This document shows, piece by piece, positions 1 through 47,769 of a stretch of DNA of 47,769 nt. How positions within the stretch are numbered: position 1 is the first letter of the stretch; each line of letters opens with the position of its first letter. The notes below the pieces were generated by a model. That model saw only the letters and a list, made by a program, of their open reading frames with translations, did not search any database and was not told where the DNA came from. A program made the position numbers and the translations under genes. Origin of the DNA: a virus; IMG/VR virus record IMGVR_UViG_3300035670_000350, positions 1 through 47,769 of that record; one strand, 5' to 3'.

Positions 1-98
1 TCGAATGTGAACTGGTCTTTTAGTTCATAATATACGTGAGGGTCTGCTTTTATATGCAGATAAACCTCATTTTTCTTTGAAATAACAAGGTGAGACAT
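1..98 (-). CDS. uvsW: UvsW helicase, N-terminal fragment (gene runs off the left edge)
   Basis: Only the first 32 codons lie in the window; the gene continues beyond base 1. The translation starts MSHLVISKKNEVYLHIKADP and continues through a YYELKDQFTF segment. This resembles the N-terminal domain of T4-like UvsW (start, then a short beta-rich stretch and a 'y.ELkdyFtFe' segment), which precedes the superfamily 2 helicase core. UvsW is the recombination and branch-migration helicase that unwinds R-loops and Holliday junctions. The gene sits downstream of uvsY, matching the known cyanophage order. It has its own late-promoter-like box (120-127) just after an intrinsic terminator. Identification rests on a short N-terminus plus synteny; the helicase motifs cannot be seen. 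Confidence 0.75.
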   Translation of the reverse strand, partial: MSHLVISKKNEVYLHIKADPHVYYELKDQFTF

Positions 99-119
99 AC
101 ATTCACTTCAGCATAATAT

Positions 120-127
120 TATTTATT
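120..127 (-). promoter_or_regulatory. Late-promoter-like box for uvsW
   Basis: The minus strand reads AATAAATA, one mismatch from the T4 late box TATAAATA. It lies 21 nt upstream of the uvsW ATG and immediately after the terminator at 133-155, which is where a new transcript would be expected to begin. Confidence 0.45.
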
Positions 128-132
128 GGCAT

Positions 133-155
133 AAAAAAAGAGGCATTTCTGCCTC
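133..155 (-). terminator. Intrinsic terminator with GAAA tetraloop
   Basis: On the minus strand the RNA forms GAGGCA-GAAA-TGCCTC, a perfect 6-bp stem closed by a GNRA tetraloop, followed directly by seven T residues. It lies a few bases after the stop codon of the 645-aa gene and before uvsW, so it separates the two transcription units. Confidence 0.85.
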
Positions 156-163
156 AACTTAAT

Positions 164-2101
164 TTATTGTTCAATATTATTTTGTGCTTCTTCAGTATCC
201 ATTGTCTTTGATCTTTTTCTTGGTTTTTTTCCTCCTGGTTCTTGTTGAGGTTGCTGAGGTGCTGCTTGCTGCTGTTGAGGTTTCTCTGGTGCTGCTGGTA
301 CTGGTTGCTGTTGTTGGGATTGTTGGGGTTCTGAAGGTGCTGGTTGCTGCTGTTGAGGTTTCTCTGGTGCTGCTGGTACTGGTTGCTGTTGTTGGGATTG
401 TTGGGGTTCTGAAGGTGCTGGTTGCTGCTGTTGAGGTTTCTCTGGTGCTGCTGGTACTGGTTGCTGTTGTTGGGATTGTTGGGGTTCTGGTTGCTGTACC
501 TGTGTTGCCTGTACCTGCTGAACATTTGCATCGTGAGTGGCAGCAGCATTATCTAGATTTGTTTGTGCGTTTGATAAGTTTAATTCAGCGGTTTCCCTTC
601 TTTTAGAATTTAATCTAGACATTCTTGATGTTGGGTCTGCAGCCATATTAATTTCTGCATTTTTTCTATGCTGCCTTAATACAGGCTTCTTTGTATCAAT
701 GTCAATAGGAACTGATGCTTCTTCTGCCTCCTTTTCAGCTTTAGCAAGTTCTTCTTCTGCTTGAGATAATTCCTTTTGCGATTTTTCAGCATCTTTCATA
801 AATGATTTATATGATTTTAATTGGGAATCCATAGAAAAAATATTAGTCAAATCACTTCCAGATATTGATCCATCTTCAGATTCACCTCTAATTCTTTCAA
901 TCTCATCTTGCAATTCTGGTTCTAACTGACTTATCCTTTTCTCCCATGCAGGAGCATTTTCCATATCAAAATTTCTTAACCATTCGCTACTAGTAGGTTC
1001 TTCTTCTGGGTCTATTTTTCCCTTAATGTCTCCAGAAATTGAAGATGGTCTTTGTATTTCTTCACCATCTGGAGTATATTGTTTTGTTCCACCTTTACCT
1101 ACTCTAGCCCTTTGAAATATATGTGCTGCTAATGCATTTGGATCTTCTATTACTCCACCACCTCTTCCTGAAGAAAAAAGTGCATCCACAGAATCAGCAT
1201 CTCCAAATTTACCTTTAGCTGTTATTGCTTCTCTTGACATCGCTTCTATAACGCCAGGAATCTTTAATTCCAAATCACCTAAAGAAGATTGTATTTGCTC
1301 TACAGCACCTTCTTGTTGATTCTTAGTCATTCCTTTGGTTGAACCTAACAATAAAGCAAGTTTATTTGCTTCTGTTGTTGCTAGTTGTTCTAATTCACTT
1401 CTTTGTTCTGGAGTAATAATTCCATCATTTACCTGCCTATCCATTAAATCGGAAATTCCAAGAATTATTAATGCCTTTGTCTCCTCTGCCCCAGAAGAAT
1501 TAACTACTGCTCCTTTAGAATCTTTTAAACTTAATCCATATTTTGGATTTCCTTCAGAGTCAAAAAATCTAACATCAACTTTAGATGTATCTTTATCCTT
1601 TCCCGTTAATTTTGCATATCTTGGTTGAGTTTGAATTTTTGTTCCACCCTCAACATTTGCAGTATATCCCTTTACGAAATTTTTTTTCCCACTTTTACTT
1701 TGTATAAAATTTAAGAATGAGTATTGTTGATTTAATAATTTTTCATAATAAGCTTTTTCGTATGCAGATAAATCTATTGGTTTACCTTTATCTGGTCCAG
1801 TTTTAATCTTACCTCCTTTTAATCCACCATCAAATGGATCGATTTGATTGAAGTTTAATGGATGTGTTGAATCATTTTGTGCATTATAAATTTCTTTGGA
1901 TAGGTAATCAATTACTGTCATAATATCACCTCTTTGCACTGCACCTCTGAGGATATTTTGATGATATTTAGATGGATTACTAATCATATGATTATAAATT
2001 TTAGCAAAAGCATGTTCATAGTCATAGTCTACTTTTTTCCCCTTTTCTTCCTTTAAGAGAATAAAATAACATTCTTGTATGAACTTTCTAAACGTCTTCA
2101 T
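164..2101 (-). CDS. Large protein between uvsY and uvsW with a nuclease-like core and a Pro/Gln repeat tail; function unknown
   Basis: I do not recognise a named family. The frame opens at a GTG (2107), but the ATG at 2101 gives MKTFRKFIQECY, a start style common in T4-like phage virion proteins, so I prefer ATG (645 aa). Residues about 170-210 read as a K-x-D-V strand, then a GLSLK strand, then a GAVVNSSG...ETKA segment. This resembles the core of PD-(D/E)XK-like phage proteins, with S in place of the acidic residue before K. Residues about 430-465 are a charged, probably coiled-coil stretch. The C-terminus holds about three copies of a 26-residue Pro/Gln/Ala unit, then a basic GGKKPRKRSK patch. 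The gene sits between two recombination genes and ends at a strong terminator. It could be an internal or packaged DNA-binding protein; that is inference. Confidence 0.75.
   Translation of the reverse strand: MKTFRKFIQECYFILLKEEKGKKVDYDYEHAFAKIYNHMISNPSKYHQNILRGAVQRGDIMTVIDYLSKEIYNAQNDSTHPLNFNQIDPFDGGLKGGKIKTGPDKGKPIDLSAYEKAYYEKLLNQQYSFLNFIQSKSGKKNFVKGYTANVEGGTKIQTQPRYAKLTGKDKDTSKVDVRFFDSEGNPKYGLSLKDSKGAVVNSSGAEETKALIILGISDLMDRQVNDGIITPEQRSELEQLATTEANKLALLLGSTKGMTKNQQEGAVEQIQSSLGDLELKIPGVIEAMSREAITAKGKFGDADSVDALFSSGRGGGVIEDPNALAAHIFQRARVGKGGTKQYTPDGEEIQRPSSISGDIKGKIDPEEEPTSSEWLRNFDMENAPAWEKRISQLEPELQDEIERIRGESEDGSISGSDLTNIFSMDSQLKSYKSFMKDAEKSQKELSQAEEELAKAEKEAEEASVPIDIDTKKPVLRQHRKNAEINMAADPTSRMSRLNSKRRETAELNLSNAQTNLDNAAATHDANVQQVQATQVQQPEPQQSQQQQPVPAAPEKPQQQQPAPSEPQQSQQQQPVPAAPEKPQQQQPAPSEPQQSQQQQPVPAAPEKPQQQQAAPQQPQQEPGGKKPRKRSKTMDTEEAQNNIEQ
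266..489 (-). repeat. 78-bp tandem repeat, about 2.9 copies
   Basis: The landmark 'ttgagg' of the unit recurs at 275, 353 and 431, exactly 78 bp apart, and the copies look identical over most of their length. The period is a multiple of three, so the repeat encodes three in-frame copies of a 26-aa unit containing QQSQQQQPVPAAPEKP followed by a second QQQQ run and PAPSEP. It lies in the C-terminal tail of the 645-aa protein. Confidence 0.95.
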
Positions 2102-2121
2102 CTGCACAAACAGTTTATTAG

Positions 2122-2129
2122 TATTTAGT
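2122..2129 (-). promoter_or_regulatory. Weak late-promoter-like box overlapping the uvsY stop
   Basis: The minus strand reads ACTAAATA (6 of 8 to TATAAATA). The uvsY TAA stop (2127-2125) forms the middle of the box. It lies 20 nt before the ATG at 2101. The match is weak, but position and stop overlap repeat what is seen at 7255 and 8978. Confidence 0.35.
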
Positions 2130-2556
2130 TAAATCCTGCTTGGAAGCGATGCCACTCAATTGCATTTTTAATTTGATAAGTTCTATTGGAAATAGTCTTA
2201 ATAATTTCTTCTAGAAACTTAAGCATAATGTCATAGTACCTTATTTTAAGGTCTAATTTACTCAACTTCTCATCCCCCTCCAGATGCCTCTGTAACGCCT
2301 CCTTATCTCTTACTTTATACGGAAATGGTTCTTCCTCATAGACCTCTATTGGTGCCTTTCCTGTGTAGTAGTTATAGCGTTCTAATTTTACTCTGTTATA
2401 TGTTTCTCTCGCTTTTTCACGCAACAGAGTGATTGTATTGTATAGAGTATAATATTTTGAATGGAGTTGTGGAATTTTTAAAGACTCATCGTGCAAATTA
2501 TCTGGGTCAATTACTGAGTCCTTTTCCCACATCTCCTGTATTTTTTCAAGATTCAT
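2125..2556 (-). CDS. uvsY: UvsY recombination mediator
   Basis: The product is 143 aa, close to T4 UvsY (137 aa). It is highly charged and mostly helical: MNLEKIQEMWEKDS at the start, a YYTLYNTI..LLREK helix, and a C-terminal helix around IKNAIEWHRFQAGF. In T4, UvsY loads the UvsX recombinase onto ssDNA coated with gp32 during recombination-dependent replication. The ATG overlaps the stop of the upstream gp3-like gene (ATGA, 4 nt), so translation is probably coupled. Placement after gp23/gp3 and before uvsW matches cyanomyoviruses. Family-level identification is by length, character and synteny plus a recognisable sequence. Confidence 0.85.
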   Translation of the reverse strand: MNLEKIQEMWEKDSVIDPDNLHDESLKIPQLHSKYYTLYNTITLLREKARETYNRVKLERYNYYTGKAPIEVYEEEPFPYKVRDKEALQRHLEGDEKLSKLDLKIRYYDIMLKFLEEIIKTISNRTYQIKNAIEWHRFQAGFN

Positions 2557-3101
2557 AGAACTTCGCCATCATTACCAACTATTTCATATACAGTATAAGT
2601 GAAGACTGCCTCTGCTGTAAAGTAGTTGATATCAGTATCTGTAGTATTAAATTCTACTGATGATAGACTTGTTGGAAATAAATCTTTAAATTTGACTGTT
2701 ACTACTGGATTATAATTACTATTTAAAATTGCTAAAGAACCATCGCTGTACTGACTGAGATAATCAATTTCACCTTCTCTAATTCCTCTAGTAAAATCTG
2801 AGAATTGTTCAGTACTTTCAGGAAATCCTAAACCAATCATCCATTTATAAACCGCAAGATAATTGGTCATATCTTCATCTACCAGAAAACGGAGAGAAAG
2901 GTCTCCATATTGCAGTTTAGTTGCTGGTATATTGATATTTTTTAAATATGATGGTTGTTCCAGAGGTGGGAAAGTAATTTCTGGAATTCTAGCTGAATTG
3001 CAGAAAAAAGGTACTTTTGGTTCTTTTGCTAAAGTGAACTGAAATCCAATTGGAGATAAAAAGTTCCTATTAGTTATTTGCTTATCAAATGGGGTCGCCA
3101 T
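2553..3101 (-). CDS. gp3: gp3-like tail completion / tail-tube-fold protein
   Basis: The protein is 182 aa (T4 gp3 is 176 aa). It begins MATPFDKQITNRNFLSPIGF, a start I associate with cyanophage proteins annotated as gp3, and contains a PEITFPPLEQPSYLKNI segment and a C-terminal TAEAVFTYTVYEI strand typical of tail-tube-type beta-barrels. In T4, gp3 caps the end of the tail tube and stabilises the sheath. It is separated from gp23 by an intrinsic terminator and has its own late box (3127-3134), and it overlaps uvsY by 4 nt. A second gp19-like tube paralogue is the alternative reading; the general fold is surer than the gp3 name. Confidence 0.65.
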   Translation of the reverse strand: MATPFDKQITNRNFLSPIGFQFTLAKEPKVPFFCNSARIPEITFPPLEQPSYLKNINIPATKLQYGDLSLRFLVDEDMTNYLAVYKWMIGLGFPESTEQFSDFTRGIREGEIDYLSQYSDGSLAILNSNYNPVVTVKFKDLFPTSLSSVEFNTTDTDINYFTAEAVFTYTVYEIVGNDGEVL

Positions 3102-3126
3102 AATTAATCTTTAATTTTACAAAAAT

Positions 3127-3134
3127 TATTTAGA
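3127..3134 (-). promoter_or_regulatory. Late-promoter-like box for gp3-like/uvsY
   Basis: Minus strand TCTAAATA, 7 of 8 to TATAAATA, 25 nt upstream of the gp3-like ATG and directly downstream of the gp23 terminator. Confidence 0.5.
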
Positions 3135-3162
3135 TAAAAAAAGAGGGTCCGAAGACCCTCTT
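3134..3162 (-). terminator. Strong intrinsic terminator after gp23 with TTCG tetraloop
   Basis: On the minus strand AAGAGGGTC-TTCG-GACCCTCTT forms a perfect 9-bp stem closed by the exceptionally stable UUCG loop. The distal TT of the stem continues into a seven-T tract. It lies about 22 nt after the gp23 stop. It should end, or protect the 3' end of, the abundant capsid mRNA. Confidence 0.92.
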
Positions 3163-3183
3163 GAGAGATGAGTTGTGATTGGC

Positions 3184-4596
3184 TCACATAAGGTTAGCAA
3201 CCTTAACTCTTCTGTAGTAAACGTTTGCGTTGGTGGTAAGAGCACCTTGTCCCTGAGAAGCACCTTCAGCGAATGGGTTAGCAACAAGACCATAACGGGT
3301 CTTAAAGCCAATCTTTGGCTGGAAGGTGTTCTCACCAACGGCACGAACCATTTGGAGAGGAACATATGGGCAATAGAAGAGACCAGCATCGTAAGGTGAA
3401 GAACCCTTATAACCAACAACGTAGAACTGGTTAGGTGATACGTTTGCTGAATATGGGTCGATGTATACACGATACTTACCTTGGAGAACACCAGCGAAGG
3501 TATTTCCAGTATCATCAACGTTGAGGTTTGCGTTGAGTGCTGGGGTGTAATCAAGAACTCCTGCCATCGCAAGTGCTGAAGCAACGTCTGCGGAGCAGAG
3601 GATCATGTTACCCTTTCCTCTACGAGTTTGCTGTGCAATTGCGTTTGCATCACGCTCGATTTGGAAGATTAGACCCTTGAACTTCTCAACTGACCAACGA
3701 CCGTTGGAGTCAACATCAAGGTCAAAAGTACCAGCAGTTGCGGTATTTGCTTGAGCACCAGGCTTAGCAACCTTATAGATGGTACGGATGATTTCACGGT
3801 TGATTTCTGCAAGAATTTCGGTGCTGAGGATGTTAGCAAGCTCAGCTTCTGCATTTAGACCGTGAATTGCCTTGAGGTCCTGAGCAAGCTCAAGTGAGTA
3901 CTCAGCCTTGAGGGCTCTTGACTTAGCGGTTACGGTGACTTTCTCGATTGAGAATGCCATCTGGTTGAAGTTATCACCAGCGGTTCCCAAATCTTCTGCG
4001 TCATCGGTACGCATACCCTGACCGACGTTATAAGCGTCATCTCCAGGTGCTGCGTTAGCAGTTTGGTTAGCACCAAGGATTCCTGGGTTAGTACCACGCT
4101 GAGCGGTAGTACCCATACCAACTGAACCTGAAGTAAATCCGTTGGTAAGGTCGAATCCTTCGTTCTGACCTGAGAATGCTGAATCTACTTCGTTGTAGAA
4201 AGTCTCAGGACCAGACTGGTTGTTGTAGCGTGAACGCATCGCAAAGATGAGACCTGTAGGACCGTTCATTGGCTGAACGCCACAGAGATCATATGCGATT
4301 AGGTTAGGCATTGAACGTCTGATTAGAGAAATCAGAACGGGGTCAAAACCTGCGGTAGGACCAGCACTAAATCCTTGGGCACTACCACCGAAACCAGCAC
4401 CACCAGAACCGCTATTGGTCCAGTTGGTTGGAGTCTCATAAAGAAACTCTTGCTGCTCTCTTAATTCTCTTTCTTGGTTCTCTAGCAGGATAGCAGTTAC
4501 CGCTCTACGATGTGAATCTTTGATTGAATCAAGACCCTCATAGTCGAGGATTGGTGCCCACTTCTCCTGCAGGTATTCTGCATTGAACATCTGCAT
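3184..4596 (-). CDS. gp23: Major capsid protein gp23
   Basis: The 470-aa product is the T4-like major head protein. Recognisable parts are the N-terminal FNAEYLQEKWAPILDYE segment, the RRSMPNLIAYDLCGVQPM stretch at the start of the mature fold, and a C-terminal YYRRVKVANLM. The protein forms the hexameric lattice of the head and is trimmed by gp21. A (L/I)xE site such as LYE at residues 52-54 is a candidate cleavage point (inference). Two near-start ATGs exist; the first is favoured because a GAGGT Shine-Dalgarno lies 8-9 nt upstream. G+C of sampled lines (about 42-48% by hand count) is well above the baseplate genes, as expected for a very highly expressed gene. A strong terminator follows. 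Confidence 0.97.
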   Translation of the reverse strand: MQMFNAEYLQEKWAPILDYEGLDSIKDSHRRAVTAILLENQERELREQQEFLYETPTNWTNSGSGGAGFGGSAQGFSAGPTAGFDPVLISLIRRSMPNLIAYDLCGVQPMNGPTGLIFAMRSRYNNQSGPETFYNEVDSAFSGQNEGFDLTNGFTSGSVGMGTTAQRGTNPGILGANQTANAAPGDDAYNVGQGMRTDDAEDLGTAGDNFNQMAFSIEKVTVTAKSRALKAEYSLELAQDLKAIHGLNAEAELANILSTEILAEINREIIRTIYKVAKPGAQANTATAGTFDLDVDSNGRWSVEKFKGLIFQIERDANAIAQQTRRGKGNMILCSADVASALAMAGVLDYTPALNANLNVDDTGNTFAGVLQGKYRVYIDPYSANVSPNQFYVVGYKGSSPYDAGLFYCPYVPLQMVRAVGENTFQPKIGFKTRYGLVANPFAEGASQGQGALTTNANVYYRRVKVANLM

Positions 4597-4647
4597 TTGT
4601 TTTTACCTCTATTTAAAAAGTTTTAGTTTGATTTGATAATTTAAAAA

Positions 4648-5832
4648 TCACTTTTTAGAAACTCTTCCCAGAGTCTTCAAATAAGCTTCCATTCTTGGAG
4701 TAACTGCTTCCGCAGTCTCCATTAAATCTGTGCTTTCTGATAGATTTTCTGGAACATCTCTCTGAGCACTTGAAACTCTGCTTGGGAAATATGATTCCTT
4801 GAGAGTTACTAGTTTCTCACGATAGTTTTCTTCACTATCAAACTCAACATTTTCAGCAAGAGAAGCGAGTTTGTCTTTCTGAGAAAGTGCAAGACCCTCA
4901 GCGACATCTGCAAAGATTACATCAGCAACTGACTCTGCTAATCTTTGATTTAGAGCAACATTTCTTTCGATTTGCTCGTTGAGTTTTCCTTCCATTTCAT
5001 CAAGTTTATCTACCATGCTCTCGATTACATCATATCTATCTTCAGGGATTGTTACATAATGTTCTTCAAAAAGTTGCTTCATTCCTTCAAGGAATGATTC
5101 AGTCATTTCGGTCTTAAGACCGTGCTCTACAGCAAGAGCATTTTCTTGAATCCACTCATCGGCAACATACTCTAGGTATGCGTCGATTCTTTCTTCAAGA
5201 TTTTCTTTGATTAGTTCGATTTCTTCAACAAGAGCATTTTCATACTGTTCTTGAAGTTGTTCTTTAATTTCAGAAACTTTGCTTCTGATAGCAGTTTCAA
5301 AAATAACTCTTGCTTTTTCTTGGAACTCTTCTGAAAGCTCTTCACCTTCAAGAAGTGCATTTACATCTTCTTCGATATCATACTCTTCCTTTACTTCATC
5401 ATCTTCATTACCTTTTTTCTCACCTTCTTTCTCATGCTTCTTGGGTTTGTCATTCTTATAACCCTCACCTCCTTCCTCTTCAGATTCGCAGGAAGCCTCA
5501 GAAACTACTTCTTCTTCATCGACTTCTTCCTCATCGACAAGAACCTCATCCTCTTCAGTTTCCTCTTTTACACCCTTCATACCTTCTGCTGCCGCTGCTT
5601 TTGCATTAACAACATTTTTGACTGAAGCGAGAGTTACTGCAGGGTCTTTTAGTTTTGCTGAATCGTCATCGGGACGATAGTTTTGTGGAGTAGGTCCGCC
5701 CAGATCTTCCCAGCTTCCAGTTTGCCCTGGAGTGGATACTCCAGAAGCATTACCACTTTGCATAGGTTCTGCAGGCTTAGCTCCTTTGGTTACTACGTTT
5801 TCCATTTCTTGTAAATTTCTACCAACGGACAT
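4648..5832 (-). CDS. gp22: Prohead scaffold protein gp22
   Basis: The 394-aa protein lies between protease gp21 and capsid gp23, the T4 scaffold position. It has a Gly/Ser/Pro-rich N-terminus (about 25-55), a very acidic Glu/Asp-rich middle (about 88-160), then long charged helices predicted to be coiled coil (about 165-300). It has no cysteines or enzymatic motifs of note apart from one Cys in the acidic region. Scaffold proteins fill the prohead core and are digested by gp21 before DNA packaging. T4 gp22 is 269 aa; the extra length here is mostly the acidic tract. An exact late promoter box precedes it. The ATG at 5832 starts MSVGRNLQEMEN; I see no good Shine-Dalgarno. Confidence 0.9.
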   Translation of the reverse strand: MSVGRNLQEMENVVTKGAKPAEPMQSGNASGVSTPGQTGSWEDLGGPTPQNYRPDDDSAKLKDPAVTLASVKNVVNAKAAAAEGMKGVKEETEEDEVLVDEEEVDEEEVVSEASCESEEEGGEGYKNDKPKKHEKEGEKKGNEDDEVKEEYDIEEDVNALLEGEELSEEFQEKARVIFETAIRSKVSEIKEQLQEQYENALVEEIELIKENLEERIDAYLEYVADEWIQENALAVEHGLKTEMTESFLEGMKQLFEEHYVTIPEDRYDVIESMVDKLDEMEGKLNEQIERNVALNQRLAESVADVIFADVAEGLALSQKDKLASLAENVEFDSEENYREKLVTLKESYFPSRVSSAQRDVPENLSESTDLMETAEAVTPRMEAYLKTLGRVSKK

Positions 5833-5862
5833 TTGTTTAGATCTTTTGTTATAATCTATATT

Positions 5863-5870
5863 TATTTATA
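5863..5870 (-). promoter_or_regulatory. Late promoter box for gp22-gp23
   Basis: Minus strand TATAAATA, an exact match to the T4 late consensus, between the gp21 stop and the gp22 start (30 nt upstream of the ATG). No acceptable box was found directly before gp23, so gp23 is probably transcribed from here and from upstream units. Confidence 0.75.
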
Positions 5871-5872
5871 AT

Positions 5873-6523
5873 TTATAAATTTGAAAGAAACTCTTGAAAG
5901 AGGTTTAACTTATGTTCTTCAAGTCTTTTTTCATCTACTAAGGTATTAATTCTTCTTTTTGTACTTTCTGCAAGTCTTTCACGAAGAATTCCACCTTCCC
6001 AAACCCACTCTTTTCCTTCCATAATTCCCTGAACAAAAGCATCAGGTGCAGATGGGTCTGCAACAATATCCGCTGCAGTTGCTAACATGAAATCTTCACC
6101 GACAATTTTATGACCTTCATTTGTAACTCTTAATGAACCAACACCACGGGAAGACACGCCAAGAGTAACTCCCTCACCAATAAGTGACTGGGCAATTTTG
6201 CCCATCGGAGTATCTAGAAGTTGTGCCTTACCCCAGAAATTAGAACCCCTTTGTTCAAGGCAAGTAATTTTGTGAGAAACTCTATCCAGATTAACTGTTG
6301 GACCATCTGGATGACCAAGTTCTCCAAGAGCACGACCTTTTGCAACAAAATTTTCATTATATCTTTTTACTTCTTTTGCAAGAGTTTGCATAGGATACAT
6401 TCTTCCATTACGATTGCAAATATCTGCTTGTAGGAATGTTCCTTCAATACACATTCTTTTTTTGCCACCTACTTCTTCGGTGACGAATTGTACCTGTGAT
6501 ACTTCTTCTGTGATTAGTTTCAT
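5873..6523 (-). CDS. gp21: Prohead core protease gp21
   Basis: The 216-aa product matches T4 gp21 in size and position. It is a serine protease of the herpesvirus-assemblin-like fold that processes the scaffold and capsid proteins during maturation. Visible motifs are GELGHP with the likely catalytic His71, the LGVSSRGVGSL stretch with the likely catalytic Ser124 or Ser125, and the ADIVADPSAPDAF segment (about 151-163) conserved in the family. The C-terminus is basic and helical. The start is one base after the stop of the upstream 175-aa gene, so the pair is probably translated together. Confidence 0.94.
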   Translation of the reverse strand: MKLITEEVSQVQFVTEEVGGKKRMCIEGTFLQADICNRNGRMYPMQTLAKEVKRYNENFVAKGRALGELGHPDGPTVNLDRVSHKITCLEQRGSNFWGKAQLLDTPMGKIAQSLIGEGVTLGVSSRGVGSLRVTNEGHKIVGEDFMLATAADIVADPSAPDAFVQGIMEGKEWVWEGGILRERLAESTKRRINTLVDEKRLEEHKLNLFQEFLSNL

Positions 6524-6524
6524 T

Positions 6525-7052
6525 TTACTCTGTTACTAACTGAACTACTTCTGAAATGAAAACATCTGCAGATCCACCACTACCTAATGCAGATACTTTT
6601 ATACTTCTTGCAAGATTTCCTGCTCCAACATCAATACTTGTTATAGAAGAACTATCAAAATTAATTGTCACCGAAGAATCTGTCATAGAAACAATACTAT
6701 TATGACTAGTATTGATTCCTGCAGGCGATGAAACGCTCTCAACAGATACATAATCACTAATTAAAAATGGATTTCCTGCATTATTGTCGAAGTGAATTAC
6801 TGTGGTAGTTCCAGTAGTAATTCCTGCAATTTTTTGTCTCGCAATCCTTTCTTTAATAACCTCCGCAGAATATGGAGGTAAATGAAAATCAGTTGAAGAT
6901 GCTGTTGGTTCAGTTCCAATTGCAACATGTGCTCCAGTCATACCAGTAGATACTCTTACATATCCACTTTTAAGTGTAATAGCTGAACTTCTAACAGCAG
7001 AAGATGGTGAGGGTGATAATTTTGTAGATGTTTGTACAATCTTGATTGCCAT
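6525..7052 (-). CDS. Unknown 175-aa protein in the prohead core cluster
   Basis: I do not recognise a family. The protein is rich in Ser, Thr, Val and Ile with little charge: an N-terminal SSAVRSSAITLKSGYVRVS segment, a GAHVAIGTEP turn, a TTVIHFDNNAG strand, and a C-terminal beta-rich half ending VFISEVVQLVTE. This suggests an all-beta fold, unlike helical T4 gp68, which occupies the same slot. Its ATG overlaps the stop of the upstream 58-aa gene (TAATG), and gp21 follows after one base, so it is tightly held in the head-assembly operon. A head decoration or other capsid-associated role is plausible but only inferred from position. Confidence 0.8.
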   Translation of the reverse strand: MAIKIVQTSTKLSPSPSSAVRSSAITLKSGYVRVSTGMTGAHVAIGTEPTASSTDFHLPPYSAEVIKERIARQKIAGITTGTTTVIHFDNNAGNPFLISDYVSVESVSSPAGINTSHNSIVSMTDSSVTINFDSSSITSIDVGAGNLARSIKVSALGSGGSADVFISEVVQLVTE

Positions 7053-7228
7053 TATTCGTTATCCTCGTAAGTTTCTTCACTATCACCAAACATAGTTGAT
7101 GCAACTACAGGTTTTAGAGAATCAATTTTATCTGCAGCCTTTGCAAATAATGCTGATTTAATACCATCAGAAATTTCTGATGGTGAACCATTAGTTGCAA
7201 TCAAACTGACAATATCTTTAATTTCCAT
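7052..7228 (-). CDS. gp67: Small prohead core protein, gp67-like
   Basis: This 58-aa ORF is short but well supported: it fills the gap between portal gp20 and the 175-aa gene, has an exact late promoter box upstream, and ends in a TAATG overlap with the next start. The sequence begins MEIKDIVSLIATN, has a central KSALFAKAADKIDSLKPVVA helix and then STMFGDSEE with an acidic tail. The 'A.K.D..KP.VA..MFG-acidic' pattern is typical of small prohead core proteins in the gp67 position of T4-like phages. T4 gp67 is 80 aa. The name is inferred from position and character. It contains a perfect 22-bp palindrome. Confidence 0.65.
   Translation of the reverse strand: MEIKDIVSLIATNGSPSEISDGIKSALFAKAADKIDSLKPVVASTMFGDSEETYEDNE
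7163..7184 (-). repeat. Perfect 22-bp palindrome inside the gp67-like gene
   Basis: The half-site ACCATCAGAAA is followed immediately by its exact reverse complement, with no spacer. It codes for S-P-S-E-I-S-D-G in the gp67-like protein. It is not followed by a T-tract on either strand, so it is not a simple terminator. Confidence 0.9.
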
Positions 7229-7254
7229 TTAATATTATAAAAATAACTATTAGT

Positions 7255-7262
7255 TATTTATA
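7255..7262 (-). promoter_or_regulatory. Late promoter box overlapping the gp20 stop
   Basis: Minus strand TATAAATA, exact consensus. The gp20 TAA stop (7260-7258) is the TAA inside the box. It lies 26 nt upstream of the gp67-like ATG and would drive the prohead core/protease genes. Confidence 0.75.
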
Positions 7263-8949
7263 TCTTCCCACCTTTAGGCTCTTTTATTTCGGGTGCTTCC
7301 ATTCCCATAGTCTCAACTCCAGGTTCTTGTGGCATCTCTCCAAGTGGTTGTTCTCCCCCTGCTGGTGGTTGCTCACCTTCTGGAGGAAGTGGATTACCCA
7401 TCTCGTCTACTGGAGCATTAGGATCTGGTAAAATCCCCTTTGAAATCTCATCGTCAATTTGCTTATCAATTTCAATAATTTCACCATCAGTTTGTCTAAG
7501 AATTCTCTTGCGGACATACTCAACTGAGTAGTATTTGCCAACATATGCCTCAACAGAGGTTAATAAATTAATTCTACTGGTTAGTAATTCAGATTCTTTT
7601 AACTCAGCAAAATGATTATCATAAATGAAGTCATATTGAATATGATCTTCCATTTTTTGCCAATCTTCTGGAGTAATGACATTTTTAAGAAGTAATTGTG
7701 TTCTTAAAATATCATTAAAAAGTCTTGAAAATCTCTTTCTAAGTCTTCCTACAAACTTGGAAAACTTAAGTTCATCTCTTAAGATTTCAGATGAACGACC
7801 AAGATTGAATCCATCACCACCACCAGCAATTCTTGATTCTGGTACTCCAAGTGCTCTGTATAGTTTTTTCTGGAAGTATTCAATATCAGAAAGTTCTCCA
7901 AGATTTTGACCTCCAGGTAAAGTGGTAATTTCAGTTCCTCTACCACCCTCTCTTCTTGGAAGCCAAAAATCTTCCATCATACTCATAAACTTACGGTCAT
8001 CACGAACTTCCCCAGTAGAAGCATCATAAACAAGTTTATTTCTATAGCGAGACATGACCTCTTTTAGGTACTGCTCCGCTTTTACCTTAGGTAGATTGCC
8101 AACATCAATATAGAAAATGCGACGTTCTGGTGCTCTTGATAAACGATAAATTACAAGAGAATCTTCAATCATTCTAAGCTGATTGAGTGCTTTGATTGCT
8201 TTATGCAAATAGGAAAGACAAGTTCCTTTGTTTCTATCAAATAATCCTGAAGTTACATATGTGATAGAGTCCTTAGCAATCTTTACTCCTTTTTTGGCAC
8301 CACCAGTTAATGTCCCTGAAGGGTAATTTGGTGTTGGAGTGTATACAAAATATTCTTCTATTTCTGGAAAGTTGAATTGGGATGATGATTCATCTAGACC
8401 ACCGATTGCTCTATCATATGACCTATTATTTTTATCTTTCTTTTCTTGACGAATATGCTTCATCTTCATGGGGTCAATATATCTTAATTCCTGAATTCCA
8501 TCCTCAGGTTTTTTAAGATCTATGACCTTCATGTAAAAAAGTCTTCCATCAATATACCAATTTCTGAATATTTCATGAGACTTTTTATCAAAGTCTAGCA
8601 TTTCTTTGATATGTTTAAATTCTTCACGAACTATTTCTTTTAGTCTATCGCTTGCGTTTAAATTTGATAGTTCAATTTCTACAGGAGAATCATATAGGTC
8701 GCTTACAATCGCTTCGTTTACAACATCTTCAATAGCAGCATCACATTCTGGATGTAATGCCATTTCCCTATATCTACGAATTAAATCATACTCTGTTCTA
8801 TATACACCCTCAATATCAACATACTGCCCATAAAATCCACTTTGAATAAAATAGTCAACCCCGTCCTCATTATTAGGAGGAACGGGGGCAACTATAGATT
8901 TTGATTTTTTTTCACTATCCTCAATTGAAAAACCAAACAGTTTTGCCAT
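7258..8949 (-). CDS. gp20: Portal vertex protein gp20
   Basis: The 563-aa product is the T4-like portal (T4 gp20 is 524 aa), the dodecameric ring at the unique head vertex through which DNA enters. Recognisable stretches are YRTEYDLIRRYREMALHPE near residue 55, the YIDPMKMKHIRQ segment, a RAPERRIFYIDVGNLPK segment, and the RALGVPESRI / ILRDELKFSKFVGRLRKRF region. The last ~45 residues are a Pro/Gly/Glu-rich tail (PPEGEQPPAGGEQP) that is probably disordered. It lies between tail tube gp19 and the prohead core genes in the T4 order. A late box overlaps the gp19 stop upstream. Confidence 0.96.
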   Translation of the reverse strand: MAKLFGFSIEDSEKKSKSIVAPVPPNNEDGVDYFIQSGFYGQYVDIEGVYRTEYDLIRRYREMALHPECDAAIEDVVNEAIVSDLYDSPVEIELSNLNASDRLKEIVREEFKHIKEMLDFDKKSHEIFRNWYIDGRLFYMKVIDLKKPEDGIQELRYIDPMKMKHIRQEKKDKNNRSYDRAIGGLDESSSQFNFPEIEEYFVYTPTPNYPSGTLTGGAKKGVKIAKDSITYVTSGLFDRNKGTCLSYLHKAIKALNQLRMIEDSLVIYRLSRAPERRIFYIDVGNLPKVKAEQYLKEVMSRYRNKLVYDASTGEVRDDRKFMSMMEDFWLPRREGGRGTEITTLPGGQNLGELSDIEYFQKKLYRALGVPESRIAGGGDGFNLGRSSEILRDELKFSKFVGRLRKRFSRLFNDILRTQLLLKNVITPEDWQKMEDHIQYDFIYDNHFAELKESELLTSRINLLTSVEAYVGKYYSVEYVRKRILRQTDGEIIEIDKQIDDEISKGILPDPNAPVDEMGNPLPPEGEQPPAGGEQPLGEMPQEPGVETMGMEAPEIKEPKGGKI

Positions 8950-8977
8950 CTTATAAATTTAACCGTTTACTATACTA

Positions 8978-8985
8978 TATTTATT
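8978..8985 (-). promoter_or_regulatory. Late-promoter-like box overlapping the gp19 stop
   Basis: Minus strand AATAAATA (7 of 8), 28 nt upstream of the gp20 ATG. The gp19 TAA stop (8983-8981) lies within it at the same offset as at 7255. Confidence 0.55.
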
Positions 8986-9604
8986 CAACATCAGAAACGA
9001 TGTTCTGAGAACCAGTATTATTGCCAGTAACTGCAGGAGAGTTACCAACTCTTGCTTCCCAGTAAAGGATTTGCATTTCAACAGTAAATTCCTGAACGGA
9101 ATCCGTATCATAAGCCAAAGGAATTTGACTAACTGCCGTTGGAAATACATCATAAAATGAATAATATCTCAAAACTTCTCCGTTACGGTCAAGTTGGAAA
9201 ACGGTAGCATCTGCTTGATAATTGGATGGGTTAGTCTCACCTCTGTTACTAGCAACGTTGTTAATATAGTTTACCCATTGTTCAAAAGCAGTACGAATTT
9301 TGAAGTCGGTGTCATTAATTACTGTAATAGTCCAACTTTCAAAAGTTCTGTCTCCAGCAACATTTAGAACTCTTCCTCTAAAAGGAACAGGTAGAAAATT
9401 TACCTGAGAAGCTGGTAGTGCTGCTGATTTTACTAAAAATCTGGACTTTGAAATTACTCCATCTACATCATTAATTGGTGCCCCGTTGGGGAAACTTAGT
9501 TCAACTTCAAATAGATTACTTCTAGCACCACCACCAGTCAGAGTACTTTTGAAATCAGAAATTGTCTTAATTGGTGGAAAATTCTGATTATTTGATTTTG
9601 CCAT
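8981..9604 (-). CDS. gp19: Tail tube protein gp19
   Basis: The 207-aa product follows the sheath gene and matches the T4 tube protein in position and roughly in size (T4 gp19 is 163 aa). It forms the rigid inner tube of the contractile tail. Features are an N-terminal GGGARSNLFEVELSFPNG strand, a SAALPASQVNFLPVPFRGR segment typical of the family (inner-surface loop followed by a conserved 'PFRGR'), and FESWTITVINDTDFKIR. A Shine-Dalgarno AGAGG lies 10 nt before the ATG. No clear late box is seen in the 24-nt gap after gp18, so it is probably co-transcribed with the sheath gene. Confidence 0.94.
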   Translation of the reverse strand: MAKSNNQNFPPIKTISDFKSTLTGGGARSNLFEVELSFPNGAPINDVDGVISKSRFLVKSAALPASQVNFLPVPFRGRVLNVAGDRTFESWTITVINDTDFKIRTAFEQWVNYINNVASNRGETNPSNYQADATVFQLDRNGEVLRYYSFYDVFPTAVSQIPLAYDTDSVQEFTVEMQILYWEARVGNSPAVTGNNTGSQNIVSDVE

Positions 9605-9628
9605 TGTTTTTTACCTCTGAATAATTAC

Positions 9629-11845
9629 TTAAAAGGTTCCTATAACTTCTTCAAAGTTAACACCAGTCTTGGTGGCGATGAAGGTCAGACCAATAAAGTT
9701 AATTGATCTGGATGGTTTAATGTAGATATCAGCAATAAATTCATTATTATCAATTACTGATGGAGTGTTGTTTCTTTCATCGCAGACAACGAGGAAGTCG
9801 AAAATACCTCTCTTTGCCTTAACATCACGGAGGAATGGTTCAACAGTATTAATGAAGTTATTTCTTGTCAATTGGTCGTTGAACTCAAACAGAACATCTC
9901 TAGCACTACGAGCAATTGCTCTTTCAAGATAGATGAACAATCTACGAACGTTAATTCTATCAAATGCAGATGACTTACCATAACCAGTCTTATCACCAAA
10001 CAGAATAATTCCTGCTCCTGGTGAGAAGATTACTGAGTTAATTCTATTAGTGTAAAGTCTATCTCTCTGTGTTCTTGTTGGATTATAAGGAAGTTTAACA
10101 GCATTCAAGATTGCTCCTCTATTAGTTCCTGCTGGAGAATACCAAGGGAACTGGTTGATGTCTGTACGGGCACATAGACCTGCAATATCGCCATTCAGAG
10201 GTACATATCTAAAAGTATCAGAGAAGCGGTCATACATGTACTTATAACCGCTATCAAAGACTGCATAAGTCGTTGATGCTACCGATGCATAGAAACTTAC
10301 AAGGTTCTCTGTAATTTCTGCTGGAGAATTTACAGTAACTGCAGTTTGACTTGATGTATCGGAAAGAATTGCTCCTCTATATGGGGAAATAAATGCTACT
10401 ACATCCTTTCTCAATTCTGCTACAGAAATGAGTTTATTTGCAAGAGACTGTGCCCCTTCTTTAGTGTAGTTGGCAGAACCCATAAGTAGGAAATCTACTT
10501 GGAAATCATCTGGGTTCTCAAATAAATCATAACCGTCCGCAATATCCGCTACAGTAGCAGTAAATGCTCCCGCAGTCATAAGGTCACTATTGCCATTATA
10601 GTTTTTACCACCTGACAATACATAACTATTTGCTCCAGATACTCCAAATAGTACATTATCTGCTGGTTGGTCCCATCCAGTATCTGTTTCAAGTAAGAAG
10701 TCTTCTCCAAATCCTGAAGTAACAATACCAGCTGGTTGACTTCCACCAAAAATATACTGTGAGTTTTCTGCTAGGTATTTTCTCCAATAAGAAGGACTTC
10801 CTACAGAGAAGGTTGCATTAGATGCTTTAGAAAGGCCAATATGCTTTTCTAAAATTGTTCCAGAATTTCCAGTAATTTTACCTTCTGCATCAATAACGAC
10901 AATATGAAGTTCATCAAATCTTCCACCTCTAGATTCTGCATATTCTGTTGTTCCGGGTCTTGGAGCAATAGTATCCCAATCAACAGAAACAAAGGTGCTA
11001 ATTCCAATTGTCTGCTGTTCAAACCAATCTTCTTTTAAAGTGGCAGTACCAAAACCAATATTTGTTAAAGTCTCTGAGTTCTTTTCAATAATTCTTAAAG
11101 GAACATTTGCCTCAAAAGACCAAACTCCACTTTCCTGATACTCTACATTAGTTTCAGTTCCTCCAACAGAAACATGACTTAAAACCTTTACCGCAATTTT
11201 CTTTCCAGCCGTATTAATTCCAGTAATAATACCTTTAAGGTATCCACCAAGAACGGTGGTTGTACCAATACCAGCACTTACCTTCTGTAAAGGTTGAGTA
11301 ATTCCACATCCAACTATTGTCGAATCGAAGGTGAATGTTGTAGTGCCTATACCAACTCCGGTTGGAACTGCTGTGAATGTTAATTCTTGGTCAGCGAATG
11401 AGTCAATAACTGCAACTCTAAGTCCATTTGCCCAAGAACCTGGGTTTTGAGCTACGATATGTACTCCAGGAATTAAAGTCTCATCATATCCCAGTTGAGT
11501 ATAATGCTCTAAGCTCTTAATCTTAACGTCACTAGTGGTAGTTCCAACACCAACAGCGGCATTTCTTAGCTCATTATCATCAGCTCTTACAATTCTCATA
11601 TTTCCACCATATGCGAGATATGATGAAGCACTCAGCCAGTGCTCATAATGCTTATCAGTTGGATATGGTTCACCAAATATTGTTAAAAGATCATTCTCCG
11701 TCTCTACTAAAGTAGGTACTTCTACAGGTCCTTTAGCAAAAGGTGCAACAAGGGCACCAGTAATTGCTGCTGTAGGCTGTACTCTACCTGTAGTTAAGTC
11801 AACTTCCCTTATTAAAATTCCAGGAGATGCTAAATTAAGTGGCAT
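9629..11845 (-). CDS. gp18: Tail sheath protein gp18
   Basis: The 738-aa product is the contractile sheath subunit (T4 gp18 is 659 aa). The N-terminus LASPGILIREVDLTTGRVQP is the classic sheath start that hooks neighbouring subunits. The C-terminal part RINVRRLFIYLERAIARSAR through the final IGLTFIATKTGVNFEEVIGTF is also diagnostic. The middle (about 125-370) is the variable outward-facing region and contains repeated VGIGTTT-like motifs. A good Shine-Dalgarno (AGGAG, 7-8 nt upstream) and an exact late promoter box support the start. Confidence 0.97.
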   Translation of the reverse strand: MPLNLASPGILIREVDLTTGRVQPTAAITGALVAPFAKGPVEVPTLVETENDLLTIFGEPYPTDKHYEHWLSASSYLAYGGNMRIVRADDNELRNAAVGVGTTTSDVKIKSLEHYTQLGYDETLIPGVHIVAQNPGSWANGLRVAVIDSFADQELTFTAVPTGVGIGTTTFTFDSTIVGCGITQPLQKVSAGIGTTTVLGGYLKGIITGINTAGKKIAVKVLSHVSVGGTETNVEYQESGVWSFEANVPLRIIEKNSETLTNIGFGTATLKEDWFEQQTIGISTFVSVDWDTIAPRPGTTEYAESRGGRFDELHIVVIDAEGKITGNSGTILEKHIGLSKASNATFSVGSPSYWRKYLAENSQYIFGGSQPAGIVTSGFGEDFLLETDTGWDQPADNVLFGVSGANSYVLSGGKNYNGNSDLMTAGAFTATVADIADGYDLFENPDDFQVDFLLMGSANYTKEGAQSLANKLISVAELRKDVVAFISPYRGAILSDTSSQTAVTVNSPAEITENLVSFYASVASTTYAVFDSGYKYMYDRFSDTFRYVPLNGDIAGLCARTDINQFPWYSPAGTNRGAILNAVKLPYNPTRTQRDRLYTNRINSVIFSPGAGIILFGDKTGYGKSSAFDRINVRRLFIYLERAIARSARDVLFEFNDQLTRNNFINTVEPFLRDVKAKRGIFDFLVVCDERNNTPSVIDNNEFIADIYIKPSRSINFIGLTFIATKTGVNFEEVIGTF

Positions 11846-11881
11846 CTGTTTTCTCCTCTACAAGTCCAGAATATCTAAAAG

Positions 11882-11889
11882 TATTTATA
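11882..11889 (-). promoter_or_regulatory. Late promoter box for gp18-gp19
   Basis: Minus strand TATAAATA, exact consensus, in the gp17-gp18 intergenic gap and 36 nt upstream of the gp18 ATG. Confidence 0.75.
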
Positions 11890-11900
11890 AATTACCTTTA

Positions 11901-13601
11901 TTACAGATAGTCCCACATATAACTTCGGTCTCCATATTCATCTATATTCCACACTTCTAGACTTTGCATTCTATTTTCATCATTTGCAAACAACCATCTG
12001 TCTCCTGTGACCTTATCTACAGTAACTTCCATATCTTCTAGTCCATCAACAATAAACCCAAAAGGTGACATATCCTGCTCGATTTGATTTTTTTGCTCTT
12101 CATAAATTCTTTTTCGGACATCATTATCCGTCATTTCTTTAAAATATGCTTGAGCAACTAACCAAGAGAAAATAACAAGACACATCGCCAAGTCATCATT
12201 ACACCCTTCTTCTGCCTCAAAGGAATTGTGCTTTTGTATAAAAGTAGTTAGCTCTGATATGATATCGTAATCATTTACAATAAGTTTGTCATCCTCAATT
12301 AAAGTTTTTAGGTTTGAGCATCCCAACTTTTTAACGGCTGCCGTCATTCTTACACCTAATTGAGATTTCTTCCCACTAAATCCAGACCCAACTATTTGTC
12401 CAGCTCTACCTCTCATAGAGCACATGAGAACATTATCATACTCCAAGTCAAAATGAAGTATGTTCGCAACTTGGTCTCCAATATCATTCACTTCTACAAG
12501 TATCCAAGCATTATTGTATGCCTTTGCAATTTGCTCTATAATACTTGGGAAAAGCATAGGTTTTATTTCATTATTTCTGTACTTGGCAACTTGTCTATAA
12601 GGAAACTGGGTAATATCAAATACGATAAATGCTGAGTAATCGTTTCCAATACCTCTTGCAACGTCCACAGTCATTAGGTAGTTATGGTCCTTTATTGCAT
12701 GATGGTATATATCCAATCCCTTGTTTCTTTTTATTGGGTCTTCATATACAAGATTTCTAAGTTTAGATACATTAATTAGAGTATCTACAGAACCTAAGAA
12801 TTCACATTCAAACTCAACCTTAAACTGTTGTTCAGAAGTGTTGTCGATTGTTTGCTTCTTCCAAGCCTCATCCCTACCAGGAACTTCACTCCAATGAACG
12901 TCAGTTGGAACATATTCATTTTTCTTTCTTTCAGCATCATGCCACATTCGGTAGAAGTGGTTCATACCGTGTGGAGTAGAAACTATGATAACTTTAGTTT
13001 TCTTACCTGAAGTAATAGTTGGATATACGGATGCAAAAAAACTATCTGCGATGTGATTTGGAACGAACGCAAATTCGTCCAAGAACAAAATGTTAAATGA
13101 CATTCCTCGTACAGCAGATGCTGATGTAGAAGCAGCTAAAATCTTAGAACCGTTTTCAAGTTCAATTGAACCTTTGTTCCAAGAAATAATACCCTGTTGC
13201 ATCCACTTTGGTAGATTTTCATACGCAGTTGCTAATCTACTTAAAAGTTCTCTTGCAGTTGCAGCTTTGTTTGCCAGAATGCCGATATTAACGCTATCAT
13301 TAAAAATTAGATAATGTAGAAGATATGAAACTACTGTGGTAGATTTACCAGTTTGTCTAGGCATTTTACAGATATTAAATCTATGCTCATGGAACCTACG
13401 AATAAGTTTTTCTTGAAAATGATAAGGATGAAACTGTGTCAATCCCTCATCAAGAGAAACAATTTTTATATAATTATTAGCAAAATATACGGGATCTTCT
13501 TTACATTTGAGAAACTCAATAATTTGATCTTCAGTAAATTCAATAGGCGTATTTGCCTTTTTTAAATTAGGATTACCTAAGTATATTGTGTCTTGAGACA
13601 T
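11901..13601 (-). CDS. gp17: Terminase large subunit gp17
   Basis: The 566-aa product is the DNA packaging motor (T4 gp17 is 610 aa). The N-terminal ATPase has a Walker A RQTGKST (82-88), a Walker B ILFLDE ending in Asp175-Glu176, and a coupling motif STPHG (208-212). The C-terminal RNase H-like nuclease has a TVDVARGIGNDYSAF stretch (Asp313, Asp321), a second acidic motif around VEVND (Glu370, Asp373) and a third in GCNDDLA (Asp469/470). All catalytic elements look intact. It docks on portal gp20 and cuts concatemeric DNA at headful. The gene starts 3 nt after the stop of a fibre-like gene and not next to gp16 as in T4. Confidence 0.98.
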   Translation of the reverse strand: MSQDTIYLGNPNLKKANTPIEFTEDQIIEFLKCKEDPVYFANNYIKIVSLDEGLTQFHPYHFQEKLIRRFHEHRFNICKMPRQTGKSTTVVSYLLHYLIFNDSVNIGILANKAATARELLSRLATAYENLPKWMQQGIISWNKGSIELENGSKILAASTSASAVRGMSFNILFLDEFAFVPNHIADSFFASVYPTITSGKKTKVIIVSTPHGMNHFYRMWHDAERKKNEYVPTDVHWSEVPGRDEAWKKQTIDNTSEQQFKVEFECEFLGSVDTLINVSKLRNLVYEDPIKRNKGLDIYHHAIKDHNYLMTVDVARGIGNDYSAFIVFDITQFPYRQVAKYRNNEIKPMLFPSIIEQIAKAYNNAWILVEVNDIGDQVANILHFDLEYDNVLMCSMRGRAGQIVGSGFSGKKSQLGVRMTAAVKKLGCSNLKTLIEDDKLIVNDYDIISELTTFIQKHNSFEAEEGCNDDLAMCLVIFSWLVAQAYFKEMTDNDVRKRIYEEQKNQIEQDMSPFGFIVDGLEDMEVTVDKVTGDRWLFANDENRMQSLEVWNIDEYGDRSYMWDYL

Positions 13602-13604
13602 AAA

Positions 13605-14855
13605 TTAATAAATTTCCCTCCATCTTATAGAAACCCCAACATTTGCAGAATCATTACCAATATTTGTTACACGTACAGAAAAAATTTCTGAATCGGTAGA
13701 ATCATAGTTTTGGGATAAGAAATTTTTCTTTGAAGAAGGTCCACTTGAATAATCTACAGTTGTTGCAGAAGGTTTTTGAGAGTTTTGACTTTCTCCCGCA
13801 GCATATCCTCCCATAAAATCTTCAAAAGACGTATTACTAATTCCCGTTGCACTTTCATTATATTCGACAACAGATTCGGTATTTTCGGAAACCCATGTTC
13901 CAGTTGAATTTATACCAACAGAACTTCTCAATTTTACAACTTCATATTTTACGTTAGAACCATTACTAAACACAGAAACATCTTCAAGTTTTACAGTTGC
14001 TCTATTTGGATATCCTTTGAATGAATTTTTAAGACGAATTGCAATAATAGGAACTGTAGATCCTATTCCTACAGTTCTTAAGTTTGTTGTGTGGGAAAAT
14101 TCTCTACCCGCTTCGGTATATCCACCTTCACTCATTACGGAGGAGCAAATTTGTATAAAAGAACCGCCAGCACCTACTTGGGTTCCAGTATTTCTAACCT
14201 CACATCTTACTGGAAGATTTGGGTTAGACATATAGACTGTTGGAAGATGATTTGAATTATAAAACTCATGACAAACAACATTCTTGCCATCAATAGCAAA
14301 TCCACATCTAACTCTACCAACACCTAACCATTCAAAATCTATAAAAAATAATTGAGTTTTAGTGATATCTAATGTAAATCCTGAAGGTCCATTCCCATCT
14401 AATCTATCTTTATTCCATTCAGATTGTGCAACTTTCCTATCTGATGCAATACCAGTTACATATGAACGAATAGTAAAACTTAACGTTCCATCCGGTGCTT
14501 GTTCAAGGAAAATACCATCTCTATCATCAAAATAACCAGTTCTCTTATAAACATTTGGTTGTGCTTCACCGTAATTAAATGTTGAGTATATTAATTGAGA
14601 TTTACCCGGCATATAGTGATGATATCTTTTAGTTTGATGGATACAATATCCATCAGTACTAATACCAGAATTTAAAATTGCCGCTGCTTGATTAGCATCA
14701 AATATAACAGTTGCTCCAGTACCAACTTTTACATCAATAAAGTCTGGGTCTATAGAATAAAGATGTTTGTAATCCCCTAGAGTAAATGGTTCTGATGTTC
14801 TTAATCTACCAAAAGCATCATCTCCAGGTTTCCACGGATCGTATAAATGAGACAT
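13605..14855 (-). CDS. Virion structural protein with DAFGRLR N-terminal motif
   Basis: The 416-aa protein begins MSHLYDPWKPGDDAFGRLRT. The 'DAFGRLRvSeP.tlgD' opening is shared by structural or fibre-associated proteins of many large marine myoviruses, but I cannot assign a precise role. The rest is beta-rich (YHHYMPGKSQLIYSTFNYG, TQLFFIDFEWLGVGRVRCGF) with several glycine-containing VGIGST-like motifs shared with other tail proteins here. The region VGRVRCGFAIDGK suggests a carbohydrate-binding or lectin-like jelly roll, but this is only an impression. It overlaps the upstream gene by a TAATG junction and has a GGAGG Shine-Dalgarno inside that gene. It probably forms a fibre pair with the preceding protein. 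Confidence 0.75.
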   Translation of the reverse strand: MSHLYDPWKPGDDAFGRLRTSEPFTLGDYKHLYSIDPDFIDVKVGTGATVIFDANQAAAILNSGISTDGYCIHQTKRYHHYMPGKSQLIYSTFNYGEAQPNVYKRTGYFDDRDGIFLEQAPDGTLSFTIRSYVTGIASDRKVAQSEWNKDRLDGNGPSGFTLDITKTQLFFIDFEWLGVGRVRCGFAIDGKNVVCHEFYNSNHLPTVYMSNPNLPVRCEVRNTGTQVGAGGSFIQICSSVMSEGGYTEAGREFSHTTNLRTVGIGSTVPIIAIRLKNSFKGYPNRATVKLEDVSVFSNGSNVKYEVVKLRSSVGINSTGTWVSENTESVVEYNESATGISNTSFEDFMGGYAAGESQNSQKPSATTVDYSSGPSSKKNFLSQNYDSTDSEIFSVRVTNIGNDSANVGVSIRWREIY

Positions 14856-15697
14856 TAGATTATCCTCCAGGAATTATCTTTCCATATAAATGTTAAACTA
14901 CCATAATCATAAGCAAGAATTGCTCTATCTCTACCATCAATCAAGTCTGAACCTGTAGGTAGAACTGTAATATATCTATTCGTTCCTCTTGATGCTTCTC
15001 CTAATTCATCCTTAACGACAAATATTTTTCCTTCTCTATCTGCTCTCGGTAAAGTTATAGTAACTGCACCTGCATAATTTACTCCAATATAGTAATCTTG
15101 AGGTCTTATTGTGTATGAAGATGTAGTTACGGACGTTACAGGAACATCCATGTAGGTGAGATTTGTTTCGCCACCACCACCTAGAGTGGAAAGTTGTCTT
15201 TGTATTCTATCTAGAAAAATCTTATAATGCTTCTGCAAATCATCGAGTGTTGCATAATTTTGATTAAGTGGAGTAAGAGGGTCTTTTGTTCTTGTCTCAG
15301 GTGGAATATTTAATAAACCCTCATTAATTAATTTTTTGGGAGTTTGAATAACAACCTCTTCAGAAATTTTCTCTTCTTTTTGATTTTTAATCCACTCATC
15401 AGGTATCATCTTATGCTTCTTTTTAAAAGCATTATGAAGTTCTTCTGGAGTAACGTCATACTCAGAACATATACCCCCCATTAACTTATCAATTGATGAA
15501 TATGAAATGTTATCTAAAGATTGTAGTTCTTTTTCAAGAGTTGCTAAAGATTTTTTAATATTACCTTTACTTTTGTTTGGTTTTAATTGCTCCACAAAAA
15601 GTTTATCAAAAGAATCTCCAATAAGAGAATCAATTTCTTCTTTTTTCTTCTTTTTTTCTTCAGCAACTAATTTGAAAAGTTCTGATAATTCATTCAT
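14855..15697 (-). CDS. Fibre-like structural protein with helical stalk and beta C-terminal domain
   Basis: The 280-aa protein has three zones. Residues about 1-115 are highly charged and helical (EEKKKKKEEIDSL; KKSLATLEKELQSL). A linker at about 115-175 contains a helix with DDLQKHYKIFLDRIQRQLSTL and a GGGG turn. The C-terminal ~100 residues are beta-rich: YTIRPQDYYIGVNYAGAVTI, then the TLPRADREGKIFVVKDE strand, and a final FIWKDNSWRII. The C-terminal pattern ('yIgV..aGavtItLP....GKiyvVKDe.G.as.....I') is a recurrent phage fibre domain. It probably attaches to the virion through the helical part. It lies between a basic multi-module gene and its overlapping partner, inside the gp16-gp17 insertion. 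Confidence 0.75.
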   Translation of the reverse strand: MNELSELFKLVAEEKKKKKEEIDSLIGDSFDKLFVEQLKPNKSKGNIKKSLATLEKELQSLDNISYSSIDKLMGGICSEYDVTPEELHNAFKKKHKMIPDEWIKNQKEEKISEEVVIQTPKKLINEGLLNIPPETRTKDPLTPLNQNYATLDDLQKHYKIFLDRIQRQLSTLGGGGETNLTYMDVPVTSVTTSSYTIRPQDYYIGVNYAGAVTITLPRADREGKIFVVKDELGEASRGTNRYITVLPTGSDLIDGRDRAILAYDYGSLTFIWKDNSWRII

Positions 15698-15703
15698 AGT
15701 ACA

Positions 15704-16876
15704 TTACCATTTAACTTTATCTGCCCAATAAGCAGCACTCATTTTACCTTTAGCAATATTTTTTGCGTGTCTTGATTTGAATCTTTCTCTACGACTTCTA
15801 TATTCCTTAGATTCACCTTTTTTCTTTGGAGAACCCTTTACACCTCTTTGCCCAAATCTAATAATTTTTTCTTCCCCACCTTCACATGCCTTTACTACGT
15901 GAGATTTTCCCGTGAGCGAATCACCCACGGGATCGGACTTTGGGGAGTTACACTTCATTTTAGACTTATCAATCGCTTCTTGCATAAAATCACTAAAGGT
16001 TTTTATGTGGTTCTCATCCATAGAACCATGAACATTATGTTCCCCACTCTCTAGGTAATCAGCAGCAGCATCAATATAATCTGCTGCCCTAGTAATTTTT
16101 GACTGAACCCAAGCTTCTACATTACCCTCACCCTTTACCTTTGAGCGAAGTTTTTTCGCTGCCTTGATAATTGTTGAAAGTTCAGAACGAATCATAGAAT
16201 GTTCGTGGTCTGGCTGCTTCTCTTCATTTGCTGGATGAACCTGAGCAATATCAAATTTCATTTGATTATCGCTTAATGATGATGGTAAAGAAAACATGTC
16301 CCAATATTTTGGACCATATCTACATTCTGAACGAGTCTCATTCTTTTGGCATTTTGGACAGTACCTCATCATTTCCATTCCCTCTGATTTTGTTCCCCAG
16401 TTGTCTGCACCAACTTTGCGACACTTGACAAGTGCTCCAGATGCATATGCACTTGGCCAAACATCATATCTAGATTTTACCTTATGGTAACAAGCATCTT
16501 TTTTACCACTACCTTTTCCTGGTTTGTCTTTTTTTGCTTCGTTGAGTTCCATTTGTTCTTTAATTCCTGGTTCTGCTTTTACATAATTTGGATCACTTTT
16601 TCCTTTTGCGAAAGTTGAAACCATAGTTGGTTTTTCACCTCCACTTTTATTTTGCTGATTTTTATCTTTCTCTTTTTTTCTGCGAACTGCAGATTTTATT
16701 AAAGATTCTCCTTTTTTACCTTTTCTTTTTAATGCAGCAAGTCTTCCACTACTAAAACATTTGGGAGTTGAAGTTTCTCCTGGTTCATTCGCACAAGGGG
16801 AACCATCTGCTTGAACCCACCCAGGTTTCCCATCTTTAGATTTTGAACCCTTAAACCAGTGATGGAGTGTTCCCAT
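15704..16876 (-). CDS. Basic multi-module protein of unknown function between terminase subunits
   Basis: The 390-aa, Lys-rich protein is a string of short modules known to me from many marine phages but without assigned function. Residues about 1-85 carry LHHWFKGSKSKDGKPGWVQ with a later CFSSGRLAALKRKGKKG (similar to DUF6321-type domains). At about 125-165 is KKDACYHKVKSRYDVWPSAY followed by a conserved Ala-Ser-Gly-Ala-Leu-Val-Lys stretch (DUF5872-like). At 172-185 is a CPKCQKNETRSEC possible zinc-binding knuckle. At about 230-280 is a helical module IRSELSTIIKAAKKLRSKV with RAADYIDAAADYLES. The C-terminus is RSRRERFKSRHAKNIAKGKM then SAAYWADKVKW. Charge and cysteines suggest nucleic-acid binding; the real role is unknown. 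It has its own late-type box. Confidence 0.8.
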   Translation of the reverse strand: MGTLHHWFKGSKSKDGKPGWVQADGSPCANEPGETSTPKCFSSGRLAALKRKGKKGESLIKSAVRRKKEKDKNQQNKSGGEKPTMVSTFAKGKSDPNYVKAEPGIKEQMELNEAKKDKPGKGSGKKDACYHKVKSRYDVWPSAYASGALVKCRKVGADNWGTKSEGMEMMRYCPKCQKNETRSECRYGPKYWDMFSLPSSLSDNQMKFDIAQVHPANEEKQPDHEHSMIRSELSTIIKAAKKLRSKVKGEGNVEAWVQSKITRAADYIDAAADYLESGEHNVHGSMDENHIKTFSDFMQEAIDKSKMKCNSPKSDPVGDSLTGKSHVVKACEGGEEKIIRFGQRGVKGSPKKKGESKEYRSRRERFKSRHAKNIAKGKMSAAYWADKVKW

Positions 16877-16887
16877 TAAATTTCAAG

Positions 16888-17319
16888 TTATTCTTTATTA
16901 TTTAGAAAACCTTGTTTCAGTAGTTTTGAAAGTTCTGCAGTAGACCCAACAAATAGTGCATTATTAGTAACATTATTTGTGGTCTTATTTGAAGTATCTT
17001 CTTCAACGTCTTTTAATTTCTTTTGGAGATCCATTAATTTATCTGTAACATCACCAACGCTTTTTATTAGTTGTCCAGCAACTTCATATGCTCTTGGACT
17101 GTCACTTTCACCAGCTAACTCTAAAATCCCATTAATAGCTTCCTGACCTTTTTCTATAAGGGAATATAAATTTGCCCTAGTATATTCATAATCTTTTTTG
17201 ATATCAACTTTATCAGTTTCAGTTTCAACAGGTTTTATGTCTACGGTTTCTGTATCTACTTCAACTATAGAACTTTCTATATTTAAAGCTTTATCAATAG
17301 AATCATAGTTTTTTGGCAT
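16888..17319 (-). CDS. gp16: Terminase small subunit gp16
   Basis: The product is 143 aa (T4 gp16 is 164 aa). The frame could open at a TTG (17328), but that would overlap the gp15 stop; the ATG at 17319 gives MPKNYDSIDKALNIE, the usual cyanophage gp16 start, so I use it. Residues about 45-120 are helical, including LYSLIEKGQEAINGILELAG and a coiled coil with VTDKLMDLQKKLKD, as expected for the DNA-recognition/oligomerisation part. The C-terminal NALFVGSTAELSKLLKQGFL is conserved. Small terminase rings bind packaging-initiation DNA and regulate gp17. It follows gp15 by 5 nt. Confidence 0.9.
   Translation of the reverse strand: MPKNYDSIDKALNIESSIVEVDTETVDIKPVETETDKVDIKKDYEYTRANLYSLIEKGQEAINGILELAGESDSPRAYEVAGQLIKSVGDVTDKLMDLQKKLKDVEEDTSNKTTNNVTNNALFVGSTAELSKLLKQGFLNNKE
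16899..16906 (-). promoter_or_regulatory. Late-promoter-like box before the basic multi-module gene
   Basis: Minus strand TCTAAATA (7 of 8), identical to the box before the gp3-like gene, within the last codons of gp16 and 22 nt upstream of the ATG at 16876. Confidence 0.45.
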
Positions 17320-17324
17320 AACAA

Positions 17325-18122
17325 TCAAATATCCCTTTGCTGTGTTGGACTATAAGTTCTACCATCGAAGAAGAGTTCTAATGATTCTGCAAATCCATAA
17401 TCATCATCTGGTTCTGCATCAACTGGATCAGGAGTAACTGTATATCTCATTTCTCTCTTAGCAGTTTGAATATTAGTATCAGTATAGTAATCGACCTGAA
17501 CCTTACGGATAAGACCATCGGTAGTATCGGAGATTGGACCAAAGAGATATGTTTTTGCAGTAAAGTTTAAAGTATAAATTAAAACTCTTCTTGTAGAAAA
17601 ATCACCTTCATAATCATCTTGGAATGACACATTATCTAATACTATTGGAATATCTCTTTTTTCTCCAATAGAATCTAATAAATCTACTGTCAGATTAAAT
17701 GATGGTTGAAAAAATGGCAAAACTTGCTCTACAACTTGTAAAGCATCATCGTTCAATTTGCATAGAATACTTAGTTGGAATCCAATATTATATGGAACTG
17801 GTAAATATACCTTCTTTAAATTAGTTCCGTCAGATGCTTTAAAGGACTGAGTAACTCCAGACTTTCTTGTAGAATCATAAGCGATAGATGTCATTTCAAA
17901 TGACATTCTAGGTAAAGTAATTGCAACTGGCTTTGATAAGTCTTGTTGTTGCTGCACTTTTGCAACAAACTTTTGAATGGGACCATATGCTAAGGGAACT
18001 TTTATATCTGAAATAGTATTATCGCTTTCATCCATATGTTGAATATGAATATCATTAAATAGTGTTCCAAAAGCAATAATAGTTTTTCTTATTATCTGAT
18101 GATAAAAATAAGTTCCTAGCAT
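17325..18122 (-). CDS. gp15: Tail sheath stabilizer / completion protein gp15
   Basis: The 265-aa product matches T4 gp15 (272 aa) in length and position. It caps the tail as a hexameric terminator and joins tail to head through gp13/gp14. Visible features are MLGTYFYHQIIRKTIIAFGT at the start (a conserved family opening), a VPYNIGFQLSILCKLNDDAL segment followed by QVVEQVLPFFQPSFNLTV, and the DTTDGLIRKVQVDYYTDT segment. The TAATG overlap with gp14 upstream suggests translational coupling. The C-terminal ~40 residues are acidic. Confidence 0.94.
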   Translation of the reverse strand: MLGTYFYHQIIRKTIIAFGTLFNDIHIQHMDESDNTISDIKVPLAYGPIQKFVAKVQQQQDLSKPVAITLPRMSFEMTSIAYDSTRKSGVTQSFKASDGTNLKKVYLPVPYNIGFQLSILCKLNDDALQVVEQVLPFFQPSFNLTVDLLDSIGEKRDIPIVLDNVSFQDDYEGDFSTRRVLIYTLNFTAKTYLFGPISDTTDGLIRKVQVDYYTDTNIQTAKREMRYTVTPDPVDAEPDDDYGFAESLELFFDGRTYSPTQQRDI

Positions 18123-19537
18123 TAGTAAGTACCAAATGGATTTTTCTCTGAAAAGTCTATAATTATGTCTGCTTCAGTTTCAAAGTCTTTATTTTGTCTA
18201 TATTTATCATTATTATCGTCGGTATCATAAATTTTAACAGAATACTGCGCTGAAGATGCAGTACCCACTACTACTTCTCCTGGCAAGAATTGTCCATCAT
18301 TTATTTGAACGCTAAGAGTTTTCTCTGCACTTTCTGCAGTATTACTCCAATCCTTAACAATAGCAACAGTTCCTGATTTTTGTCCAATAACTTTTTCTCC
18401 TCTGATAAAGGTTCCAAAACCAACCAAAGGTGGATTTCCAATCGTCACAGTTGGATTGGAAGTATAACCAGAACCTGCATTTGAAATGTAAATACTTGAA
18501 ATTGTACCACCAACAGAAATATTTGCAATTGCTGTTGCAGTTATGCCAACTCCTGTAGGTCCTTGAACAACAACCTCAGGAGTAGTATAGTAATTTTGAC
18601 CTCCATCAATAACATTAATCTTATAAACTGCATTATTTGATATATCACAAGTAGCGGCTGCTCCTGTTCCTCCACCACCACTAATAGTCACTCTTGGTGG
18701 AGTTGTATAACCAAATCCAGCATTCACTAAGACAATATCCGTTATTGCCCTCACAGCACCTCTTGTAGAGGTTGTTATAGCCACAGCAGTTGCTCTCTGC
18801 CCACCTGCTGGTGGAGGTTCTATGGACACCGTAGGTGCCGTCACATAACCAAATCCATCGTTGTTTAAGAATACTTTACTAATCACTCCAGTCTCTGCTA
18901 CAAGAGACTGTGCAACTGCTGTAGAACCCACGCTTACAAGTGTTAAAGTTGTAATATATCCAACATCAGACATTCTTTCTTGTATCTCATCAATTGGTGT
19001 ATTGATTTCTTCATCCTCATATTCAAACAATTCACACTTAAGTTCATAAACGTAATTTTTTCCCAGTTGATAAAATGGATTTTCAAATTCTACGTGCTTA
19101 ATTTCAAAAAGTCTTTGGCCGAGAGGAAAATAAATTAAGTCACCTTCCTTTGGGCGAGTTGCAAATAATAAATCTCCACTACCATTTGAATATGTTTCAT
19201 TTCCTTCAATAATAGTCTGCAATAATGGAGATATAAACTCTTCAAATCTTTCTCTTGAAATTATTAAAGATACCTCATTCTTTAAATTAATTCCAAATTT
19301 TGTCATTATATCACTACCTGGAGCATATCCCTCATAATTATTCATATATGCTTCAATAGTGAAGGTATCATCAAATGCTGATGATTGCACTTCTCGTATA
19401 ATATTGTCAGTTCTAATATATTTTCTTGGAATATAATAAACATCAAGACCGAACATTCTTATATGTTCGTTTACTAAGTCTTGAACTAGACCTTGCTCCG
19501 ACTGTGAACCGTGAAGAAAATATGGATTTAATGTCAT
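18122..19537 (-). CDS. gp14: Neck protein gp14 with an internal glycine-repeat insertion
   Basis: The N-terminal ~200 residues (LNPYFLHGSQSEQGLVQDLV; YIPRKYIRTDNIIREV; FYQLGKNYVYELKCELFEYE) and the C-terminal end EADIIIDFSEKNPFGTY are typical gp14, which with gp13 builds the neck that joins head and tail. At 471 aa it is much longer than T4 gp14 (256 aa). The extra length is largely four repeats at about 217-368 with the pattern 'i.v.naGfGYttpP.vtI', separated by Ala/Thr/Gly-rich strands, plus a linker to about 430. The same repeat occurs in gp8 and the three giant proteins here. The start is 2 nt after the gp13 stop; the stop overlaps gp15. Confidence 0.93.
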   Translation of the reverse strand: MTLNPYFLHGSQSEQGLVQDLVNEHIRMFGLDVYYIPRKYIRTDNIIREVQSSAFDDTFTIEAYMNNYEGYAPGSDIMTKFGINLKNEVSLIISRERFEEFISPLLQTIIEGNETYSNGSGDLLFATRPKEGDLIYFPLGQRLFEIKHVEFENPFYQLGKNYVYELKCELFEYEDEEINTPIDEIQERMSDVGYITTLTLVSVGSTAVAQSLVAETGVISKVFLNNDGFGYVTAPTVSIEPPPAGGQRATAVAITTSTRGAVRAITDIVLVNAGFGYTTPPRVTISGGGGTGAAATCDISNNAVYKINVIDGGQNYYTTPEVVVQGPTGVGITATAIANISVGGTISSIYISNAGSGYTSNPTVTIGNPPLVGFGTFIRGEKVIGQKSGTVAIVKDWSNTAESAEKTLSVQINDGQFLPGEVVVGTASSAQYSVKIYDTDDNNDKYRQNKDFETEADIIIDFSEKNPFGTY

Positions 19538-19539
19538 AA

Positions 19540-20379
19540 TTATCCAATAAAATCATAAGGTGGTAATTCATAATCCATAGACATTCTTTGTCTTATTGCT
19601 TCCAACTCTTTCTCTGCATCATCGTAAATTTCTCTACCATTCAATTCAATTCCGCCTGGAAGTTTAACTCCTCTAAACTTGATAAGGTTTTGTCCCCATT
19701 GGCGTTTAATTAATGCCGTCAAATATCTCTTTAGAAAACTATCATTATATACTTGAGTAAAACTATTTGGGTCTAAAATTCTATAACAATCTATGACTAA
19801 AAATGTATCTTTTGACTGAGAACCCCAATCAATATCTAGATATAATCTATCTTGTCTTTTATTAAATCTGATTTGTTTATCTGTAGTAAGTAAAAAATCA
19901 ATATCTTCAAGGTAAGTTTTTACCATAGCATATTGTAGAAGCTCTACAGAATTAAAATAGTACAAATCATTCAAAAACAACTGATATTTTATACTAAACA
20001 TTCCAGCAGAAATAGAACTAGTATCAAATCTGAATATTTTTTCTATTCCTATTACTGAGTCTGGAACTTGAATGTAATTTGATGTTTCGTAAAAGTCAAA
20101 ATTCTTTGTTTGTCCGTCAATTACTGAAGATGCAGTTGTAGTAACAATTCCAGGTCCTGAGGTATTTCTCGCTCTACCTCTTTCTATGTCTTCTTCAGTA
20201 ATCTTATATTTCAAATACATCCTTTCCACACCATCAAAGTGTCTTTCTTGAAAGAACTGTAACGCATCATCTACTAAATCATCTATTTGATCATCATCTA
20301 CATTTATTTCCAAAACTGGAGCACCAAGACGCCTTAGGCAATAATCTATTAGTTCTTGTCTACTTGATGGTTTTGCCAT
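19540..20379 (-). CDS. gp13: Neck protein gp13
   Basis: The 279-aa product matches T4 gp13 (309 aa) in size and position. Diagnostic parts are the N-terminal SRQELIDYCLRRLGAPVLEI with NVDDDQIDDLVDDALQFF, the YFNSVELLQYAMVKTYLEDI helix, and the C-terminal RYLTALIKRQWGQNLIKFRG. It forms the head-tail connector ring with gp14 after packaging. Its ATG overlaps the stop of the 116-aa gene (TAATG), and gp14 follows after 2 nt. The late box at 20755-20762 probably drives this whole neck/terminase unit. Confidence 0.95.
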   Translation of the reverse strand: MAKPSSRQELIDYCLRRLGAPVLEINVDDDQIDDLVDDALQFFQERHFDGVERMYLKYKITEEDIERGRARNTSGPGIVTTTASSVIDGQTKNFDFYETSNYIQVPDSVIGIEKIFRFDTSSISAGMFSIKYQLFLNDLYYFNSVELLQYAMVKTYLEDIDFLLTTDKQIRFNKRQDRLYLDIDWGSQSKDTFLVIDCYRILDPNSFTQVYNDSFLKRYLTALIKRQWGQNLIKFRGVKLPGGIELNGREIYDDAEKELEAIRQRMSMDYELPPYDFIG

Positions 20380-20729
20380 TATCTTGTTACTCCTGGTCTT
20401 ACAAGTGCCATTCCCTCTATTGCTTTAGTCCTATCGGAATCTGAGTCCAAACCCCCTGACTGAATTCCTATGTCATAAACATATCTTCCAGGTTTTAATT
20501 GTGAAGTTTGCTCTCTAGTTAATTCTATTTTTATCACTCCCTGATTTTCATCCTCTATACTTGATGTGAATGTGATTGCAGAAGAACTAGAGTAACTCTT
20601 ACGAATTTGTGCAGTAATACCGTACCCGACCAAATTTAATGGTCCATCAGTTAATGCATCGGAAAGTTCAAATGTTGTACTAAAATCAAACCCCTGCTCA
20701 ATAACAATATTTGATACATATACTGCCAT
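20379..20729 (-). CDS. Small beta-rich virion structural protein
   Basis: The 116-aa protein begins MAVYVSNIVIEQGFDFSTTF, followed by NLVGYGITAQIRKSYSSSSA and LKPGRYVYDIGIQSGG. This alternation (early 'qG.df...f.l', then 'A.IRk...s.......f', then 'pG.Y.YDi') is the pattern of BppU-like N-terminal domains used to attach receptor-binding or baseplate parts in phages. I infer a small structural adaptor. It is first in the neck operon: an exact late box lies 25 nt upstream and its stop overlaps gp13. I cannot name it further. Confidence 0.8.
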   Translation of the reverse strand: MAVYVSNIVIEQGFDFSTTFELSDALTDGPLNLVGYGITAQIRKSYSSSSAITFTSSIEDENQGVIKIELTREQTSQLKPGRYVYDIGIQSGGLDSDSDRTKAIEGMALVRPGVTR

Positions 20730-20754
20730 TATAGGACAAAGTAATTATTTTAAG

Positions 20755-20762
20755 TATTTATA
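20755..20762 (-). promoter_or_regulatory. Late promoter box for the neck/terminase unit
   Basis: Minus strand TATAAATA, exact consensus, just after the stop of the 56-aa gene and 25 nt before the 116-aa gene start. Confidence 0.75.
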
Positions 20763-20763
20763 A

Positions 20764-20934
20764 TTATTTTTGAAATAGGTTACTAACAACCTCTTGCTGC
20801 TTAAGATACAACTTGCAATATAGTTTTGAAAAAGTTTTAAGTTCTTCAGTAGTTAGTTGGTCTATAACCCTACAATGCTTTTCATATTCAAATAATTTAT
20901 CAATACTTTTTAGTTCAACTTCTTCTGGTTTCAT
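20764..20934 (-). CDS. Small charged helical protein (56 aa)
   Basis: Starts MKPEEVELKSIDKLFEYEKH and ends YLKQQEVVSNLFQK. The protein is almost wholly helical and charged, with two cysteines. It overlaps the end of the 74-aa gene by 20 nt and ends directly before an exact late promoter. I recall similar small proteins beside gp13 in cyanomyoviruses but no function. A real gene is supported by ATG, size-matched gap filling and coupling by overlap. Confidence 0.7.
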   Translation of the reverse strand: MKPEEVELKSIDKLFEYEKHCRVIDQLTTEELKTFSKLYCKLYLKQQEVVSNLFQK

Positions 20935-21139
20935 TTATTAACTCCTTTAATAATGATTTTATTTCACTTATTTCGGTTTTTATGCTGTCAATTTCTTCTC
21001 TTTGAGTTTTTGCTTTGATTTCTTTATTCTTTTTTGATTGTATGTACTGATTATAGGCAGTATTGTCTAAATTGACAACTGCCCCAGTATCTTCATCTTT
21101 ATAAAGGTTTAAATGACCTTCTATTCTTACTAGTCCCAT
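20915..21139 (-). CDS. Small coiled-coil protein (74 aa)
   Basis: Starts MGLVRIEGHLNLYKDEDTGA and continues with NTAYNQYIQSKKNKE, then a predicted coiled coil (about 44-72: EEIDSIKTEISEIKSLLKEL). Cyanophage proteins with the same opening exist to my knowledge, without a known function. The start lies 7 nt after the stop of the 2537-aa fibre-like gene and its stop is inside the 56-aa gene, so it belongs to the gp8 unit. A chaperone or adaptor for the neighbouring fibre protein is possible but not shown. Confidence 0.75.
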   Translation of the reverse strand: MGLVRIEGHLNLYKDEDTGAVVNLDNTAYNQYIQSKKNKEIKAKTQREEIDSIKTEISEIKSLLKELINETRRS

Positions 21140-21146
21140 AATTTTA

Positions 21147-24100
21147 TCAAGCTAATGCAATTGCTCTAATATCTCTGATAATTGGTGGTTTTGATTGATC
21201 AGTTCCTGACATTACAATCTTCAGAGTAAATCCTACAAATTCTTTCAGATTTGGAGCAGTATACTCATATTCACGATATTCATTATCTGCACTTGGAGCA
21301 ACTCTAGTATCTGGAAGACCACTATTTAGTGATGGATTGACAATATCTAAGTAACCATCTTGGTTGTTATCAATTGTTAAGTTTTCATATCCTGGGAATA
21401 ATGTAAATGCCTGATCAACCTGATAAGAGTCTGCACTTATTAAATTATAAAGAACTCTAAAGTCTGAAGATGAATTTCTGTATGCAGTAATAATGACTTT
21501 TAGTGATGTTGCTGGTTGTGCTAGTAATACTGGATTTGAAACATATCTAGCAGCGTGAGAATTGTCTTCAATTTCATTTGCTCTTCTATCAAAGATATAG
21601 TTTGAAACTGGATTATCTAATCTTGAAATTGAGAAGTTAGTTACACAACCATCCAAGAATACCTGTGGAGATAAGTTTAAATCTGTTGTAGATAGAGTAA
21701 GAGCAGTAGTGAATGATTTAGAATTTGGAAGTTCTGCAAGATATTGAGTTTCATTAGGTCTAGAGCATACCATTCTAGGAGTGACAAATTTATTTTCAGC
21801 GTTCAATTGTATTTGTTGATATCCCAAATCTAGGAAAGGTGTTTCATTTCCTCCAGCACTTGTCCCACTTATAGTTCTAACGGATGCAGATACTGCTATG
21901 TTTGAACCAGGACCATAAACATCAAAAGATGGTGTAATTGTATCAAAAAGTAAATTTTGTGTAGATAAAATTTCTTCTCCACCTACAAAATCTTCCTTGT
22001 TGAAGGACAACTGAGGTGTATTTGCTATTTGTACAGAATCCCCATTTCTATTTGGTCCTAAAGTTGAACCGGAAGTGCGACTTATTTGAATGTAATAAGT
22101 ATCAATATCGCCTTTAATTGTAGATAATGTATTTTCTCTGTTTATTCTTCTCAAAGAAATGCCGGAAAGTTCGTACTTCATGACAAGCTCTCCAGGATTG
22201 TAACTTATACCTATGGTAGAATCTATACTTCTAGTTAATCCTGTTAAAACTCCACCATTTGCAACACCTGTGTAACTAACAATCTCACTACCAATTTTAA
22301 TATATCCCGGATTTGCTGCACTAACAGGTATTCCCTCAAACGAATCAAAACCAATTGTAGATGCTATGCTAACTTGCTGAGAATTTGCATTAAATTCTGA
22401 AACAAGTGGTTGAGGTGGTAAATCACTTTCAACTCCAGTTATTGCAACTCTGTTTGCAGATGAATACATATTGTGTCCAAAATGAGACACTTTCATTATA
22501 TTTCCTTGATAAATTTCACTTAATGTAGTTGAATTCAATATACTAAGTGATGAGCTAGTTCTTGCTCCAGCATTATTAAAATATTGTAAAGTTGCAGCAT
22601 TTGTAAATGTCTGTCCCTGTACGTTTGTTAAGTAAATTGTATCATAATCTGTAACTGCAGAAATTGTTATAACTGCACCATTTCCAGTATTTCCAGAAAC
22701 TGAAGAAGTTAATATACCAACAACATCTCCAACTTTATATCCACTACCACTAGTATTTGCAGTTACTGATGTTACTGTACCATTAGTTGTTGTTATATCT
22801 AATAATAATCCACTACCATTTCCACTAATATTGAATGTTTGGGCACCAGTAGTGTTGGAATAATTTACACCTCCGGTTGTAATTCCAACAGTTCCTGCAG
22901 GACCACCTAGACCCTCAACAAATCCATAATTATAAGTTTTTACACTTTCACTAACTTTCCTACCAACATTTAAGTTGGTAAAAATAGAATCCCCAGTAGC
23001 AGTAGTTGTTATTCCAATTTTTAATTTTCTTGGATAAACTACTATTGGATTAGAAGGTAGTTTTCCGAAGAAAGAATTGGATGTAGTTGTATTTAATGGT
23101 GGATTGTAGAAAAATACAGTTCCTGTTGGGTTAAATCTTGCTTTATATAATTTAAACTTAAGATCTTGATTTTGGTCTGCAGTCCAAATAGAACCATTTT
23201 GAGACTTAAACAAACTACCAATTGCAAATTGTTTGGAGTATTTAACTCTCTCTGCTTCTGGTAAACCTGTTAGGAATTGTGTATTTAATGAAGGTTTATT
23301 CATTTCAGCAATAAAAACTTCATATCCTACACTCTCCGGTGCCAATAATACAATTGCATATTCATCATCTGGTGCTAAGAATATAGGATATGGGAATACC
23401 ACAGTTGTTGCTAATGAAGCATCTTCTGAAATATTTTCTTTTAACTTTCTTCCGTTTGGAAGTGTATCATCTGGTCTAAGAGTTACCGCTTCTCCAATTC
23501 TAGTAAGAGTTGGAGTTCCCAACTCCATAGTTCTAACTTCAATAGTTACAGGACTATTTCCAGAATCAACTTTCCTGAAATAAATGTCCACGGCAGTTAG
23601 ATATACACCATTTCTGTCCGCTATTGGATTTATATTTGAATTTTGTGGAGACTGTGCAGTTCTACCAACTTCAAATGACTGTGCAAGAGGGTCATATCTT
23701 TCTAAAGTTGTTGTTCTATTTGTTCTTGTAATAGTTGTAATATTGGTAGTTGTTACTAAATTAGTTGTTGTAATAGTTGTTTCATTTTGAACAGTTCTCA
23801 ATAATCCAGTTGCTTCATATGAAGTTTCGGCACTAGAAATCTCCTTGCTTCCTGGAAGTGGAGTTGCATTTGTGGGACTATTTGTAAGCTTATAAGTTTT
23901 AGTGCCGGTAGAAATTCTTACAGGTGGTCTGGGGTCTATATTTGGATCATCTAAGAAGAAGCATCCTTGGAGATCTCCATAAGCATCTGATACTAATCTA
24001 ACTCTAGTAACATATGCAACAGCTTTACTAGTTTGACCTACAAGTTTAGTTGCGGTGGTTACGAATCCATAATAATCACCAATAGTCTCTGCAGAGAGTG

Positions 24101-27100
24101 ACTTAGTGTCTATATTCAGATATCCCAAACTACTAGTATAATTAGAAGGAAGAGTTATATTCCTATCATATGGACATCCTCCATAGGTTGATTCTGGTGC
24201 ATTAAAAGGTCCATTTTTATGATTTGGTTGAGCAACTTTAAATCTAATTACCTGTTTACCTACACTATCGTAACCAATTACATCTTCACCAATTCTAAAA
24301 ACACCATTTGATCCAGTCGGTTTAATTTTTGACACATCATCAGTAAAACCTGGAAGAAGGACTGCTCCTGGGGATCTTACTGAGAGAGGTAATTCGGTTT
24401 CAGATAAAAATTTTGAAATCTCTAATATTTTTGGTACGAATTTAACACCACTTTGACTATCTAAGAATTGATAAAATCTAGAAAATGGCATTAAATTAAC
24501 AGCAAAAAATTCAGTATTTCTAGATCTCATATATTTTTCATCTTCAACATTTATCAATCTAGTAACAGTACTTGATGTTGATGATGATGTAGTATTTGTT
24601 GTAGTATTTGTTGAAGATGTAGTAGTAGTTGTTGTCTGAGTTATTCTAGAACCATTTCTAATTCCAAGTTCTGGATTTACTACTACAGGTCCTGTGCCCA
24701 TAGTAAACGTAAAATTAGCACCACTAGACCTTAAAGATAGTAAGGTTGCATCAAACTGTCTTGCTGGCACTCTAGTAAGGCCACCATCAACATTAACAGT
24801 ATTAGTTCTTGTTTTATCAATAGTGTTATATATTGTATTTGATTTTTGTATAATTTTATCTGGAAGTTTTCTATATGTTCTTACCCATCTATCATTATTT
24901 GGAGATAGAGTTACTTGACCTCTATATTCTACAACATGGAATGGATTGACATTTTCAACCTGTGTTGCAATAGGTTGTTCTATCCAAGCAACGTTGGTAT
25001 AATCTAATGATAGTGTTGAGGGGGAATTTGGATCTCCAGTAAATCTAATATTTCCGTCTTTACTTCTAATAATTCTTTTTTTACTTAGATTGTCTAAATC
25101 ATTTGTCCATACTGTTTCTGGTATGTTGGGTAATGTATTTTCAAATCTAATCGGAGCTAGATGTTGCTCAAGAGAGTCAACTTCAGCCGCAGATAAGAAA
25201 GTATCCACATAAGAAGTATCTTTAAAATCATCAACAAAAAATCCAGTTTTAAAACGATTTAGACCATCAGCATCTCTAATTTGTAAATTTTGAGTACTTG
25301 ATTCTAATAAAGAAAGTGAAGTTACCTTTTCCAAGGTCTTTACTCTTGTTTCAATCTTTCCAATATCTCTCATAGTATATCTTCTATTGCTTTCTAGTGC
25401 AATAAAAGCATCTTTTGCATTCTCAAGGAAAGGTGGATAATAAATAGTTGCCAACTCCATAGCAGCATCAATTTTTTCTGGAGGAGAAGGTATTGCTCCA
25501 GGATTTCCATTTTTAATTACAAATCTACCTTGCCTATCTAAGAATATCTTATCAATTCTTGCAACATAATATTCAACACCAAGAATTGAAACTTCATCTG
25601 GAGCAAGAATCACATTCAAATTTGTTGGGTTTGTAACAAAATCCCTTGAAGAAAAATCAAATGGCGAATATGAAATTAAAGTAACATCATCTATAGATTC
25701 AACTCTAGGTCTGAAATCCAGCAACTCTGAAGCAGAAATATTATCTGGACCAACTCTAGGAATTAATGATAGATATTGATCTCTAGAATAACTTAAAACT
25801 GTAAAAGCATCTCCATTATCATCTTGAGGTACTGTATAGTGATCAAAAATTACTGTAATCTTTTTAGATGGTTCTGGTTCTCCAGGTTTCCTGACCAACC
25901 TAGAATAATCATAGTACTGAGTTTTTTGTCCACCATTTAAAGCATAACTGTTAGTAATATTTTTATACTTACCTAAAATAATATCATCAATTTCAGTAGT
26001 TATTTCAGATTCTTTAAATGATACAGTTTCGCCCTTTACAAATCTATTACTATTTAAATATACGAATTCAATATTATTTGGGGAACCAATTGGTTTTCTG
26101 ACTAATTGGCAAACAGCACCTGAAGTTTGACCAACAATTTGTTCTCCTATAATTGAATTGTTTGCAACGTTTACAAGAGAACTAAAAGTTAATTGATCTA
26201 ACTGTGGAGAATTTGAATCAAGAGATTCAAAAACTGCTATAATTTTTGCAACATCAGGATAATTCAAACATATTTCTTCGTCCTGAACTCTAAGACCATA
26301 ATATTCTTTATATGTTAATCCATCAGATACGGAAGAATTCTCCTGATCTCCAGATTTTTGATACTTTGAGTAAATTACATCTACAACTTTACTCTTATTA
26401 TAAACTTTTACCTTACTTCTAATTCCAGATTTAATTAAGGTTGCATTAACCTTATGAATATCTTTATTACTAATTCCACTAAAAGTTACCTGATTTTGTG
26501 CAATATCCAAATCAAACTTATCTGAACTTAAAGTTTCTGTAGTTCCATCTGTATAGTGGATTGAATATCTTTCTTGATCGAATCCTTGGAACGATGCAGT
26601 ACTTAAACCTATTGGTAAATCGAAAGAACTTGAATCAACAACCAGCTCATTTCCTGTTACCGTACCTAAAGTAGAATCTGCCTGCGATTTAAATGTCAAT
26701 AAAGAATTTTGCAAATCTACAGAAGATACGTTTGTTAATGGTAGCTCAGCGTACAAAGAACCATCATTATAAGAAACTATACTTGGTATTCTTGAAAATA
26801 TTCTAATAGAAGATGTAGTTCCAGCACCAATAGACCCATTACAAACACCAGAAACAGTAGAAACTGCCTCTAACTGCATAGATGTTCCATCAGGAGATAT
26901 AGATGAAACTCTGTTATAGTACGGAACAGTTTCAATAGTCGAATCACTATCACCTCTAACATAAGAAATGATAGTATTTGTTGTTATTCCACTAAAGAAT
27001 TTGCCGGGACAAGATACTTGCCCTGTAGAATTAATTCTGAAAACATCTTGGGAAGAGAATCCTGGCAATAAGCTTTGGGAAAGTAAGGAGTCTGCAATAA

Positions 27101-28760
27101 ATGCTGGACTTCCTGATTGAAATACTGATTTAATATCTTGAATTCCAAAGTTTCTAACATTTCTAATTGTTCTTGGAGAGTCATCCACTCCATTTATTAA
27201 TATTTGTTCGCCTTCAGTAAAAGTTCCTGATGTTTCTCTTAAAGTCAATATGGTAGAAGTTCCATTTCCTGCACTAACTGCAAATCCAGTTGCTCCACTA
27301 CTTTTTCCTTTTACAAATGAAGTGGCAGGAAGTTCTGATGAACTTAATGCACTATTTAATGTTAATTGCGTGTATGTTTGAACATCAAATAGATATAAAT
27401 CCCAACTAGTTTTTGTTCCTTCGTAAGGAGAATCTGTTAAACTAAAATTATATACTCTAGCTTCTCCTATCTTTTCTCCATTTGCAGTAGTTGTTGAATT
27501 TTTTCTTCCGTCGTATAGATCTACTGTATTCTTAAGAGATGGGCATCCAGTTACATTGTTTACTCTAATGTAATTGCCCATTTTAAATAGGACAGAAACA
27601 TTAGACTCTTTCTCAGTAGTTCTTGGTTTTTGCGTGTCTATAATAGTGGTTGTGGTTTTTAATACATCATAACCACCTACATATGCTACCCCCGGAGAAA
27701 TTTTGATTGCTGCTAAATCTGATGAAGGATCATTTCCATCATCTGTCTTCTCATTTTCAAAGAATAATCCATCATTTCCAATTCTATTATTTAAAGATTC
27801 ATTTACAGTAATTGTAAATGGTTGTACTGAATAATCTCCAGACTCATCATAAGTTCTCTTTGCAAGATAATCACGAATTAGACTATACTGAGTGGTGGTA
27901 TCTTCTTTCTTTAACTCACCAGCATCAGTTCGCATCAATTCTATAAAATTTGGATCACCAGAATCATCTGCTAGTCTTTTATCTAGTGTTAAAGATATTT
28001 TAAATCTGTCTGCTCCAGGTGCTGCAAAATTAGTAAATCCTTTTGCATTATCATAAAGAGAATTATCATCTTTTGCTGTAATTATCTCTTCATTTACATT
28101 TAAACCAATCTTATATGTTGGAGTATTGGTATAGTAATCTAATATTATTGTTTGTTTTAATACTTCTACAAAAAATCCTCTAATAAAATAAATTCCATTA
28201 TTAATATGAGCAGCGGAACCAATTGCAGTTCCATTCTCAGAAATTACACTTGCAAAAGTGGTCTGTGCTCTAATTGTAGTATTGCCATAAACAACGTCCT
28301 CTAGTGCATATAATTCCTCACCATCTCTAAACTGAGAAAATTCATTATTTACATCCGACTCTACATATTTTACATATAAAGTAATATTATCTACTTCATC
28401 ACTATCTTCTGGAAAGGCAATATAGTCAACTATCGCTGATACTTGTGAAGTTCTACCTACAATTTTCTTTCCTATAAAACTATTAATATAAATGTTTATA
28501 TCTACGCCAAATTGTCTTGGATTTAACTTAACGGCATAAAACTGAGAATCATATGTAACTCCTCCAGGAATTACCATAGAACCATCTTTAAAAATATGGC
28601 TACCAAAAGTCTCAATTTGATTTTGTAATTGTGACTGTAAAGTATTTAATTCTCTTGCTTGTACTGGTTTTCCTGGAGAAAACAATACTTTATAATACCC
28701 CTTATCTGAATTGAAGTCGTCAAAATATGGACTTACATTTAGATTTGTTTTTTGAGCCAT
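21147..28760 (-). CDS. Giant baseplate/tail-fibre protein with DUF4815-like N-terminus (2537 aa)
   Basis: The N-terminus (about 10-110) reads YFDDFNSDKGYYKVLFSPGK, then PVQARELNTLQSQLQNQIE and FGSHIFKDGSMVIPGG, the recognisable DUF4815-type virion domain. Further along are a Thr/Ser/Asn-rich linker (about 1370-1400), a second Thr-rich stretch leading into DPLAQSFEV (about 1690-1700, a recurrent motif of these proteins), a GSGY-type repeat region (about 1970-2040), and an IKIGSEIVSYT module (about 2130-2200). The C-terminal ~150 residues are beta-rich (LKVIITAYRNSSSDFRVLYN). It lies after gp8 where T4 has gp9-gp12, so it probably connects baseplate to fibres or forms fibres. It starts 3 nt after gp8. 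No direct T4 homologue is evident to me. Confidence 0.85.
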   Translation of the reverse strand: MAQKTNLNVSPYFDDFNSDKGYYKVLFSPGKPVQARELNTLQSQLQNQIETFGSHIFKDGSMVIPGGVTYDSQFYAVKLNPRQFGVDINIYINSFIGKKIVGRTSQVSAIVDYIAFPEDSDEVDNITLYVKYVESDVNNEFSQFRDGEELYALEDVVYGNTTIRAQTTFASVISENGTAIGSAAHINNGIYFIRGFFVEVLKQTIILDYYTNTPTYKIGLNVNEEIITAKDDNSLYDNAKGFTNFAAPGADRFKISLTLDKRLADDSGDPNFIELMRTDAGELKKEDTTTQYSLIRDYLAKRTYDESGDYSVQPFTITVNESLNNRIGNDGLFFENEKTDDGNDPSSDLAAIKISPGVAYVGGYDVLKTTTTIIDTQKPRTTEKESNVSVLFKMGNYIRVNNVTGCPSLKNTVDLYDGRKNSTTTANGEKIGEARVYNFSLTDSPYEGTKTSWDLYLFDVQTYTQLTLNSALSSSELPATSFVKGKSSGATGFAVSAGNGTSTILTLRETSGTFTEGEQILINGVDDSPRTIRNVRNFGIQDIKSVFQSGSPAFIADSLLSQSLLPGFSSQDVFRINSTGQVSCPGKFFSGITTNTIISYVRGDSDSTIETVPYYNRVSSISPDGTSMQLEAVSTVSGVCNGSIGAGTTSSIRIFSRIPSIVSYNDGSLYAELPLTNVSSVDLQNSLLTFKSQADSTLGTVTGNELVVDSSSFDLPIGLSTASFQGFDQERYSIHYTDGTTETLSSDKFDLDIAQNQVTFSGISNKDIHKVNATLIKSGIRSKVKVYNKSKVVDVIYSKYQKSGDQENSSVSDGLTYKEYYGLRVQDEEICLNYPDVAKIIAVFESLDSNSPQLDQLTFSSLVNVANNSIIGEQIVGQTSGAVCQLVRKPIGSPNNIEFVYLNSNRFVKGETVSFKESEITTEIDDIILGKYKNITNSYALNGGQKTQYYDYSRLVRKPGEPEPSKKITVIFDHYTVPQDDNGDAFTVLSYSRDQYLSLIPRVGPDNISASELLDFRPRVESIDDVTLISYSPFDFSSRDFVTNPTNLNVILAPDEVSILGVEYYVARIDKIFLDRQGRFVIKNGNPGAIPSPPEKIDAAMELATIYYPPFLENAKDAFIALESNRRYTMRDIGKIETRVKTLEKVTSLSLLESSTQNLQIRDADGLNRFKTGFFVDDFKDTSYVDTFLSAAEVDSLEQHLAPIRFENTLPNIPETVWTNDLDNLSKKRIIRSKDGNIRFTGDPNSPSTLSLDYTNVAWIEQPIATQVENVNPFHVVEYRGQVTLSPNNDRWVRTYRKLPDKIIQKSNTIYNTIDKTRTNTVNVDGGLTRVPARQFDATLLSLRSSGANFTFTMGTGPVVVNPELGIRNGSRITQTTTTTTSSTNTTTNTTSSSTSSTVTRLINVEDEKYMRSRNTEFFAVNLMPFSRFYQFLDSQSGVKFVPKILEISKFLSETELPLSVRSPGAVLLPGFTDDVSKIKPTGSNGVFRIGEDVIGYDSVGKQVIRFKVAQPNHKNGPFNAPESTYGGCPYDRNITLPSNYTSSLGYLNIDTKSLSAETIGDYYGFVTTATKLVGQTSKAVAYVTRVRLVSDAYGDLQGCFFLDDPNIDPRPPVRISTGTKTYKLTNSPTNATPLPGSKEISSAETSYEATGLLRTVQNETTITTTNLVTTTNITTITRTNRTTTLERYDPLAQSFEVGRTAQSPQNSNINPIADRNGVYLTAVDIYFRKVDSGNSPVTIEVRTMELGTPTLTRIGEAVTLRPDDTLPNGRKLKENISEDASLATTVVFPYPIFLAPDDEYAIVLLAPESVGYEVFIAEMNKPSLNTQFLTGLPEAERVKYSKQFAIGSLFKSQNGSIWTADQNQDLKFKLYKARFNPTGTVFFYNPPLNTTTSNSFFGKLPSNPIVVYPRKLKIGITTTATGDSIFTNLNVGRKVSESVKTYNYGFVEGLGGPAGTVGITTGGVNYSNTTGAQTFNISGNGSGLLLDITTTNGTVTSVTANTSGSGYKVGDVVGILTSSVSGNTGNGAVITISAVTDYDTIYLTNVQGQTFTNAATLQYFNNAGARTSSSLSILNSTTLSEIYQGNIMKVSHFGHNMYSSANRVAITGVESDLPPQPLVSEFNANSQQVSIASTIGFDSFEGIPVSAANPGYIKIGSEIVSYTGVANGGVLTGLTRSIDSTIGISYNPGELVMKYELSGISLRRINRENTLSTIKGDIDTYYIQISRTSGSTLGPNRNGDSVQIANTPQLSFNKEDFVGGEEILSTQNLLFDTITPSFDVYGPGSNIAVSASVRTISGTSAGGNETPFLDLGYQQIQLNAENKFVTPRMVCSRPNETQYLAELPNSKSFTTALTLSTTDLNLSPQVFLDGCVTNFSISRLDNPVSNYIFDRRANEIEDNSHAARYVSNPVLLAQPATSLKVIITAYRNSSSDFRVLYNLISADSYQVDQAFTLFPGYENLTIDNNQDGYLDIVNPSLNSGLPDTRVAPSADNEYREYEYTAPNLKEFVGFTLKIVMSGTDQSKPPIIRDIRAIALA

Positions 28761-28763
28761 TTG

Positions 28764-30338
28764 TTAGAATTCCAAGATGATTTTTATGTCTTCTTTTTGG
28801 CGAGAGTTTCTTGAGACTAATGGTCTATTGTCAATATATAAAACATCTCCCGTCTTTTTATTTATCTCAGGATTTGCAAGACCATTTGTAAATTGTGTTG
28901 CTAGGTTTATAATTTGCCCATTAATTGTTGTACTAATACCACTAAACCCAGTATCAACACTTCCAGAAAAACCACTAGTTGTAGCAGTAACTGCTCCACC
29001 ATCTGAACTAAATTCTATCTGTGGATTTCCACTAGTAGAAACGCCAATGTAATCCGTAGTATCGTAAGTAGTTTGATTATAATATAGAGATCTTTCTTTA
29101 AAGTATTTCATTACTTTTGTTGTTGTATCGTAAGATGCAACATACCCAACAGCAATACCTGATGAAACTGTTTGAATTATTTTTTCTCCAATCTGAGGAG
29201 AAAAGGTATTTGTATTTGAGAATTTTATTGAGTATAAACTGGAAAATTGATTTTCAATATATGTTTCTGTTGATAAAAACTTTGAAGGATTTTTTATTAG
29301 AGAAATCTGACAGAAATTAGTATCTGTTGGAAAATCTCTAGTTGAGTCGTCAAATCTGGAGTACAATAGAACTCTATCTGCTCCTAATTCTCTATATAAA
29401 TCATATCCATGACCACGGGAAGGTGGTATAATTGGAATTAATTTTGCTGGAAATGGAATAGAATTACTTGGTTGAAGTGTTCCTAAATCAACAATTCCAT
29501 ATGTATATCCTTTACCACCTGAAGTTACAGTAACGCTGGTTATTTCGCCATTAGTATTCACTTCAACAAAAGCTTTTGCTCCAGTACCGTCTCCCAGTAT
29601 ATTGACTTCACCACTAATATAGTTTCTTCCCGATTCTTCAATATAAACTTCCTTTATTTGATTATTATTTAAAGAAGAATCTGCATTTTCTCTTATAGAA
29701 ACTATCTGAGAATCTGTAGATGTTTCCCAGTTGTTGGGTAAAGTTATAAATTCTGTAGAATCAAACTTTACAATATCACTTGGAGCAACTGTAAAAAGGT
29801 ATTTCCAAACATAACCATCACCACTTTCTCCTGCTTTGGATGGTTCTAAATCAGTAAATGTTGGTTCATCTTCTGACGAGTTTCCTGAAGGATTAACGCC
29901 AGAAGCACCGTTATTCAAACAAATATAAACTCTATAGTCACTATTCATTACATAATAGTTGGCATCATAAAGTCTAGATTTGCCAGTAACAGGCGTTAAG
30001 TTACTGATGCTGTAGTCATGGCGATACATATCATATTTTGCACCTCTAACCCAATCAATTCTTCTTATAACACGTCTTACATTACTTTGATTTACCTTTT
30101 TCCCAAATAGAGATACATCTCTATATTGACTTAGATAATCATCATTATCTGTTGGATTGGGAACTACTCCAGTTCCAATTACGTTAGGACCATCCCATTG
30201 AGGGTCTCTAGCAAATCCTGGAGAATTTGGATTTGGGAGTCCTAATGTAATATAATATGAATTAGATCCATCATTAAAAGAATCAATAAAGTTATTAGTA
30301 TTTAAGATTCTAAACTGATCGGTTACTATAGCAGGCAT
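28764..30338 (-). CDS. gp8: Baseplate wedge protein gp8
   Basis: The product is 524 aa (T4 gp8 is 334 aa). The N-terminal half is recognisable: AIVTDQFRILNTNNFIDSFN, SYYITLGLPNPN, RRVIRRIDWVRGAKYDMYRH, then YVMNSDYRVYICLNN and GDGYVWKYLFTVAPSDIVKF, the classic gp8 core. Gp8 dimers sit in each baseplate wedge and bind gp7 and gp10. Residues about 230-290 add GSGY-type repeats (ESGRNYISGEVNILGDGTG; TSGGKGYTYG) absent from T4. An exact late promoter box lies 18 nt upstream of the ATG, and the DUF4815-like giant follows after 3 nt. Confidence 0.93.
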   Translation of the reverse strand: MPAIVTDQFRILNTNNFIDSFNDGSNSYYITLGLPNPNSPGFARDPQWDGPNVIGTGVVPNPTDNDDYLSQYRDVSLFGKKVNQSNVRRVIRRIDWVRGAKYDMYRHDYSISNLTPVTGKSRLYDANYYVMNSDYRVYICLNNGASGVNPSGNSSEDEPTFTDLEPSKAGESGDGYVWKYLFTVAPSDIVKFDSTEFITLPNNWETSTDSQIVSIRENADSSLNNNQIKEVYIEESGRNYISGEVNILGDGTGAKAFVEVNTNGEITSVTVTSGGKGYTYGIVDLGTLQPSNSIPFPAKLIPIIPPSRGHGYDLYRELGADRVLLYSRFDDSTRDFPTDTNFCQISLIKNPSKFLSTETYIENQFSSLYSIKFSNTNTFSPQIGEKIIQTVSSGIAVGYVASYDTTTKVMKYFKERSLYYNQTTYDTTDYIGVSTSGNPQIEFSSDGGAVTATTSGFSGSVDTGFSGISTTINGQIINLATQFTNGLANPEINKKTGDVLYIDNRPLVSRNSRQKEDIKIILEF

Positions 30339-30356
30339 TATTCAAAGTTTTTTTTA

Positions 30357-30364
30357 TATTTATA
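30357..30364 (-). promoter_or_regulatory. Late promoter box for gp8 and the 2537-aa gene
   Basis: Minus strand TATAAATA, exact consensus, in the 30-nt gap between the 1596-aa gene and gp8. Confidence 0.75.
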
Positions 30365-30368
30365 TCAA

Positions 30369-33300
30369 TTAAATAGAGTTGATTGCTTTCTTTATGGAAC
30401 CAGTTTCCCGAAGACCATACCCTCTTCTTTGAATTATTGGATAAGTTGATAATCCACTTGTAGAGGTATTGCCATCTATATTCAAACTTATAGGATTCTC
30501 AGATCTACTAAATCCACTTATTCTTCCCCAAGACATTTTTCCTACTGGAGATGTTATTGTTCCTGAAGTTTCAATTCCAGAAACATTAGTAGTGGATAAA
30601 ATATTACAAGTTGCAATTCCACTATTTAAATCAAAAGAACTGACATAGTAGATGTTATTAGTGAAATTAGTGCTTATTGATAAAACTTCACTATCGTTTG
30701 AAATAATTGAAATGGTCCCATTTCCATTATAAGTTCCAAAAACATATATTGGATATCCAACTTGCAGTTGAGATAATCCTGCAGGACGATAAAGCTCAAA
30801 TTTAAGTCCTAAATTAGTGCCAATTCCAGGACAAGTGTTTATAGAAACGATACTTGCTTCATATCCAATAACATTACTACAGTTTGAGAGATACTCAATT
30901 CTAGGTCTTGGTGCTTCCACAATTGTTTGCGGTAGATTAACAGAATCGTAACCAGAACCGCTACTAATAATTGATACTGGTAAAGATGCTTGTCCATCAG
31001 ATACTGATAAAGATGCTGAAGCAACAGTCCCATCTAGTGGTTTTGAAAACTTAACTTGAATACTGGTTCCAATATATCCACTACCAGCATTATCAATAAC
31101 TAAGTCAGTAATAGAACCTCCAACAGAGACTACGGGAGTCACCGAAGCAGTAACTAAGTTTTCATTTTCTTCTGAATATAATAATAAGTCAAAGTCAACA
31201 TTATTTGGATTATCATATTCAAATAATGTAACGTTATCTAAAAATATCTCATTTGTGCTTGTATCAACTGACTTTATTACTCTTGAAGTTGGATATATTT
31301 GAGATTCTAGTAAATCTCTAGATTTAGATACATTCTCACCATTAATGATTACATCTCTTTTTTGTTTTATCCAAGATAAAGGTCTTTGATTTATGTCATC
31401 AACTCCAGGACCAGTATAAATTGCAGTTTCAATTCTATCTGATGCTGCAATATCTGTTATTATTCTTCTTTCCTGAGTTATAGTAGTAGTTAATAATTCA
31501 TTATTTTTAAGGACTTGGATTTCATCCCCAATTCTTAATGTTTCATTTACATTTACTTGAACAGAATCTTCATCCCTTGTACCCAAATAGAAGAATATTG
31601 ATATATTATCTTCTGGTTTTGGTGGTAGTGTAAATGTAAAAGAGGTTCCTCCATTAAACTGATAAGATTCTCCAGGAACTTGTAAAATACCATTTACGAA
31701 AATTATAAGTAATGAATCTAAATCAATTAATTGAGAATCTTGGTCGGAAGGATTAATCTCAAAACTGAGTAATTCTGAATTATAAAAGAGTGGAAATCTT
31801 GTTCTAGATCCATCTTGGAAATTTTTAATAGAATCTATGTAATTTAATTCCCCAAACTGCCAAGCAGCAAATGAATCATTAAAAACATCCAAAACTGTCA
31901 ATTGAAATTCACTTATCGGTTGACTTAAACCCTTTGCAGTAACTAATCCAACCGGCTTAAAAATATCACCTCTTCTAAACCCATATCCATTTCTTGCTAC
32001 TTTAAAGGAAGTAACTTCAAATGTAGTTGAACCTATTCCAGAAGTTGAGCTTGCACCTACTTCAACATTTAAAAGTAATCCAGTACCAGTATCTGTAGTA
32101 TTACCAATACCAAGTCTAGAAACTCCCACTACTGGCAAATATTCATAAGATGGTGGAGATATAATTATGGATGGATTTGTATATCCTGTACCGGAAGATA
32201 AAATGTTTAATGATAGGGTTCCTCCTGCCCCTACAGTTGCCGATATACTAGCAGATGAACCAACATGTCCAACTTCCGTAACTGCAATAGATACGGGATT
32301 TCTATACCCAGAACCAAATGTTAAATTTGAATACCAAGGATAAACCGTCCCAAATCCCACATAGTTGTGGGGTAAAGTACTAGTTCCTACTTGAACTGAG
32401 AAATATGTGCTTCCAACACTAGTTATATTGAGAGGTTCATCGTGACTTGGAAAATATGATACAATACCGGGATTTGATGGACAAGTAAATGCTAATCCAA
32501 CTAGTTTTACTTGAGTAGCATCGTTCAATAAACTTACATTTTGTGTAAAAATATCTAAAATTCCATTTTCATTATTATATGATACTGTACTAAATGCTAT
32601 TGGGTTTCCAGTACTTGCTGTTCCAACTATATTTACGATAGAACCACTTGAATTTAGTATTGGTATGACTTTTGCCCCTACAAGAGGCGCATACCCAAGT
32701 CCTGGGGTAGACCCAAGTGAGACAATTAAACCTCCTCTAGGAAGTTGGTTTTGATTGACATCAGATTCTGATATTATTATATTACCATTCTCATCAGTAA
32801 TACCAGTAAATACTATGCTAGTTATTCCAACGTTAGTATCCTCAATAATTTCAAAATTATTATTAGTGTTATTTAAAGTTGTTGGTGTTTGGAATATTCC
32901 ATTTAAAAATACTATTCCATTTCCACCACTAGTACCCAATCCAACAGTATTAATACCTTGAACAGTAACAGTATAATCTTGGTCTAAACCAGTAAACTTT
33001 TCTGATATATTATCGTATATTACATTACTATCATAATTATTTCTTAAAAATACTCTTCCATTAAAAGTTGCTTTATTTCTTCTTAAATTACTAAAATCTA
33101 AGTCACTCACATAAAAACTACTTCCTCTTGGTGGATTAGTGAAATGTATTTCATTTCCAACTATATTATAGGAACCTCTATAAATTCTACCTTCATCACC
33201 ATCTAAGTGAAAAGTTGCAGAGGTGCCCACATAACCTCTATTAACTTCAACTAAAGAATAACTACCTTCAAATGTAATGGGACCGTTACTGGTGGTTCCA

Positions 33301-35159
33301 ACACCCACATTAGTAACGTACATGAATTCATCATTAACTTTCAACAAATCTGTTGGACTTATACTACTAATTCCACTTAAACTAAAGATAGTAGATTCGG
33401 TACTAATTTGTCCACCATTATCAGTTAAAACATAAGATAGTGAAGTATATGCTAAAGGATATTGAGTTAAATCATTTATAGAAATTAAAGACTTTTCATT
33501 CTTTTTAATCATTTCAAATTCATGGGCATTTCCTTCACCATTTGATGTAAAGGTGACAAATATTCCTGCCTGAGCATATTCTTTTCTTGTTGCTATTTTA
33601 AACTGGTCATTATTAAGTTTTATAGCATAAACTCTATCTGGTAATATACTTGTTAAAGACCCTGTATAACTTAATGTCTGACCGATTCCAACAGCGGTAG
33701 CACCGATACCTAAGAAGCTAGATTTTGGAGTGTAAATTAGTTCTTCACCTGTACTAAAAAAGTGATTTCTTATATTAAAGGTTCCTGTTTCTTTATTTAA
33801 AACACTTGTACTGGATGGATTAAATCTTTTTGAAAAAATGGGCGTTCCTTCATACTTTAGTACAAAATCAGTTTTATTAATATCTTCTAAGTTGGTTCCA
33901 AAAAAAGTAGAGGTTTCTAAAGATTCTCTGTTAGGCAAATACTCTAAAGGTGGATATTCATTACCAAAATCTAAAAATGTGTAAATATTTTCATTAAAAG
34001 AAAGTATCTCTATATTGCCATTAAATTCCGAATCTGGATAAAACTTTATTTGAATATTATTGCCAGAATATTCTCCACCAAAAGTTCCAATACCAGAAGT
34101 GCTTCCTATAGAAAGAAATGGATATTGTGCTACTTGAATTTTTTGTCCATCATGAACCGTTAATAGTTGATGTAGTGCTGTGGTACTTCCAATTCCAACT
34201 TTTACTAGAGATTTGATTGATGTAAATAGACTTTTATCTAAAGATATTACAGTTCCTGGATTTCCTGAATTTGTATATGAAATATTGGATTCGTAAGTTG
34301 CACTTCTTTCAAAACCATCTGGTTCTGTTTCTGATTTAAATCTATAAATTCCAGAACCAATTGATGTTGAACCAAATCCAACATTTCTAGTTCTTACAGA
34401 TATTGTATCTATAGATGAATCATTTACAAAATCTAATTTTAAAAGTCCTCCAGAAATATAAGAAGTAAAGGTTCCAATATATCTTCCGTTATATTGGTCA
34501 ACATCATCAAAATAAAACTCACTCAGATAAGTATTTTCGCCATCATGTGTTAAGTATATTTCGACATAAGTTTTATAATCTAAAGCAGTATTAATTACAT
34601 TTAATGACGCATATACTGAACTATACTCATTTACATCTAGAGATAAAATATTTTCAGTTGATAGTGGTTCAATAAGAGAGTTATTTGCAAATAAATCAAC
34701 ATATCCAATAGAAACCGTATTTATTCCTATAGATCTTGTTACGAATTCATTTTTTAATATTTTAATATCATAGTTAAAATCATTAGGATTTGTTGGTTCA
34801 AATCTCAAATACATATTATTTAATCCATCAACAAATCCATAAACGTCAGCAATTAGTTCACTACCTTCCTTGTTAGTCACTAATCCTTTAGTTAATGTAT
34901 AAATGTCATTATCATCACTTAATGTAATTAGTTCTGCTAATTGATATTGTGTTCGTGAAGAATCTATAATTTGAACCAAAAATCTATTGTAACTTCTTGT
35001 AGAATCTATCGTCAAAACATTAGAGAACAGTTCCCTACTATCTTCCGCACTTGAGAATTCGGAACTAATATCATCTATCTGCAAAACTCTATTAGTTTTG
35101 AGTTCAATATAGTTTGATAGTTTTGTATTTTGTAACTTTAGGAATTTTGATTTTGACAT
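30369..35159 (-). CDS. Large baseplate-associated virion protein (1596 aa)
   Basis: Begins MSKSKFLKLQNTKLSNYIEL with a following RVLQIDDISSEFSS, an opening I associate with cyanophage structural proteins between the gp7-like and gp8 genes. Almost the whole protein is beta-rich with recurring glycine motifs: many VGIGSTT-type hexapeptides, an NHFFSTGEELIYTP module (about residues 460-545), a KVNDEFMYVTNVGVG module (about 600-650), and GSGY repeats (about 960-1010 and 1345-1415). No enzyme signature was seen. Position argues for a baseplate wedge or fibre role, partly taking the place of T4 gp7/gp10, but the assignment is inference. It starts 20 nt after the stop of the 2613-aa gene with no good late box between. 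Confidence 0.85.
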   Translation of the reverse strand: MSKSKFLKLQNTKLSNYIELKTNRVLQIDDISSEFSSAEDSRELFSNVLTIDSTRSYNRFLVQIIDSSRTQYQLAELITLSDDNDIYTLTKGLVTNKEGSELIADVYGFVDGLNNMYLRFEPTNPNDFNYDIKILKNEFVTRSIGINTVSIGYVDLFANNSLIEPLSTENILSLDVNEYSSVYASLNVINTALDYKTYVEIYLTHDGENTYLSEFYFDDVDQYNGRYIGTFTSYISGGLLKLDFVNDSSIDTISVRTRNVGFGSTSIGSGIYRFKSETEPDGFERSATYESNISYTNSGNPGTVISLDKSLFTSIKSLVKVGIGSTTALHQLLTVHDGQKIQVAQYPFLSIGSTSGIGTFGGEYSGNNIQIKFYPDSEFNGNIEILSFNENIYTFLDFGNEYPPLEYLPNRESLETSTFFGTNLEDINKTDFVLKYEGTPIFSKRFNPSSTSVLNKETGTFNIRNHFFSTGEELIYTPKSSFLGIGATAVGIGQTLSYTGSLTSILPDRVYAIKLNNDQFKIATRKEYAQAGIFVTFTSNGEGNAHEFEMIKKNEKSLISINDLTQYPLAYTSLSYVLTDNGGQISTESTIFSLSGISSISPTDLLKVNDEFMYVTNVGVGTTSNGPITFEGSYSLVEVNRGYVGTSATFHLDGDEGRIYRGSYNIVGNEIHFTNPPRGSSFYVSDLDFSNLRRNKATFNGRVFLRNNYDSNVIYDNISEKFTGLDQDYTVTVQGINTVGLGTSGGNGIVFLNGIFQTPTTLNNTNNNFEIIEDTNVGITSIVFTGITDENGNIIISESDVNQNQLPRGGLIVSLGSTPGLGYAPLVGAKVIPILNSSGSIVNIVGTASTGNPIAFSTVSYNNENGILDIFTQNVSLLNDATQVKLVGLAFTCPSNPGIVSYFPSHDEPLNITSVGSTYFSVQVGTSTLPHNYVGFGTVYPWYSNLTFGSGYRNPVSIAVTEVGHVGSSASISATVGAGGTLSLNILSSGTGYTNPSIIISPPSYEYLPVVGVSRLGIGNTTDTGTGLLLNVEVGASSTSGIGSTTFEVTSFKVARNGYGFRRGDIFKPVGLVTAKGLSQPISEFQLTVLDVFNDSFAAWQFGELNYIDSIKNFQDGSRTRFPLFYNSELLSFEINPSDQDSQLIDLDSLLIIFVNGILQVPGESYQFNGGTSFTFTLPPKPEDNISIFFYLGTRDEDSVQVNVNETLRIGDEIQVLKNNELLTTTITQERRIITDIAASDRIETAIYTGPGVDDINQRPLSWIKQKRDVIINGENVSKSRDLLESQIYPTSRVIKSVDTSTNEIFLDNVTLFEYDNPNNVDFDLLLYSEENENLVTASVTPVVSVGGSITDLVIDNAGSGYIGTSIQVKFSKPLDGTVASASLSVSDGQASLPVSIISSGSGYDSVNLPQTIVEAPRPRIEYLSNCSNVIGYEASIVSINTCPGIGTNLGLKFELYRPAGLSQLQVGYPIYVFGTYNGNGTISIISNDSEVLSISTNFTNNIYYVSSFDLNSGIATCNILSTTNVSGIETSGTITSPVGKMSWGRISGFSRSENPISLNIDGNTSTSGLSTYPIIQRRGYGLRETGSIKKAINSI

Positions 35160-35179
35160 TTTGGAAAAATTAATTAAAA

Positions 35180-38100
35180 TTAAGATATATCAACATCAAT
35201 AACTAAGTCAAAGTTATTAATAGTATCTACTCTAGATTCTTCTATAAAATCACGAGTTATTGAAACATCAGAATCTCTTGCTGAAGAAATTCCTGGTGTT
35301 GAATTGACATTTACTGTTTCTATAAATTCAGTATCTGAAAAGTTTTTTAACCCACTTGTATGTAGTAAACTATTTACGGGAGAAACTATTTCTTCCCAAG
35401 TTTTTGTACTCTTTACTGTATAAGATAAATTCTGATAATAATCATTATCAGGAATTACTTGGAAAGAATCGCCAATTTTTCCAGTATCATTAGACCATCC
35501 TATATTTTCAGTACTAAAAGAATTAACCTCAAATCTTCCTGAAGATTTTTTGACAGAATCTATAGTAGATAGGTTAAATGATTCAGATCCTCTAATAATT
35601 TCACCTTTAGAAAGTTCATAAGTGCCAAATAATCTAACAAAAGTATCTGTACTTTCTTTTACAACCAAATCTCTCAATTCAAAACCAAATCCATTATCTG
35701 AATAAATTTTTTCACCAACAAAAAATCTTCCTGGAGATTGTATTGATTTAAACTCTGGATAATTTTGCTGTTTTATTATAGATGCAAATGAGTCTTGAAT
35801 TGTTTTTGCAACTCCAGGATTACTTGTAAGTGAAGATAAATTATATTCTAGTCTTCCTGGATTTGAACCTGAAACATAATTTGTTATAGTAAAGAACTGA
35901 TAATTGTAGTCAGAAGAATTAAATCCATCACCAGAGACACTATCCTTTACTATACCTTCAACAAAAATTTTATCTCCAGTAGTAAATGGATCTGTTCCAA
36001 ATCCTGATATAGGAGTAGTAAGTATACAAGTTACTAATCCTGATAATGAAGATTGAACTTGACTTATAGAAATTCCATTACTATTGTTAATTGCCTTTAT
36101 AATAGCTGGCGAAGATGGAAGACCTTTTGAAGGAACTTCTACAGTTACTGATCCTACAGATACACCAGATAAATTAGCTCTAAGGATACCATTATCGACT
36201 ATTTCATTTGTTTCTGGATTTATTACTATTAAATCTGGCGATGAAAGATAATTAGTTCCAGGACTAATTATTTGAACTTCACTTATTTGTTGATTATTTT
36301 TAATTGAACATAATGAAGGTAAGGAAGCTTCTGGTCTTAATGTTTTATCTGAAGAATAGTCAAATCCATTAATAACTATTCTAGTTTCTTTTGGAGATCC
36401 TATTGTCTTTGATTGTGGTACTAAAAATGCGCCTACTCCGTTTTCACTATCAATTCTTGAGAATGTAGGAACTTTTTTATATTCTGCAGATTTATTGAAT
36501 ATTTTTATTTTATGAACTCCACCTTCTGCTGTTGTAGAATTTGTAGTGTATTCTAAAATATTGCAATCAGATTCACTATATGCTAAAGATTCGGGTCTTC
36601 TTTTTAGTGATATGTTGAAAGTTGTAGATGCAACTCCTTGAGTGTTATAAACTTTATAACTTCCAGTATACTCACTATCAACAAAAGAAATAGATGAAAA
36701 ATTATTAACTTCATCATCAGGTAAAGTAATTACTGAATTTTTTTCTACAGTATAGAATAGATTAGATGGAATATCTTCTGAATATTTTAAGGTAAGTGAC
36801 GCATCTGAAGATATTCCAACAGTACCTATTCCTATTGTTGAAAACTCATTAGAAGTTTGTACAGAAATAAACTCTTTTGTAAAAGTATTATCATAGAATA
36901 ATTTTAAATTATATCCAACTAGGCTTGAATCTCCTAAATTAAATGATAAATTATTATTCTTTATAATATCAATTGGTGGATTTATTTTTGATATTGACTG
37001 TCCAGTTCCACCTGAACTAGTGATACCAACAGTTAGTGGTGGAATAGAGGTGGCATCTAATAAAGTTTGTGATAACTTAAAATTATCATCATCTACTTTA
37101 AGTATAAAATACTCACCTTCGGATAAACCACCAGCAACAAAGTCAGTAGAACGATAATATACTTTATCACCAGTTGAATATCCATGAAGAGATAAATTAA
37201 TTGTACTTGTTGTAGTATTTACTCCTAAGTTTGAAATATTTCTTTCATCTAAAATCAATAGATTATTTTTTTCAATATATTTTACAGTAAAAGTAGTAAC
37301 ACCAATATTTGAATCAGTTTTTAATGATAATTGGATATTATCATTTTCCCTCAATAAATGAGGTTCATCTAGTACTACTGTAGTTTTAAATCGTTCAACT
37401 GTACATTTTTCTTGTACAAAATTAGATTCTATTGAATATAAATCACTATCATCTCCATTATTGAAGAAAAATAGTCCATTACTATAATAATCTGTGAATG
37501 TTGAAATACTTACAGGAGATTGGAGAGCGGTAACTATTCCAATATAGTCTTTTGATTTGTTAATTACATATACTTCTTGAAAATCGCCAGAGAATGGGAG
37601 ATTAAATATTCCCGAACCTGGAGTTTCAGAAACTAATATTGGAGAACTTGTACTTGGTTTTCTAAGAATTGCTTTTTGATTATTTTTAAATGGGTGATTT
37701 GGTATGTATATTGATTGAACTGGAACTGAAGTACTTACTTTTGTTTTTCCAATATAATAATTAAGGGAATAAGTACTTCCTGGAGTTGTCCCTACACCAA
37801 CAGAATTATTTGGATTAAAGTAAATCTTATCATTTAATCTTGAATCAAAATTAAGAGATTCTTCATCAATTAAAAATGAATCGGGGATAAAATAAACCTC
37901 TGAGGTTTCTGTATGAGCCGTACCAACACCCGTTCTTAAAACTCTAAGTGTATTTAAACTATTATATACTCCTAGAACAGATAAAGTTTCACTTCCAATT
38001 GTTATAGAACTTCCAACAGAAATTTGAGCAGGTATATTTGTTAAAACAATATCAGTAACAATTCCAGTAGTTGCTGTAGTTCCTAAATCAAATGACAAAT

Positions 38101-41100
38101 TACTTACAAAGGTTGTAATACCAATAGTATATTCTTTGGCAAACTTTGATAAAGACTCGGAAACATCTGAAATTATAATCTTATCGTTATTCTCTAAATC
38201 ATGTCTTGGAGGTATAGTTACTTTTATTTGATTATTATCAACCCATGTTAATATTGAATTTTCATATTTATTAATTTCGGTACTTAAACTTTCAATATTT
38301 TTTCCTTTTACTTCGGATACTCTTGCAATAATACTTGTCTGGACATCATCAAATTCATCGAATATAACTCTATCAGATACTTTATAATCACTACCAGGAC
38401 TAATTATATTGAATCCAGTTAAATCTCCAGCATTAATTGACTCTATTATTAATTTTTGCTGTTGTATTTCATTTGATTCTACTATATAATCATTCTTAGC
38501 AAAAGGATCGCTGACTTTATATGGTAAAGTATTTCTAATTAAATTAGAAGAATTAAAATCAAAATTTTGATTTAAAAGAAGGTTATCTAATTGATCAAAA
38601 TTAGTTCTATAATAATTTCCAATAAAATATGGGAACTTACCTATTAAAGAATTCAAATCATATGGATTAAATTCTACAGAAGCAAAGTATGCATAAGTTC
38701 CGTTTGGAAATTCTGGAGTTTTGCAAAATCTTCCATTATATTCATCCAAATCTCCAGAACCATCAAAGGAATAATCTTCAACAAAAAATCCATTATCAAA
38801 TCCAGTTGGTCTATTTTCTACAGTTGAAAGAACATATCCAGGTTCTAGAATTTTAATTTGAGAATCTGGATCATCTGCATCAGAATATCCGTATGGTCCA
38901 TATATTGGATTACCATCATATGCCCATCCTATTATAGGAGAATGACTTAATCCATTATCTCCAAATTTAGAAGATATTTCAGAAGAATATCCTGAAATAT
39001 AATATTGTAATGTATTATTAGGAGATTGTGAAACTATTTCTTCGGATGGAAGTCTATAGAATGTATTTGGTGATATTTCAATAAATTTTCCAAACTTATA
39101 TGAATTGTTTACCGTTAAAGGTCTTATATCCAAATCAAATTTTGCATTAGTTCCTGCTGAAAATGGAACAACTGCGGTATTTTCTAAAGTGTATCCAGAA
39201 CCAGAATCTATTACAACAACATCTACAATCTTGTTTGCCTGAACTACTGGTCTTAGTACAGCTCCAGAACCATCTCCAATTACATTTATGTCGGGATATG
39301 AATAATAATCAACCCCCCCATATTGAACTTGAACATCTACAATTCTACCATTAACTATAATTGGTCTAAATTGAGCACTAGAACCATTTTTTACTATTAT
39401 TCTTGGGGTGGATTTTAAATTGAGAGTTCTAGAACCATAATCACTACCACCCTCATATAGGTAAACGTCTGTAATTTCTCCCCTAACAACAGGAGTTGCA
39501 GTTATAGTGCCAAGAACGGAGGTGGTTCCTATCCCAGGGGAAGAGTAAGTAACTACTAATGATATATCAGGATATTTAAATACTTGATATCCACTTCCCG
39601 TTGAAGTAAACTTGACATAGTTTTTTCTTTCAAAATTTGAAGTGTTTGTTCCACCTATTCCAGCATCACACAATCTAAATTTGTCATTATCAATTTTTAG
39701 AATATTATACTTTCTATCCGTAGATAATCCTGTTATTGGACTTGATACTTCACTCAAACTATCTTCATATGAGTAATCTACAAGTTCTCCATCAGAAAAT
39801 CCATGATTTATAAAGTTAATAGTGTAATCTGAAGTTGAAACTCCTACTGACTTTACTCTTAATTTTCTATTTGTATATCCACTACCTTCATTTAAAACCA
39901 ATATTTCTTTGAGTCTATTAGTTTGCGATGTCTTAAATTTATGAACACCACGATTTCCGATAGAAGTTATACCAATAGTATTAATTCCTGCAGAAAAATC
40001 AGAGAATGATGGATAAACTTGTACGGTAGTGTCGTTAAATATTTTTACATAATACTCTCCACCATCAACAAAATTATCTCCAGTTTCAAAATTTTGACCA
40101 AAATATGAACCAATACCAAGTTCATCGTTACCATTTCTATCATATATGACTACTTGCCCATCTACTAAGTTGTGAGGTGAAAGGAAAGTTATAGTTTCAA
40201 TATCAAAATCAATTCCACCACCATCTGCTATTTGTCTAGCATCAAATTCAATTTCTCTTTGGAAAGGTACGATAACTGGTTCAAACTCAGCACCTGAACC
40301 ATTTCCACCAGAAATTTCTACTGACACATTTACATCAATATCGAATGTCTGTAAATCCACATATATTTTCTTTACGGAACCAGAAACTACAGGTTGTAAC
40401 TTGGCATTTCCTGATGAAAAATCAAGCAATGGTGGATTAATTACATCATAACCTATTCCTGGATTTAGAACTCTAACGTTTTCAATTGGACCATAGTAAA
40501 TTTTATCATTTGTCTTATAGCTGAGTATCTCAACACCATTAGACAACATACCAATAGGACCAGGAATAACTTCATTTTGACCTGATTCGCCAATTTCTGG
40601 ATTTATCTTGAATCTTCTTAATAATTTTTGTGGAGATATTTCTAAATTTCTTTGCTCATATAAAACAAATCTATGAGAACCAGCAGGTAATGTACCATTA
40701 ATGTTAGAAAATTCTAAGTAATCATTACTACCGACAAGTGATAATGATGTATATAATCTAATTTGCCTCTTATTAGTTAAAACTTGAACGTAATAGTCCC
40801 TCTCTTCCAAAAATTCTATTGGAGAATTTGAAAACTTATAATAAATTCTATCTCCAGTTAAAAAGGAAACAATCTCATTAAACTCTAATATAGAATATTT
40901 TTCAGTTTCTGGATTATAACTAGAAATACTTGATACATTATAAACATATACATTCGGATCAATATCATATGATGGTAGAGAATTGGAAGCAACATATAAG
41001 TTTCTATCTTCTTCATTATATAAGTTTAATATATCAGAGATAACTGAATTATTTCCATACTTTATGGGAACTATACTAGAAGTGCTTACTGCTTTCTTTT

Positions 41101-43021
41101 GAATTCTTCTTATGTCATAGTTTTCAGTTACTATAAGAGATGGAGGTGTTAATGAAGAATTAACAGTTACAGTTTTTCCATCAATATTTGTTATTTGTAC
41201 ATTTGTTAACCCAGGAACAACTATTTCAGTATTTCTCTCCAAGAATTCTATGCTATCACCAACTGCTAAATTTGATTTATCAATATCACTAAAAACATTA
41301 AATTGATTTCCAGAAATAGTAGTAGAATCTATCTGGAATCTACAGTTAGTATTATATACCCAAGAGTTTGCTAGAATTTCTTTTCTGGTTTTTATTTGAT
41401 TTTCTGGATTTTTAATTACTTCTCCAAGATTTTTGACAAAAATTTCATCTCCTTCGATATAATTAAAACTATCTAAAGGATTTTCTGGTTCTTTAATTAC
41501 TAATGATGATAACACTCCAGTAGTTCTAAATTCAACTTTTCTAGTTTGGTCTCCGTTTTCAAATCCATAGTAAGTTTCTAATGTAGTGATGTTGTCTTGC
41601 TTACTTAATAATAATGTATTGTCAGAATCAGTATAGCAGTTAAAAAATTGATTTAATGTTTTTTCAGTATAAAAAACTTTTCTACCGTTAAAAGTAAAAT
41701 ATCCACTTTCAGGAAATCCTACTGTTGAATCTACACTTACTATTTCAGTTGAAGTTTTTGTAATTAAATTATTACTTGAAACTTTTGTGCTTGGAGTAAT
41801 TGTAAAATTTCCAAATATTGATGATGATACATCATCATATCCTATAAAGAGATATAGTTTATAATAGGTTTTTCCTTCTTTTGTTATTGGTTCTACTTCA
41901 GAAACAGAAGCATATGTATTCGTATCATTTGTTTTGAATATAGTTTGCCCTCTAAGACCAAGAGGATTTCCACTAATTCTTTCTACTACAGAAACTTCCC
42001 TTCTGATAAATTTAGCATCTGAGGGTTTAAATAAGTACTGCTCTAGATCTATTACTCTTGGGGTTACTCCAAATAATACATTAAATAAGATTCTAAAAGA
42101 TTCTTCTGTGCCTTTAGTTTCATATAAAGACCTTGCCTCCTTTATAAAGTTACCAACATTTAATTCTGGTATAAAATCTCTATCTTCTAATCCAGGAACT
42201 AATGTATATTTTATTTTCTTATAAAATTCCTGTAAAAATAGAACACTAAGGTTTTCTACAGAAGACCCTGATGTATGAGAAGAAGCATCAGATTCTGAAA
42301 AAACTAATTCTTCTGGTTCATTATCTTGATGATAATTGGTAATTCCACTAAAACCCCTAACACAACCTAAAAAGGACTTTTCTGTTTTTTCAGTATATGT
42401 AATGATTTCATCATCAATTTTTATTAATCCATATTTTTCAGGAAATCCTTTAGTAGTTTCAACATCAATAACTTTTGAGGCTGCTGAAATATTTGAAGTT
42501 AATGTGGTAAAACCAACAATAACTTCAGGAATTAAATTGTCTAAATTTAGATATTGATCTAAATTATCAATTAAATCTATAGAAGAACTTTGATATTCTT
42601 GTGATATGTAATATTGTTTTAAGAAATCTATAAATTTAGTGTAGTCAGTAACTCCAGAACGTCTGTTAGACTGCTCTAACCCTACGACAGTTGCATACTG
42701 CTCAAAATTTACAGTACCTGAAGTTTTTCCAGATACTTCATCATCTACTGTAAATGTATCTTGATTTATTACAGTTCTTACTGAATAGAAACCGTTGGTG
42801 CCAGAACCACTAATATATTCTAATTTTAGTCTATCAGTTTCCTCTAATCCATGATTTATGGATGTTATTGTTACAGTTTTTCCACTTCTAATATAAGTAC
42901 CAGACCCACTAATAGTACTTTGTACTTCTTCAGATACTGTAACAGTATCCCTAATAAAAGTTGGAAGTTGACTTTCAATTATTTGATATACTTTTATTCT
43001 ATCTTCAAACTGTCTTGGCAT
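35180..43021 (-). CDS. Giant baseplate wedge protein (gp7 position) with YHYH domain (2613 aa)
   Basis: Begins MPRQFEDRIKVYQIIESQLP, directly after gp6 where T4 has gp7. Residues about 130-400 (YTKFIDFLKQYYISQEYQSS; KYTLVPGLEDRDFIPELNVG; EESFRILFNVLFGVTPRVID) look like the structured wedge part. Downstream come repeated modules: 'HG..tGD.v.Y....Y.i....d.F.l' type (near residues 45-90, 945-990, 1065-1115, 1880-1900 and 1940-1980), 'GFPe.G.i.I..e.i.YT' type (190-235; 425-465), and GSGY-type repeats. At about 1340-1445 sits a YHYH-like domain: SHSPIIGWAYDGNPIYGPYG, then NGRFCKTPEFPNGTYAYF. The product is far longer than T4 gp7 (1032 aa). The wedge role is inferred from synteny; the YHYH domain is recognised from sequence. 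Confidence 0.85.
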   Translation of the reverse strand: MPRQFEDRIKVYQIIESQLPTFIRDTVTVSEEVQSTISGSGTYIRSGKTVTITSINHGLEETDRLKLEYISGSGTNGFYSVRTVINQDTFTVDDEVSGKTSGTVNFEQYATVVGLEQSNRRSGVTDYTKFIDFLKQYYISQEYQSSSIDLIDNLDQYLNLDNLIPEVIVGFTTLTSNISAASKVIDVETTKGFPEKYGLIKIDDEIITYTEKTEKSFLGCVRGFSGITNYHQDNEPEELVFSESDASSHTSGSSVENLSVLFLQEFYKKIKYTLVPGLEDRDFIPELNVGNFIKEARSLYETKGTEESFRILFNVLFGVTPRVIDLEQYLFKPSDAKFIRREVSVVERISGNPLGLRGQTIFKTNDTNTYASVSEVEPITKEGKTYYKLYLFIGYDDVSSSIFGNFTITPSTKVSSNNLITKTSTEIVSVDSTVGFPESGYFTFNGRKVFYTEKTLNQFFNCYTDSDNTLLLSKQDNITTLETYYGFENGDQTRKVEFRTTGVLSSLVIKEPENPLDSFNYIEGDEIFVKNLGEVIKNPENQIKTRKEILANSWVYNTNCRFQIDSTTISGNQFNVFSDIDKSNLAVGDSIEFLERNTEIVVPGLTNVQITNIDGKTVTVNSSLTPPSLIVTENYDIRRIQKKAVSTSSIVPIKYGNNSVISDILNLYNEEDRNLYVASNSLPSYDIDPNVYVYNVSSISSYNPETEKYSILEFNEIVSFLTGDRIYYKFSNSPIEFLEERDYYVQVLTNKRQIRLYTSLSLVGSNDYLEFSNINGTLPAGSHRFVLYEQRNLEISPQKLLRRFKINPEIGESGQNEVIPGPIGMLSNGVEILSYKTNDKIYYGPIENVRVLNPGIGYDVINPPLLDFSSGNAKLQPVVSGSVKKIYVDLQTFDIDVNVSVEISGGNGSGAEFEPVIVPFQREIEFDARQIADGGGIDFDIETITFLSPHNLVDGQVVIYDRNGNDELGIGSYFGQNFETGDNFVDGGEYYVKIFNDTTVQVYPSFSDFSAGINTIGITSIGNRGVHKFKTSQTNRLKEILVLNEGSGYTNRKLRVKSVGVSTSDYTINFINHGFSDGELVDYSYEDSLSEVSSPITGLSTDRKYNILKIDNDKFRLCDAGIGGTNTSNFERKNYVKFTSTGSGYQVFKYPDISLVVTYSSPGIGTTSVLGTITATPVVRGEITDVYLYEGGSDYGSRTLNLKSTPRIIVKNGSSAQFRPIIVNGRIVDVQVQYGGVDYYSYPDINVIGDGSGAVLRPVVQANKIVDVVVIDSGSGYTLENTAVVPFSAGTNAKFDLDIRPLTVNNSYKFGKFIEISPNTFYRLPSEEIVSQSPNNTLQYYISGYSSEISSKFGDNGLSHSPIIGWAYDGNPIYGPYGYSDADDPDSQIKILEPGYVLSTVENRPTGFDNGFFVEDYSFDGSGDLDEYNGRFCKTPEFPNGTYAYFASVEFNPYDLNSLIGKFPYFIGNYYRTNFDQLDNLLLNQNFDFNSSNLIRNTLPYKVSDPFAKNDYIVESNEIQQQKLIIESINAGDLTGFNIISPGSDYKVSDRVIFDEFDDVQTSIIARVSEVKGKNIESLSTEINKYENSILTWVDNNQIKVTIPPRHDLENNDKIIISDVSESLSKFAKEYTIGITTFVSNLSFDLGTTATTGIVTDIVLTNIPAQISVGSSITIGSETLSVLGVYNSLNTLRVLRTGVGTAHTETSEVYFIPDSFLIDEESLNFDSRLNDKIYFNPNNSVGVGTTPGSTYSLNYYIGKTKVSTSVPVQSIYIPNHPFKNNQKAILRKPSTSSPILVSETPGSGIFNLPFSGDFQEVYVINKSKDYIGIVTALQSPVSISTFTDYYSNGLFFFNNGDDSDLYSIESNFVQEKCTVERFKTTVVLDEPHLLRENDNIQLSLKTDSNIGVTTFTVKYIEKNNLLILDERNISNLGVNTTTSTINLSLHGYSTGDKVYYRSTDFVAGGLSEGEYFILKVDDDNFKLSQTLLDATSIPPLTVGITSSGGTGQSISKINPPIDIIKNNNLSFNLGDSSLVGYNLKLFYDNTFTKEFISVQTSNEFSTIGIGTVGISSDASLTLKYSEDIPSNLFYTVEKNSVITLPDDEVNNFSSISFVDSEYTGSYKVYNTQGVASTTFNISLKRRPESLAYSESDCNILEYTTNSTTAEGGVHKIKIFNKSAEYKKVPTFSRIDSENGVGAFLVPQSKTIGSPKETRIVINGFDYSSDKTLRPEASLPSLCSIKNNQQISEVQIISPGTNYLSSPDLIVINPETNEIVDNGILRANLSGVSVGSVTVEVPSKGLPSSPAIIKAINNSNGISISQVQSSLSGLVTCILTTPISGFGTDPFTTGDKIFVEGIVKDSVSGDGFNSSDYNYQFFTITNYVSGSNPGRLEYNLSSLTSNPGVAKTIQDSFASIIKQQNYPEFKSIQSPGRFFVGEKIYSDNGFGFELRDLVVKESTDTFVRLFGTYELSKGEIIRGSESFNLSTIDSVKKSSGRFEVNSFSTENIGWSNDTGKIGDSFQVIPDNDYYQNLSYTVKSTKTWEEIVSPVNSLLHTSGLKNFSDTEFIETVNVNSTPGISSARDSDVSITRDFIEESRVDTINNFDLVIDVDIS

Positions 43022-43024
43022 ATT

Positions 43025-44950
43025 TTATGACCTCTGCAAACTTCCGTTTGAATAACTTGATCTGAATGAATCTCTAGAGAAAACTACACCGGATATATCA
43101 TCACCAGATGCTATTACATCCTTTACCATATTTATTTGACTTTTTGATATGTCAAATACTAAGTACAAATCTTTTAATCCGATAACATCATTTGAATCTG
43201 GATATGCTTGAATTTCAATAACATTATTTGGTCTTTCGGTGTTGATAATATAAATGGTGTTTATAATAATCTCTCCTTTCTCATAATCCACAGTACCAGC
43301 AGAAGGAATAACTACAATTGGTGGGTCATTCACGTTCTGTGATGGTCTGACTACTGATATGACACCAGTTTTTTTATCTGGATTTGGTTTATCTACAAAG
43401 TAACAAGTTTCTGTCTCCGAAACCTGTCCTCCAAATTCTTCAACTCTCAAGGTAAATCCTGTAGACTTAATGTTATAACCACCTTCCTTCACATTAAATC
43501 TATTACCATAACAAATTTCATATTGTGAAAATTGATTTACTACTGCCTGAAGGTCTCTTCGGATTCTTACTTTAGTAATGTTTGACGTAATTGCACGATC
43601 AGTATTGTCAATAGTCGCCAACATTTTACTATACTTAAATCTTCCACCAAATTTATTCAGTTCTATAGAATTTGAATATAGATTAAGAGAATTAATAACG
43701 TTAGACTTTAATCCTTCAACACTAGATACCTGATTTTCATTATAATAGATTGAAGAATCAATTTCAATATAAAGAACTTTCAAGTCAACTATTTTGGCAT
43801 TAATTCCTGCCATACTGTACTGCTTTAATTTTGTTAAAATTTGTTCTTTATCAAAATCAGAAACAAGTACACCATTCTTTGGTTTAATACTAATTAAGAC
43901 AGTTCCAAATTGTGGTGGTTCTAATTCTTCTCCACCAATAACAGAAACTGATTCTGTATTAGGATAAATTTGATTTGCGATGATTGCCTCATAATCCCTA
44001 GTTGTTACTGCCCTGTACTGGGATGAGTACAATCTTGGTGCAAAATATTTTACAGAATTTATAGATTCAATATCATCACCATTTCTAGATGGTGTGATTG
44101 TATTTACTACAATTCTATTTGTAGGTCTTACTAGATTACCAAAAGAGTTTCTAACAGTTCCTTGGTATAAGAAATTAAAGGCACCATTACCACTTCTACC
44201 ATCAGTCTGAATATAAGTTGCAGTTATTACGGTTTCGTTTTCCAACTTTTTACCGAAATATCCATCACCAAACAATAATTCATACCTTTCGTCTGGTATT
44301 TCTTGAATTAAGTATGTTTCTGAATTTCCGTCAATATTAATTATATTATCAATTAATGAATATTTTTTACCAATTCCCGTATCATTTGGTCCCTTTACAT
44401 ATACATTTAATGTGGAAGTATCTACACCCTCATTATCCAGTATAAATCTCTGGTCTAAAGATCCATCAACAGTAAACTCTTTTACTAGTAAGGAACCTTG
44501 ATAAACTTCAATATTGTTAAAGGACGCAACCCCATCAAGAACAGAAACTGTTATGTTCTGAGGAATTGAAAAGATATAACTTGTATTCTCTACGTTTCCA
44601 ACACAAACTAATCCTGCCTGCAATGTTAGTGTTGGAGTATTATCTGTCGTTAAGATATTAAATGAAACTAAAGCTTTAGAAGCAACTCTTGATCTTGGCA
44701 CATATCCAATCGTTCTTGCCAAAGAAACTACATTATCTCTTACTGTTGCAGAGTCTAAGAAAGACTCATTCACAATCATATTAGCGTTAAATGAGTTAAT
44801 GTAAGTGTTATATGCTAGAGTATCAATCAATATAGAAAAATTAGACCCCTCAAAGTCAAAATCCGTGAAATTTGAATTTGCACGAAGATAGTCTTTTATA
44901 GAGGTCTTAATCTGATCAAAGTCTAGATTGTTAAATTTGGTGAAAGGCAT
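43025..44950 (-). CDS. gp6: Baseplate wedge protein gp6
   Basis: The 641-aa product matches T4 gp6 (660 aa), a member of the baseplate J-like family that forms the inner ring of wedges. Recognisable parts are FNNLDFDQIKTSIKDYLRAN, FSILIDTLAYNTYINSFNAN, DSATVRDNVVSLARTIGYVP, then the ERYELLFGDGYFGKKLENET segment and YRAVTTRDYEAIIANQIYPN. The C-terminal ~100 residues carry ITDYEKGE-like strand patterns (AGTVDYEKGEIIINTIYI). It starts one base after the gp25 stop, so the two are probably translated together. Confidence 0.96.
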   Translation of the reverse strand: MPFTKFNNLDFDQIKTSIKDYLRANSNFTDFDFEGSNFSILIDTLAYNTYINSFNANMIVNESFLDSATVRDNVVSLARTIGYVPRSRVASKALVSFNILTTDNTPTLTLQAGLVCVGNVENTSYIFSIPQNITVSVLDGVASFNNIEVYQGSLLVKEFTVDGSLDQRFILDNEGVDTSTLNVYVKGPNDTGIGKKYSLIDNIINIDGNSETYLIQEIPDERYELLFGDGYFGKKLENETVITATYIQTDGRSGNGAFNFLYQGTVRNSFGNLVRPTNRIVVNTITPSRNGDDIESINSVKYFAPRLYSSQYRAVTTRDYEAIIANQIYPNTESVSVIGGEELEPPQFGTVLISIKPKNGVLVSDFDKEQILTKLKQYSMAGINAKIVDLKVLYIEIDSSIYYNENQVSSVEGLKSNVINSLNLYSNSIELNKFGGRFKYSKMLATIDNTDRAITSNITKVRIRRDLQAVVNQFSQYEICYGNRFNVKEGGYNIKSTGFTLRVEEFGGQVSETETCYFVDKPNPDKKTGVISVVRPSQNVNDPPIVVIPSAGTVDYEKGEIIINTIYIINTERPNNVIEIQAYPDSNDVIGLKDLYLVFDISKSQINMVKDVIASGDDISGVVFSRDSFRSSYSNGSLQRS

Positions 44951-44951
44951 T

Positions 44952-45353
44952 TTATCTTGTTGCCTCTAGAATGAACGTGAAAGGTTGTGCCGGAACATTT
45001 TGTCCAACAATAGTGTAATTTACCGTCACTTCAAATGAATTATCATCGACAAGAGGAACTACAGATACATTTACATCGGTAACTCTTGGTTCATATCTAA
45101 AGATTATATTATCAATCTGGTCTTCAATAAAAATGGCAGTAGCAAAGTCCACAAATTCAAACAATGATGGGCGAACATCAGAACCTAAGTTTGAATTAAA
45201 AAACCTTTCAGTTGGTATTGTCTCAACCAAATTACGAATAGAGCGTGATATTGCCCTTTCATTTACCAAAACAGGTAGATCTTTCGTGACTGGGTGAGGT
45301 TCAAACGTCAAACTTATGTCTTTAAATGCTCTAGATGTCCTTTGTACTGCCAT
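44952..45353 (-). CDS. gp25: Baseplate wedge protein gp25
   Basis: The 133-aa product equals T4 gp25 (132 aa) in size. It has the lysozyme-like GPW/gp25 fold without lysozyme activity: RAISRSIRNLVETIPTERFF, then NLGSDVRPSLFEFVDFATAI, and a FRYEPRVTDVNVSVVP stretch. Gp25 nucleates sheath assembly on the baseplate and binds gp6 and gp53. It is followed by gp6 after one base. A late box lies 22 nt upstream. There is no clear Shine-Dalgarno. Confidence 0.95.
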   Translation of the reverse strand: MAVQRTSRAFKDISLTFEPHPVTKDLPVLVNERAISRSIRNLVETIPTERFFNSNLGSDVRPSLFEFVDFATAIFIEDQIDNIIFRYEPRVTDVNVSVVPLVDDNSFEVTVNYTIVGQNVPAQPFTFILEATR

Positions 45354-45375
45354 AAGGCAAAGAAATTTTCTTATT

Positions 45376-45383
45376 TATTTATG
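45376..45383 (-). promoter_or_regulatory. Late-promoter-like box for gp25-gp6
   Basis: Minus strand CATAAATA, 7 of 8 to consensus, two bases after the stop of the 84-aa gene and 22 nt upstream of the gp25 ATG. Confidence 0.55.
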
Positions 45384-45384
45384 T

Positions 45385-45639
45385 CTATTTCCAAGAAGAA
45401 CCATAAGTTGGCTCTGTTCCATACTCCCAATCGTCATAATCTTCATCATTTCTGATTTTTTCATGAATTTTTGATTGTTCTGTTAAATTATGACGATTTT
45501 TTCCAATTTCATCATGCATAATTTCCTGAATTACCTTTTTTTCACCAAAATTTGAGTTATAATCGGTTGCTAAATGTGTCGTTCCCCACATTTGATACAT
45601 GTAATCGGAATTTCTGTCTGGATTTGGATTGGTTGCCAT
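45385..45639 (-). CDS. Conserved cyanophage-type small protein (84 aa), unknown function
   Basis: Starts MATNPNPDRNSDYMYQMWGT and ends EYGTEPTYGSSWK. It is hydrophilic, with a central charged helix (VIQEIMHDEIGKNRH) and an acidic DEDYDDWEYG stretch. Proteins of this character next to gp25 are familiar from cyanomyoviruses, but I know no function. A Shine-Dalgarno (AAGG) precedes the ATG by about 8 nt. The 81-nt gap upstream shows no convincing promoter or terminator. Confidence 0.8.
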   Translation of the reverse strand: MATNPNPDRNSDYMYQMWGTTHLATDYNSNFGEKKVIQEIMHDEIGKNRHNLTEQSKIHEKIRNDEDYDDWEYGTEPTYGSSWK

Positions 45640-45720
45640 CTGTTTTTCCTTTTTTGAGGGTTAAACAGAACTTTTAGAGGGGTTGCTATCCCTATTTCCA
45701 TCCAAAAATGTTATTTTTTA

Positions 45721-45855
45721 CTATTTTCCTTGTCCACGATACTTCTTGCGAGCCTCATTACGAGATGAAGCGGCATACTTTGTATTAGACCCTCTACCTT
45801 GACGTGTCAGTTTGGGTTTCCCAGGAACATAAGAACCATTTTTACCTTTTGCCAT
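45721..45855 (-). CDS. Small basic protein (44 aa)
   Basis: A short but convincing gene: MAKGKNGSYVPGKPKLTRQG at the start and SRNEARKKYRGQGK at the end. It is strongly basic and Gly/Arg/Lys-rich, like ribosomal-protein tails or nucleic-acid-binding peptides. I recognise near-identical small proteins in cyanomyoviruses, without known function. AGGAG lies 8 nt before the ATG. The start falls 2 nt after the stop of the 56-aa gene upstream, so the small genes form one unit. RNA or DNA binding is inferred from charge only. Confidence 0.8.
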   Translation of the reverse strand: MAKGKNGSYVPGKPKLTRQGRGSNTKYAASSRNEARKKYRGQGK

Positions 45856-45857
45856 AA

Positions 45858-46028
45858 TTAGTCTCCTATAATTTCAGTAGTAATTTCAGAAGGATCTGGA
45901 GTACCTGACTCATAAAACTGCTGAGCCAGGTCTTCCATCGTATCAAAGAACTCTTCTTCTGTCAAGTTGTTGTAAATTTTTCGACCTTTACACAAGATAT
46001 TGTATTTTGTGATCGGTTTGTCAGTCAT
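45858..46028 (-). CDS. Small acidic protein (56 aa), EEEFFDTMEDLA type
   Basis: Starts MTDKPITKYNILCKGRKIYN, followed by LTEEEFFDTMEDLAQQFYES and an acidic end EIIGD. The 'n.LteEEFFd.MEdLA..FY..G.P.p..i.tEii' pattern is conserved in cyanomyoviruses as far as I recall; function unknown. It resembles the 65-aa protein at 46831 in plan (short beta start, then 'LSEEEF' helix), so the two may be related. Its ATG is 2 nt after the stop of the glycosyltransferase-like gene. Confidence 0.8.
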   Translation of the reverse strand: MTDKPITKYNILCKGRKIYNNLTEEEFFDTMEDLAQQFYESGTPDPSEITTEIIGD

Positions 46029-46030
46029 TA

Positions 46031-46783
46031 TCAGATAACTCTTGTCTTTTCGTGACCAACTCTAATACGAGGGTCGCACCAAATTTCAAAACCTGCTTCT
46101 TTTGCGTCGAGACAGAATGACACATCTTCTCCACACATGTCTTGTACTTCACCAGACTCAAAGACTTGCATTTTTGGTGCAAACCAAGGATATTTAATTT
46201 CTGGATGCTCAAAGACACCGTGCTTAATCAGAAGCCAACCAAATCCAGTATAATCGACTGTAAAGGGTTTTCTACGCTTCGTGATTGTCTCTAAGGTTTC
46301 GTGATTCATCACACCACCGTTGTTACGGAAATCACCTTCATCTAACCAATGAGCCACAGAGGTTGTGTGCCCATCTTCGGTACAATACCAACCGGCAGCA
46401 ATGTCCTTATCCATAAGAACCAACTGCCAGAATTTTTCGCTATTGAAAACAATATCAGAGTCAATCCAGAGTTGATAGTCATAGTGAAGCTTGCCATCCC
46501 AAGGAAGTTGGTCTGGTCCTCTGAGAACATTTGCACCAAGACACTTGCAACGTGCAAAGTTCACCATTGAAGAATAATCTTGTGAAATTTGAATGCTTGC
46601 ACCAGACTGCACTAGGTCAAAGCACAATTGGACAAAACTTTTTAGATATGTGTATGAAACTCCTCTTCCAGGAAGGCAGAAAACGATTGATTTTCCTCTT
46701 ACCATTTCCCGTGCTTGTTCATAATCCCATTCGGGCTCTGAGGAGACTGGGGTTTTTGCTTTTACTGTAAATCCTTTAGCCAT
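46031..46783 (-). CDS. Glycosyltransferase-like protein (GT-A fold, DxD motif)
   Basis: The 250-aa product has the features of a GT-A nucleotide-sugar transferase: a GKSIVFCLPGRGVSYTYLKS first strand and helix (30-50), an ISQDYSSMVNFARCKCLGAN segment, and the DxD motif in LWIDSDIVF (Asp108-Ser-Asp110) that would bind metal and nucleotide sugar. The C-terminal GEDVSFCLDAKEAGFEIWCD and VGHEK match the 'EDv.fc.ra...G..i..dp...vgH' end of such enzymes. There is no signal peptide or membrane segment. The substrate is unknown; modification of virion proteins, phage DNA or host glycans are all possible. It is preceded by a sigma-70-type promoter, not a late box, so it may be expressed before the structural genes. 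Confidence 0.85.
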   Translation of the reverse strand: MAKGFTVKAKTPVSSEPEWDYEQAREMVRGKSIVFCLPGRGVSYTYLKSFVQLCFDLVQSGASIQISQDYSSMVNFARCKCLGANVLRGPDQLPWDGKLHYDYQLWIDSDIVFNSEKFWQLVLMDKDIAAGWYCTEDGHTTSVAHWLDEGDFRNNGGVMNHETLETITKRRKPFTVDYTGFGWLLIKHGVFEHPEIKYPWFAPKMQVFESGEVQDMCGEDVSFCLDAKEAGFEIWCDPRIRVGHEKTRVI

Positions 46784-46805
46784 AATTGATTTAATTTACT
46801 GTCAT

Positions 46806-46834
46806 ATCATACAATACTATGTAGGTGCTGTCAA
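46806..46834 (-). promoter_or_regulatory. Sigma-70-type promoter for the glycosyltransferase-like gene
   Basis: Minus strand TTGACA (46834-46829), a 17-nt spacer, then TATGAT (46811-46806). The -35 is a perfect consensus and the -10 matches 5 of 6. The predicted start is about 15 nt before the ATG at 46783. The stop codon TGA of the upstream 65-aa gene is embedded in the -35 hexamer. Confidence 0.7.
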
Positions 46835-47028
46835 TAGGAGGAGTTCAGCGAAACCTCCTTTGAGATTATCAATTCCTCATAATTGATGTCACCTTCCTTT
46901 ATCTCTGAGCAGTCTGCAAGACTCAGAAAATTATGAATCATAGTCCAAGTTTTTTGAAATTCTTCTTCGCTTAGAGAATGATAAAGACAACTGTTTTTTA
47001 CATAGATGTGATATATTTTGTCAGTCAT
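46831..47028 (-). CDS. Small protein with LSEEEF helix (65 aa)
   Basis: The frame opens further upstream, but the ATG at 47028 gives MTDKIYHIYVKNSCLYHSLS, then EEEFQKTWTMIHNFLSL and an acidic, beta-like end. This start is preferred because 'YHIY.K..CLYHSLSEEEF' is a start known in cyanomyoviruses. It overlaps the upstream AbrB-like gene by 8 nt (ATGACTGA), which suggests coupling. Function unknown. The C-terminal codons contain an AGGAGG/CCTCCT inverted repeat. Confidence 0.75.
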   Translation of the reverse strand: MTDKIYHIYVKNSCLYHSLSEEEFQKTWTMIHNFLSLADCSEIKEGDINYEELIISKEVSLNSSY

Positions 47029-47200
47029 CGTTGGTTTTCTCTGAAAGGATAATTTCGTCACCCTCAACGGCGATCACAATCTCTGTATCCTCATACCAAG
47101 AAAGTTCCGTCATCGCCCATTCTGGCAATTTCACAAAGTATTCACCAGTAATTGGATCGACCTCTACAACTCCAAAATTTTCTCCTGAATTTTTTTTCAT
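47021..47200 (-). CDS. Small AbrB/MazE-like protein (59 aa)
   Basis: Starts MKKNSGENFGVVEVDPITGE and continues YFVKLPEWAMTELSWYEDTE then IVIAVEGDEIILSEK. The order 'f.VkLPew...eL.w.edt.v.i.v.gdeiils' is the swapped-hairpin AbrB/MazE pattern (beta, 'lP' helix, 'gd.v.i', 'iil'). Such domains bind DNA in antitoxins and transition regulators. No toxin gene adjoins, so a regulator or a structural reuse of the fold is more likely. A GAGG lies only 1-2 nt before the ATG, too close to be a good ribosome site, so the exact start is uncertain. Confidence 0.7.
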   Translation of the reverse strand: MKKNSGENFGVVEVDPITGEYFVKLPEWAMTELSWYEDTEIVIAVEGDEIILSEKTNDD

Positions 47201-47231
47201 ACCTCAGATATTCTTTGTGTTTTTTTATATA

Positions 47232-47375
47232 TCAGTTTTTGATTGCATTATATATCATCACCGCAACAAATCCGGTACTCAGAAAAAATAAATTGAAAAA
47301 CGTTCTAGGATATCGTATCATCCATCCTGCTAGGACTACTTTCCAGAAATTCCAATATGGCTTCGATTTTTTCAT
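47232..47375 (-). CDS. Small membrane protein (47 aa)
   Basis: Starts MKKSKPYWNFWKVVLAGWMI, continues RYPRTFFNLFFLSTGFVAVM and ends IYNAIKN. A basic N-terminus is followed by aromatic residues and one or two hydrophobic segments (about 10-20 and 26-42), consistent with an inner-membrane protein with N-in orientation. Similar WNFWKV...RYP proteins occur in cyanomyoviruses in my recollection; function unknown. No clear Shine-Dalgarno is seen, but the gap position and composition support it. Confidence 0.65.
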   Translation of the reverse strand: MKKSKPYWNFWKVVLAGWMIRYPRTFFNLFFLSTGFVAVMIYNAIKN

Positions 47376-47447
47376 GGGAATTTTTTTTATTATGAGTGAA
47401 ATAAAAAGGTCGCTTGGGTAACACTTTGTAGGTTAGGGTAGTTAGGC

Positions 47448-47455
47448 GATTTATA
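47448..47455 (-). promoter_or_regulatory. Possible late-promoter box for the small membrane protein gene
   Basis: Minus strand TATAAATC, 7 of 8 to TATAAATA, 72 nt upstream of the ATG at 47375. The spacing is longer than at the other boxes. Confidence 0.35.
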
Positions 47456-47510
47456 AACGACCGTCAGCGCCCGGCGCCGATATAAGAAACCCGCTCAACA
47501 TACTGCCAAC

Positions 47511-47539
47511 ACGAATAACCAATAGCGCCCCTTATTCGT
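47511..47539. repeat. 8-bp inverted repeat
   Basis: ACGAATAA (47511-47518) and TTATTCGT (47532-47539) are exact reverse complements separated by 13 nt. It can form a stem in RNA from either strand. It lies just beyond the terminator-like hairpin at 47541-47568. Confidence 0.8.
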
Positions 47540-47540
47540 T

Positions 47541-47568
47541 ATAAGAAAGGGGGCATAAGACTGCCCCC
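47541..47568 (-). terminator. Intrinsic terminator after the 56-aa gene at the right edge
   Basis: On the minus strand GGGGGCA-GTCTTA-TGCCCCC forms a 7-bp GC-rich stem with a 6-nt loop, followed by TTTCTTAT. The T-tract is interrupted, so it is weaker than the two terminators downstream. It starts 9 nt after the stop at 47577. Confidence 0.65.
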
Positions 47569-47576
47569 ACGAACTA

Positions 47577-47747
47577 TCAGTAACCTGCCCACACCAGCAG
47601 TTCGTCAGTATCAACCCTCTCCCCAATCATGAGGCGATAATCATTAAACAAATCCTCAAGAATGCCGTGGGAGTGAGCAAACCTCACAGCGTCAAACCAA
47701 CTGATAGTGCCGTTATCATCAGACATGGAACGGAGAACGCCAATCAT
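47577..47747 (-). CDS. Small protein (56 aa) at the right edge, possibly the end of a longer gene
   Basis: The ORF reads MIGVLRSMSDDNGTISWFDA, then VRFAHSHGILEDLFNDYRLM and ends VDTDELLVWAGY. A good Shine-Dalgarno (GAGG, 6-7 nt upstream) supports the ATG at 47747, but the frame stays open to the window edge, so it could be the C-terminus of a longer protein. The ISWFDAVRFA..HG pattern suggests a compact helical fold; I do not recognise it. Two stops follow, then a terminator. G+C (about 45-52% on hand-counted lines) exceeds that of the baseplate genes. Confidence 0.6.
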   Translation of the reverse strand: MIGVLRSMSDDNGTISWFDAVRFAHSHGILEDLFNDYRLMIGERVDTDELLVWAGY

Positions 47748-47769
47748 AAAAACCTCAGAGATGATGTAA

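Follow-up and report, generated by a model that had tools for sequence, protein, structure and literature searches.

The window, by which we mean the whole 47,769-base stretch of DNA analyzed here, is an IMG/VR virus record whose structural genes resemble those of T4-like cyanophages. A preliminary description had noted a glycine-rich, GSGY-type unit in at least five of its structural proteins, and this raises the question of whether these proteins carry one homologous unit, how its copies arose, and what they contribute to the virion. All genes relevant to the repeat lie on the minus strand. The gp14 gene (18122-19537; 471 aa), which falls outside the coordinates given in that description, encodes a protein whose N-terminal core is assigned by Pfam to the T4 gp14 neck protein family (PF11649, head closure Hc2; E value of 1.1e-30) and whose residues 3 to 183 match the T4 gp14 chain 9mkb_0 (E value of 3.1e-26); its nearest relatives in named phages, i.e., S-SKS1, S-SRM01, and P-SSM2, are 50 to 54% identical to it. 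The product of gp8 (28764-30338) matches PF09215, the T4 gp8 baseplate wedge family, at 50.7 bits (gathering cutoff, 25). Two large proteins, of 1596 aa and 2613 aa, are assigned to phrog_2885, the cyanophage gp7 baseplate wedge family, with the 2613-aa protein covering profile positions 30 to 2505 and the best stretch of the 1596-aa protein covering positions 2514 to 3331; the gp7 of P-SSM2 is a single protein of 5195 aa. Judged by this profile coverage, the 2613-aa protein is the first part of gp7 and the 1596-aa protein is the second. The split between the two genes, at 35160-35179, is formed by a stop codon followed, after a gap of 20 bases, by a new ATG. In the set of fetched ORFs, the segments flanking it are both found in one frame in 88 cases, the second alone in 10, and the first alone in 3. 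The fifth protein (2537 aa; 21147-28760) is a DUF4815 (VrlC) protein of phrog_358.

With a profile built solely on the four gp14 units, gp14 came first among the 26 proteins of the window, followed by the four other named proteins (E values of 2.5e-5 for the 2613-aa protein, 8e-4 for gp8, 1e-3 for the 1596-aa protein, and 0.06 for the 2537-aa protein), with the rest at 0.29 or worse. An improved profile, made from 118 distinct gp14 units of 30 non-redundant orthologues, scored gp8 at 19.2 bits, the 1596-aa protein at 18.2 bits, and the 2613-aa protein at 13.0 bits, none of which was reached by any of 200 shuffles. The 2537-aa protein obtained 0.2 bits, a score reached by 74 of 200 shuffles, and an unrelated protein of the window (5873-6523), with 1.6 bits and an E value of 0.36, outscored all 200 of its shuffles and was not counted as a carrier. 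Iteration of the profile, in five rounds, covered the 1487 ORFs of the window and the fetched loci together with 2974 reversed or shuffled decoys, of which at most one reached 12 bits or more in any round. E values from the iteration are self-fed, the window being part of the searched set, and the independent figures are those of round 0 and of the 118-unit shuffle test. After iteration, 16 units were found in the window: 4 in gp14, 2 in gp8, 3 in the 1596-aa protein, and 7 in the 2613-aa protein. When the gp14 insert was compared with gp7 aa 800 to 1480 by hhalign, the probability was 97.1 (E value of 7e-11), against 0.1 to 1.3 for reversed or column-shuffled controls. The gp14-derived profile thus scores these proteins above the shuffled and reversed controls, and we conclude from these alignments that a predicted β repeat, GxGY-P, is common to gp14, gp8, and the 1596-aa and 2613-aa proteins. 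The earlier claim of one unit common to five proteins therefore holds for these four and is weak for the fifth. Scans with Pfam and NCBIfam found no family for the repeat, no description of it was found in an open-licence library, and the string "GSGY" does not occur in ten papers from it.

The individual units, all on the minus strand, are distributed as follows. The four gp14 units scored 52.5 bits (unit 1, aa 206 to 246, 18800-18922), 48.6 bits (unit 2, aa 248 to 292, 18662-18796), 41.9 bits (unit 3, aa 293 to 332, 18542-18661), and 50.8 bits (unit 4, aa 333 to 373, 18419-18541) with the gp14 unit profile, and their AF2 strands lie at aa 208-214, 218-226, and 236-239; 250-259, 262-272, and 283-286; 294-300, 303-311, and 322-324; and 335-340, 346-353, and 363-366, respectively. 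The two gp8 units (aa 219 to 253, 29580-29684, and aa 254 to 279, 29502-29579) scored 8.6 and 12.7 bits with the gp14-only profile and 25.6 and 26.3 bits with the iterated one. In the 1596-aa protein, the units at aa 970 to 1004 (32148-32252) and aa 1337 to 1375 (31035-31151) scored 8.7 and 13.9 bits with the gp14-only profile and 30.0 and 26.6 bits after iteration; a third, at aa 1380 to 1417 (30909-31022), scored 10.5 bits after iteration, and its P-SSM2 counterpart matched this slot at 41.7 bits. The 2613-aa protein has units at aa 841 to 872 (40406-40501; 20.1 bits iterated), aa 1032 to 1058 (39848-39928; 12.3 bits gp14-only), aa 1174 to 1212 (39386-39502; 8.5 bits iterated; AF2 strands at aa 1175-1190 and 1208-1211), aa 1216 to 1253 (39263-39376; 32.7 bits iterated; AF2 strands at 418-424, 427-435, and 445-449 in fragment numbering), aa 1254 to 1285 (39167-39262; 19.9 bits iterated; AF2 strands at 456-462, 465-473, and 484-488 in fragment numbering), aa 1528 to 1555 (38357-38440; 12.0 bits iterated), and aa 2238 to 2271 (36209-36310; 13.2 bits gp14-only, 26.7 bits iterated). 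The sites listed in the preliminary description fit the units found in gp8 (29502-29684), the 1596-aa protein (30909-31151 and 32148-32252), and the 2613-aa protein (39167-39502, 40406-40501, and 36209-36310), and its list was incomplete in that the 2613-aa units at 39848-39928 and 38357-38440 were missing.

In the 2537-aa protein, the site named earlier (22640-22890) reads GSGY and then KVGD. Run on 37 sequences of the 2537-aa type, i.e., that of the window and 36 relatives, the gp14-only profile gave 15.3 bits for the copy at locus L282 and 14.7 bits for that at L246. With hhalign, the site obtained a probability of 16.9 and an E value of 1.5e-3, compared to 0.034 for the best of five column shuffles, and no unit at 12 bits or more was present in six VrlC/DUF4815 orthologues from named phages. 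These results are suggestive only of two diverged GxGY units at about aa 1946 to 2011 (22728-22925, minus strand), where the match is weak and the window copy is not above shuffles.

According to the profiles and structure models, the unit is about 40 residues long, with three predicted strands, alternating I/V core positions, and an N-x-G-x-G-Y-x3-P turn. Strands A, B, and C are predicted to span about 7, 9, and 4 residues, respectively; a tight turn links A to B, and the GxGYxxxP turn links B to C. The strand starts are spaced by 9 to 12 residues (A to B) and 17 to 21 residues (B to C) in the four gp14 and two gp7 units compared. The AF2 model of gp14, made from 37 orthologues, had a mean pLDDT of 66.9 and a poor core, with ten-residue blocks over aa 201 to 380 at 76 to 94, and the model of gp7 aa 800 to 1480, made from 34 gp7 fragments, had a mean pLDDT of 87.5. 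Because the gp14 and gp7 units are predicted with the same A-B-C strand order, we found no sign, within the limits of prediction, that the separate regions have different folds. Sequence searches of the PDB found nothing for the insert, and the sole match to the repeat profile, an antibody light chain (E value of 0.88), was taken as chance. With Foldseek, matches of the gp14 model in the PDB were confined to the gp14 core, and the gp7 fragment had none at an E value of 1e-3 or lower. The VIA-align rows on the gp14 model spanned aa 192 to 439 at a Z score of about 6; those for the repeat were weak, and a new fold is therefore not claimed. A library of predicted viral structures gave matches to neck, wedge, YHYH, and P22 gp10-like proteins and to one giant-virus protein, the matching part being unspecified, and the two units at gp7 aa 1214 to 1288 overlaid T-cell receptor constant domains with Z scores of 4.4 to 4.7 over 65 to 68 residues, which is too low to trust.

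The gp14 array is followed by a small barrel module (aa 375 to 440; 18218-18415, minus strand) that is kept in the P-SSM4 gp14, which has no GxGY units. The gp14 proteins of T4 and HTVC008M have neither module, that of P-SSM4 has the barrel only, and those of P-SSM2, S-SM2, and S-SKS1 have the barrel and the units; from these alignments, the array appears to be nested in the barrel, as an insert within an insert. The barrel recurs in the 2537-aa protein at aa 870 to 923 (25992-26153), where it scored 12.7 bits, against 5.6 for the best decoy, and rose to 39.0 bits, against 7.8, with one round of iteration. A third module, which resembles endosialidase barrels, is found in both gp7 parts (39575-39865, 39929-40261, 36998-37237, and 33513-33806); its copy at aa 1053 to 1149 overlays the β-barrels of the phi92 and K1F endosialidases with Z scores of 6.0 to 7.0 and 24 to 25% identity, and a weak PF12195 match at aa 45 to 94 lies below the cutoff. 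Right after the GxGY units, the 2613-aa part of gp7 also contains a YHYH domain (PF14240; E value of 3.8e-28) at 38666-39007, which is predicted to be a metal-dependent hydrolase in an excerpt of a jumbo-phage review (PMC7824862).

To score presence or absence in other phages, the iterated profile was used at 12 bits, where 0 of 332 decoys reached 10 bits. None of the 12 T4 proteins tested carries the unit. Units are present in gp7 and gp8 of P-SSM2, P-SSM4, P-HM2, and S-SM2 and in gp14 of P-SSM2, S-SM2, S-SKS1, P-HM2, and S-SSM7. The gp14 proteins of P-SSM4 (308 aa) and HTVC008M (290 aa) are without units, and the neck can therefore do without them. Fibres of other phages, namely, P-HM2 096 and P-SSM4 087, carry them as well, so that a homologous unit in neck and wedge proteins, and in fibres outside the window, bears out the earlier view. 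The gp14 insert matched 346 phage records by tblastn (by name start, 274 Synechococcus, 48 Cyanophage, 18 Prochlorococcus, 5 Marine, and 1 Bacteriophage) and, at an E value of 1e-3, 18 PHROG families including its own (connector, wedge, hub, fibre, and unknown); neither the reversed insert nor any of three shuffled versions matched a PHROG below an E value of 0.09. No match to the repeat was found in plasmids. A scan of cellular genomes gave matches to secreted proteins in one Phycisphaerales MAG and one Acidobacteria MAG, and when genomes from the phyla of these MAGs were sampled, the profile had matches in 9 of 149 and 10 of 99, counting the starting genomes. Among six cellular repeat proteins, Pfam found multicopper oxidase domains in two (one also with FN3) and DUF11 in one. 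One of these proteins, a Phycisphaerales multicopper oxidase of 1737 aa (L334:2082-7292), has two groups of GxGY units, six in all, preceding its Cu-oxidase_2 match. In HTVC008M, I899_gp055 (L326:33435-36485; 1016 aa), which occupies the gp7 position and has two units, is annotated "head closure Hc2," and the real gp14 is a 290-aa protein without units (L329:10846-11718). The label was likely caused by the shared GxGY units, a case of how they can mislead annotation.

Spread by gene-internal duplication and recombination had been put forward as the simplest account of the copies. We compared the 15 window units scoring at least 8 bits with the final profile to those of other loci, leaving out three loci of the same virus (L009, L084, and L244); these were the best 80 relatives and are biased to near relatives, which is partly offset by the named phages. 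By best score, the same-slot unit of another phage won over the best other unit of the window phage in 15 of 15 cases, and the median same-slot score did so in 14, the exception being the 1596-aa unit at aa 1380. The best paralogous pairs within the window were 30 to 46% identical. In a tree of 120 units, which has few columns and many weak forks, the 15 slot labels needed 15 changes, the minimum being 14 and the shuffled mean 95.5; units with fewer than 24 aligned residues were left out of the tree and the slot assignment. Matched against position-specific profiles, the P-SSM2 units filled 15 of 15 slots in the same order, the fourth gp14 unit by only 1.3 bits, and those of S-SKS1 were assigned to all four gp14 and both gp8 slots; three of the four S-SM2 gp14 units matched window slots. 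From the slot-wise clustering and the P-SSM2 order, it follows that the copies were placed before the closer phages split, and the several units of P-HM2, S-SSM7, and P-SSM4 that have no one-to-one window slot leave room for later exchange. Recent spread within the window phage is thus extremely unlikely, as copies cluster by position with their orthologues and not within the phage, even though the arrays in the gp7 of P-SSM4 and P-HM2 are longer and clustering by protein is stronger than for random slots (6 protein-label changes; the null mean was 9.8, and 1 of 300 randomizations gave as low a value); on the slot comparison and the tree, we rejected recent duplication within the phage. Since the clustering by protein exceeds random, duplication within proteins must have taken place at some time, and gene-internal duplication is plausible as an old event, but each position now groups with orthologues rather than with its neighbors. 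Among the phages compared, these relationships indicate that the copies are old, that each has since been passed down at its own position, and that arrays have lengthened or been lost in some lineages.

Information content along the unit peaks at Gly21, Tyr24, Gly23, Pro28, Asn19, and the alternating I/V positions; positions 1 and 39 also have very high values, which are edge effects of trimming. The conserved sites include no exposed polar or aromatic set beyond the turn Tyr and none resembling a binding site, and the conserved residues (hydrophobic core, Gly, Tyr, Asn, and Pro) look fold determining. The preliminary description had proposed a carbohydrate-interaction role, in which an exposed decoration would attach weakly to host or environmental glycans. 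Such a role would have a parallel in the carbohydrate-binding modules (CBMs) that lactococcal 936 phages carry at the neck, according to an excerpt of PMC6669499, but we consider it improbable given the conservation pattern, the cellular homologues inside multicopper oxidases, and the result that in Pfam neither the five proteins, at an E value of 1 or lower, nor 22 insert members matched a family of CBMs or lectins. Conservation that does not resemble a binding site and the cellular context favor a structural module instead. We therefore prefer, with about even confidence, the reading in which GxGY-P is a structural element inserted into the loops of core virion proteins, with copies placed long ago and inherited position-wise. 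In gp8 and gp7, the units would sit in loops singly or paired; in the C-terminal arm of gp14, four of them would form an array within the second small barrel. At these sites, they may make the neck and the large baseplate larger and stiffer at their outer surface and give area for protein-protein contacts; once placed, the copies would have been passed on slot by slot, with arrays growing or being lost in some lineages. The matching arm of T4 gp14 (aa 178 to 256) contacts gp15 in the virion, as stated in an excerpt of PMC12270204, and by analogy with T4, the gp14 array may be exposed at the surface and contact gp15.

The location of cellular copies in multicopper oxidases suggests that the insert is generic, and the unit could be a tolerated, promiscuous one that recombines between extracellular and virion proteins, folds alone, is harmless, and has no specific role at most sites. 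Its sporadic occurrence (it is absent from T4 and from the gp14 of P-SSM4 and HTVC008M), its presence in two bacterial phyla, and its nesting in another insert all speak for this reading, which we nonetheless regard as possible but rather doubtful, since the slots are kept over wide divergence, and the 15 slots kept in order in P-SSM2 suggest selection for the sites. Convergence of glycine-rich β sequences with no common descent could be entertained for units as short and diverged as these; given the failure of the shuffled and reversed controls, the PHROG matches of the real insert alone, and the same strand register in the gp14 and gp7 predicted models, we find it very unlikely.

The structural module preferred here is most likely an unnamed addition to a known kind, the promiscuous virion β modules, and is comparable to the Ig-like domains of tailed-phage structural proteins that were reportedly described by Fraser et al. 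in 2006. Like these, it is a small promiscuous β module found sporadically on several virion proteins; unlike these, it has about 40 residues, three strands, and the GxGY-P turn, and no Ig-like Pfam model matched the five proteins at an E value of 1 or lower. Tandem β-domain repeats in a phage protein are also known from the BACON repeats of crAss-like phages, according to an excerpt of PMC6949934, whereas the GxGY units are common to neck, wedge, and fibre proteins and had no BACON match in Pfam. The neck-passage CBMs of the 936 phages (same excerpt of PMC6669499) are likewise extra modules at the neck, but the GxGY units have no CBM match. The window's longest array is carried by a homologue of T4 gp14 (phrog_460/phrog_679, head closure Hc2, PF11649), although the T4 protein lacks both the array and the barrel.

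In abundant marine phages, the module thus recurs across proteins of the neck and the baseplate, and scans of Pfam and NCBIfam found no family for it. We propose tentatively, somewhat short of even confidence, that the GxGY-P unit belongs to an unnamed three-stranded β family that moves between the neck, wedge, hub, and fibre proteins of marine myophage virions and proteins secreted by bacteria (multicopper oxidases, for example) and that can nest in other mobile modules, and that the cyanophage neck and baseplate may be assembled from a small common kit of interchangeable β modules. The series from T4 through P-SSM4 to P-SSM2 offers a testable path by which a core neck protein may gain surface modules.
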